From NCBI RefSeq assembly GCF_029991245.1, contig NZ_JAIVFO010000028.1, positions 1 through 36,731 on the forward strand: DNA of 36,731 nucleotides. The letters are read 5' to 3'. Positions 1-36,731 of the stretch are shown here, in pieces. Each line of letters begins with the position of its first letter. The stretch's first letter is position 1. A program made the translations under genes and the position numbers. Under the pieces are notes generated by a model. It was not told the origin of the DNA and did no database searches. It saw only the letters and a list, made by a program, of their open reading frames with translations. Source of the stretch: Xanthobacter autotrophicus. GTDB taxonomy: Bacteria; Pseudomonadota; Alphaproteobacteria; Rhizobiales; Xanthobacteraceae.

Positions 1-119
<119 letters not shown>

Positions 120-132
120 GGCTGACGCAGCG

Positions 133-160
133 AGGCCGGCCCCTATTGCGGGGTCGGCCT
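133..160 (+). other. intercistronic hairpin between nifH and nifD
   Basis: An 11-base-pair stem (133-143 with 150-160, one G-U pair) closes a six-base loop. No T-run follows, so it is unlikely to be a simple terminator. Hairpins at this place can protect the 3' end of nifH mRNA and help give the excess of NifH over NifDK that nitrogenase needs; that role here is inference. Confidence 0.7.
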
Positions 161-195
161 TCATCCGGCATCCAAAACGAGAGCGAGATTGCGAA

Positions 196-1701
196 ATGAG
201 CTTGGCCCAACCGCAAAGCGTTGCTGAAATCAAGGCGCGTAACAAAGAGATCATCGCGGAAGTTCTCAAGGTTTATCCCGAGAAGACCGCGAAGCGCCGC
301 GCGAAGCATCTCAACGTCCACGAATCCGGCAAGTCCGATTGCGGCGTGAAGTCGAACATCAAGTCCATCCCGGGCGTGATGACGATCCGCGGCTGCGCGT
401 ATGCCGGTTCCAAGGGCGTGGTGTGGGGTCCCATCAAGGACATGATCCACATCTCCCACGGCCCGGTGGGCTGCGGCCAGTACAGCTGGGCCGCCCGCCG
501 CAACTATTACATCGGCACGACCGGTATCGACACCTTCGTGACGATGCAGTTCACCTCGGACTTCCAGGAAAAGGACATCGTCTTCGGCGGCGACAAGAAG
601 CTCGCCAAGATCATGGACGAAATCCAGGACCTGTTCCCGCTCAACAACGGCATCACTGTCCAGTCCGAGTGCCCGATCGGCCTCATCGGCGACGACATCG
701 AAGCCGTTTCCAAGGCGAAGTCCAAGGAATACGACAACAAGACCATCGTGCCGGTCCGCTGCGAGGGCTTCCGCGGTGTGTCCCAGTCGCTCGGCCATCA
801 CATCGCCAACGATGCGATCCGGGACTGGGTGTTCGACAAGATGGACCCGAATGCGGCCCCCCGCTTCGATCCGTCCCCGTATGACGTCGCCATCATCGGC
901 GACTACAACATCGGCGGCGACGCCTGGTCTTCGCGCATCCTGCTCGAGGAAATGGGCCTGCGCGTGATCGCCCAGTGGTCCGGCGACGGCTCGCTTGCCG
1001 AGCTCGAGGCGACCCCGAAGGCGAAGCTGAACGTCCTGCACTGCTACCGCTCCATGAACTACATCTCCCGCCACATGGAAGAGAAGTTCGGTATCCCGTG
1101 GTGCGAGTACAACTTCTTCGGCCCGTCCAAGATCGCTGAGTCGCTGCGCAAGATCGCCGGCTACTTCGACGACAAGATCAAGGAAGGCGCCGAGCGCGTC
1201 ATCGCCAAGTACCAGCCCCTCATGGACGCAGTCATTGCCAAGTACCGTCCGCGCCTCGAGGGCAAGACCGTCATGCTGTACGTGGGCGGCCTGCGTCCCC
1301 GTCACGTGATCGGCGCCTACGAAGACCTCGGCATGGAAGTGGTCGGCACGGGTTACGAGTTCGGCCACAACGACGACTATCAGCGCACGGCCCAGCACTA
1401 CGTCAAGGATGGCACGATCATCTATGACGACGTGACCGGCTATGAGTTCGAGAAGTTCGTCGAGAAGGTCCAGCCCGATCTCGTCGGCTCGGGCATCAAG
1501 GAAAAGTACGTGTTCCAGAAGATGGGTGTGCCGTTCCGGCAGATGCACTCCTGGGATTATTCCGGCCCGTATCACGGCTATGACGGCTTCGCCATCTTCG
1601 CCCGCGACATGGACATGGCCATCAACTCCCCCGTCTGGAAGATGACCAAGGCTCCGTGGAAGCAGGCTCCCGCGCAGCCCGGCCTGCTCGCAGCCGAGTG
1701 A
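196..1701 (+). CDS. nifD: nitrogenase molybdenum-iron protein alpha chain NifD
   Basis: A 501-residue protein of the usual NifD length. With NifK it forms the alpha2-beta2 dinitrogenase that binds the P-cluster and FeMo-cofactor and reduces N2 to ammonia in the cytoplasm. Visible signatures include [18 protein letters not shown], the P-cluster segment [28 protein letters not shown], the FeMo-co region [14 protein letters not shown] and the cofactor-ligand segment [20 protein letters not shown] near the end. The ATG follows a purine-rich stretch. Hairpins flank the gene on both sides, between nifH and nifD and between nifD and nifK. No missing residue was noticed. Confidence 0.98.
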
Positions 1702-1716
1702 CCGCCTGAGCCCGAA

Positions 1717-1741
1717 GCCCCTCCCCTTTTCGGGGAGGGGC
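1717..1741 (+). other. intercistronic hairpin between nifD and nifK
   Basis: A perfect 10-base-pair inverted repeat (1717-1726 with 1732-1741, loop TTTTC) in the 84-base nifD-nifK gap. There is no downstream T-run, so stabilisation or processing of the operon mRNA is likelier than termination. Confidence 0.7.
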
Positions 1742-1785
1742 ACCTGGCGGGCTTGATCCCATTGACCCACCCATAGGGGTTCGAG

Positions 1786-3345
1786 ATGCCACAGAATGCA
1801 GATAACGTGCTCGATCACTTCGAGCTGTTCCGCGGTCCTGAGTACCAGCAGATGCTGGCCAACAAGAAGAAGCTGTTCGAGAACCCCCGCGACCCGGCCG
1901 AAGTCGAGCGAGTTCGCGAGTGGGCCAAGACGCCCGAGTACAAGGAAAAGAACTTCGCCCGCGAAGCTCTCACCGTGAACCCGGCCAAGGCCTGCCAGCC
2001 GCTCGGCGCGGTGTTCGCCGCCGTGGGCTTCGAAGAGACCATTCCCTTCGTGCATGGCTCGCAGGGTTGCGTCGCTTACTATCGCTCGCACTTCTCGCGG
2101 CACTTCAAGGAGCCCAGCTCCTGCGTGTCCTCTTCCATGACGGAAGACGCGGCGGTGTTCGGCGGCCTCAACAACATGATCGACGGCCTCGCCAACACCT
2201 ACAGCATGTACAAGCCGAAGATGATCTCGGTGTCCACCACCTGCATGGCGGAAGTCATCGGTGACGACCTGAACGCCTTCATCAAGACGGCCAAGGAAAA
2301 GGGCTCGGTTCCCCAGGAATACGACGTTCCCTTCGCCCATACCCCGGCGTTCGTCGGCAGCCACATCACCGGCTACGACAACGTGATGAAGGGCATCTTC
2401 GAGCACTTCTGGGACGGCAAGGCCGGCACCGCGCCGAAGCTCGAGCGCGTCCCGAACGAGAAGATCAACTTCATCGGCGGCTTTGACGGCTACACCGTCG
2501 GCAACCTGCGTGAAGTCAAGCGCCTGTTCGGCCTGATGGATGTGGAATACACCATCCTCGCCGACAATTCCGAAGTGTGGGACACCCCCACCGACGGCGA
2601 ATTCCGCATGTATGACGGCGGCACCACCCTGGAAGAGGCGGCCAACGCGCTGCACGCCAAGGCCACCATCTCCATGCAGGAATACTGCACCGAGAAGACC
2701 CTGCCCCTCATCGCCAACCACGGCCAGGAAGTGGTTGCCTTCAACCACCCCGTGGGCGTGAAGGGCACCGACGAGTTCCTGATGGCGATCTCCCGCATCA
2801 CCGGGAAGCCGATCCCGGAAGAGCTCGCCAAGGAGCGCGGCCGCCTGGTTGACGCCATCGCGGACTCCAACGCCCACATCCACGGCAAGAAGTTCGCCAT
2901 CTACGGCGATCCGGACCTGTGCCTCGGCCTGGCCGCCTTCCTGCTCGAGCTCGGCGCGGAGCCGACCCACGTGCTTGCCACCAACGGCAACAAGAAGTGG
3001 GCCGACAAGGTGCAGGAGCTGTTCGACTCGTCGCCGTTCGGCCAGAACTGCAACGTCTATCCCGGGCGTGACCTCTGGCACATGCGTTCGCTGCTCTTCA
3101 CCGAGCCGGTGGACTTCCTGATCGGCAACACCTACGGCAAGTATCTCGAGCGCGACACCGGCACCCCGCTGATCCGCATCGGCTTCCCGGTGTTCGACCG
3201 TCACCACCACCACCGCTACCCGGTGTGGGGCTATCAGGGCGGCATGAACGTTCTGGTGTGGATCCTGGACAAGATCTTCGACACCATCGACCAGAACACC
3301 ATCGTCCCCGCCAAGACCGACTACTCGTTCGACATCATCCGTTGA
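1786..3345 (+). CDS. nifK: nitrogenase molybdenum-iron protein beta chain NifK
   Basis: A 519-residue beta subunit of dinitrogenase. Recognisable segments are the N-terminal block with [20 protein letters not shown], the P-cluster region [31 protein letters not shown], the [13 protein letters not shown] block and the C-terminal [20 protein letters not shown]. The length matches NifK of Mo-nitrogenases. It sits directly after nifD. Its role with NifD is to hold the P-cluster at the subunit interface and dock NifH. The start follows GGGGTTCGAG; no truncation or frameshift was seen. Confidence 0.98.
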
Positions 3346-3370
3346 TCGCAGAAGTCTGACGACAATCGAT

Positions 3371-3396
3371 CCGGCCCGGGGCCCCGCCCGGGCCGG
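3371..3396 (+). other. GC-rich hairpin between nifK and nifE
   Basis: A perfect 10-base-pair stem (3371-3380 with 3387-3396) with a six-base loop, 25 bases after the nifK stop. No T-tract follows closely. It may end part of the nifHDK transcript or stabilise it. No -24/-12 promoter was recognised between it and nifE, so nifE may depend on read-through. Confidence 0.6.
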
Positions 3397-3464
3397 CCCG
3401 AACGGGAGCAGCCCTTTTCGGAAGTTCTGATCTTTACACAGCCCGCTTCTCGAAGGAGAGATCC

Positions 3465-5366
3465 ATGAGCTCCGTTTCCGCCACGATCCAGGAAGTCTTC
3501 AACGAGCCAAGCTGCGCGAAGAACCAGAACAAATCGGAGGCGGAGAAGAAGAAGGGGTGCACCAAGCAGCTTCAGCCCGGCGGCGCCGCCGGCGGCTGTG
3601 CCTTTGATGGCGCCAAGATCGCTCTTCAGCCCCTGACCGACGTCGCCCATCTCGTGCACGGCCCCATCGCCTGCGAGGGCAACAGCTGGGACAATCGCGG
3701 CGCGAAGTCGTCCGGATCGCAGATCTGGCGCACGGGCTTCACCACCGACATCAACGAGACCGACGTGGTGTTCGGCGGCGAGAAGCGCCTGTTCAAGTCT
3801 ATCAAGGAAATCATCGAGAAGTACAATCCGCCCGCCGTCTTCGTCTACCAGACCTGCGTGCCCGCCATGATCGGCGACGACATCGACGCGGTCTGCAAGG
3901 CGGCGAAGGAGAAGTTCGGCACGCCGGTGATCCCGGTGAACTCGCCCGGTTTCGTGGGTCCGAAGAATCTCGGCAACAAACTCGCCGGCGAGGCCATCCT
4001 CCAGCACGTCATCGGCACCGAGGAGCCGGAATACACCACTCCTTACGACCTCAACATCATCGGCGAATACAATCTGTCCGGTGAGTTGTGGCAGGTGAAG
4101 CCGCTGCTCGACGAGCTGGGCATCCGCATCATGGCCTGCATCTCCGGCGACGGACGCTACAAGGACGTGGCCTCCTCGCACCGCGCCAAGGCGGCGATGA
4201 TGGTGTGCTCCAAGGCCATGATCAACGTGGCCCGCAAGATGGAGGAGCGCTACGACATTCCCTTCTTCGAGGGTTCGTTCTACGGCATCCAGGATTCGTC
4301 CGATTCACTCCGTGAGATCGCCCGCATGCTCATCGAGCGCGGCGCCGATCCGGAACTGATGGACCGCACCGAAGCCATCATCGAGCGCGAAGAGGCAAAC
4401 GCCTGGGCGGCCATCGCCAAGTACAAGCCCCGCTTCAAGGACAAGAAGGTGCTGCTGATCACCGGCGGCGTGAAGTCCTGGTCGGTGGTGGCGGCGCTGC
4501 AGGAAGCCGGCCTCGAACTGGTGGGCACCTCCGTCAAGAAGTCCACCCGCGAGGACAAGGAGCGCATCAAGGAACTCATGGGGCAGGACGCCCACATGAT
4601 CGACGATATGACGCCCCGCGAAATGTACAAGATGCTGAAGGACGCGAAGGCCGACATCATGCTTTCGGGTGGCCGCTCGCAGTTCATCGCGCTCAAGGCC
4701 TCCATGCCGTGGCTCGACATCAACCAGGAGCGCCACCACGCCTATATGGGCTATGTGGGCATGGTGAAGCTGGTGGAGGAGATCGACAAGGCGCTCTACA
4801 ACCCCATCTGGGAGCAGGTGCGCAAGCCGGCCCCGTGGGACAATCCCGCCAACAACTGGCAGAACCGCGCCATCGCCGAGATGGAGGCGGAAGCCGCCGC
4901 GCTCGCCGCCGATCCGGTCGCTGCCGAGAAGGCGCGCCGGGCCAAGAAGATCTGCAACTGCAAGAGCGTCGATCTCGGCACCATCGAGGACGCCATCGTG
5001 GCCCATGGTCTGACCACCGTGGAAGGCGTGAAGACCCACACCAATGCCTCCGGCGGCTGCGGCGCCTGCAGCGGTCGCATCGAGGAGATCTTCGAGGCCA
5101 GGGGTCTGGTGCCCGCGGAAGAGCCTGAGCTTGATCCGGTGGCGGCCGAGGCCAAGCGGCGCGCCAAGAAGGTCTGCAACTGCATGAGCGTGGACGTGGG
5201 CACCATCGAGGATGCCATCCATGCCGGCGCGGGCAACCTCGCTGAGGTGAAGGCGCAGACCAAGGCCACGGGCGGCTGCGGCGGTTGTGCCGAGCGCATC
5301 GAGGACATGCTGGATGCCGCGACGGCGAACGCCAACGCCCCGGCCACTCTCGTGGCTGCGGAATAG
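3465..5366 (+). CDS. nifE: FeMo-cofactor scaffold NifE with two C-terminal BFD-like [2Fe-2S] domains
   Basis: A 633-residue protein, well above the roughly 450-550 of most NifE proteins. Residues 1 to about 470 are the NifE body, with the CAFDGAKIALQPL, HLVHGPIACEGNSWDNRG and VYQTCVPAMIGDDIDAVC blocks. With NifN it forms the NifE2N2 complex on which the NifB cofactor is matured. The extra tail holds two copies of a bacterioferritin-associated-ferredoxin-like motif: Cys497-x-Cys499 with Cys532-x2-Cys535, and Cys571-x-Cys573 with Cys605-x2-Cys608. Each copy has the order CNC, SVD-GTIEDAI, GGCG-C. Such modules bind [2Fe-2S] clusters, so an electron-transfer or sulfur-handling role in cofactor maturation is inferred. 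It starts at an ATG after AAGGAGAG, and nifN follows after nine bases. Confidence 0.96.
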   Translation: MSSVSATIQEVFNEPSCAKNQNKSEAEKKKGCTKQLQPGGAAGGCAFDGAKIALQPLTDVAHLVHGPIACEGNSWDNRGAKSSGSQIWRTGFTTDINETDVVFGGEKRLFKSIKEIIEKYNPPAVFVYQTCVPAMIGDDIDAVCKAAKEKFGTPVIPVNSPGFVGPKNLGNKLAGEAILQHVIGTEEPEYTTPYDLNIIGEYNLSGELWQVKPLLDELGIRIMACISGDGRYKDVASSHRAKAAMMVCSKAMINVARKMEERYDIPFFEGSFYGIQDSSDSLREIARMLIERGADPELMDRTEAIIEREEANAWAAIAKYKPRFKDKKVLLITGGVKSWSVVAALQEAGLELVGTSVKKSTREDKERIKELMGQDAHMIDDMTPREMYKMLKDAKADIMLSGGRSQFIALKASMPWLDINQERHHAYMGYVGMVKLVEEIDKALYNPIWEQVRKPAPWDNPANNWQNRAIAEMEAEAAALAADPVAAEKARRAKKICNCKSVDLGTIEDAIVAHGLTTVEGVKTHTNASGGCGACSGRIEEIFEARGLVPAEEPELDPVAAEAKRRAKKVCNCMSVDVGTIEDAIHAGAGNLAEVKAQTKATGGCGGCAERIEDMLDAATANANAPATLVAAE

Positions 5367-5375
5367 GAGGCCGGC

Positions 5376-6803
5376 ATGGCGAAATTCGTCACGGGCAAGA
5401 AAGCCTGCGCGGTCAATCCGCTGAAGATGAGCCAGCCCATCGGCGGCGCGCTCGCCTTCATGGGGCTTCGCGGCGCCATGCCGCTGCTGCACGGCTCGCA
5501 GGGGTGCACCTCGTTCGGCCTGGTGCTGTTCGTGCGCCACTTCAAGGAGGCGATCCCGCTGCAGACCACCGCCATGAGCGAGGTCGCCACCGTGCTCGGC
5601 GGGCTCGACAATGTGGAGCAGGCGGTCCTCAACATCTACAACCGGACCAAGCCCGAGATCATCGGCATCTGCTCCACCGGCGTCACCGAGACCAAGGGCG
5701 ACGACGTGGACGGCTACATCAAGCTGATCCGCGCCAAGTATCCGCAGCTTGCGGACTTCCCCATGGTCTATGTCTCGACGCCCGACTTCAAGGACGCCTT
5801 CCAGGACGGCTGGGAGAAGACGGTCGCCAAGATGGTCGAAGTGCTGGTGAAGACGCCGGAGCCCGATGCCAAGCGCGACCCCCGGCGCATTAACGTGCTG
5901 CCGGGCTCGCACCTCCAGCCGGGCGACCTCGACGAGCTGCGCACCATCTTCGAGGATTTCGGCCTGGAGCCCCTTTTCCTGCCGGATCTGGCCGGTTCGC
6001 TGGACGGGCACATCCCGGACGACTTCACCCCCACCACCATCGGCGGCATCGGCGTGGAAGAGATTGCCACCATGGGTGGAGCGTCGTGGACCATCGCCAT
6101 CGGGGCGCAGATGCGCCGGGCGGCCGAGGCCATGGAGAAGAAGACCGGGGTTCCGTATCGCCTGTTCGAGCGGCTGTGCGGGCTCGGGCCCAATGATGAA
6201 TTCTTCATGTTCCTGAGCGAAATCTCGGGGCGCGAAGTGCCGAAGAAGTATCGCCGGCAGCGTGGCCAGCTGGTGGATGCCATGCTGGACGCCCACTTCC
6301 ATCTGGGCGGGCGCAAGCTCGCCATCGGCGCCGAGCCGGACCTGCTGTTCGACGTGGCGTCCATGCTCCACGAGATGGGCACGCACATCACCACCGCTGT
6401 CACCACCACCCAGTCGCCGGTGTTCGAGAAGCTGCCGGCTGAAGAGGTTCTGCTCGGCGATCTCGAGGACCTGGAGACGCTGGCCAAGGAGCGCGGCTGC
6501 GACCTGCTGCTGACGCATTCCCACGGTCGGCAGGCGGCGGAACGCCTGAACATTCCGTTCCACCGCATCGGCATTCCCATGTTCGATCGCATCGGCGCCG
6601 GGCACCGGATGTTTGCCGGCTATCGTGGCACCCGCGAGCTGATCTTCACCCTTGCGAACCTCTGCATCGCCGACCACGAGGCGAACCACGAGGTGACGCC
6701 GGACACCTGGAAGAATCCGTGGGACAAGGACGGTCACGGCCAGTCCCATGCCCCGGCGGCGACGCCCACCCACGGCACCGCCGTGAGTACGGCCCACCAC
6801 TAA
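5376..6803 (+). CDS. nifN: FeMo-cofactor scaffold NifN
   Basis: A 475-residue NifK-like protein, partner of NifE in the cofactor-assembly scaffold. Seen in the sequence: VNPLKMSQPIGGALAFMGL, the HGSQGCTSFGLVLFVRHFKE block, CSTGVTETKGDDVDGYI, and RIGIPMFDRIGAGHRMFAGY towards the end. Its tail is rich in His, Pro and Ala, which may be flexible or metal-binding. AGGAGG stands just before the start codon, and translational coupling with nifE is likely. Confidence 0.97.
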   Translation: MAKFVTGKKACAVNPLKMSQPIGGALAFMGLRGAMPLLHGSQGCTSFGLVLFVRHFKEAIPLQTTAMSEVATVLGGLDNVEQAVLNIYNRTKPEIIGICSTGVTETKGDDVDGYIKLIRAKYPQLADFPMVYVSTPDFKDAFQDGWEKTVAKMVEVLVKTPEPDAKRDPRRINVLPGSHLQPGDLDELRTIFEDFGLEPLFLPDLAGSLDGHIPDDFTPTTIGGIGVEEIATMGGASWTIAIGAQMRRAAEAMEKKTGVPYRLFERLCGLGPNDEFFMFLSEISGREVPKKYRRQRGQLVDAMLDAHFHLGGRKLAIGAEPDLLFDVASMLHEMGTHITTAVTTTQSPVFEKLPAEEVLLGDLEDLETLAKERGCDLLLTHSHGRQAAERLNIPFHRIGIPMFDRIGAGHRMFAGYRGTRELIFTLANLCIADHEANHEVTPDTWKNPWDKDGHGQSHAPAATPTHGTAVSTAHH

Positions 6804-6827
6804 GAACGAGCAGAGGCGCACCCTCCC

Positions 6828-7223
6828 ATGAAAGTCGCATTTGCAACCCAGGACCTCAAACGGGTCGATGCCCATTTCGGGTGGGCGAAGAACATCGCCA
6901 TCTACGAGGTGGGTCCGGAAAGTCATCATTTCGTGGAAGCCATCGAATTCGACGGCGACCTGAAGGAAGATGGCAATGAGGACAAGCTCGCCCCGAAGAT
7001 CGAGGCGATCAAGGACTGCGCGATCCTCTATGTGGCTGCCATCGGCGGCTCCGGCGCGGCGCGGGTGGTGGCGAACAACATCCACCCCATGAAGGTGAAC
7101 CAGCCCGAGGAGATCGAAGATCTCATCGAGAAGCTGGCCACGGTGCTCCGCGGAACCCCGCCGCCCTGGCTGCGCAAGGTGATGTCGAAGGGCCAGGAAC
7201 GTACTTTCGATTTTGATGAATGA
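6828..7223 (+). CDS. nifX: NifX, FeMo-cofactor precursor carrier
   Basis: A 131-residue protein of the NifX/NifB-C-terminal (dinitrogenase iron-molybdenum cofactor binding) family. It begins [21 protein letters not shown], where the DAHFG motif is typical, and shows [18 protein letters not shown]. NifX binds NifB-co and VK-cluster intermediates and passes them between NifB, NifEN and the apo-enzyme. It follows nifN after 24 bases and runs into the next gene, as expected for the nifENX-orf block. Confidence 0.95.
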
Positions 7224-7231
7224 GGATGGAC

Positions 7232-7702
7232 ATGTCCGAAGCAGCGCAAGTGATCGAACCGGTGTCGGCAGAAGACAATCCGTTCGTCAAGGAACTCATC
7301 AAGGTCTGGCGCGCCCAGGACACCCACGGCGCGTGGGAAGGCAAGGCGGATCTCGATCTGATTGCCGATTATATCGTCGACAAGGAGGCGCGCCGCGCCC
7401 TGCCCATCATCGGCGATCCTGATCCCGAGACCATCTGGCGCATGGAGCTGTTCTTCAACGCCGTGTGCCTCATGATCGAGCGCGAGACCAAGGTGATGAT
7501 CACGCCCATGCTGAAGATGAGCCACGAAGGCTTCGGCCGCATGGTGCTCATCGGCGGGCGCCTGATCGTGGTCAACAAGCAGCTGCGGGACGTTCACCGC
7601 TACGGTTTCGACAATCTCGGCAAGCTCGGCGAAGAGGGAACGAAGTTCGTTGCCTCGGGCGTCGAGATGATCCGAAAGTTCCCCGAAGTGGCCAACTACT
7701 GA
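7232..7702 (+). CDS. NifX-associated nitrogen fixation protein (DUF269 type)
   Basis: About 156 residues, with [21 protein letters not shown], the hydrophobic [19 protein letters not shown] and the Gly/Arg-rich [20 protein letters not shown] block typical of the conserved gene found after nifX in most Mo-diazotrophs. The family is tied to FeMo-cofactor assembly (related to the core domain of NafY), but its exact step is unsettled. ATGs at 7220 and 7226 are in frame and overlap the nifX stop. The ATG at 7232 is preferred because GAGGA lies five bases before it. Confidence 0.9.
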
Positions 7703-7717
7703 AGATCAGGTGGACCC

Positions 7718-7918
7718 ATGAGCGACGTGGAAGAACTCAAGGCCGAAATCAAGAAGCTGTCCGCCAAGGCGACACAGGCAAAAATGGACCTCCACGATCT
7801 GTCCGAGGAACTCCCCATCAGCTGGGAGACGATCATGGATGTGGCCAAGAGGGCGCATAGCGCCTTCGCTGAGCTGGAAAAGAAGCGAGCGGACCTGAAA
7901 GCACTTGAGGCCGCCTAA
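7718..7918 (+). CDS. small helical nif protein (DUF683/CCE_0567 type)
   Basis: A 66-residue, highly charged protein that should form a helical hairpin: a heptad-like first helix (VEELKAEIKKLSAKATQAK), a central LSEELPISWETI turn and a second helix ending in KKRADLKALEAA. This pattern matches the small protein found between the NifX-associated gene and fdxB in many proteobacterial and cyanobacterial nif clusters, some members of which bind metal. The function is not established. AGGTGG precedes the start. Confidence 0.85.
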   Translation: MSDVEELKAEIKKLSAKATQAKMDLHDLSEELPISWETIMDVAKRAHSAFAELEKKRADLKALEAA

Positions 7919-7936
7919 CCTGAAGGCTTTTTCGAT

Positions 7937-8233
7937 ATGTCAACGGAAACCCGAGATGGTCGAGCCTGGCAGCCAGACTATTTGCTCGATATCGACGCAG
8001 AAAAGTGCATCGGTTGCGGGCGCTGCTTCAAGGTCTGCGGCCGGGACGTCATGACGCTCAAGGGCATCAACGAGGATGGCGAAGTCGTCTCCCTCGATGA
8101 TGACGAGGACGAAGAGGTCGAGAAGAAGGTGATGGTCATGAACGACACGGGCGCCTGCATCGGTTGCGGTGCATGTGCACGTGTCTGCCCGGCCAATTGC
8201 CAGGTTCACGGGCACGACCAGGCCGCAGCCTGA
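7937..8233 (+). CDS. fdxB: nif-specific ferredoxin III (FdxB)
   Basis: A 98-residue ferredoxin with two cysteine clusters. The first is KCIGCGRCFKVCGRD near residues 24-37. The second is ACIGCGACARVCPANC near residues 73-88. Both have the CxxCxxC spacing of 2[4Fe-4S] ferredoxins. An acidic stretch of Asp and Glu lies between them. FdxB-type ferredoxins sit after nifX and the associated small genes in alpha- and betaproteobacteria. They are thought to serve electron transfer to nitrogenase or to cofactor synthesis. The last gene before the nifQ gap. Confidence 0.95.
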   Translation: MSTETRDGRAWQPDYLLDIDAEKCIGCGRCFKVCGRDVMTLKGINEDGEVVSLDDDEDEEVEKKVMVMNDTGACIGCGACARVCPANCQVHGHDQAAA

Positions 8234-8264
8234 ATGCCGGGCCCGGTAGCGGGACTGGTTCTTT

Positions 8265-8303
8265 TGCCGAAGGATGATGAGCTTTGCTCGTCGGCCTTCG
8301 GCA
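8265..8303 (+). other. hairpins between fdxB and nifQ
   Basis: A nine-base-pair stem TGCCGAAGG/CCTTCGGCA (8265-8273 with 8295-8303). A second perfect stem, GCCACCGG/CCGGTGGC, lies at 8337-8344 with 8352-8359. Neither has a T-tract. Together they fill the 211-base fdxB-nifQ gap and may reduce nifQ expression relative to upstream genes. Confidence 0.55.
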
Positions 8304-8444
8304 GAGGCGGGCGGGGCGCTTGAGCGAAATCCGTAAGCCACCGGCCGAAGACCGGTGGCGTTGGTCGCAAGTCCGCGCATCGCCTGAGCGATACCCTCTC
8401 GGCATCGGTCATAGACCGGGGCCGTTGGTATAGGGAGTGGGGCC

Positions 8445-9125
8445 ATGGTCGCCGAAGAGGTCTATGACTGGTTGATTGCTTCATCGACCTCTTCGGCCGG
8501 CGACCCTTTCGACGTTCATGTTGCCGCCTCCATTGCCGCTATCGCCTTTTCCGAGGCGGAGGAGGGTGGGCGCGATTGCCTGGAGGCGCTGGGCCTCGAC
8601 AAGGCCGCCTTCCTTGATCTCGCCCGTATCCTGTTTCCAGCGGCGGTGGATGCGCTCGATGGGCGGGTGGACGTGCGTGCCATCGCGGTCGAGGCGGAAG
8701 AGCAGTCTGTCCGCGACATTCTCGGCATCTATTCGTCCGATGCCGGGCGACTGCAAAACCATTTCATCGCCATGATCGCACGGCGTTGCCAGTCGCCCCA
8801 CCACCTGTGGCAGGACCTGGGGCTGCGGGACCGTCAGGAATTGCGTGAGCTGATGACGCGGCGGTTCGCACCGTTGGCGCTGAAGAACCGACAAGACATG
8901 AAGTGGAAGAAGTTTCTCTACCGCATGGTGTGCGGCTCGGAGGGCTTTACCCTGTGCGCCGCGCCGGTGTGCTCGGATTGCGACGAATTCCACGTCTGCT
9001 TCGGCGCGGAGGACGGGGAATCGCGCCTCGCCCGCAACGGCAATGCCGCCCCCCAAACCGCCGCCAATGCCAACGCATCGCTCGGTCAAATGCGCTCGGA
9101 AACTCTGCCCGAGGCTGCCGAATAG
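8445..9125 (+). CDS. nifQ: NifQ, molybdenum donor for FeMo-cofactor
   Basis: A 226-residue protein. The C-terminal third has the NifQ signature MKWKKFLYRMVC followed by the cysteine motif CAAPVCSDCDEFHVCF, that is C-x4-C-x2-C-x5-C. This holds the Mo-Fe-S cluster through which NifQ supplies Mo to the NifEN scaffold. The N-terminal half is a helical domain typical of the family. The tail after the Cys motif is Ala/Asn-rich and probably disordered. GGGAG precedes the ATG. It closes the nifHDKENX-fdxB-nifQ block. Confidence 0.93.
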   Translation: MVAEEVYDWLIASSTSSAGDPFDVHVAASIAAIAFSEAEEGGRDCLEALGLDKAAFLDLARILFPAAVDALDGRVDVRAIAVEAEEQSVRDILGIYSSDAGRLQNHFIAMIARRCQSPHHLWQDLGLRDRQELRELMTRRFAPLALKNRQDMKWKKFLYRMVCGSEGFTLCAAPVCSDCDEFHVCFGAEDGESRLARNGNAAPQTAANANASLGQMRSETLPEAAE

Positions 9126-9390
9126 CGCCGAAGCCATCGAAGGCTTCGATCCGACGCCGCGTCGCGCAGGGCTGCCGTTGTGTTGCGTCTTCTGTCAGGG
9201 ATCACTGTCCAATCTCACGCTCCCCAGCCGCGCGGCGCCGGCGTGCCTGGGAGATAGGCTTTTTTCCAAGACATGCAGGCTCGCCATGCGCCCCGGTGGG
9301 AATAAACCCGGGCATGATGGTCATCGCGACGGTCTCGAGCGCTTTCATCTCGCCCCGGCCCACGGCAAGCACCATAATATATTGATATAA

Positions 9391-9440
9391 CGTGCTTTTT
9401 CACGCGAACCGGTATCCACTTCGCTCGAAAATGCTCCAGA
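9391..9440 (-). repeat. dispersed palindromic repeat, copy A
   Basis: The reverse complement of this stretch matches 33721-33775 over about 45 bases, sharing the core ACCGGTTCGCGTGAA and a flanking GCNTTTTCGA. The type resembles short intergenic repeats common in Hyphomicrobiales genomes. It lies next to an AT-rich patch. Confidence 0.65.
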
Positions 9441-9603
9441 TGGGCTTCGAGGTGTTGCGGCTCACACACTGCGGCGGCGGAGAGGTTTGCGCATTCTTGC
9501 GGCTGGACGGTGGGGCGTCATGCGCCGATCCCGTTCCATGGGCCATCGCGCGTCGTCCAGGCGAAGACCAGCGGTGGATATGGCATCACGGTCCTGCCCG
9601 ACG

Positions 9604-9636
9604 AAAAAGCCCGGCGCCGAGGATCGGGCCGGGCTT
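9604..9636 (-). terminator. rho-independent terminator of the minus-strand sulfurtransferase operon
   Basis: Read on the minus strand, AAGCCCGGC pairs with GCCGGGCTT (9628-9636 with 9607-9615), followed by TTTC. It stands 37 bases beyond the stop of the last minus-strand gene. Confidence 0.75.
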
Positions 9637-9672
9637 CGATAGGCAGGCAGGCAACGGGCGGTGGGCCTGCCG

Positions 9673-9990
9673 TCACTCGATGCCTTCGCTGCGGGCGCGC
9701 CACATCATGGCGATGCGGAAGCGCTCGTTGATGGCGGCGGGGCTGGCGAGGATCTCGGCCTCGGCCTCCTTGAAGGCCTTTTCCACCAGGTCGGCCTCTT
9801 CCTTGGTCAGGGTCACGCGGCCGGCGAGGTGGGTCGCCTCCGGGTGGACCGACCAGATCTTCCGGCAGTTGGGATGAAGCTTGATCTCGGTGAGGTCGAA
9901 GGATTCGAGCTGACCGTCGAGGAGGATGGCGAGGCCCGAAACTTCGAGCTTGCGCCCGTCCGAAGTGGTCTTGATGAGCGTGGTAGCCAT
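9673..9990 (-). CDS. conserved-looking 105-residue protein of unknown function
   Basis: A soluble, charged protein with no signal peptide, membrane segment or Cys cluster (a single Cys). The N-terminal half is beta-like, with the segment SGLAILLDGQLESFDLTEIKLHP. The C-terminal half is helical (LTKEEADLVEKAFKEAEAEILA). I do not recognise a family. It is the last gene of a tight four-gene operon; its ATG lies six bases after the preceding stop. Its position implies a nif-related accessory role, but that is only inference. Confidence 0.75.
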   Translation of the reverse strand: MATTLIKTTSDGRKLEVSGLAILLDGQLESFDLTEIKLHPNCRKIWSVHPEATHLAGRVTLTKEEADLVEKAFKEAEAEILASPAAINERFRIAMMWRARSEGIE

Positions 9991-9996
9991 TTTAAG

Positions 9997-10248
9997 TCAC
10001 CCGTCCTGAGCTGCGAGCCAACTGTAACCGCCCTGGTCCCAGAGCTGCGCCAGTACCTGATCCGAACTCCAGTCCGGAAATTGAGACTTCACGGTTTCAT
10101 AATCGCCGCGAAAGCGCTCGGCGTCCTCTCCGGAAAGATCCGCGGTGAGGCCGTCCGGCTTGAAGCGGAGCACGAAATGCGTGTTGTCGTCGGCGGCGAG
10201 GAGCGTGAATTCCTCGCCGTCGCTGATGAGGGGCAGAAGGTCGGCCAT
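9997..10248 (-). CDS. small acidic protein of unknown function
   Basis: An 83-residue acidic protein with no cysteine. An N-terminal strand-rich part (LISDGEEFTLLAADDNTHFV) is followed by helical segments and an aromatic end, with WDQGGYSWLAAQ. I do not recognise the family. It begins 12 bases after the sulfurtransferase stop, with GGGAGA before the ATG, and is six bases from the next gene. This tight packing supports co-expression and perhaps a shared complex. Confidence 0.75.
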   Translation of the reverse strand: MADLLPLISDGEEFTLLAADDNTHFVLRFKPDGLTADLSGEDAERFRGDYETVKSQFPDWSSDQVLAQLWDQGGYSWLAAQDG

Positions 10249-10260
10249 GGGTGTCTCCCG

Positions 10261-11121
10261 TCAGGCCGCGGCGGCCGCCGGCGTGTCCTCGGCGAGGCCC
10301 CATTCGGCCCATGAGCCGTCATAGAGCGCGGCTGTGGTGTTGCCGAGGATGAACAGGGCCAGCAGCACCACCGCGGAGATGGTGCCGGAGGCGCAGGTGG
10401 CAACCACGGGCTTGGCGATGTCGATCCCGACCGCCGCGAAGCGGGCCGCCAGCGCGTCGGGCTGGATCATCTCACCGCTCTCCTCGACGATGAGATCGCC
10501 CCACGGCAGGTTGACCGAGCCGGGGATGTGGCCCTTCTTCTTCACCGGGAAGACGTCGTCCTGGGTGCCGGCGAACTTGGCCGGGCCGCGCGCGTCGACC
10601 ACCTGGTCCGCCTTGCCGGCGACATTGGCCAGCATGTCGCCCAGATTGCGCACCAGGGCGGGATTGAAGGTGGCGGTGAAGGTCTTGGGCTCCGGCCGCA
10701 CGGGCGACATGTCGGAGGGCTTCTTCTCCTTCACCCACTTGCCGTAGCCGCCGTCCAGCACAGCCACGTCGTCGTAGCCGAAGATGCGGAACATCCACCA
10801 CACCCGCGCCGCGGCCGCGCCGCCGCACAGGCGATCGTAGACCACGATCTTGTCGCCGTTGGCGATGCCGAGCAGGCCGACCTTCTTGGCGAACTCCGCC
10901 GCAGGCGGAATCATGTGGGGGAGGGGATTGCTCTTGTCCGCCACATGGTCGATGTCAAAATGAACCGAGCCCGGGAGGTGGCGCCCGCGATACTGGGTGC
11001 GCCCGTCCATGTTGCTGCTTTCATGCAGCCAGGTGCAGTCCAGGATCTTCACGTCCGGCGCTTCGAGATGCTCGGCCAGCCATTCGGTGCTCACCAACGG
11101 TCCGGGAAGAACGGTGGACAT
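10261..11121 (-). CDS. sseA: 3-mercaptopyruvate/thiosulfate sulfurtransferase, tandem rhodanese
   Basis: A 286-residue tandem-rhodanese protein. The N-terminal domain (about 1-140) has VSTEWLAEHLEAPDVKILDCTW, the GSVHFDID block and the VYDR block. The C-terminal domain (about 150-286) has VVDARGPAKFAG and GHIPGSVNLPW. The active-site loop is TCASGTISA with Cys243, matching the C-[AG]-S-G-[TV] loop of mercaptopyruvate sulfurtransferases. It would transfer sulfane sulfur to acceptors. Within this island, sulfur supply for Fe-S or cofactor assembly is plausible. The start at 11121 has GGGAGAG upstream; an in-frame ATG at 11154 is less well placed. Confidence 0.88.
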   Translation of the reverse strand: MSTVLPGPLVSTEWLAEHLEAPDVKILDCTWLHESSNMDGRTQYRGRHLPGSVHFDIDHVADKSNPLPHMIPPAAEFAKKVGLLGIANGDKIVVYDRLCGGAAAARVWWMFRIFGYDDVAVLDGGYGKWVKEKKPSDMSPVRPEPKTFTATFNPALVRNLGDMLANVAGKADQVVDARGPAKFAGTQDDVFPVKKKGHIPGSVNLPWGDLIVEESGEMIQPDALAARFAAVGIDIAKPVVATCASGTISAVVLLALFILGNTTAALYDGSWAEWGLAEDTPAAAAA

Positions 11122-11168
11122 GACGCAAGTCTCTCCCTGTCGAGGTTCGGACATCGGGTACTTTCCAT

Positions 11169-11195
11169 GTCTGCCGGGCCAGACACCCGGCAGAC
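11169..11195 (-). other. intercistronic hairpin
   Basis: A perfect 10-base-pair stem (11169-11178 with 11186-11195), loop of seven, in the 118-base gap before the sulfurtransferase gene on the minus strand. It has no T-run, so partial attenuation or mRNA protection is likelier than full termination. Confidence 0.55.
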
Positions 11196-11239
11196 GATCC
11201 TGGAGCGGAACGGAGCGCTGCGCGCGATCCGCAGTCGGT

Positions 11240-11701
11240 TCAGCGGACCTTGGGCAGGCTGAAGCCGGGGCGCGGGTGGGCGTCATAGTAATCGACGCGC
11301 TCGGGCCAGCCGCCTTCCGGGTTGAACTTGAACTTCGCCACCTTCACCGGCGCGTTGGCGGAGAAGGACACTTCCGAGAACTTGATCTCGCGGTCGCCGG
11401 GGCCGGCGGAGAAGTCGGCGACGACCTTGCCGTCGGCGGTCACCGCGCGGGCGAAGCCGGGGGTGCCCACGTCGCTGGCATTGACGGTTTCGGCCACGAA
11501 GCTCGGCACCTCGGAGCCGTCCTCGGACGGGGTGGCGAAGGCCGGCGTGGCGAAGGTGAAGGCAACGAGCTTGCCGCTGCGGTCCACCGCATGGTCGGCG
11601 CTCACGGGACGGGCCACGGAATAAACGGTCAGGGTGCCGCCCGCCAGCAGCTCCTTGATCTCCTCGAGGGAGCGGGTGGCGAATTCCGACGCGACGATCA
11701 T
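11240..11701 (-). CDS. phage structural-protein-like protein, possibly domesticated
   Basis: A 153-residue protein with no Cys and no membrane segment. Its motif order is a helical start (ASEFATRSLEEIKELLAGG), LTVYSVARPVSADHA, GKLVAFTFATPAF, GTPGFARAVTADGKVV and a beta-rich end. That order resembles a family of small tailed-phage and prophage proteins with a YSGxRPAxADxA pattern followed by xTFxxPAF and an R-x3-DG-x2-V segment. This comes from memory of the family, not a search. It is first in the sulfurtransferase operon, so it seems to have been recruited rather than to be part of a prophage; no other phage gene is nearby. The ATG at 11701 has GGAGA upstream. Confidence 0.6.
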   Translation of the reverse strand: MIVASEFATRSLEEIKELLAGGTLTVYSVARPVSADHAVDRSGKLVAFTFATPAFATPSEDGSEVPSFVAETVNASDVGTPGFARAVTADGKVVADFSAGPGDREIKFSEVSFSANAPVKVAKFKFNPEGGWPERVDYYDAHPRPGFSLPKVR

Positions 11702-11750
11702 GGCAATCTCCACTAGACAATCAGGTGTGACGTACGGGTCGCCCTGGTTG

Positions 11751-11766
11751 ATCAATTTTCGTGCCA
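11751..11766 (-). promoter_or_regulatory. candidate sigma-54 promoter for the minus-strand sulfurtransferase operon
   Basis: On the minus strand TGGCACGAAAATTGAT has a perfect -24 TGGCAC. The -12 box is TTGAT, so the usual GC is GA. The spacing is right and it lies about 50 bases before the first gene. No exact TGT-N10-ACA site was found above it. The rest of the 320-base divergent gap (11702-12021) shows no gene. Confidence 0.45.
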
Positions 11767-12021
11767 ATCCCGGGGGCGTCCCTGGCGCCCCCTTCCCACG
11801 TACCAGTCAAAGGCCGCAAAGCCTTGTCCGCAAGCGGTTCCCCGGCCGGGCGTTGCCGCCGGCGGCCATGTCGGAGGTCGTCGCGGGCTTGTCGGAAATG
11901 CGTCGCACGTCGCGGGAAATCCGACGTGGACCCCGCCGCCGGCGCCACAAACCGGCCCATTCCGGCTGTGCGCGAATCTTGCAAGGGCTCCAAAAAGGCG
12001 ACACGCAGGGGATCTGAATCC

Positions 12022-13656
12022 ATGCTGGACACAGCGATCATCGGGGGCGGGCTGTGCGGCCTCGTCCTGGCGCGTTCCCTCAAGAAGGCAGAGCGCAGCC
12101 TGACCCTGTTCGAGGCGCGCGCCCGTCTCGGCGGCCGCATCCTCTCCGCAGTCCCGGCCACCACCGGCGAGGCGCTGGATCTCGGCCCCACCTGGTTCTG
12201 GCCCGACACCCAGCCGCTCATCACCGCCTTCGTGTCGGACCTCGGCCTGTCCAGCTTCGCCCAGCACGACGAGGGGGCGGTGCTCCACCTGACCGAGGCG
12301 GACAAGGGTCCCCAGGGTTTCGCCCAGCAGGTCCACGGCGGGGCGCGGCGCGTCGCCGGCGGCATGGCGCGGATGGTCGCGACGCTCGCCGACGGCCTGG
12401 GCGACGAGGACATCCGGCTCGGCCATGTGCTGCAGAAGGTGGAGGACATGGGCGACCATGTGGTGCTCACCTTCCGCGTGGACGACGCCTTCCTCACCGT
12501 CGAAGCCCGGCATGTGGTGATCGCGCTGCCGCCGCGCCTCGTGGCGGAAACCGTGCGGTTCTCGCCGGATCTCGATGCGGCCACCCGCGACGCCATGGGC
12601 GCGGCCCCCACCTGGATGGCGGCCCAGGCGAAGGTGGTGATGGCCTTTGCCGCGCCGTTCTGGCGGGATGCGGGCCAGTCGGGCAACGCCTTCGTCACCC
12701 ACGAACAGGCGGTGGTGGGCGAGATCTTCGACGCCTGCGACGCCACCGGCACCAAGGCGGCGCTGGGCGGCTTCCTGAGCTTCCCGCCGGACCTGAGGGA
12801 GGCCTTCGTCGTCGGCCTGCCCATGCTCATGGACAGCCAGATGGCGCAGGTGTTCGGCAGCGCCGCCGAGGGCGCCGAGCAGCACTACCAGGACTGGGCG
12901 CTGGAGCCCTTCACCTGCTCCGCCCGTGACCGCGCCGAGCCGCAGGGCGAGCATGTGGCCTTCTCCAATCCGCTGCTGCGCCGGCCCCTGTGGGACGGGC
13001 GGCTCTATCTGGGCGGCTCGGAAACCGCGACCCAGGGCGCGGGCTATCTGGAGGGCGCGCTGGAGGCGGCGCGGCGCATCGACCGGGCGCTCGCCCGCGC
13101 GCGGGCGGAGGACGACGAGGTGGCTCTGCCCGAGGGGCTCTCGGTGAACGCGGCCAGTCTGGCGCGCTTCTCCGCCTGGGTCGCGACACTGAACGATGCG
13201 GCCTTCGAGGCCTATCGGGTGCGGCTCAACTGGGCGCTGGCCTCGCAGCAGCGGGATCAGCTGACCCAGCTGGCCATGCTGGGCGCCATCGAGGACATCT
13301 ACGAGCGCGCCGCGGACATGCTGGACACGCTGCCCTTCGACATGCGCGACGTGCCGGTGGAGAAGGGCCGCTCGGCCCTGATGAGCGACGTGCAGCTGCC
13401 GTTCCGCGACTTCATCCAGACCCTGCTGGACGATATCATCGCCTTCAACCGCACGTCCTGCGCCCTGTCCAATTTCCCCGGCGAGCATCATCTGTCGAAG
13501 GACTATGTGCAGACCATCCTGCGCGACGTGGCGGCCGCCTGGCGCGACTTCTGCCTCGCCGCCAACCGCCGCCTGCTCGCCAAGGCAGAGGCGGGCAACG
13601 CCCTTCCCCCCGGCGCCGGCCCCCGCAAGGGCCCGATCCTGACGAGTGCATCGTGA
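12022..13656 (+). CDS. flavin amine-oxidase-like FAD protein with C-terminal extension
   Basis: A 544-residue FAD protein. The dinucleotide-binding motif is at the very N-terminus (IIGGGLCGLVLARSL, GxGxxG), followed by FEARARLGGRI, the usual second FAD contact. Near residues 330-355 lies GGSETATQGAGYLEGALEAARR, the C-terminal FAD-binding block of monoamine-oxidase/phytoene-desaturase-like proteins. A further helical segment of about 180 residues follows that I cannot assign; it may bind a partner. There is no signal peptide. The next gene encodes a Rieske protein and begins 12 bases later, so a flavoprotein/Rieske electron-transfer pair is likely. The substrate is unknown. AGGGG precedes the ATG. 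Confidence 0.85.
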   Translation: MLDTAIIGGGLCGLVLARSLKKAERSLTLFEARARLGGRILSAVPATTGEALDLGPTWFWPDTQPLITAFVSDLGLSSFAQHDEGAVLHLTEADKGPQGFAQQVHGGARRVAGGMARMVATLADGLGDEDIRLGHVLQKVEDMGDHVVLTFRVDDAFLTVEARHVVIALPPRLVAETVRFSPDLDAATRDAMGAAPTWMAAQAKVVMAFAAPFWRDAGQSGNAFVTHEQAVVGEIFDACDATGTKAALGGFLSFPPDLREAFVVGLPMLMDSQMAQVFGSAAEGAEQHYQDWALEPFTCSARDRAEPQGEHVAFSNPLLRRPLWDGRLYLGGSETATQGAGYLEGALEAARRIDRALARARAEDDEVALPEGLSVNAASLARFSAWVATLNDAAFEAYRVRLNWALASQQRDQLTQLAMLGAIEDIYERAADMLDTLPFDMRDVPVEKGRSALMSDVQLPFRDFIQTLLDDIIAFNRTSCALSNFPGEHHLSKDYVQTILRDVAAAWRDFCLAANRRLLAKAEAGNALPPGAGPRKGPILTSAS

Positions 13657-13667
13657 ACGAGGACAAG

Positions 13668-14126
13668 ATGGAACCGAGCATCGCGGAAGAAAACGTGCCC
13701 GAGGTCGGCACCGCCTACGTCGTCTGCTCCATGAGCGACATTCCGAGCCAGCGCGCGCGCGGCTTCGAGCTGATGAAGGTCGAGGACGGCGTCGAGAAGC
13801 CGTTCAACCTGATTGTCGTCCGCTGGGGCCGGCAGGTGTTCGGCTATGTCAACCTGTGCCCGCATGACGGGGTGAAGCTGGACTGGGAGCGCAACCAGTT
13901 CCTGGATCCCAACGGCATCCGCCTCATGTGCGGCAAGCACGGCGCCCTGTTCGAGCTGGGCACCGGCGTGTGCATCGACGGGCCCTGCAAGGGCCGCAGC
14001 CTGACCTCGGTGGCCCTGAGCGTCATCGACAACGACATCTGCGTGACGGGTGTGACGCTGGCCGAGGAGGAAGAGGACGAGGATGAGGAAATCACCTCGT
14101 GCTCCGACGAGGGCGGCGGCGTCTGA
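13668..14126 (+). CDS. Rieske [2Fe-2S] protein
   Basis: A 152-residue, ferredoxin-size Rieske protein. The cluster ligands are visible as Cys64-Pro-His66 and Cys88-Gly-Lys-His91, in LCPHDGVKLDW and MCGKHGALFELG. A third part has VCIDGPCKGRSL. The C-terminus is very acidic (a run of Glu and Asp). There is no membrane anchor or oxygenase domain, so it is probably a soluble electron carrier for the flavoprotein before it. GAGGA lies before the ATG; an in-frame GTG at 13653 is an alternative start. A paralogue lies at 30604. Confidence 0.85.
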   Translation: MEPSIAEENVPEVGTAYVVCSMSDIPSQRARGFELMKVEDGVEKPFNLIVVRWGRQVFGYVNLCPHDGVKLDWERNQFLDPNGIRLMCGKHGALFELGTGVCIDGPCKGRSLTSVALSVIDNDICVTGVTLAEEEEDEDEEITSCSDEGGGV

Positions 14127-14460
14127 CTGCGACCTCGGGGGAGGCGGGTCGTCTGGCCCGCACCCCCGCCCGCATCCCCTGTGGGGGGCGTCCGGAGCCG
14201 CTTTGGTTGGAATGTGACGCCGGGCCCATCGTCGCGGGGAAGGGGGGCGTCTGTTTCGCAAGACGGCCCGTTTCCCGGCATGACCTGAGATCGGGACATT
14301 GCCGATACTTGGCCCGGGGACTTCTGGTGTCCAAGGCTCCCGGTGTCCGGCGCTCCCGGCGCCGGAACCCGGATGTCCGGAGGTTCCGGCACACTAACTT
14401 ACCAACGCTCCGGGCCCCCGCGGTAATTCCGCCGAGGGCCCGGTTCAGGGTCTTGGAAGA
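14127..14460. other. intergenic region between convergent genes with hairpins
   Basis: No gene is supported in these 334 bases. A strong stem, CCGGGCCC/GGGCCCGG (14410-14417 with 14436-14443), lies 17 bases after the stop of the minus-strand gene and may end its transcript, although the T-run is poor. Around 14338-14392 short CCGG-rich units recur imperfectly. Confidence 0.6.
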
Positions 14461-15048
14461 TCAGACCGGGCGGTTCGCGTTCCGGTTCTTCACCGGCTCC
14501 ATGATGGAGACGCCCTTTTCATAGGTGATGGTCTCGTAGTCCTCGTGCCAGCCCAGGGCGGCATCGAGCACCTTGTCGGTCTTGCCGGCCGTGTCCAGCT
14601 TCTTGACATCATTCTTGTCGATGCTGAGCAGGTCGGTCATCTCCTTCCACACGGTGGATTCATCGCAGGGCAGGACGTAGAAAGTCTTTTCGCCATACGT
14701 GACGCGATACTTCGCGAGAAGGTCGATGTTGTTGCAGAAGATGAAGTACTTGCCGTCGGGGGCAAGCGCGTCGCCCAGCACGTCCGCCACGTCCGAGAGG
14801 AAGGCGAAATTCTGCAGGTAGCCGGCCAGCACGGGAATGGTGGGCTTGCCCTCCTCCACGAAGGTGATGACCTGCTCCATGGTGTATTCCGGCGGACGCT
14901 TCTCGTCGGCCATCTGCTGCTGCCACTTCAGGGCGATGTCGCCGCGGAAGTCGAAGCGGCCGGGCTTGGTCGGCTGCTTGAGCACGGCATTCAGGAGGCG
15001 CCCCTCTTTATCCAGCCGGCCCAGGGGGGTGTTCTCGATCGCAGTCAT
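14461..15048 (-). CDS. unknown 195-residue protein of the nif island
   Basis: A soluble protein with no recognised family. It has a mixed alpha/beta look: LGRLDKEGRLLNAVLKQP at the start, a central LAGYLQNFAFLSDVADVLG, then GKYFIFCNNIDLLAKYRV and TFYVLPCDESTVWKEMTDLL. There are only two cysteines, not in a cluster motif. It is a single-gene unit between two nif operons. The ATG at 15048 has GGAGA upstream; an upstream ATG at 15075 lacks one. A -24/-12-like promoter lies upstream, so NifA-dependent expression is plausible. Confidence 0.8.
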   Translation of the reverse strand: MTAIENTPLGRLDKEGRLLNAVLKQPTKPGRFDFRGDIALKWQQQMADEKRPPEYTMEQVITFVEEGKPTIPVLAGYLQNFAFLSDVADVLGDALAPDGKYFIFCNNIDLLAKYRVTYGEKTFYVLPCDESTVWKEMTDLLSIDKNDVKKLDTAGKTDKVLDAALGWHEDYETITYEKGVSIMEPVKNRNANRPV

Positions 15049-15194
15049 CAAAAAAGTCTCCGGTTCAGCACACAACTCTCAGACGGTCTCAGACGGGCGC
15101 GAGCAGGGGCGCACCTTCGTGGGCTCGAAGGCGCCGCTCTCCGCCGAACCCCGTTCGGCGTGCCGCCCGCGCAAGGGGGCAGGCGCGTCCTCCA

Positions 15195-15210
15195 TGCAAG
15201 CCCTTTGCCG
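15195..15210 (-). promoter_or_regulatory. candidate sigma-54 promoter for the 195-residue protein
   Basis: On the minus strand CGGCAAAGGGCTTGCA keeps GG and GC at the right spacing and has a good TTGCA -12 box; the -24 box is GGCAA. It lies about 150 bases before the gene. A half-matching NifA site (TGT-N10-AAA) is at 15292-15307. The exact site at 15392 could serve both directions. Confidence 0.45.
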
Positions 15211-15391
15211 CGCCGCGGCACGGCGGCGGCCGCACGGGCAAGGCGCGACAATCGGCCATCCCCCAACCGGCCGGGGTCCGGCCTGCGACCGTGTGCAATG
15301 GCGCAAAATCAAGGTCCGGGCGCTCATCCAGCCGCCGGCGCCGCCGGTGCCGGCCCAGTGCGATAGGGGCGCCAGAAGCCGCCGCCGGAGT

Positions 15392-15407
15392 TGTCCGGAA
15401 TCGGACA
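15392..15407 (+). promoter_or_regulatory. NifA upstream activator site for iscN-nifUS
   Basis: TGTCCGGAATCGGACA is an exact TGT-N10-ACA with extended palindromic arms. It is centred about 90 bases before the predicted start of transcription from the sigma-54 promoter at 15468. Confidence 0.85.
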
Positions 15408-15467
15408 CGCGTCGCAAAGGCAACAGCTGAAATCCTGAAAAATCAGGCAAATCAGTCCGTTGCTCTC

Positions 15468-15483
15468 TGGCACGGCGCTTGCT
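15468..15483 (+). promoter_or_regulatory. sigma-54 promoter of the iscN-nifU-nifS-nifT operon
   Basis: TGGCACGGCGCTTGCT is a textbook -24/-12 promoter (GG at 15469-15470, GC at 15481-15482). It lies about 40 bases before the first gene. Confidence 0.93.
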
Positions 15484-15524
15484 CGATGGAGGGCCGAAGC
15501 AACCTCTCTAGCGAAGGTCGAGCG

Positions 15525-15845
15525 ATGATCAATTTGACCGACAGCGCCTTGCATGCGGTCCGGGACGCGATCCTGGGCGCCGATCAGCCGGTCAGCGGGC
15601 TGCGCATCATGGTCGAGACGGGCGGCTGCGCCGGCTACCAGTACAAGATGGGTCTCGTCAGCGATGCCGAGCCCGACGATACGGTGGTGGAGCGCGAGGG
15701 CGTGAAGGTGTTCGTGGACAACCAGAGCCACGAGCTGCTCGCCGGCACCGTCATCGACTTCGTCGTGGCCCTGGAGGGCTCCGGCTTCACCTTCGAAAAT
15801 CCGAACGCCACTTCGAGCTGTTCCTGCGGCAAGTCCTTCGGTTGA
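15525..15845 (+). CDS. iscN: nif-specific A-type Fe-S carrier (IscA/HesB-like)
   Basis: A 106-residue A-type carrier with all three expected ligand cysteines: Cys35 in VETGGCAGYQYK, and Cys99 and Cys101 in SSCSCGKSFG at the C-terminus. Such proteins accept Fe-S clusters from a NifU/IscU scaffold and deliver them to targets. It heads an operon with nifU and nifS, the same order as iscN-nifUS described in rhizobia, under a perfect sigma-54/NifA promoter. The start codon is preceded by GAAGG. Confidence 0.9.
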   Translation: MINLTDSALHAVRDAILGADQPVSGLRIMVETGGCAGYQYKMGLVSDAEPDDTVVEREGVKVFVDNQSHELLAGTVIDFVVALEGSGFTFENPNATSSCSCGKSFG

Positions 15846-15898
15846 GCCGTTTGGACTGGAGCTGCGGGTCGAACTCAAATCACACAGAGGACAGAGCG

Positions 15899-16264
15899 AT
15901 GTTGGCTGAGACCGAAGAGTGCGCTCCGCTCACCCGCGAAGCCAAGCGTGAAGCCATTATCCGCGAGGTGATCGAGGAGATCCGTCCGAACCTCGTGCGG
16001 GACGGCGGCGACTGCGAGCTCGTCGAGATCGATGGCAACAAGGTCATGGTGAAGATGACCGGTGCCTGCGTGTTCTGCAAGCTGGCGAGCGAGACCATCG
16101 AGGGCATCCAGACCAAGATCGTGGAACGCCTGGGTGAGCTTATCCGCCTCATTCCGGTGGCCGGCGCGCAGAACAAGCCGCTGGTGAGCCTGAAGAGCAT
16201 CGCGCCCGCCCCGTCCGCTGCTCCGGTGGCTTCGGCTCCCGGCGTCCCCTCGCCGACGCGCTGA
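15899..16264 (+). CDS. nifU: NifU, short form with the Nfu domain only
   Basis: A 121-residue protein that corresponds only to the C-terminal Nfu-type domain of full-length NifU. IIREVIEEIRPNLVRDGGDCE leads to the Cys57-x2-Cys60 motif in GACVFCKLASETI. The N-terminal IscU-like scaffold and the central [2Fe-2S] domain of Azotobacter NifU are absent, as in other alphaproteobacteria. It would assemble or carry [4Fe-4S] clusters for nitrogenase using sulfur from NifS. The last 30 residues are Ala/Pro/Ser-rich and probably flexible. AGAGGA precedes the ATG. Confidence 0.87.
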   Translation: MLAETEECAPLTREAKREAIIREVIEEIRPNLVRDGGDCELVEIDGNKVMVKMTGACVFCKLASETIEGIQTKIVERLGELIRLIPVAGAQNKPLVSLKSIAPAPSAAPVASAPGVPSPTR

Positions 16265-16305
16265 GGCGGCGAGCCTCAGGCTCAGACGATCGAAGGGGTG
16301 CTGCC

Positions 16306-17508
16306 GTGCGGCCTGTCTATCTCGACAACAACGCGACGACACGGACCGACCCCGCTGTGGTCGAGGCCATGCTGCCGTTCTTCAGCGAGCATTTCGGCAA
16401 TGCCTCGTCCACCCACGCCTTCGGCGAGCATGTGGGCGAGGCGCTGAAGAAGGCGCGCAAGCAGCTTCAGGCGCTGCTCGGCGCCGCCTTCGATCATGAG
16501 ATCATCTACACCTCCGGCGGAACGGAAGCCGACAACGCGGCCATTCTTTCCGCGCTGGAGACCCAGGAGGGCCGGGACGAGATCGTCACCACGTCGGTGG
16601 AGCATCCGGCGATCCTCACCCTCGTGGCGCATCTGGAGAAGACCCGCGGCATCAAGGTGCATCTCATCGGGGTGGACCGCCAGGGCCGGCTCGATGTGGA
16701 TGCCTATGCCAGGGCGTTGTCGCCGAAGACCGCCGTCGCCTCGGTGATGTGGGCCAACAACGAGACCGGGACGCTGTTCCCCGTGGCGGAACTGGCCGAG
16801 CAGGCCAAGGCCGTGGGCGCCCTGTTCCACACCGATGCGGTGCAGGCGGCGGGCAAGGTGGCCATCGACCTGAAGTCCACGGCCATCGACATGCTGTCCC
16901 TGTCCGGCCACAAGCTGCACGGACCGAAGGGCATCGGTGCGCTCTATGTGAAGAAGGGCGTGAAGTTCCGTCCCCTCGTTCGCGGCGGTCACCAGGAGCG
17001 CGGGCGGCGCGGCGGCACCGAGAACGTGCCGGGCATCATCGGCCTGGGTGCGGCGGCGGATCTGGCGCTCCAGTACATGGAGGAGGAGCGCACCCGCGTG
17101 AAGGCGCTGCGCGACCGCCTCGAGCAGGGCATTCTCCAGCAGGTGAGCAACACCCTGCTCAACGGCGATGGCGAGAACCGCCTGCCCAACACCGCCAACA
17201 TCGCGTTCGAATATCTCGACGGCGAGGCGGTGCTGCACAATCTCAACAAGGCCGGTGTCGCCGCATCGACCGGCTCCGCCTGCACCTCCGGTTCCACGGA
17301 GCCGTCCCATGTGCTGCGGGCCATGAACCTGCCGGCCACCGCGCTGCATGGCGCCCTGCGCCTGTCGCTCTCCCGGGAGAATACGGGCGAGGACGTGGAC
17401 CGGGTGCTGGAGGCGCTGCCGGAGATCGTCACCCGCCTGCGCGCCATGTCGCCGGCCTGGCTCGCGCGGGAGGGTGCGGACGGCGCGCCCGTGGTCGGCC
17501 ATGTCTAG
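16306..17508 (+). CDS. nifS: cysteine desulfurase NifS
   Basis: A 400-residue PLP enzyme that takes sulfur from cysteine for Fe-S cluster and FeMo-cofactor synthesis. It begins VYLDNNATTRTDP, typical of NifS. The PLP lysine is Lys203 in SLSGHKLHGPKGIGALY, and the catalytic Cys326 is in STGSACTSGS. RGGHQERGRRGGTENV is also present. The start is the GTG at 16306 with AAGGGG upstream; the reading frame gives the conserved N-terminus directly from it. Part of the iscN-nifU-nifS-nifT operon. Confidence 0.97.
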   Translation: MRPVYLDNNATTRTDPAVVEAMLPFFSEHFGNASSTHAFGEHVGEALKKARKQLQALLGAAFDHEIIYTSGGTEADNAAILSALETQEGRDEIVTTSVEHPAILTLVAHLEKTRGIKVHLIGVDRQGRLDVDAYARALSPKTAVASVMWANNETGTLFPVAELAEQAKAVGALFHTDAVQAAGKVAIDLKSTAIDMLSLSGHKLHGPKGIGALYVKKGVKFRPLVRGGHQERGRRGGTENVPGIIGLGAAADLALQYMEEERTRVKALRDRLEQGILQQVSNTLLNGDGENRLPNTANIAFEYLDGEAVLHNLNKAGVAASTGSACTSGSTEPSHVLRAMNLPATALHGALRLSLSRENTGEDVDRVLEALPEIVTRLRAMSPAWLAREGADGAPVVGHV

Positions 17509-17713
17509 CTTTCGTCCCGGGTGCGATGGCGGCGGATGCGCCGCCGGCGGGCATCATCTTCGCAACAGGACATGCGTGCGCAACAGCAAATGCGTGCCCG
17601 GAATCGACCGCCGCGGCGGTCGCCGGGCGCATCAGGAACGTCCACGAACGACATCGCATGGATGTCGGCGCGGGTCATAGCGGCGAGCCCAGCCGGATCT
17701 AGGAGCAAGTTTT

Positions 17714-17929
17714 ATGAAGATTATGATTCGCCGTTCGCCGGAGATGGGCCTGTCCATCTACGTCCCCAAGAAGGACCTTGAAGAGCCGATCGTCGAGACC
17801 GAACACGAGACCCTGTGGGGCGGCTGGATCAAGATCGCCAACGGCTGGGTGCTTGATCTGCCGGAGATGGCCGAAGGCACGACCCTTCCCATCACCGTGA
17901 ACGCGAAGAAGCGCGGCGAGGAGGAGTGA
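17714..17929 (+). CDS. nifT: NifT/FixU family protein
   Basis: A 71-residue protein matching the NifT/FixU pattern: MKIMIRRSPEMGLSIYVPKKDLEEPIV, then WGGWIKIANGWVLDLPEM. It is a small beta-barrel-like protein of unknown biochemical role that occurs widely in nif clusters and is dispensable in tested species. AGGAG lies before the ATG. It is 205 bases after nifS; that gap shows no gene or promoter I can support. Confidence 0.93.
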   Translation: MKIMIRRSPEMGLSIYVPKKDLEEPIVETEHETLWGGWIKIANGWVLDLPEMAEGTTLPITVNAKKRGEEE

Positions 17930-17935
17930 TCTGAC

Positions 17936-18808
17936 ATGAATATTTCCGTCGCCAATATCGAGACGCTGAAGCTCGCCGACGCCGAAGCCGTCCTGAAGGA
18001 CGTGGCGGCGGAGCTGGTCGCCGGGAAGGCCGTGCCCTATCTGGGGCCCGGCCTCCTGGAGCTGTCCTCCCCCGCCATCCCGGTGACGCCGGAGGGCCTT
18101 GCGGCCTTCTTCGGCACCAAGGTGGCGCTACCCAAGCGCGCCAAGGGCAACGCCTGGGCCGCCGCCCAGCACATCGAGAGCATGAAGCACCGCTCCACCG
18201 TGTCGGCGCTCATGGCCGATGCGTTCGCGCCGCCGGTGCCGCCGCTGCCGTTCCATGCCTTCCTCGCCGGCCTGAACCTGCCGCTGATCGTGGACACCTG
18301 GTATGACGGCGCCATGCGGTCCGCGCTGGACGGCCGGGAGGGCTGGGGCGAGGCCCAGGGCATCACCCGCGCCGGCATCGGCGAGGACCGCTGGTATCGC
18401 TTCTATGACCCTGCCGGCAACGAGACCGACCGCGCCACGGCCGAGACCTGGCAGACCGTGCTCTACAAGCCCCACGGCAGTGTCGCGCCGGCCAAGAACT
18501 GGCTGATTTCCGACGCCGACTATGTGGAAGTCCTCACCGAGATCGACATCCAGACGCCGATCCCGGACGTGGTGAAGAACCGCCGCACCGAGCGCAGCTT
18601 CCTGTTCCTCGGCTGTCGCTTCCACGACCAGCTCCTGCGCACTTATGCGCGCCAGGTGACAAAGCGGTCGCGTCTGCCCCACTTCGCCATCGTGGACGAA
18701 GCGGTGCTGACCAAGAACGAACTGCGCTTCATGCTGGTCCACGCCATCACGCCCATCGCCATGCCACTGCCCAAGGCGCTGGACATCATCATGTCGGTTG
18801 CCGCCTGA
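17936..18808 (+). CDS. SIR2-like protein with altered catalytic motif
   Basis: A 290-residue protein with the layout of SIR2-like (STALD) NAD-binding domains: a Gly-rich [12 protein letters not shown] near residues 31-42, the strand-loop [15 protein letters not shown] around 117-131, KPHGSV with His180, SDADYVEV, and [15 protein letters not shown] near 220-234. In the family the third segment usually reads TTNYD. Here Asn is replaced by Trp122, so NAD hydrolysis or deacetylation is doubtful while nucleotide binding is possible. It starts six bases after nifT and ends just before a terminator, so it is the last gene of the iscN-nifUST operon. It is not part of a recognisable defence system. 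Confidence 0.75.
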
Positions 18809-18832
18809 TCGTCCTCGCGTTCGAGGTCCTCG

Positions 18833-18870
18833 GAGAGCATGTCCCACCCGGACATGCTCTCTTTGTTTTT
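18833..18870 (+). terminator. rho-independent terminator of the iscN-nifUST-SIR2 operon
   Basis: A perfect 12-base-pair stem (18833-18844 with 18850-18861), loop CACCC, followed by TTTGTTTTT. It starts 24 bases after the stop codon. Confidence 0.93.
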
Positions 18871-18899
18871 GACGCCTTGCCCCGGGTTTCGGGCGTGCA

Positions 18900-18913
18900 T
18901 TGATCAAGATCAA
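18900..18913 (+). promoter_or_regulatory. FixK/FNR-type box upstream of nifB
   Basis: TTGATCAAGATCAA is a perfect TTGAT-N4-ATCAA anaerobox. It is about 150 bases before the nifB sigma-54 promoter. It suggests an additional low-oxygen input through FixK or an FNR-like protein; no matching sigma-70 promoter was identified. Confidence 0.8.
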
Positions 18914-18942
18914 TAATGCGGCCGAAACCCAACGTATGACGA

Positions 18943-18958
18943 TGTAACTTTTCCAACA
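18943..18958 (+). promoter_or_regulatory. NifA upstream activator site 1 of nifB
   Basis: TGTAACTTTTCCAACA is an exact TGT-N10-ACA, about 110 bases before the -24 element of the nifB promoter. Confidence 0.8.
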
Positions 18959-18979
18959 TGTCGCTCCCGACGTGGCGCA

Positions 18980-18995
18980 TGTTGACAAGCCGACA
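18980..18995 (+). promoter_or_regulatory. NifA upstream activator site 2 of nifB
   Basis: TGTTGACAAGCCGACA is a second exact TGT-N10-ACA, 37 bases after the first. The pair lies roughly on different faces of the helix (37 bases is about three and a half turns). Confidence 0.8.
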
Positions 18996-19051
18996 GCTGG
19001 CGAAATTCTCTAAGTTTTTGAAAATCATTACGTATTTATCCGTAGCGCTGC

Positions 19052-19067
19052 TGGCACGCCAGTTGCT
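19052..19067 (+). promoter_or_regulatory. sigma-54 promoter of the nifB operon
   Basis: TGGCACGCCAGTTGCT is a perfect -24/-12 promoter (GG at 19053-19054, GC at 19065-19066), about 55 bases before the nifB start. Confidence 0.93.
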
Positions 19068-19121
19068 CATTCCTACCCAAGGATTTTTATTGGGATCCTG
19101 CTGGAAGCGAGGAGCAGATTC

Positions 19122-20684
19122 ATGCACGCGTCGACACAGCACGAGACGAGCGAAGCCGCCGTGGCCGACAAGCTGGCCGAGGCCATGCAGGCCAAGGCGG
19201 AACACCAGGGTTGCGGCACGTCCGGCGGCTCGGGCAAGGCCAGCTGCGGTTCGTCCGCCGGCCAGGGCGACCTGCCCACCGAGATCTGGGAGAAGGTGAA
19301 GAACCATCCCTGCTATTCTGAAGAAGCCCACCACCACTATGCGCGTATGCATGTTGCCGTCGCCCCGGCGTGCAACATCCAGTGCAACTACTGCAACCGC
19401 AAGTATGATTGCGCGAACGAATCCCGCCCCGGCGTGGTTTCCGAGAAGCTGACCCCCCAGCAGGCGGCCAAGAAGGTGCTTGCGGTCGCCTCCACCATCC
19501 CGCAGATGACCGTGCTGGGCATCGCCGGCCCCGGCGACCCGCTCGCCAATCCGGAGAAGACCTTCCAGACCTTCGAGCTGATCAACCGGACTGCCCCCGA
19601 CATCAAGCTCTGCCTGTCCACCAACGGCCTGGCCCTGCCCGACCACGTGGACACCATCGCCGGCTTCAACGTGGACCACGTGACGATCACCATCAACATG
19701 GTGGATCCGGAAGTGGGCGCGAAGATCTATCCGTGGGTGTTCTGGAAGCACAAGCGCTACACCGGCTATGAGGCCGCCAAGCTCCTCACCGACCGGCAGA
19801 TGCTCGGCCTGGAGATGCTCACCGAGCGTGGCATCCTCTGCAAGGTCAACTCGGTGATGATCCCCGGCATCAACGACAAGCACCTTGTCGAAGTGAACCG
19901 GGCGGTGAAGTCCCGCGGCGCGTTCCTGCACAACATCATGCCGCTCATCTCGGCGCCCGAGCACGGCACCGTGTTCGGCCTCAACGGCCAGCGCGGCCCG
20001 ACGGCCCAGGAGCTGAAGGCGCTCCAGGATTCGTGCGAAGGCGAGATGAACATGATGCGGCATTGCCGCCAGTGCCGCGCCGACGCCGTGGGCCTCCTCG
20101 GCGAGGACCGCTCCGCGGAGTTCACCACCGACAAGATCATGGCCATGGAGGTCAATTACGACCTCGATAGCCGCAAGGCCTACCAGGCCCTGGTCGAGGA
20201 AGAGCGCGTGGCGAAGGTCGCCGCGAAGCAGGAAGAGATGGAAGCCCTCGCCGGCGAGCAGAGCGACATCAAGCTCCTCGTCGCGGTGGCCACCAAGGGC
20301 TCGGGCCTCATCAACGAGCACTTCGGCCACGCCAAGGAGTTCCAGGTGTGGGAGCTCTCCACCGGCGGCGCCAAGTTCGTCGGCCATCGCCGCGTCGACC
20401 TGTATTGCCAGGGCGGCTACGGCGAGGAGGACAGCCTCGAGACCATCATCCGCGCCATCAACGACTGCCATGCGGTGTTCGTGGCGAAGATCGGCGGCTG
20501 CCCGAAGGCCGACCTCGTGAAGGCCGGCATCGAGCCGGTGGACGGGTTCGCCCATGAGTTCATCGAGAAGTCGGCCATTACCTGGTTCAAGGAATACCTG
20601 AACAAGGTGAAGACCGGCGAGATGGAGCACGTGGTGCGCGGTGACGCCGAGATCCGCCAGGGCGCGCTCATCAACGCGGCCTGA
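19122..20684 (+). CDS. nifB: FeMo-cofactor biosynthesis radical-SAM protein NifB
   Basis: A 520-residue protein that makes NifB-co, the Fe-S-carbide precursor of FeMo-co. The radical-SAM motif is Cys84-x3-Cys88-x2-Cys91 in [38 protein letters not shown] and [14 protein letters not shown] are further NifB landmarks; cysteines in the last two regions help bind the K-cluster units. From about residue 380 a NifX-like domain begins ([22 protein letters not shown]), as in most proteobacterial NifB. GAGGAG precedes the ATG. It leads a long operon with fdxN and accessory genes. Confidence 0.97.
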
Positions 20685-20700
20685 TCGTCTCCACAAGGAC

Positions 20701-20737
20701 TGGATCCGCTCAGGTTGAAACCGCCTGGGCGGATCCA
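20701..20737 (+). other. hairpin between nifB and fdxN
   Basis: A 14-base-pair inverted repeat (20701-20714 with 20724-20737, one G-T pair) starting 17 bases after nifB. There is no T-tract. It may stabilise nifB mRNA or attenuate the downstream genes. Confidence 0.65.
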
Positions 20738-20805
20738 TCTTCAAGTTCAAGCCAACTGACCGTCCTGCCGATCAGATCGCGCGCTCGGCATCAAAGGAGC
20801 ATCCC

Positions 20806-21030
20806 ATGACGTTGAAAATCGTGGCGTCGCAGTGCACGAGCTGCTCGGCCTGCGAGCCGGAATGTCCCAACGTGGCCATTTTCGAGAAGAACGGGACGTT
20901 CGTGATCGACCCGAAGAAGTGCACCGAGTGCATCGGCCACTTCGACGTGCCCCAGTGCGCCGCGGTCTGCCCGGTGGACGATACCTGCGTCATCGACAAC
21001 GCGTATCCGCGCTATCAGCCCACCGCGTAA
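20806..21030 (+). CDS. fdxN: NifB-associated 2[4Fe-4S] ferredoxin FdxN
   Basis: A 74-residue bacterial-type ferredoxin with [13 protein letters not shown] near residues 10-22 and [19 protein letters not shown] near 40-58. The second cluster has the longer Cys spacing typical of FdxN/FrxA-type ferredoxins. In alphaproteobacteria fdxN follows nifB and donates electrons to nitrogenase or to NifB. AAAGGAG precedes the ATG. The next gene begins 11 bases after the stop. Confidence 0.94.
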
Positions 21031-21041
21031 GGAGAGACGCG

Positions 21042-21356
21042 ATGAACTTCACGATGACCCGTTCGGCCCAGCGCTTCATCCGCATGATGATCATGGCCGA
21101 CGGCGGTCCCAGCGCCGGTTTCCGGATGCATGTGACCCCCGGTGGATGCTCCGGGCTCAACGCCGAAATCGCGGTGCTGCCCGAGCCTGCGCCGGGTGAT
21201 GCGGTGGTGGAGCAGGACGGCCTCAAGCTGTTCCTGCCGGCGGAAAGCCGCCTGCTGCTCGATGGCGTCACCATCGACTTCACCGATACGGCCGCCAAGA
21301 CGGGCCTGGTGTTCCAGGATCCCAAGGCGACCACCTGCAGCTCGCACACGCACTGA
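21042..21356 (+). CDS. IscA/HesB-like protein lacking one ligand cysteine
   Basis: A 104-residue A-type carrier homologue. Cys36 is in VTPGGCSGLNAEI and Cys99 is in ATTCSSHTH at the C-terminus. The usual third cysteine, at position 101 of the Cys-x-Cys tail, is Ser; a His-x-His lies just after it and could replace it in metal binding. Compare the complete set in the paralogue at 15525. It is expressed with nifB and fdxN, so cluster delivery to NifB is one possibility. AAGGAGAG overlaps the fdxN stop. Confidence 0.85.
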   Translation: MNFTMTRSAQRFIRMMIMADGGPSAGFRMHVTPGGCSGLNAEIAVLPEPAPGDAVVEQDGLKLFLPAESRLLLDGVTIDFTDTAAKTGLVFQDPKATTCSSHTH

Positions 21357-21367
21357 ACCGTGACGTG

Positions 21368-21390
21368 CCGGGGCGGTTCACCCGCCCCGG
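21368..21390 (+). other. hairpin after the IscA-like gene
   Basis: A perfect nine-base-pair stem, CCGGGGCGG/CCGCCCCGG (21368-21376 with 21382-21390), loop TTCAC, with no T-run. It is another intercistronic hairpin in the long nifB operon. Confidence 0.6.
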
Positions 21391-21451
21391 ACATGCGTCG
21401 CGCGCAGCCGGCTCCCGGTCGGAGGGCTGCGGAGGGAACAAGGGGACGGGA

Positions 21452-21991
21452 ATGGAAGGCTCGCAGGTTTCGGGCGATCCGGATTTCCTCACCCCCGAGG
21501 CGCTCCTCGCGAGCGCCGTGATGGGGGGAGGGCTGCCGGAAGACGCACAGTATCATCTGTGGGAAGCCGGCCTCTCCTACCAGCAGGATGAAGTCGCGGA
21601 AGCCCATCTGCGGCAGGCCGAGGCGCTGGCGCCGGGTCATGCGGCAGTGCTGATTGGTCTCTACCGCTTCTATTTCTACAAGGGCCGGCTCCGGGAGTGC
21701 CTGGTGGTGGCTCGGGAGTGCCTGGCCAAGGCGCAGCGGGAGACCAATCTGCCAGCGGACTGGCGAGACGTGTGCGCGCAGGATGCGGAATTCTCGCGCT
21801 ACGACCGGCTGATGCCGCGCTTCTTCCTGTTTACGCTCAAGGGCTACGCCTACCTCAACATGCGCCTCGGCGATCTGGAAGAGGGGCGGGCCGCGGGGAT
21901 GAAGCTGCTCGAGCTCGATCCCACCGACAAGGTCGGTGCAAGGCTGTTGCTCGACGTGCTGAACAGGGCAGGGCAGGACGATGATGACTGA
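21452..21991 (+). CDS. TPR-like helical repeat protein of the nif island
   Basis: A 179-residue all-helical protein with TPR-like units: AQYHLWEAGLSYQQDEVAEAHLRQAEALAPGH (about 31-62), AVLIGLYRFYFYKGRLRECLVVAREC and FFLFTLKGYAYLNMRLGDLEEGRAAGMKLLELDP near the end. It has no signal peptide. A paralogue at 28357 shares the layout and the FxLxTLKAxAxxxLR and LDPT elements. Such proteins are usually interaction adaptors; the partner is unknown. The ATG at 21452 has AAGGGGA upstream. Its stop lies inside the start of the LRV gene, implying translational coupling. Confidence 0.82.
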   Translation: MEGSQVSGDPDFLTPEALLASAVMGGGLPEDAQYHLWEAGLSYQQDEVAEAHLRQAEALAPGHAAVLIGLYRFYFYKGRLRECLVVARECLAKAQRETNLPADWRDVCAQDAEFSRYDRLMPRFFLFTLKGYAYLNMRLGDLEEGRAAGMKLLELDPTDKVGARLLLDVLNRAGQDDDD

Positions 21992-22760
21992 AGACGACAT
22001 CGACGAAGCCAAGACCTGGCTCGGGGAAGACGTCGATTGCTCCTCGTGCGCCCACCAGGACCTCCTGGCGCAGGGAAAATGCAGCCTGCGACGGGCCTGC
22101 GTGAACGACCGCTATGCCCGGCGCATCGACCGCTTCTTCAACTGGAACCCGGCGCTCGCCAACTCCTATGTGCGGCACGACCATTTCGAGGTGCGCGCCA
22201 TCGCCGCCAAGCACGCGGACGTGTTTGTCCTGCCGGCGCTCCTCAACGATCCGGAAGAGACGGTGCGCTGGAACGCAGCACGTCGCCTGCCGAAGACCAA
22301 GATCCTGCCCCTGCGCAAGGATCCCCATCGTGAGGTGCGTATCCGCATCGTCTCGCTGCTGGAGGATGCCGACCTCTCCCCCATGATGGCGGACGAGGAT
22401 TATTACGTGCGGCTCGTCGTGGCGCGCCGCATCGCGCCGCCGCTGCTCTCGCGCATGGTGGACGATCCGGAAGCCGAGGTCCGCCGTGTGGTGGCCCAGC
22501 GCCTGCCGGGGGAATGGCTGCTGTGCATGGTCAACGACAGGAGCCCCCAGGTGCGCCTGGAGGTGGCCCAGCGCCTCGCCCCCGATCTTCTCTCCGCGCT
22601 CGTGGCCGATCCGGACTGGCGGGTGCGCTACGAGGTGGCGAGCCGCATCGCGCCCACCCAGGTGTCGCAGCTGGTCGACGACGACGACGACTTCGTGCGC
22701 GAGGTCGCCCGGTCCCGCGCGAAGGCGGGCGGAGAGCTTTTGAGGGAGATGCCGCTATGA
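21981..22760 (+). CDS. leucine-rich-repeat-variant (LRV) protein with 4Fe-4S domain
   Basis: A 259-residue protein. The N-terminal Cys motif is Cys20-x2-Cys23-x10-Cys34-x5-Cys40 (CSSCAHQDLLAQGKC). It matches the Fe-S domain of Azotobacter LrvA-type proteins. From about residue 60 there are eight or so 24-residue repeats of the form LLxDPxxxVRxxVAxRL, an alpha/3-10-helix solenoid. In nif clusters such proteins are common but unassigned. The solenoid probably binds a protein and the cluster may sense redox or oxygen. It overlaps both neighbours (TPR gene and nifZ). A paralogue is at 35523. Confidence 0.88.
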   Translation: MMTEDDIDEAKTWLGEDVDCSSCAHQDLLAQGKCSLRRACVNDRYARRIDRFFNWNPALANSYVRHDHFEVRAIAAKHADVFVLPALLNDPEETVRWNAARRLPKTKILPLRKDPHREVRIRIVSLLEDADLSPMMADEDYYVRLVVARRIAPPLLSRMVDDPEAEVRRVVAQRLPGEWLLCMVNDRSPQVRLEVAQRLAPDLLSALVADPDWRVRYEVASRIAPTQVSQLVDDDDDFVREVARSRAKAGGELLREMPL

Positions 22761-23074
22761 GCAACATTGTCCGTGACAGTGATGTGGTCGAAGTCTCTGA
22801 GCCGCCCTACTTCAATTTCGGCGAGAAGGTGAAGGCCAAGCGCGTCATTCGCAATGACGGAACCTATGCCGGGAAGGAAATCGGCGAGATTCTCGCAAAG
22901 AAGGGCGAGATCGGCTACGTGGTTTCCATCGGGACCTTCCTGCAGCAATTTTATATCTACGGCGTCGAATTTACCGAAAGCGGCAATCGCGTGGGTATGA
23001 AGCGCAAGGAACTCGAAAGCGCGATCCCGCGCGACGAAATGGACATTCCCCTGCCCGGAGCACCCAAAGCATGA
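22757..23074 (+). CDS. nifZ: NifZ, first copy
   Basis: A 105-residue NifZ-domain protein: YFNFGEKVKAKRVIRNDGTY, then GEIGYVVSIGTFLQQFYIYGVEF. NifZ acts in maturation of the P-cluster of the MoFe protein. The ATGA at 22757 overlaps the stop of the LRV gene, and its own stop overlaps the start of the second NifZ gene, so the three are translationally coupled. Confidence 0.93.
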   Translation: MSNIVRDSDVVEVSEPPYFNFGEKVKAKRVIRNDGTYAGKEIGEILAKKGEIGYVVSIGTFLQQFYIYGVEFTESGNRVGMKRKELESAIPRDEMDIPLPGAPKA

Positions 23075-23316
23075 TCCTCGAGCCGCGCAACCCCAAGTAT
23101 CAGTGGGGCCAGAAGGTCAAGACCCTGATCGACCTCTACAACGACGGTTCCTACCCGGAGGTGCCGGAAGAGGCGCTGCTGGTGGGCCTCGGCACCACCG
23201 GCGAGATCGTGCAGGTGGGGACGCATACGGACACCAATACGCCCATCTACCTGATCGAGTTCACCGAACGCCTCGTGGTGGGGTGCCTCGAGGAAGAAAT
23301 CTCCCCGGTCGAGTGA
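23071..23316 (+). CDS. nifZ: NifZ-domain protein, second copy
   Basis: An 81-residue protein with a second NifZ domain: KYQWGQKVKTLIDLYNDGSYP, GTTGEIVQVGTH and IYLIEFTERLVVGC. The pattern YxWGxKVKxxxDLxNDGSYP then GEIVxVG parallels the copy just upstream. ATGA overlap joins the two genes. Two adjacent short NifZ proteins may act as one two-domain unit, or have split roles. Confidence 0.9.
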   Translation: MILEPRNPKYQWGQKVKTLIDLYNDGSYPEVPEEALLVGLGTTGEIVQVGTHTDTNTPIYLIEFTERLVVGCLEEEISPVE

Positions 23317-23362
23317 TCCTCCACAGAGCCGGGACAGCCTGGATTGGGAAAGAGACGAGACG

Positions 23363-23692
23363 ATGAGGCTGCCCGCTCATCCGAACGATCTCGACAAGAA
23401 GCGCATCGAGCGCGCCATCAAGGCGCGCAAGCGCTATCGCTATGTCACGCCCCGGGTGCTGGCCACCCAGGGGGGCTATCGCATCGAGAGCGCGTGCTGT
23501 TCGCGCAACATCGATCCAGAGGGCGGCGTGGTGGACATCGCCCTGCTGCTGTTCGACGCGGAAGGGTGCGCCTGGCAGCTCTTCCGCAAAAACCACGGTA
23601 CCCGTCTGTGGGAACTCGACAGCACCCACGACCGGTTGAAGGAGGTTCTCGATCTCCTCAACGACGATAGCGACCGCAAATTTTGGCAATGA
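23363..23692 (+). CDS. conserved-looking small basic protein, unknown function
   Basis: A 109-residue basic protein. The N-terminus is helical and rich in Lys/Arg (LDKKRIERAIKARKRYRY). The middle looks like beta strands (VLATQGGYRIESACCSRNI, VDIALLLFDAEGCAWQLFRK) and the end is acidic and helical. The Cys-Cys pair and WQLFRKNHGTRLWEL could be of note. It weakly recalls DUF3024-type proteins, which I cannot confirm. It lies 46 bases after the second nifZ in the nifB operon. Confidence 0.78.
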   Translation: MRLPAHPNDLDKKRIERAIKARKRYRYVTPRVLATQGGYRIESACCSRNIDPEGGVVDIALLLFDAEGCAWQLFRKNHGTRLWELDSTHDRLKEVLDLLNDDSDRKFWQ

Positions 23693-23710
23693 TCTAATTT
23701 GGCAATGATC
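23682..23710 (+). repeat. 13-base direct repeat forming a promoter element
   Basis: TTTGGCAATGATC occurs at 23682-23694 and again at 23698-23710, three bases apart. The second copy supplies the -24 element of the promoter candidate at 23700. The first copy holds the end of the preceding gene. Confidence 0.8.
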
Positions 23711-23715
23711 CTGCA
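23700..23715 (+). promoter_or_regulatory. candidate internal sigma-54 promoter
   Basis: TGGCAATGATCCTGCA has GG at 23701-23702 and GC at 23713-23714, correct spacing, with CTGCA at -12. It is about 65 bases before the next gene. No exact NifA site lies upstream; a TGT-N9-ACA variant is near 23610. Confidence 0.55.
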
Positions 23716-23779
23716 TGGGGACTTCGGCCCGCGACAGAAGACGCGGATGTGTCTCATCTTCGGCAAGGGAGAGTTAGTT

Positions 23780-24043
23780 ATGGCCCTCAGCGACAGCGAC
23801 CTCTCCGAGATCGAGAAGGTCCTCACGGCCGAGGACGCGTCCGGGCCTGTCTTTGCCGAGCTGCGCCGGCGATTTCCCGCGCTGTCGTGGACCCAATGCG
23901 ACGCTTCCGATGTCACGGAGGCGCCATTTCGCACTTATTCGACATACGACATCCATCTGCTCGACACCGCCGATCACTGCGCGCACATCACGCTCGATCC
24001 CGCGAGTGCCACCGGTGTCATCCTTGCCCGACGGAGCGCGTGA
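23780..24043 (+). CDS. small nif-cluster protein of unknown function (possibly DUF6129)
   Basis: An 87-residue protein: a helical N-terminus (LSDSDLSEIEKVLTAED), then FAELRRRFPALSWTQCDASDV, followed by strands with YDIHLLDTADHCAHITLDPASATGVILA. The pattern RRxFPxLxxTxCDASDM followed by FDLYLVD...HCWxITxDPxxATGLVLA is one I recall from nif clusters (DUF6129), a tentative link. The ATG at 23780 has AAGGGAG upstream. The stop overlaps the next start (TGATG). Confidence 0.8.
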   Translation: MALSDSDLSEIEKVLTAEDASGPVFAELRRRFPALSWTQCDASDVTEAPFRTYSTYDIHLLDTADHCAHITLDPASATGVILARRSA

Positions 24044-25248
24044 TGAGCGACATGGATCTCATCGACGACGCGGACCTGCCCGCCGACGACGATACTGACG
24101 GCGAAGGCACGTCGATCCTGCTGTCGGATCCCGACATCACCATGATCGAGCTTCAGGCCGTGGCCGAGGCGCTGCAGGCGCCGCGCCTGTCCAGTGGGCC
24201 GACCGCCGAGGCGTTCGAGGCGGAGTTCGCCGGCTATCTCGGCCGGAAATACGCGGTGGCCGTGCCGAGCGGCACCATGGGCCTGCTCTACACCCTCAAG
24301 GCCTACGGCATCGGGCCCGGGGACGAGGTGATCTGCTCGCCCCATTCCTTCCGTGAGACGGTGCACGCCGTCAGCCTTTCCGGCGCGCGGCCGGTGTTCG
24401 CCGACATCGACTATTGGGCCGGAACGCTGGTCCCGGAAAAGGCGGCGGCGAAGATCACGGAGAAGACCAAGGCCATCGTCGCCGGCAATGCCAACGGCCA
24501 TCCGGCGCCCTGGACGGCCTTCCAGGAGCTGGCGCGGACGCACCGTCTGGCCCTCATTGAGGATTCCACCGAGGCGATCGGCTCGCGCTACAAGGGCGCG
24601 CTGGTTGGGACGTTCGGCGACACATCCGTGTTCGATTTCTCACAGCCCTTCCCGCTGGTGTGCGGCGAGGGCGGCATGGTGGTGACCGACGACATCGATG
24701 TCGCGGTGGGACTGCGGCGCTTCCGTGCCCACCGGCTGGACGAGCGCTCTTCCGTGGTGGTCTCCATGAGCGCGCCCTACCAGGGCGCGATGAGCGACGT
24801 GACCGCGGCGCTCGGCCTCGCCCAGCTGGGGCGGCTGGAAGAAATTCTGGAGCAGCGGCACACGGTCGAGCATCTCTACCAGAAGTATGTCCAGTCCTTC
24901 GAGGGCATCAAGGATCCCTTCATCGGACCGGACGTGACGGAGGTGAACTGGTTCCTCTACGTGGTGCATCTGGGCACCCGCTTCTCCAAGTCGAGCCGCG
25001 ACGCCATCGTGGACGACCTGAAGGTGGAGAAGGTGGAATCGGCGGCCTACAGCGCGCCGCTGCACCTGCAGCGCCATTACTTCGACCTCGGGTATCGCAA
25101 GGGCGACTTCCTCGTGACCGAGAAGGTGGCCGACCGGGCGATTGCCCTGCCGTTCCACACGCACCTGTCCGAGGACGAAATCGAGTTCATCGTTGCAACG
25201 ATGAAGGATGCCTCGATCAATGTAGGGGCGGGCGCCGCCATCTACTGA
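24043..25248 (+). CDS. DegT/DnrJ/EryC1-family protein lacking the PLP lysine
   Basis: A 401-residue protein of fold-type I aminotransferase shape, DegT family. Seen: LSSGPTAEAFEAEFAGYLG, AVAVPSGTMGLLYTLKAYGIGPGDEVICSPHSF, ARPVFADIDY, the PLP-ring aspartate in LIEDSTEAIGS (Asp174), and CGEGGMVVT. In the family the segment before GEGG has a lysine that holds PLP (pattern F-F-x3-K-x4-GEGG). Here it reads FDFSQPFPLVCGEGG, so Phe203 stands at that place. Normal transamination is therefore unlikely. PLP-free binding or PMP-type chemistry remains possible. It overlaps the preceding gene, so it belongs to the nifB operon. Confidence 0.85.
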   Translation: MSDMDLIDDADLPADDDTDGEGTSILLSDPDITMIELQAVAEALQAPRLSSGPTAEAFEAEFAGYLGRKYAVAVPSGTMGLLYTLKAYGIGPGDEVICSPHSFRETVHAVSLSGARPVFADIDYWAGTLVPEKAAAKITEKTKAIVAGNANGHPAPWTAFQELARTHRLALIEDSTEAIGSRYKGALVGTFGDTSVFDFSQPFPLVCGEGGMVVTDDIDVAVGLRRFRAHRLDERSSVVVSMSAPYQGAMSDVTAALGLAQLGRLEEILEQRHTVEHLYQKYVQSFEGIKDPFIGPDVTEVNWFLYVVHLGTRFSKSSRDAIVDDLKVEKVESAAYSAPLHLQRHYFDLGYRKGDFLVTEKVADRAIALPFHTHLSEDEIEFIVATMKDASINVGAGAAIY

Positions 25249-25300
25249 AGGCAAATAATATCGCACCCAACCACAAAAGTTGAAACGACAGGAGCTTATG

Positions 25301-25615
25301 ATGTCCACGGTTACGTTGAAGGTTATGCCCACCGGAAAGACCATTGAGGTTGCGGAAGGGACGAACCTGCTCGAAGCGCTCATCACCGTCGAGCCGGGCC
25401 TTGCCGCGCGGCAGGCGTCGGACAAGGACGGCAGCGCGTCCCACGTCTTCGTGCAGGAGGGCCGCAAGGGCCTCTCGAAGACCTCGCGTGAGGAGAACGA
25501 GCTGCTCGACGCAATCGTGGGCGTGGGCTCGAAGTCGCGCCTGGCCAAGTACATCACCGTTCTCGGCACCGAGAACGTGACGGTGGAACTCCTCGGCGAG
25601 TTCTCCGGCCTCTGA
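25301..25615 (+). CDS. plant-type ferredoxin-fold protein without cysteines
   Basis: A 104-residue protein with the framework of a [2Fe-2S] ferredoxin: VTLKVMPTGKTIEVAEGTNLLEALI at the start, SHVFVQEGRKGLSKTSREENELLD in the middle and SRLAKYITVLGTENVTVELL at the end. The four cluster cysteines should fall at about residues 39, 44, 47 and 83; they are Gln, Gly, Ser and Lys. The protein has no Cys at all, so it cannot bind a normal [2Fe-2S] cluster. The remaining fold is well kept, which speaks for selection on another function. Two ATGs are possible; 25301 has AGGAG at better spacing than 25298. Confidence 0.82.
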   Translation: MSTVTLKVMPTGKTIEVAEGTNLLEALITVEPGLAARQASDKDGSASHVFVQEGRKGLSKTSREENELLDAIVGVGSKSRLAKYITVLGTENVTVELLGEFSGL

Positions 25616-25623
25616 TTGGATAT

Positions 25624-25652
25624 GGGGCGCCCTGCCGGGTTCGGGGCGCCCC
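25624..25652 (+). terminator. possible terminator after the ferredoxin-like gene
   Basis: A perfect eight-base-pair stem GGGGCGCC/GGCGCCCC (25624-25631 with 25645-25652) nine bases after the stop, with only a short pyrimidine tail (TTCCC). Further hairpins follow at 25669-25698. Probably an incomplete terminator or mRNA end protector. Confidence 0.5.
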
Positions 25653-25840
25653 TTCCCGGTTGTCCTCACGGCAGGACAAAAGAAAATCCGCCCTGCCGCT
25701 GGCACGACAGGACGGATGGGTAGATGCCGGATTGGCTGCGGCATGCCGTGCCGCCGGTAGACGTTTCTGTTTTTTAGGGTCGTCGCGAAGAGGGGATGGG
25801 GATCTGCCGGTTCGCGACGAGGTCAAAGTGGAGAAGCACG

Positions 25841-26065
25841 ATGGACGCGGAAACGGTTATCATTCACTCGCGGTTCGCTCCCAACGGCACGATCGTGGAG
25901 ATCAGCGAGCGTCCCACGGGTCTGGACCCGCAGGATTGGTTTAACTTCCTGTCCTACCAGGCGGCGGACAGCTATCAGGCCCTGGCCGGCGGCCGCGGTG
26001 TCTTCCGTCTTACGCGTTCCGTGGTGGATGCGCTCAAGACCGAAGCGACCACCAAGGCCGCATGA
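25841..26065 (+). CDS. small protein of unknown function
   Basis: A 74-residue soluble protein without Cys. ETVIIHSRFAPNGTIVEISERP looks like two strands. It is followed by DPQDWFNFLSYQAADSYQALAGGRGVFRLTR, a mixed helix/strand region with many aromatics. I do not recognise the family. GGAGAAG lies before the ATG. It is the last gene before a strong terminator, 225 bases after the ferredoxin-like gene; that gap has hairpins but no good promoter. Confidence 0.75.
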   Translation: MDAETVIIHSRFAPNGTIVEISERPTGLDPQDWFNFLSYQAADSYQALAGGRGVFRLTRSVVDALKTEATTKAA

Positions 26066-26198
26066 TCAACTGGATTGTATTGAAGCCGTCCGTGGCGCAT
26101 GGCGCAATCCGGACGACTACGTAGTCCTCATGCGTCGCGGGTGTTTTGCTGGCGACGCGGTCAGTATCTGTTTTGCGGCAGGTTGCCTTGCGACGAAT

Positions 26199-26234
26199 GC
26201 TCCGGCGAAGCCTTTCGGCCCGCCGGAGCTTTTT
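26199..26234 (+). terminator. rho-independent terminator of the nifB operon end
   Basis: GCTCCGGCG pairs with CGCCGGAGC (26199-26207 with 26221-26229), followed by TTTTT. It is 134 bases after the last plus-strand gene. Confidence 0.85.
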
Positions 26235-26350
26235 CGCGTCTACAATCACCGGGTGCTTCACATCCGTGCTTCCGACGGCGGCAAGCCACGCGCGCTCTTC
26301 GGGCGCTCTTTACCCACGCAATAGGCTCAGCCAAGAATTCAGCTCAGTCA

Positions 26351-26387
26351 AGAAAACGGCCCGCCGGCGGGACTGCCGGCGGGCCGT
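26351..26387 (-). terminator. rho-independent terminator of the bolA-glutaredoxin unit
   Basis: On the minus strand a perfect 13-base-pair stem (26375-26387 with 26356-26368) is followed by TTTCTTG. It lies about 45 bases beyond the glutaredoxin stop. Confidence 0.82.
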
Positions 26388-26432
26388 TATGATGAAATCC
26401 CGGCCCCTCGCGGGCCGCCGGGGGAGGTCGGA

Positions 26433-26765
26433 TCAGGCCACGGGCGCGGCCACACCCTTCTCGGCGAGGAGGGCGGTCAGTTCGCCCGCCTGGAACATCT
26501 CGCGCACGATATCGCAGCCGCCGACGAATTCGCCCTTGATGTAGAGCTGCGGAATGGTCGGCCAGTTGGAAAAGGCCTTGATCCCCTCGCGCACGAAGGG
26601 GTCCTGCAGCACGTCGACGGCGTGATAGGGCACGCCGACCTGGGCCAGCACCTGCACGACGGCCGAGGAAAAGCCGCACTGCGGCGCCGCGGGCACGCCC
26701 TTCATGAAGAGAACCACGTCGCTGGAGGAAATGATGTCCTGGATACGTTCGGCTGAGCTGGCCAT
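26433..26765 (-). CDS. grxD: monothiol glutaredoxin (CGFS type)
   Basis: A 110-residue monothiol glutaredoxin with the signature Cys30-Gly-Phe-Ser in [16 protein letters not shown], then [20 protein letters not shown], which includes the cis-Pro and GSH-binding Gly-Gly motifs. Such proteins hold a glutathione-bridged [2Fe-2S] cluster with BolA and serve cluster trafficking or iron sensing. The bolA-type gene is directly upstream in the same unit. Its place inside the nif island suggests a nitrogenase-dedicated copy. Confidence 0.93.
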
Positions 26766-26842
26766 GGCAAGAACTCCGGTGTGAAGAATAGCGGAAGAAA
26801 AAAGCGGCGGGACGGCGCTGGAGCGCCCCGATCCGGCGGAGC

Positions 26843-27076
26843 CTACTTGGGGGAGAGCGTCTCCAGCTTCAGGGCATGGAGCGTGCCGCCCATGTGGCCC
26901 TGGAGCGCGGCGTAGACCATCTGGTGCTGCTGCACCCGGCTCTTGCCCCGGAACGCTTCCGAGGTGATCCGTGCGGCATAGTGGTCACCGTCGCCGGCGA
27001 GGTCGACGATCACCACCTGCGAGTCGGGAAGCGCCTCCTTCACGAGGCGCTCGATTTCCTCTGCGGCCATAGCCAT
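26843..27076 (-). CDS. bolA: BolA family protein
   Basis: A 77-residue BolA-type protein: [37 protein letters not shown], then [29 protein letters not shown], with the conserved His in the QHQMVYAAL helix. BolA proteins pair with CGFS glutaredoxins to bind a [2Fe-2S] cluster. The start at 27076 is chosen because GGAGA lies eight bases before it; longer frames upstream do not look like the family. Confidence 0.92.
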
Positions 27077-27106
27077 TGCGTTGTCTCCTTGTTTCGCGCG
27101 GTACCA

Positions 27107-27122
27107 TGCAAGGTCGAAACCA
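27107..27122 (-). promoter_or_regulatory. candidate sigma-54 promoter of bolA-grxD
   Basis: On the minus strand TGGTTTCGACCTTGCA keeps GG and GC at the right distance with a good TTGCA box, but the -24 element lacks CAC. It is about 30 bases before bolA. The NifA site at 27280 could serve it. Confidence 0.5.
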
Positions 27123-27279
27123 AGTGCCATGCGCCGCCGCGAGAGAATGCGCCGACCCGCCTGCTCGGCAAGCTGATCGGATAACGCGTTCACCTTGTTT
27201 GAAGTGCGGGGGAGAGCCACCGCGGACACGGCTTCAATTCACCGGGATCGTATACCTGGCGGGCGCCGCGGGCCTGTCC

Positions 27280-27295
27280 TGTCGTAAATGCGACA
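27280..27295 (+). promoter_or_regulatory. NifA upstream activator site in the bolA / yqeB-like divergent region
   Basis: TGTCGTAAATGCGACA is an exact TGT-N10-ACA with longer palindromic arms. It lies between two divergent sigma-54 promoter candidates and could act on both. Confidence 0.8.
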
Positions 27296-27400
27296 GCCAC
27301 GAGTCCGCTTGGTTCCGAACCGGTCGATGTCGGCTGCTGCGGGGGCTTCCGACCCGCCCTCGGGGAGCGATTTCGAGCTTCAGGTTGCAGGCGTTCCAAG

Positions 27401-27416
27401 CGGCCCGGCTCTTGCT
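27401..27416 (+). promoter_or_regulatory. candidate sigma-54 promoter of the YqeB/XdhC-like gene
   Basis: CGGCCCGGCTCTTGCT has GG at 27402-27403, GC at 27414-27415 and a good CTTGCT -12 box. The -24 element is GGCCC rather than GGCAC. It lies about 35 bases before the gene. Confidence 0.6.
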
Positions 27417-27450
27417 TACAAGGTGTCGCCCCGAGGAAACGAGACCCGTC

Positions 27451-28314
27451 ATGAGCGAATTGCAACAGCAGGGCCGAACGCGCGCGCGCCGCGCTTTCGC
27501 AACGATTCTGGGGACCAACGAGATCGCCTCGGCCGTCGCCGTCGAGCTGCATCGGGGCGGCTATAGCGTCGTCCTCTCCCATGATCCCATGCCGCCGGTC
27601 ATTCGCCGCAAGATGGCGTTCCACGACGCCCTGTTCGAGGACGACGTGAGCGTGGACGGGGTGAGGGCGGAGCGCGCGGACACCGGGGTCCATATCCGCG
27701 CCGGCCTGGCGCGCAATTCGGTGCTCGTCACCAGTCTCGGCCTTCTGGACCTGATCGTGCTGGGTCCCATCGACCTGCTGGTCGACGCCCGCATGAACAA
27801 GTATCAGGTGACCCCGGACCTGCGGCGCCTCGCCAAGCTCACCATCGGGCTCGGGCCCGGGTTCAGCGGCGGCACCAATTGCGACCTCGCCATCGAGACG
27901 CGCCCGGGCAAGGAAGGCCAGATCATCCAGCGCGGCCCCACCGACGCGCCGGACGGGATCGCCCGTCCGCTCGGGAGCGCGGCCGCAGACCGCTTCGTGC
28001 GTTCGAAGCTGCCGGGTCGCTGGCATACCGCCATCGAGATCGGCGCCCGCGCCTTCAAGGATTTCCACATCGGCTATCTGGGCGGCGAATCCATCTGCGC
28101 GCCGTTCGACGGCATCGTGCGCGGCGTGGTGCGGGACGGCACGGAAGTGCCTGCCGGCGTCAAGCTTCTGGAAATCGACCCCCGCGGCCGCGGCGCCGAC
28201 TGGACCGGGCTCGATGCCCGGGCCCTGGTCATCGCCCAGGCGGTGAGCCGTGCGCTGACCTTCCGCACCGCCCGGACCGCCGATGCGCCGTCCCATCCCT
28301 ATCTGGTGAAGTGA
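27451..28314 (+). CDS. YqeB/XdhC-like molybdenum-hydroxylase maturation-type protein
   Basis: A 287-residue protein with the layout of the EF2563/YqeB family linked to molybdenum hydroxylase maturation: ILGTNEIASAVAVELHRGGYSVVLSHD at the N-terminus (a Rossmann-like start), PPVIRRKMAFHDALFEDDVSVDGV, then IDLLVDARMNKYQV, KLTIGLGPGFSGGTNCDLAIETRPG, and a C-terminal biotinyl-like fold with ICAPFDGIVRGVVRDGTEVPAG. The VDARM and IGLGPGF elements are characteristic. No molybdenum hydroxylase is nearby, so a role in Mo or cofactor handling for nitrogenase is inferred. It has a sigma-54 promoter and NifA site of its own. Confidence 0.82.
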   Translation: MSELQQQGRTRARRAFATILGTNEIASAVAVELHRGGYSVVLSHDPMPPVIRRKMAFHDALFEDDVSVDGVRAERADTGVHIRAGLARNSVLVTSLGLLDLIVLGPIDLLVDARMNKYQVTPDLRRLAKLTIGLGPGFSGGTNCDLAIETRPGKEGQIIQRGPTDAPDGIARPLGSAAADRFVRSKLPGRWHTAIEIGARAFKDFHIGYLGGESICAPFDGIVRGVVRDGTEVPAGVKLLEIDPRGRGADWTGLDARALVIAQAVSRALTFRTARTADAPSHPYLVK

Positions 28315-28356
28315 TCCGTTGAAGCCTTTCGCCAGCCCCAACGAAGGGCCGAAGTC

Positions 28357-28836
28357 ATGATCGACCTGCTGCCCAATACGGATGTCATCAATTTCGGCGA
28401 GGTGTCGGATGCGGTGAACGCGCTGCTCCAGCAGGGCGTGATTGCCTATCGTCGCGATCGCCAGCGGGCGGACGAATTGTTTCGCCAGGCCCTCGCCACC
28501 GCGCCCGCCGAATTGCCGGTCTATTTCTGCCTCTACAAGATCCACACCTACCAGGGGAATCTGGATGAGGCGGAAGCCGCGGCCGAGGGTGGCCTGAAGG
28601 AGGCGGCGAGCCAGGCGGGGTGGGACCTGGACTGGCACAAGTGGGAGCCGCACGACGTCCTGCCCGACGGGCCGGGACGATTTGCCCTCTACACACTCAA
28701 AGCGCTGGCCTTCATCCATCTGCGCCAGAGCCGGCCGGATGAGGCTGCGGAGAAGCTTGAGGCGCTGAAGATCCTCGATCCCACCGGCGCCGTAGGCTGG
28801 CCCGTGGTGGCGGCCCTGGCGGAAGGGCTGGACTGA
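28357..28836 (+). CDS. second TPR-like helical repeat protein
   Basis: A 159-residue helical protein: VIAYRRDRQRADELFRQALATAPAELPVYFCLYKIHTYQGNLDEAEAAAEGGL is two TPR-like units, and RFALYTLKALAFIHLRQSRPDEAAEKLEALKILDPTG is a third. It is paralogous in layout to the protein at 21452. It follows the YqeB-like gene after 42 bases, so the two are probably one operon. The partner is unknown. Confidence 0.82.
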   Translation: MIDLLPNTDVINFGEVSDAVNALLQQGVIAYRRDRQRADELFRQALATAPAELPVYFCLYKIHTYQGNLDEAEAAAEGGLKEAASQAGWDLDWHKWEPHDVLPDGPGRFALYTLKALAFIHLRQSRPDEAAEKLEALKILDPTGAVGWPVVAALAEGLD

Positions 28837-28866
28837 GGCCCGGGCGTGGGCGAGCCGGTCGCACCG

Positions 28867-28882
28867 TGGCAGTGGGTTTGCC
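28867..28882 (+). promoter_or_regulatory. sigma-54 promoter, upstream of a tandem pair
   Basis: TGGCAGTGGGTTTGCC has GG at 28868-28869 and GC at 28880-28881. It lies directly before a second, better promoter. Confidence 0.6.
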
Positions 28883-28884
28883 GT

Positions 28885-28900
28885 TGGCATTGCACTTGCT
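28885..28900 (+). promoter_or_regulatory. sigma-54 promoter, downstream of a tandem pair
   Basis: TGGCATTGCACTTGCT is a near-perfect -24/-12 promoter (GG at 28886-28887, GC at 28898-28899), about 40 bases before the MIP18-type gene. It is offset by 18 bases from the first promoter. No TGT-N10-ACA site is seen within 200 bases upstream. Confidence 0.8.
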
Positions 28901-28939
28901 ACTGGAACATATGACGAGGGGGCAGGAGGCAATCGGCAA

Positions 28940-29335
28940 ATGACTCAGCCAAGTGATCACGGCATTGCCGCTCCGACCACGATGATCCTCCATGGTGAGG
29001 TGCGGAGCATTGATGAGTTTGCGGAAGATGAAGCGGCGTTGATGGAAGCCATCATCGCCGGTTTGCGCACGGTGACCGACCCCGAAATTCCGGTCAACAT
29101 CTACGATCTTGGCCTGATCTATCGCATTGAGGTCAAGGACGAGGGCCTGGTTGAGATCGACATGACTCTCACTGCGCCGGGTTGCCCGGTCGCTGGGCAG
29201 ATGCTCGGCTGGGTGCAGGAGGCGGTGGTCGTGGTTCCGGGGGTTTCGGACGTAAAGATGAAGCTTGTGTTCGATCCGCCATGGGACAAGTCGCGCATGA
29301 GCGACGAGGTCCAACTGGAACTCGGGCTGATCTGA
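28940..29335 (+). CDS. MIP18/SufT-type Fe-S assembly protein
   Basis: A 131-residue protein of the DUF59/MIP18 family: IIAGLRTVTDPEIPVNIYDLGLIYRIEV, then IDMTLTAPGCPVAGQMLGWVQEAV with the family Cys, and MKLVFDPPWDKSRMSDEVQLELGL. Related proteins (SufT, PaaD) help mature [4Fe-4S] proteins. The N-terminal 30 residues are extra. It is probably a nif-dedicated Fe-S factor, given the tandem sigma-54 promoters just upstream. Downstream genes are on the other strand. Confidence 0.9.
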   Translation: MTQPSDHGIAAPTTMILHGEVRSIDEFAEDEAALMEAIIAGLRTVTDPEIPVNIYDLGLIYRIEVKDEGLVEIDMTLTAPGCPVAGQMLGWVQEAVVVVPGVSDVKMKLVFDPPWDKSRMSDEVQLELGLI

Positions 29336-29416
29336 TCACATCGATGCGTGTGACGTTAGGAATGGCCGGCCATGCGCCGGCCATTCCCGTTTCGGATCGC
29401 GCCTCGCCTGAGCGCC

Positions 29417-29701
29417 TCAGCCGAGGAATTGTGCGGCGAAGCGGGCGCGCTTCTCGTCGGTGTCGAGCCCCTTGGTGAGCGGCCATTTGTTCTCGGAGAA
29501 CAAGGCCTTGACGCCGCGCGTCACCTCGGTGCCGCGGACGTACCAGCGCTCCACCCCGTCGGGGGAGATGACGGCGGGGCCGTCGGCGCGGTGCACGCAG
29601 GCATCCTCCAGCCAGAGCCTGGTTTCCGAATACAGGAAGATGCCTGCCTTGCGGGACATGTCGTCCCGGTTTTCTTCGGTCACCACGAACATGTCGGCCA
29701 T
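29417..29701 (-). CDS. small protein of unknown function
   Basis: A 94-residue soluble protein. FLYSETRLWLEDACVHRADGPAVISPDGVERWYVRGTEV looks like a beta-rich part in which a residue tract recalls proteins with an RxDGPAVxxxDGxxxWYxxGxxx pattern. The C-terminus is helical. The single Cys is not in a cluster motif. It follows the GST gene on the minus strand and is probably in the same operon. Function unknown. Confidence 0.75.
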   Translation of the reverse strand: MADMFVVTEENRDDMSRKAGIFLYSETRLWLEDACVHRADGPAVISPDGVERWYVRGTEVTRGVKALFSENKWPLTKGLDTDEKRARFAAQFLG

Positions 29702-29730
29702 GGGTACTCTCCTTGTGGGCTTGAACGTTG

Positions 29731-29764
29731 GGCGAGTCGTGTCAGTTGGCGAATCGTGTCAGTT
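29731..29764 (-). repeat. 17-base tandem duplication over the GST stop codon
   Basis: GGCGAGTCGTGTCAGTT (29731-29747) and GGCGAATCGTGTCAGTT (29748-29764) are adjacent and differ at one base. The second copy includes the GST stop codon (29759-29761), the first copy lies just outside. A recent local duplication. Confidence 0.85.
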
Positions 29765-30412
29765 GGGAAGGCTTTGCGTCACGCCGAGCAGGGCGAGATT
29801 GTAGCCTTCCTCACGCAGCACCCGCTGCACCACGGGCCGATCCAGCATGCGCTGGTAGTGGGCGGCGAGGTTGGGCGGCAAATCCATGCCGGTCTTGTCC
29901 GCCCAGAATTCCACATAGAACAGGATGGGATCGGCGGCGGAAAATTCACCGGCCACATAGTCGCGGCCCGTGAGCGCCTGATCGAGGATGGAGAAGCCCT
30001 GGCTTACGATGTCACGGCCCAGGGTTTCCACCTTGGGCCGGTCGGTGGGGCTGGCAGCGAAGGTCGGGGTGGAGAAGATGCGCGCGAAGCCTTGGCCATG
30101 CACCGTGCCCACCACATAAACCATGGCCTCGAGGGCCCGCGCCGCCGCATCCGCGTCGGTGGGCCACAGCCGGCCGCGGCTGTGCGCGAGCCAGTAGGCG
30201 ATGGAAACCACCTCGGTCAGCGCGCTGCCGTCCGGCCGCACCAGCGCCGGGATGGTGGACTTGGGGTTCACGGCGACATAATCCGGCTTGAAATGGTCGC
30301 CGGCCGGCAGGTTCACGATGTGGGCCTCGAAGATTTCTTCCAGCTCTTCCAGGATGATGTGGATGCCGGTGGAACAGGAGCCGGGGGTCATGTAGAACTT
30401 CATCGCGGCCAT
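29759..30412 (-). CDS. glutathione S-transferase family protein
   Basis: A 217-residue GST: the thioredoxin-like N-terminus MKFYMTPGSCSTGIHIILEEL has the SCST segment of beta-class-like enzymes. NPKSTIPALV holds the cis-Pro, and LTEVVSIAYWLA matches the GSH-gamma-glutamyl site. A helical C-terminal domain with GRDYVAGEFSAADPILFY follows. Members of this family occur in nif clusters of other diazotrophs, with unproven roles. The start could be 30412 or 30403 (MKFY). It is divergent from a Rieske gene. Confidence 0.9.
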   Translation of the reverse strand: MAAMKFYMTPGSCSTGIHIILEELEEIFEAHIVNLPAGDHFKPDYVAVNPKSTIPALVRPDGSALTEVVSIAYWLAHSRGRLWPTDADAAARALEAMVYVVGTVHGQGFARIFSTPTFAASPTDRPKVETLGRDIVSQGFSILDQALTGRDYVAGEFSAADPILFYVEFWADKTGMDLPPNLAAHYQRMLDRPVVQRVLREEGYNLALLGVTQSLPN

Positions 30413-30539
30413 CAGGCGTCATCCCTCGCGCGCATCCTGGTGCGCCGTCCCGGCGGGGCGGGCGGCAGTCGGCATGCTTCATGCAAATATCGGGGCAGTT
30501 CGGAGCCCGGCCGCCGCAGCGGCTGGAAGTCCGACAGTC

Positions 30540-30555
30540 TGTTTCATTTGCGACA
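30540..30555 (+). promoter_or_regulatory. NifA upstream activator site in the GST / Rieske divergent region
   Basis: TGTTTCATTTGCGACA is an exact TGT-N10-ACA. It is about 50 bases before the Rieske start. The best -24/-12 candidate nearby (30463-30479, plus strand, GGCAG and ATGCT) lies upstream of it, so which gene it controls is unclear. Confidence 0.65.
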
Positions 30556-30603
30556 GGGGCCGGCATGTTCAGGCTGGCGCGTTTCAGGCAGGACGGGAGC
30601 GGG

Positions 30604-31059
30604 ATGGGGATGTCTGCCGACGAAATCGATATTTATGCCATCTGCGAGATTGAACAGATTTCCCCTGGCGCGGCCAAGGCGTTCGACCTGTCCCGGGTCA
30701 TGGATGATGGCGAGGCGCGCCCCTTCCGCATCGTGGTGATCCGCACCGCGGTCCGGGAATTTGCGGGCTATGTGAATGCCTGCCCCCACCAGGGCACTTG
30801 GCTGAATATCGGCGGCGGCGAATTCTTCAACGCGGATCGCACGCGCCTGCGCTGCGGCCGCCATGGCTCCCTGTTCGACATCGAGAGCGGCGCCTGCGTG
30901 GAAGGCGCCTGCGAGGGCAAGCATCTGGAGCCCATCGCCCTTGCGGTTGTCGGCCGCGACGTGTGCCTGTGCGGCGTCCGGCTGGTGGAAGAGGAACAGC
31001 GCCCCTTCCCGTATGACGATTTCGACGACACCATGGAGATCATGATCTCGCCCGACTGA
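30604..31059 (+). CDS. second Rieske [2Fe-2S] protein
   Basis: A 151-residue soluble Rieske protein. The ligands are Cys60-Pro-His62 in NACPHQGTWLNIGGGEFF and Cys84-Gly-Arg-His87 in RCGRHGSLFDIESG. ACVEGACEGKHLEPIAL parallels the paralogue at 13668 (VCIDGPCKGRSL), which also has an acidic tail. Start candidates are 30565, 30604 and 30610; 30604 is chosen because GGGAG lies just before it. The stop overlaps a possible start (TGATG at 31057) of the next gene. It leads an operon with two small proteins and a truncated haemoglobin. Confidence 0.85.
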   Translation: MGMSADEIDIYAICEIEQISPGAAKAFDLSRVMDDGEARPFRIVVIRTAVREFAGYVNACPHQGTWLNIGGGEFFNADRTRLRCGRHGSLFDIESGACVEGACEGKHLEPIALAVVGRDVCLCGVRLVEEEQRPFPYDDFDDTMEIMISPD

Positions 31060-31103
31060 TGGCCGGGATCGCGTGGCAAGAAGATGTCCGGGGTGGAGAC
31101 GGG

Positions 31104-31427
31104 ATGACGGGTGACTTGGAGACTGCGGCCGTGGAGGCGGGCGAATGCCGCTTCTACACGACCTATACGGGCGTGAAATTGCCCTTCCGGCTGGTGGAAG
31201 CCATTCCGGAGGCGCAACTGACCCATCGCAACACCTTCATCCGCGCTTATTTCGCGGCGGACGGGCTGCTGACGGGCTTCGACAAGATGGTCTATGGCGA
31301 GGTCGAGCTGGCGCACCGCTATCAGTATCACGGCAATGGCGCGCTGCGCCGGGCCGAGGTGACCATGGACGAAGAGACGGTGGTGCTCGCCTTCGACGAG
31401 GCGGGCGCGCCGCTGGGGCCGGCCTGA
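31104..31427 (+). CDS. small protein of unknown function (possibly DUF6156)
   Basis: About 107 residues. CRFYTTYTGVKLPFRLVEAIPEAQLTHRNTFIRAYF leads to LTGFDKMVYGEVELAHRYQYHGNGALRRAEVTMD. The pattern C-R-[YF]-x-T-Y-x-GVKLP, then NTxxRAYF and YGEVELxHRYxYHxNGAL, is one I recall in nif regions (DUF6156). The link is from memory. An in-frame ATG at 31059 overlaps the Rieske stop; 31104 is preferred because GGAGACGGG stands before it. Confidence 0.8.
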   Translation: MTGDLETAAVEAGECRFYTTYTGVKLPFRLVEAIPEAQLTHRNTFIRAYFAADGLLTGFDKMVYGEVELAHRYQYHGNGALRRAEVTMDEETVVLAFDEAGAPLGPA

Positions 31428-31485
31428 GCGCGGCCATGGCGGGATCAGGATCGGCAATTTCCGGTACGACGGACGAGGGACGGGC

Positions 31486-31653
31486 ATGACGGTGGCGCAA
31501 CTCATCGAGGCGCTCGGCAAGCTGCCGCCGGACGCGGTGGTGCTGATGGAAAGCGGCGGCGGGCTCTCCCTCGTCTCGGCATTCGACTTCGTCGAGGCCC
31601 AGGGGGCGGGCGCGCCGGCCGAAGTGATTCTTCTACCCAACATGGACGAATAG
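31486..31653 (+). CDS. very small 55-residue protein
   Basis: A short reading frame, ATG at 31486 to TAG at 31651-31653, with GAGGGA before the start. It encodes a helical N-terminus (MTVAQLIEALGKLPPDAVVLME) and a strand-rich end (LSLVSAFDFVEAQ, PAEVILLPNMDE). The length, the ribosome-binding site and its place between genes of the same strand support it. The pattern resembles small proteins of the form LIxxLxxLPPDAxVxMxxxxGxxxVxx, which I cannot assign. Confidence 0.7.
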   Translation: MTVAQLIEALGKLPPDAVVLMESGGGLSLVSAFDFVEAQGAGAPAEVILLPNMDE

Positions 31654-31715
31654 GCGGCATCACCGCCCATATGATCGACGTGTTTTGTTGCGAACCCTTT
31701 GCGTGAGGTTGACCC

Positions 31716-32150
31716 ATGTCCGACACGGTCGAGGCGGTACCCATGTTCGAGCGCCTGGGTGGCGCTGTGGTCATCGACCGGCTGGTCGAGGCCTTCTACC
31801 GCCGCATGGACACGCTGGCGGAGGCCGAGGGTATCCGCGCCATGCATGCGGACGATCTCTCCCAGACCAAGCATGTGCTCAAGCGCTACCTGACCGAATG
31901 GACCGGCGGACCCAAGCTCTATTCGGTGGAGAAGGGCCATCCCCGCCTGCGCCAGCGCCACATGGGCTTTACCATCGGCAACAACGAGCGGGATGCGTGG
32001 CTCCTGTGCATGCGCGGGGCGCTGGACGAGACCGTGGCGGATGCGGCGGCGCGAGACGAGGTCTACGGCGCCATGGCGAAGCTTGCCGACTGGATGCGCA
32101 ACACCGCCGGCAATCCCCACGACACCGCGGGCCACGCGGCGCGGCCTTAA
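31716..32150 (+). CDS. group II truncated haemoglobin
   Basis: A 144-residue protein with the group II truncated globin pattern: MFERLGGAVVIDRLVEAFYRRMDTLAE, LKRYLTEWTGGPKLYSVEKGHPRLRQRHMGFTIGNNERDAWLLCM. The proximal His lies in the RQRHMGF segment; the WTGGPxLY and HPRLRxRH blocks are typical. It may bind O2 or NO and protect or sense for nitrogenase; that role is inference. The first 10 residues are extra. It closes the Rieske operon; two minus-strand genes converge on it. Confidence 0.93.
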   Translation: MSDTVEAVPMFERLGGAVVIDRLVEAFYRRMDTLAEAEGIRAMHADDLSQTKHVLKRYLTEWTGGPKLYSVEKGHPRLRQRHMGFTIGNNERDAWLLCMRGALDETVADAAARDEVYGAMAKLADWMRNTAGNPHDTAGHAARP

Positions 32151-32229
32151 GTTTCGGGTGCATTTCTGAGCTGAGGGTGCCGCGCCGAGCCGAGGCTCAG
32201 ACAAGGCAGCGCCGGCTGCCGGGTCCGCC

Positions 32230-32469
32230 CTAGAGCGGTACGCCGAAGAAATCTTCGTCCGAGCCGCCCCAGGCCTGGTGCAGGGCGAGGGCGCTGCGCC
32301 ACTTCGCCAACTCGTCTTCGGAGGCGCTGCGATGGGTGATCTTGCCCTCCGGCTTCTCTGCCAGCAGGTAGGACTTGGCGTTGCGCAGGAAGCGGTTGAG
32401 GTCCTTGGTATCGTTCGGGCGAACGACACAGCGGGGGGCTTCATCGATGAGAATCGTCGTCGGGACCAT
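32230..32469 (-). CDS. small protein of unknown function
   Basis: A 79-residue protein. TTILIDEAPRCVVRPNDTKDLNRFLRNAKSYLLAEKPEGKITHR is followed by SEDELAKWRSALALHQAWGGSDEDFFGVPL. It looks like two helical segments and a conserved-looking aromatic C-terminus. I know no family. The ATG at 32469 has GGAGA just upstream; longer frames to 32766 are unlikely. It is the second gene of a NifA-type operon. Confidence 0.75.
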   Translation of the reverse strand: MVPTTILIDEAPRCVVRPNDTKDLNRFLRNAKSYLLAEKPEGKITHRSASEDELAKWRSALALHQAWGGSDEDFFGVPL

Positions 32470-32597
32470 CGCCGAGTCTCCTTTTCGCGTCGGTTGCGTG
32501 TCGTCGTGTCGTGTGCTGCGCGACCCGCGGGGCGCGCCATGTCTGGCGGCCGCGATGTCTGGCGGCAAGGGGCGGGCGCGGGCGCCCGCCCGCCTGC

Positions 32598-32843
32598 TCA
32601 GAATCCGTCCTTCTTCGAGCCCCAGGGATGGGAGCCCGGCACGAAGGACGCCTTGATACCGGCCTTCGCGATGGCTTCGATGGTCTTGTAATAGGTGCCT
32701 TCGTGCACCAATGCTCCGGTCTTGGTGTTCACCGCGACGTATTTGGCGACCATGTCGGTCTCGCACACATATCCGCCGCCGGGATCGGAGACGCTGCGGG
32801 CGTTGCCGTCCCAGTCGATGAAAAACCCTTCACTCTCTGACAT
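32598..32843 (-). CDS. small protein of unknown function under a NifA promoter
   Basis: An 81-residue protein. FFIDWDGNARSVSDPGGGYVCETDMVAKYVAVNTKTGALVHEGTYYKTIEAIAKAGIKASF looks beta-rich, then helical. A single Cys. No family is recognised. It is the first gene of its unit, 47 bases after the predicted start of transcription of a strong sigma-54 promoter with two NifA sites. Expression with nitrogenase is therefore likely. Confidence 0.78.
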   Translation of the reverse strand: MSESEGFFIDWDGNARSVSDPGGGYVCETDMVAKYVAVNTKTGALVHEGTYYKTIEAIAKAGIKASFVPGSHPWGSKKDGF

Positions 32844-32900
32844 GCCTTGCTCCAGCAGATAAGGCGGAGCGCGCCATCAAGGCCCCGCTCCTCCGGCGCG

Positions 32901-32916
32901 AGCAAGGTTCTTGCCA
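32901..32916 (-). promoter_or_regulatory. sigma-54 promoter of the two small minus-strand genes
   Basis: On the minus strand TGGCAAGAACCTTGCT is a near-perfect -24/-12 promoter, about 58 bases before the first gene. Confidence 0.88.
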
Positions 32917-32938
32917 GATGCGGAAACATGGAAGTGCG

Positions 32939-32954
32939 TGTCGGAGAGGCGACA
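32939..32954 (-). promoter_or_regulatory. NifA upstream activator site 1 (near) of the two small minus-strand genes
   Basis: TGTCGGAGAGGCGACA is an exact TGT-N10-ACA. It is centred about 57 bases above the predicted start. Confidence 0.82.
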
Positions 32955-32955
32955 G

Positions 32956-32971
32956 TGTCGTGCATCCAACA
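32956..32971 (-). promoter_or_regulatory. NifA upstream activator site 2 (far) of the two small minus-strand genes
   Basis: TGTCGTGCATCCAACA is a second exact TGT-N10-ACA, one base away from the first. The two could bind adjacent NifA dimers. Confidence 0.8.
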
Positions 32972-33099
32972 GCAAGGCAGCGCGCAGGTGTGCTTCGCGA
33001 CATTTGGAATTTTTAGGCAGAATCTGTCACCAATATTGAAAATTCTGCAGGATCATCTAAAGTCTGCAAGTTCTTTTTTGTTTTCGCTGGAGAGATGTT

Positions 33100-33585
33100 A
33101 TGGCCGAATTGACCCGACGCATGGCGTCGCTGAGCGACGTGCAGGGCATCTGGGGGCTGCTGCGCCAAGTGTCGTCCGACATCCCCTTCAAGGTTGAGGA
33201 CGAACTGCAGCAGGAGAGCCTTCTGTCCGAGCTGATGGCCTGCTGCACCTCGGGCCTGTCGCCGGTGCTGGTGGACAATGAAAAGGGCATCGTCGGCGCC
33301 CTTCTCGCCCGCCGCGATGATTTCGAATGGGGCTTCCGCAACAGCGAGGCCATCCACGTGGCCTATGCGGCCGTGGCCCCGGCGGTGCGCGAGGACAAGG
33401 TGTTTCCGGCCCTTCTCGGCGAACTGCAGGACAAGAAGGTGCCGCTGCTCGCCAGCGTGAAGAACGGGGAGCAACTGGGCTTTGCTGCGGCCCTCGGCGA
33501 ACTCGGCTTCACCCATGAAGTGAAGGCCGAGAGCGGCTGGGGCGATCTCTACCAGTGGACTCCGCCGGCTTCGGTCCACAATTGA
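33100..33585 (+). CDS. GNAT-like protein (tentative)
   Basis: A 161-residue protein with a GNAT-like layout: RRMASLSDVQGIWGLLRQVSSDIPF at the N-terminus, PVLVDNEKGIVGALLARRDDF as the central hairpin, AIHVAYAAVAPAVREDKVFPALLGEL as a strand and helix, then PLLASVKNGEQLGFAAALGELGFTHE, which fits the C-terminal part. A clear acetyl-CoA Q/R-x2-GxG/A motif is not visible, so enzyme activity is uncertain. It starts after GGAGA. A possible sigma-70-type promoter (TTGAAA at 33036, 16 bases, TAAAGT at 33058) lies upstream. The two NifA sites at 32939-32971 are on its upstream side but no -24/-12 was found for it. Confidence 0.72.
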   Translation: MAELTRRMASLSDVQGIWGLLRQVSSDIPFKVEDELQQESLLSELMACCTSGLSPVLVDNEKGIVGALLARRDDFEWGFRNSEAIHVAYAAVAPAVREDKVFPALLGELQDKKVPLLASVKNGEQLGFAAALGELGFTHEVKAESGWGDLYQWTPPASVHN

Positions 33586-33687
33586 CGGGATCGGACCGTC
33601 CGTGAACGCGTAAATCGGTCGGCTCGCCATGGTGGTTTGACCATGTGCGGGCCGAACACCGTGGGGTCTATAGTAAAACTCAAGGTT

Positions 33688-33720
33688 CACCCATCAGATT
33701 GAGGGACAATCTGATGGGTG
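33688..33720. other. perfect 14-base-pair inverted repeat
   Basis: CACCCATCAGATTG at 33688-33701 pairs with 33707-33720, loop AGGGA. It directly abuts the dispersed repeat copy B. With no T-run on either strand it is an unusual element rather than a standard terminator; it may still end transcripts of the GNAT-like gene. Confidence 0.7.
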
Positions 33721-33775
33721 CGTGCTCCAGAGCGTTTTCGACCGAACTGGCTACCGGTTCGCGTGAAGAAAACGC
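33721..33775 (+). repeat. dispersed palindromic repeat, copy B
   Basis: It shares the ACCGGTTCGCGTGAA core and flanks with the reverse complement of 9391-9440. It has internal symmetry: GCGTTTTC/GAAAACGC at the sides, CGTGC/GCACG at the ends. Confidence 0.65.
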
Positions 33776-33839
33776 GGCACGTAAGTCTTTCGGCAAGTCT
33801 CTCAAGGGATTGCCGTGAGCTAAGCCGCACGAAATCGCT

Positions 33840-34169
33840 CTAGATGCTGTCTTCGCTTTCGGGCCGGGCCTGGATTTCCGCGAAGGCGGTGTCCACCACG
33901 GCGCGGCATGCGACCAGGCGCTGATACTCTGCGGCACTGATGGTGACGGTGTCCCCGGGCGCATCGCTCTCAGCGGGCGGGCGGCCGGCGAGGGCGGCCT
34001 CGAACAAAGTGCGCTCCAGCTGGAAGATGCGCTCGCTCGCCCGCTCCAGATACGGCAGCGGATTGGCCCGGACATTTTGTTCATGCAAGGCGTCGAGGCT
34101 GAGCAGCTCCCGGAAGCGCTTTTCCTTGCGCCGCTTGCCCGCGCCGAAATCGTGTTCGATCACGCTCAT
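33840..34169 (-). CDS. unknown 109-residue helical protein
   Basis: A charged, mostly helical protein: FGAGKRRKEKRFRELLSLDALHEQN (basic), LPYLERASERIFQLERTLFEAALAG (helix), then VTISAAEYQRLVACRAVVDTAFAEI, which is a short strand and helix. The central part could form a coiled coil. One Cys. No family recognised. On the minus strand it lies 330 bases beyond the dienelactone-hydrolase-like gene, with a strong hairpin between. Confidence 0.7.
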   Translation of the reverse strand: MSVIEHDFGAGKRRKEKRFRELLSLDALHEQNVRANPLPYLERASERIFQLERTLFEAALAGRPPAESDAPGDTVTISAAEYQRLVACRAVVDTAFAEIQARPESEDSI

Positions 34170-34499
34170 GGTGGCGTCCTTGATGGACTCCCGCGTTGGC
34201 GGTATCCGATGAAACGTCCTTGAGCTTGGACCAAGTCGGCAAATATTTCCATCCCGAATCGATAGAAAATCCGGGGCCCGGCAAGTCGTCGCGGCGCGGC
34301 AAGTCTTCGCATGCCGCAGCCTTCACCTGTCGCCGGCTGGAGCGGCGGCAAGGCCGGAGTATGGAGTGCGGGTGCGGCGCATCCCGCTGGTGGGAAGAAC
34401 CACCGGCGCGGGATGCGCAAAGCACGTGCGATTCAATGCGTGAGCCTGAGCATGTCCCACCAACCGCTGTGGGTGGAACATGGTCTCGCCAGCGCCGCC
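34170..34499. other. intergenic region with strong hairpins
   Basis: No gene is supported in these 330 bases. An 11-base-pair stem GCGCATCCCGC/GCGGGATGCGC (34377-34387 with 34408-34418), extended by GGTGG/CCACC, is the strongest structure. A second stem (34451-34461 with 34472-34482, one mismatch) lies near the stop of the minus-strand gene. Neither has a T-run. No promoter was recognised for the 109-residue protein. Confidence 0.6.
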
Positions 34500-35258
34500 T
34501 CAGTCGGCGGGCGGGCCCATGTCGTCGTCGGCCTTCTTCTTGGGCTTCTTTTCCGTCTTGGCCTGGGCATAGGCGCCGGCATTCTTCAGCAGCACGGGAC
34601 CCTGGCCCACCACATATTGGGAGATCCAGAACAGGGTGCGCTCCTGGGCCTTTTCCGCCGCTTCCGCATTATAGGCGGGCCCGGCCGCATAGCCGAAGCC
34701 GCGGGATGCGTCGGGATAGGAGAAGGCGGAGACATCCGGACGACGGGCGCGGAACTGAATCCGGTCTTCCTCGGAAAACAGCGGATCCTGTTCGGCAAAA
34801 TGAATGAGGGTCGGGATGCGGCGCTTCTCCATCACCCCCTCCAGCAGGCCGTCGGCGTGATAGCCGATGGCGCAGGCGAGGCCCTTGACCTTGTTGGCCG
34901 CGAGATAGGCGAGGTAGCCGCCCCAGGCATAGCCCACGAGGGCGACCTTGCCGGCGTCCTTCACCGTGTCCACGGTGGCCTGGATGGCCTCGATGGGCCA
35001 TTCCGTGCCCAGTTCGGTGGTGAGGGAGCGGCCCTCGGCGTCGGCCGAGGCGTCAAGCTCGATGTTGGACTTCACCTTGTCGAACAGGGATGGCGCGACC
35101 GCGACATAGCCAGCGGCAGCAAAGCTGTCCGCAATCTTGCGGATGTCGGCATTCACCCCGAACACGTCCTGGAGGACCACCACGGCACCCTTCGGCGTGC
35201 CTTCGGGGTCAGCCCGATAGGCGGAGAATTTCACTTCATTTGCTGTGACTTCGATCAT
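34500..35258 (-). CDS. dienelactone-hydrolase-like protein lacking catalytic Cys and His
   Basis: A 252-residue alpha/beta-hydrolase of dienelactone-hydrolase type: GAVVVLQDVFGVNADIRKIADSFAAAGYVAVAPSLFD is typical. The nucleophile elbow, G-x-C-x-G-G in active enzymes, reads GYAWGG, so Ala111 replaces Cys. Asp158 is kept in HFAEQDPLFSEED. The His normally in the Y-P-x-A-x-H-G-F motif is Arg186 (YPDASRGFGY). Two of three triad residues are thus changed, so hydrolysis is unlikely. The tail is Lys/Asp-rich. The start at 35258 has GAGG upstream. No function is known for such a protein in nitrogen fixation. Confidence 0.85.
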   Translation of the reverse strand: MIEVTANEVKFSAYRADPEGTPKGAVVVLQDVFGVNADIRKIADSFAAAGYVAVAPSLFDKVKSNIELDASADAEGRSLTTELGTEWPIEAIQATVDTVKDAGKVALVGYAWGGYLAYLAANKVKGLACAIGYHADGLLEGVMEKRRIPTLIHFAEQDPLFSEEDRIQFRARRPDVSAFSYPDASRGFGYAAGPAYNAEAAEKAQERTLFWISQYVVGQGPVLLKNAGAYAQAKTEKKPKKKADDDMGPPAD

Positions 35259-35460
35259 GGCATCCTCGGTTCTCGAGCGTCTTCTCGAACGGGGCAGTGG
35301 CGCTCGCTCTGCCATTCATCAACGGCTTGGCCATGCAGTTAGGATGCCAGAATCAGTGTCGGGTTGCTTGTCCATTCCGGAATATTACGGATGATCCGGG
35401 GCAAGTCCCCTTTCATGGCGTATTCGATCGCGAATGATTGGCAGTCGAAGCCGGCCCGAA

Positions 35461-35490
35461 GAAAAAGCCGGCGGACACGTCCGCCGGCTT
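35461..35490 (-). terminator. rho-independent terminator of the LRV gene
   Basis: On the minus strand an 11-base-pair stem (AAGCCGGCGGA with TCCGCCGGCTT, 35480-35490 with 35465-35475) is followed by TTTC. It is 32 bases beyond the LRV stop. Confidence 0.82.
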
Positions 35491-35522
35491 CGCATGCCTG
35501 TCCGCCCGTTGAACCTGCCGTC

Positions 35523-36290
35523 TCAGGACGGGGCGAGGCGCTTGCGCGCCACCTCGGCCACAGGCGGCACGCTGTCTTCGGTCAGCGGCGGAAGAAAGCG
35601 GGGCTCGATCCGCTCGGCAACCACGAAGCGGACCCGCATGTCGGGATCGCCGACGAGGGGCGCCAGGCGGTCCGGATCCAGATGCTCGGCCACCACGAGG
35701 CGCACGAGCGGATCGTCATCGGCAGTCATGCGGGCAAGCTGGGCCTGCGGCAACCGTCGCGCCACCACGCGGCGGACATCGGTCTCGGGATCGTGCATGA
35801 GATAGACCAGCGCGTCCGCTGGGGCGCGGCGGGCCGCGGCGATGCGCACCTGATAGTCGGCGTCAGCCAGCAGTGCGACGAGATCGCTGCCCTCCAGGCG
35901 CTCGGCGACGGCCATGCGCACCCGCGGCTCGGGGTCGAAGCGCATCTCCTTGACACGCGCCACCGGCAGGCGGGCGGCGGCGACAACGCGCACGTCCGGC
36001 TCGGGATCGTCCTTCAGCGGCGCGAGCAGGAACACGCTGGCATGCTTGGCGGCCAGCGCCCGCACTTCGAAATAGGGATGGTCGAGATAACGGGCGGCCA
36101 ACGCTGCGTTCTGGGAGAAGAAACGGTCGATGCGCTTGCGCCGGCGGTCCGCCACGCAGACCTTGCCCAGGTCGCAGCGGCCTTCGGCGTGGATGTCCTC
36201 GTGCGGACAGTCCTGGCACCGCAGCGGGCGCCCCTGCCAGTCGAGGGCTTCGATAGCGGTATCTGGCTCTTCGGCCATATGTGCGGACAT
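35523..36290 (-). CDS. second LRV protein with 4Fe-4S domain
   Basis: A 255-residue protein like that at 21981. The Cys motif is Cys25-x2-Cys28-x10-Cys39-x5-Cys45 (CQDCPHEDIHAEGRC). It is followed by RIDRFFSQNAALAARYLDHPYFEVRALAAKHASVF, closely parallel to the first copy, and by eight or so LRV repeats (for example LLADADYQVRIAAARRAP). The start at 36290 has GGAGG upstream. It is an own transcription unit: terminators lie on both sides and a sigma-54 promoter lies upstream. Confidence 0.88.
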   Translation of the reverse strand: MSAHMAEEPDTAIEALDWQGRPLRCQDCPHEDIHAEGRCDLGKVCVADRRRKRIDRFFSQNAALAARYLDHPYFEVRALAAKHASVFLLAPLKDDPEPDVRVVAAARLPVARVKEMRFDPEPRVRMAVAERLEGSDLVALLADADYQVRIAAARRAPADALVYLMHDPETDVRRVVARRLPQAQLARMTADDDPLVRLVVAEHLDPDRLAPLVGDPDMRVRFVVAERIEPRFLPPLTEDSVPPVAEVARKRLAPS

Positions 36291-36346
36291 AGGTCGTCCT
36301 CCCGCTCCTAATCTAGGAGGGAAGAGCGAACTGTTCCAGAGGGCGC

Positions 36347-36362
36347 AGCATGAGGCGTGCCT
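36347..36362 (-). promoter_or_regulatory. sigma-54 promoter of the second LRV gene
   Basis: On the minus strand AGGCACGCCTCATGCT has GGCACG at -24 and ATGCT at -12 with correct spacing. It is about 57 bases before the start codon. No exact NifA site was found above it in the window. Confidence 0.7.
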
Positions 36363-36383
36363 GGCCCCGAAAGCGTTTAAAAA

Positions 36384-36424
36384 TACCGCCTCCGGAGCGC
36401 ACCGTCATGGCCACTCCGGAGGCG
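36384..36424 (-). terminator. terminator after fixX
   Basis: An 11-base-pair stem CGCCTCCGGAG/CTCCGGAGGCG (36387-36397 with 36414-36424). On the minus strand it is followed by GTATTTTTAAA. The plus strand also has TTT after it, so it may act both ways. Confidence 0.78.
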
Positions 36425-36528
36425 TTTCAATATTGCAGGGCGAGAGACTGTCCGCTCGCGGCATCAAATCCGATGAAAAATGGAGGGAGCATCTTCCATG
36501 AACACAGGCGGAAAACGCTCCGGGGATG

Positions 36529-36731
36529 TCAGCCGAACTTGAAGAGCACGCCGTAGCCGCCGCGCGGATAGTTCCACTCGATGTCGCCGGAGGGCTCGCC
36601 GATGATGCGGCAGGTGCCGCATTCGACGCAGCCGTCGGCGGTGATTTCCACCTGGCCCTTGTCGTTCATCTCGTAGCACTTGGCCGGGCAGGTGGTGAGC
36701 AGGGCCTTGAGGGCCGGGGAGGGGGTGGTAT
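36529..36731 (-). CDS. fixX: ferredoxin-like protein FixX, C-terminal part (partial)
   Basis: An open frame enters from the right edge and stops at the TGA at 36529-36531 (66 codons, first complete codon at 36729). It reads [18 protein letters not shown], then [15 protein letters not shown] and [15 protein letters not shown]. This matches the C-terminal part of FixX: the CxECGTC cluster motif and the YPRGxxGVxFxxG end. FixX works with FixABC in electron transfer (electron bifurcation) to nitrogenase. Its N-terminus and fixABC would lie to the right, outside the window. Confidence 0.93.

Follow-up and report, generated by a model that had tools for sequence, protein, structure and literature searches.

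The window, a 36,731-nucleotide stretch of Xanthobacter autotrophicus DNA, carries a nitrogen-fixation cluster that encodes four proteins with enzyme or electron-carrier folds. All four lack the residues for that chemistry and have been kept by evolution. They are a SIR2-like, a DegT-like, a ferredoxin-like and a dienelactone-hydrolase-like (DLH) protein, see Table 1. They are conserved, nif-dedicated pseudoenzymes that probably help nitrogenase to mature as binding or scaffold factors, and the data suggest that they act by binding other proteins. Selection as such accessory, protein-binding factors is the best explanation we can offer for the four together, and on balance we lean towards it. 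The folds, the missing residues, purifying selection, linkage to nif and the pairing of DegT with the ferredoxin are direct observations. That such genes are present in nif clusters is known already; no report of the lost residues was found in the open-licence literature searched.

Table 1. Features of the window in order of position.
Feature	Position	Strand	Basis
NifA-type upstream activator site before iscN	15392..15407	+	TGT-N10-ACA
Exact sigma-54 -24/-12 site before iscN-nifU-nifS-nifT-SIR2	15468..15483	+	TGGCAC-N5-TTGCW, 0 mismatches
nifT, just upstream of SIR2	17714..17929	+	55-83% identity to annotated nifT in L002, L003, L004, L006
SIR2_2-like pseudoenzyme, 290 aa	17936..18808	+	PF13289 1.7e-23; Asn->Trp in TNYD motif, His kept
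NifA-type upstream activator site before nifB	18943..18958	+	TGT-N10-ACA
Second NifA-type upstream activator site before nifB	18980..18995	+	TGT-N10-ACA
Exact sigma-54 -24/-12 site before nifB...DegT-ferredoxin run	19052..19067	+	TGGCAC-N5-TTGCW, 0 mismatches
nifB	19122..20684	+	82% identity to annotated nifB in L002 and L003
Second IscA-like protein, nifB run	21042..21356	+	PF01521 3.4e-11; third Cys absent
DUF6129 protein	23780..24043	+	PF19624 3e-5; one-base overlap with DegT start; in 80/80 DegT loci (best 80 of 450)
DegT/DnrJ/EryC1/StrS-fold pseudo-aminotransferase, 401 aa	24043..25248	+	PF01041 1.3e-87; Lys->Phe, Ser(K-5)->Asp
ISC-type ferredoxin-like protein, 104 aa, no Cys	25301..25615	+	TIGR02007 1.8e-10; directly after DegT
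Dienelactone-hydrolase-like protein, 271 aa	34500..35315	-	PF01738 1.5e-33; nucleophile Ala, His->Arg, Asp kept

A sequence-only reading of this DNA had described inactivated proteins with folds kept, and profile matches (PF13289, PF01041, PF01738, TIGR02007) together with AlphaFold models of the SIR2-like protein and the ferredoxin bear this out. The placement that it gave is also right: SIR2 follows iscN-nifU-nifS-nifT, while DegT and the ferredoxin lie in the nifB run. Every residue loss that it named is present, as described below for each protein.

The SIR2-like protein scores 83.7 bits against PF13289 (cut-off 24.5), and its AlphaFold model (pLDDT 85.5) matches ThsA and DSR2 in the PDB. 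Trp occupies the position of the catalytic Asn, giving DTWYD where ThsA (7uxt) has TTNYD. The HG histidine is retained, so only one of the two catalytic residues is lost. Among 80 relatives, 77 have Trp at this site and three a gap, i.e., Trp is found in all 77 that are readable. The histidine persists in 73/79 sequences, with losses in R. etli, Methylococcus and three Methylocapsa/Beijerinckia loci, and the GAG motif is mostly GPG or GPA. The gene was found in 75 plasmid records, and in one locus (L004) its reading frame is short. A defence function was considered and set aside: the ThsA model in PADLOC matches weakly (1.9e-6), and none of 50,697 phage records matched.

The DegT-like protein (294.8 bits against PF01041, cut-off 19.8) has Phe in place of the Schiff-base Lys and Asp in place of the Ser five residues earlier, so that DFSQPF stands for the SFxxxK of the family. 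Its closest solved relatives by sequence are 7b0d, 3dr4 and 3bn1. The Lys is found in none of 90 nif-linked DegTs, which have F, S, G, L, V or A there, never Lys or His. In all 90 the usual phosphate-binding Ser is Asp and the Asp facing the PLP pyridine is retained; D-F-[SA]-Q-P occurs in nearly all. A scan gave 450 DegT loci, of which the best 80 were named and read; nifZ and DUF6129 are present in all 80. A plasmid search gave 965 records, four at 52-66% identity and the next among the matches listed at 38%. The three of these that were examined all lie in nif clusters; the fourth is from P. aromaticivorans.

In the DLH the triad is Ala-Asp-Arg, as GYAWGG spans the nucleophile and SRGF replaces HGF, and the Cys and His named earlier are indeed gone. 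Among 41 nif-type sequences (paralogues below 42% identity left out), 10 have a possible C/S-D-H triad, an observation that stands against the pseudoenzyme reading. Other DLH paralogues in related genomes, at 35-40% identity, have C-D-H in 12/12. The gene lies 9 kb beyond DegT and the ferredoxin on the opposite strand, and among the 45 records of a plasmid search no nif-type copy was seen, the best of the matches listed being 41.6%. The other strong matches in the genome itself, besides which there are seven weak ones to DegT and three to DLH, show the usual residues: a DLH paralogue (L168) keeps Cys and His, three ferredoxins (L173, L174, L176) keep four Cys, and two DegT paralogues (L157, L160) have the Lys, a third (L159) having His.

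The ferredoxin-like protein contains no Cys, the ligand positions being Q, G, S and K. It scores 41 bits against TIGR02007, below the model cut-off of 132.1, and its AlphaFold model (pLDDT 84.9) matches R. capsulatus FdC and ISC ferredoxins. All four ligand Cys are present in 41/67 sequences. Of 18 invariant columns, 16 are found from residue 48 onwards, and no ligand position is among the 18; constraint is about equal in Cys-less (omega 0.077) and Cys-bearing forms (0.041, 0.063, 0.045). On the DegT tree (61 rows) loss of the Cys takes four changes, at least two of them forced by starred branches. On a ferredoxin tree from which the cluster loop was left out (83 columns, 61 rows), a single branch (78/89; present in 81% of 200 bootstrap trees) has every one of the 21 Cys-poor rows to the same side of it, which makes one origin possible. 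The data reject a clade made up solely of the 17 rows that have no more than one ligand Cys (p 0.023), and the second ligand Cys is gone in 21/21 Cys-poor rows. Five broken Bradyrhizobium remnants (L130, L132, L144, L146, L155) were dropped before both trees; for the DegT tree L003 was removed as well, and for the ferredoxin tree L073. Since the two trees disagree, multiple independent losses were rejected as a firm claim; what we claim is a stepwise loss, with no number of origins.

Across the relatives, the losses are of two kinds. In SIR2 and DegT the residue is absent from every nif-linked relative read, therefore these losses are old and family-wide, while those in the ferredoxin and the hydrolase are confined to some lineages. 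Here the sequence-only reading, which counted four independent losses, was wrong, although the selection and the co-occurrence with nif that it proposed to check are borne out. Overall its interpretation is supported in part, the single assembly or protection system that it suggested being conjectural.

Six neighbours have their residues intact (NifS, glutaredoxin, GST, Rieske, FdxN and LRV). The second IscA-like protein is a fifth degenerate protein of the cluster; it lacks its third Cys, which is present in 2/52 sequences (the window among the 52), with seven gaps. The window contains 11 TGT-N10-ACA sites against 2.95 expected, a number that 0/100 shuffles reach, while the 22 sigma-54 sites with at most two mismatches are not above chance (16.65 expected). 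Read-through from the nifB promoter to DegT and the ferredoxin may be inferred, and only a two-mismatch sigma-54 site precedes the DLH.

A class-wide nifH sample of 190 genomes gave seven above the cut-off, too thin a set, and was replaced by 150 related genomes. The SIR2-like protein is present in 38/41 nifD-positive and 2/109 nifD-negative genomes, and both of the latter have nif genes. DegT and the ferredoxin occur in the identical 21/150 genomes, and nif-type DLH in 18/101, only DegT-positive ones. The reach of SIR2 is much wider than that of the DegT-ferredoxin pair. The two genes of the pair are on the same strand in all 53 loci with an intact ferredoxin (from the best 80 of 450), with a gap of 26-94 nt in 50 of them.

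Across 11 Xanthobacter sequences omega is 0.104 for SIR2, 0.066 for DegT, 0.077 for the ferredoxin and 0.105 for DLH, and it is 0.04-0.17 in every group measured, rough values from an IQ-TREE codon model with kappa fixed at 1. Pairwise dN/dS is at most 0.17 for DegT, ferredoxin and DLH and at most 0.26 for SIR2. Neutral evolution, against which dN/dS had been proposed as a check, is therefore rejected, and neutral decay with it. That the genes are passengers caught in the nif cluster and heading for loss is thus disfavoured and very improbable. The patchy decay in relatives named as counter-evidence does exist in part: an intact ferredoxin (85% coverage and 45% identity in one frame) is missing from 27/80 loci (best 80 of 450), all Bradyrhizobium, the DegT frame is interrupted in one plasmid (L003) and partial in L124, and there is the short SIR2 frame. 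However, DegT is open in 79 of these 80 loci, and the replacement motifs are conserved.

It is unlikely, though less so, that the proteins are still enzymes with a changed chemistry, where DegT holds PLP, PMP or another cofactor non-covalently, SIR2 works through its His, and DLH through Ser where present. The SIR2 His and the PLP-pyridine Asp leave room for ligand binding or altered chemistry, and S-D-H or C-D-H triads occur in some DLHs. DegT-fold dehydratases without Lys carry His at the Lys position, as L159 does. The nif-DegTs never do, their phosphate site is changed throughout, SIR2 has Trp in every readable relative, and a Cys-free ferredoxin cannot carry 2Fe-2S at the ligand sites. 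Distinctly unlikely is a role as ligand sensors or regulators, in which a dead SIR2 binding NAD or ADP-ribose and a dead DegT binding a sugar nucleotide or PLP signal the state of metabolism to nitrogenase or to its assembly. Folds kept without the catalytic residue would fit, as would the closest solved SIR2 folds, ThsA and DSR2, which are NADases, and the PADLOC match; the altered GAG motif and the scattered His losses argue against it. It is quite possible, if not in itself probable, that the four are separate accessory genes with nothing but the cluster in common and no joint system. This is compatible with each being a pseudoenzyme and so overlaps the explanation we prefer. It agrees with the differing reach of the genes and the differing age of the losses. 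The 27 Bradyrhizobium loci keep DegT without an intact ferredoxin or, in the fetched stretch, a nif-type DLH; the four genes therefore do not make up an obligate unit. Only DegT and the ferredoxin behave as a pair; their shared genomes and adjacency, and the consecutive DegT-ferredoxin-(hypothetical)-SIR2-BolA of Methylococcus, speak against full separateness.

For the preferred reading of four pseudoenzymes, non-catalytic function, binding partners and a role in maturation are what we infer. DegT and the ferredoxin would form one unit, DegT being a fold-type-I PLP-enzyme scaffold that can no longer bind PLP through a Schiff base, and the ferredoxin an adaptor derived from ISC ferredoxin. We propose that the conserved C-terminal half of the latter (EGRKGxSK..EENE.LDxIVGVGSKSRL) does the work, because of which the 2Fe-2S cluster would be dispensable in Xanthobacter. 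ISC ferredoxin docks on IscS, a fold-type-I PLP enzyme, so by analogy the pair may imitate, or help with, a contact between NifS and ferredoxin during Fe-S or cofactor assembly. The SIR2-like protein would be an older, wider nif accessory protein, placed with nifT or nifB-nifZ-nifT; AlphaFold is least certain within a part of the 16-residue segment that is conserved best, a candidate partner-binding site. The DLH may be a peripheral, later member. It can be speculated, tentatively and with more doubt than belief, that alphaproteobacterial nif clusters contain a platform of pseudoenzymes that serves the maturation of nitrogenase: a DegT dimer without Lys as scaffold, the ferredoxin-derived adaptor (ligands shed in Xanthobacter) and a dead SIR2 domain, where docking near NifS/NifB/NifZ replaces chemistry and which is needed mainly for free-living, oxygen-exposed fixation.

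Transfer of nitrogen fixation to new hosts requires knowledge of every accessory gene. DegT and the ferredoxin mark about half of the related nifD-positive genomes, and for SIR2, despite its near-universal presence there, no function was found in the literature searched. The database names (aminotransferase, ferredoxin, SIR2 family, hydrolase) point experiments at activities that are very likely absent. The series of ferredoxins, which runs from four Cys to none while selection stays steady, is a testable case of a redox protein becoming non-redox.

SIR2 family proteins are reported in the nif clusters of R. capsulatus (Rcc03262), P. stutzeri (PST_1325), Z. mobilis (ZMO1821) and Rhodovulum (PMC6925177, PMC11332353, PMC8594446, PMC9412634), and Rcc03262 is NifA-dependent, being absent from a nifA double mutant (PMC6925177). 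They resemble the window protein in name and context only, and active-site loss is unremarked in the accessible text of these papers. In Bradyrhizobium ORS278, BRADO5403 (DLH), BRADO5410 (ferredoxin) and BRADO5411 (DegT), the same three kinds of gene, are grouped under nitrogen fixation, their catalytic state being undiscussed in the accessible text (PMC3899966); that of an Azoarcus Tn-seq paper has nothing on these genes (PMC9769520).

Compared with perosamine synthetase and related sugar aminotransferases (PF01041), the window DegT shares the profile but lacks the Schiff-base Lys, has Asp for Ser(K-5) and stands in nif context, as in the loci read. The dienelactone hydrolases (PF01738; 1zi8, 4zv9) share the profile match and the triad Asp with the window DLH, which is without the nucleophile and His. 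With the antiphage SIR2-domain NADases ThsA and DSR2 (PF13289) the SIR2-like protein has the fold in common (TM about 0.6), as well as the HG histidine and the Y-D of TNYD; it differs in the Trp for the catalytic Asn, in its nif neighbours and in having no second domain in its 290 aa. The ferredoxin folds like R. capsulatus FdC and the ISC [2Fe-2S] ferredoxin (TIGR02007), its four best matches having a TM of 0.73-0.77; it has none of the four ligands and scores below the cut-off. Azotobacter FeSII (Shethna) is likewise a 2Fe-2S-ferredoxin fold tied to nitrogenase; it is a weaker match (TM 0.50-0.57), and it requires its cluster.

The window is a Xanthobacter nif island and encodes, by profile searches, a SIR2_2 protein (SIR2), a DegT-fold protein (DegT), an ISC-ferredoxin-like protein (Fdx) and a dienelactone-hydrolase-like protein (DLH). 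The sequence-only reading had taken these as four apparently inactivated enzyme folds; profile matches confirm the protein families, and comparison with relatives confirms the missing residues at each place. The closest named loci, among the best 80 of 450, come from X. autotrophicus and X. oligotrophicus, and their DegT is 97% identical to that of the window.

Features in the window and in other sequences; residue changes are relative to relatives
Feature	Position (strand)	Observation
nifD	1-195	window begins here
SIR2	17936-18808 (+)	TNYD motif, Asn to Trp
Second IscA-like protein (nifB run)	21042-21356	third Cys in 2/52, gaps 7
DegT	24043-25248 (+)	SFxxxK motif, Lys to Phe and Ser to Asp
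Fdx	25301-25615 (+)	zero Cys
Sigma-54 site, one mismatch	28885-28900	ahead of gene at 28940
DUF6156 protein	31104-31427	PF19653, 1.8e-44; also in relatives' corresponding clusters
Sigma-54 site, one mismatch	32901-32916	with two TGT-N10-ACA sites, ahead of minus-strand gene starting 32843
DLH	34500-35315 (-)	nucleophile to Ala, His to Arg
nifH, best of four own-genome model matches	G000:C45:11786-11881	spans residues 1-32 only
DegT, Bradyrhizobium sp. BWA-3-5 plasmid	L003:11869-13213	split over two frames, unannotated; broken copy
SIR2-like ORF, Paraburkholderia sprentiae	L004:13160-13797	short (110 aa); an unannotated four-Cys Fdx lies downstream of DegT in this locus

The short nifH match probably marks an assembly break at nifH.

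Residue states were read in pooled relatives (L057-L076), 80 named loci (L077-L156, the top-scoring 80 among 450) and plasmids (L002-L006); for DLH seven extra loci were considered, three of them non-duplicate. Identical cores and weak matches were dropped, with identity cut-offs of 35% for SIR2 and Fdx, 42% for DLH and 45% for DegT, and the counts include the window sequence. For DegT and SIR2, the residue is absent from every nif-linked relative read, Methylococcus included, and for SIR2 also from R. etli. The Schiff-base position of nif-linked DegT holds Lys in 0/90 (S 26, L 24, G 19, F 17, V 3, A 1), Asp replaces Ser in 90/90, and the pyridine-site Asp is kept in 90/90. The Asn position of the SIR2 TNYD motif is Trp in 77/80 and a gap in 3/80; the SIR2 His is retained in 73 of the 79 sequences with a letter there.

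Unlike DegT and SIR2, Fdx and DLH have lost their residues in some lineages. All four ligand Cys are present in 41/67 Fdx rows, 21/67 are Cys-poor and 5/67 are broken Bradyrhizobium remnants. The second ligand Cys is missing in 21/21 Cys-poor rows, and at most one ligand Cys remains in a second Methylocystis-type group, X. tagetidis and core Xanthobacter. The loss forms a stepwise series across these lineages. The DegT and Fdx trees conflict over the number of losses, and the loop alignment is uncertain in Methylocapsa/Beijerinckia, where an extra Cys lies at a shifted place. The second Methylocystis-type DegT-Fdx group (L115, L135, L148, L150), whose Fdx retains the fourth ligand Cys only, is separate from the four-Cys Methylocystis pairs; one MAG contains both kinds, the Cys-poor L148 and the four-Cys L094. 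In DLH (n=41), the nucleophile position is S 13, G 10, D 7, A 5, C 5 and gap 1, His is present in 19/41, and a C/S-D-H triad is possible in 10/41.

Neighbouring genes keep their residues: Lys and Cys of NifS in 64/64, Cys of glutaredoxin in 25/25 and of GST in 12/12, the Rieske C/H ligands in 60/60 (last His 59/60), the four tested FdxN Cys in 64/64 and the LRV positions in 65/65 (one position 64/65). Among strong own-genome matches, Lys is found in two of the three other DegT paralogues and His in the third (L159), as in Lys-less sugar dehydratases; the other DLH retains its Cys and His, and a full set of four Cys occurs in three ferredoxins. The second IscA-like protein is a fifth member of the degenerate set.

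Decay of the four genes is rejected on the basis of low omega (dN/dS) and low pairwise dN/dS. In 11 Xanthobacter sequences, omega is 0.104 for SIR2, 0.066 for DegT, 0.077 for Fdx and 0.105 for DLH, and the dN/dS test proposed earlier thus gives purifying selection (0.066-0.105). Comparison genes in Xanthobacter give 0.039 (nifB), 0.039 (nifT), 0.065 (GST, 8 sequences) and 0.093 (DUF6129). Pairwise dN/dS against five near relatives is 0.10-0.26 for SIR2, 0.04-0.14 for DegT, 0.03-0.17 for Fdx and 0.05-0.15 for DLH. Cys-bearing Fdx groups have omega of 0.041, 0.063 and 0.045, so the Cys-less Fdx is scarcely less constrained. The invariant columns of Fdx fall at residue 48 or later in 16/18 and at ligand positions in 0/18. 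SIR2 run 196-205 sits in a stretch rich in invariant residues; there and at the N-terminus the predicted structure is least confident.

The expected co-occurrence with nif also holds. With nifD scored by TIGR01282 in 150 relatives (41 nifD+), SIR2 occurs in 40/150, namely 38/41 nifD+ vs 2/109 nifD-, and is absent from the nifD+ genomes G226, G292 and G336. The two nifD- genomes, G199 and G249, have nif genes in their loci L067 and L073. DegT is found in 21/150 (19/41 nifD+ plus G199 and G249) and Fdx in exactly the same 21. DLH at >=52% identity occurs in 18/101 genomes searched, every one DegT+, and next-best matches reach <=41%. Among the best 80 of 450 named DegT loci, nifZ and DUF6129 are present in 80/80, SIR2 in 71, nifB in 67 and DLH in 29 within the fetched stretch, which is frequently cut by contig ends; intact Fdx is missing from 27/80, all Bradyrhizobium. 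SIR2 also matches 75 plasmid records (Rhizobium, Sinorhizobium, Mesorhizobium, Bradyrhizobium, Paraburkholderia, Methylococcus, Microvirga).

Fdx lies 3' of DegT on the same strand in 53/53 loci with intact Fdx, with a gap of 26-94 nt in 50/53; DUF6129 and DegT overlap by one base. The Methylococcus order is nifB ... DUF3024 - class-V aminotransferase - nifT - hypothetical - DegT - Fdx - hypothetical - SIR2 - BolA. iscN and nifB each have an exact sigma-54 site in front of them, with TGT-N10-ACA sites further upstream (11 seen vs 2.95 expected); taken together, looser sigma-54 matches are not above chance (22 vs 16.65).

In PMC6925177, the R. capsulatus SIR2 Rcc03262 sits in nifB1-rcc03265-nifZT-rcc03262 and was not detected in a double mutant of nifA. 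SIR2 family proteins are also listed for Z. mobilis, P. stutzeri and Rhodovulum, again in nif clusters. The section of PMC3899966 on nod-dependent and nod-independent strains tabulates BRADO5403 (DLH), 5410 (Fdx) and 5411 (DegT) as nitrogen fixation. Its text places BRADO5414, 5416, 5418 and 5424 in an operon that nod-independent strains share with Azorhizobium as a conserved feature, but that B. japonicum USDA110, S. meliloti and M. loti lack; in stem-nodule bacteroids of A. caulinodans the operon is up-regulated. This distribution agrees with the Bradyrhizobium gap in intact Fdx and with the four-Cys Fdx of photosynthetic Bradyrhizobium BTAi1 (L100).

It is established that the folds are kept (SIR2 and Fdx in predicted models, DegT and DLH by profile), that the chemistry residues are gone, and that selection, nif linkage and DegT-Fdx pairing exist. 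The sequence-only reading had further raised a single assembly or protection system; the four genes differ in how widely they occur, which argues against one obligate assembly. SIR2 is probably an older binding factor and DLH a late addition.

We suggest that the four proteins act by binding. By analogy with IscS-ferredoxin, DegT would derive from a PLP enzyme and Fdx from an ISC ferredoxin, and the two probably work together as scaffold and adaptor, aiding Fe-S or cofactor delivery during nitrogenase building outside the protected nodule. Among known structures, the fold closest to the Fdx model is R. capsulatus FdC, which PMC10936413 describes as required for growth with Fe-nitrogenase.
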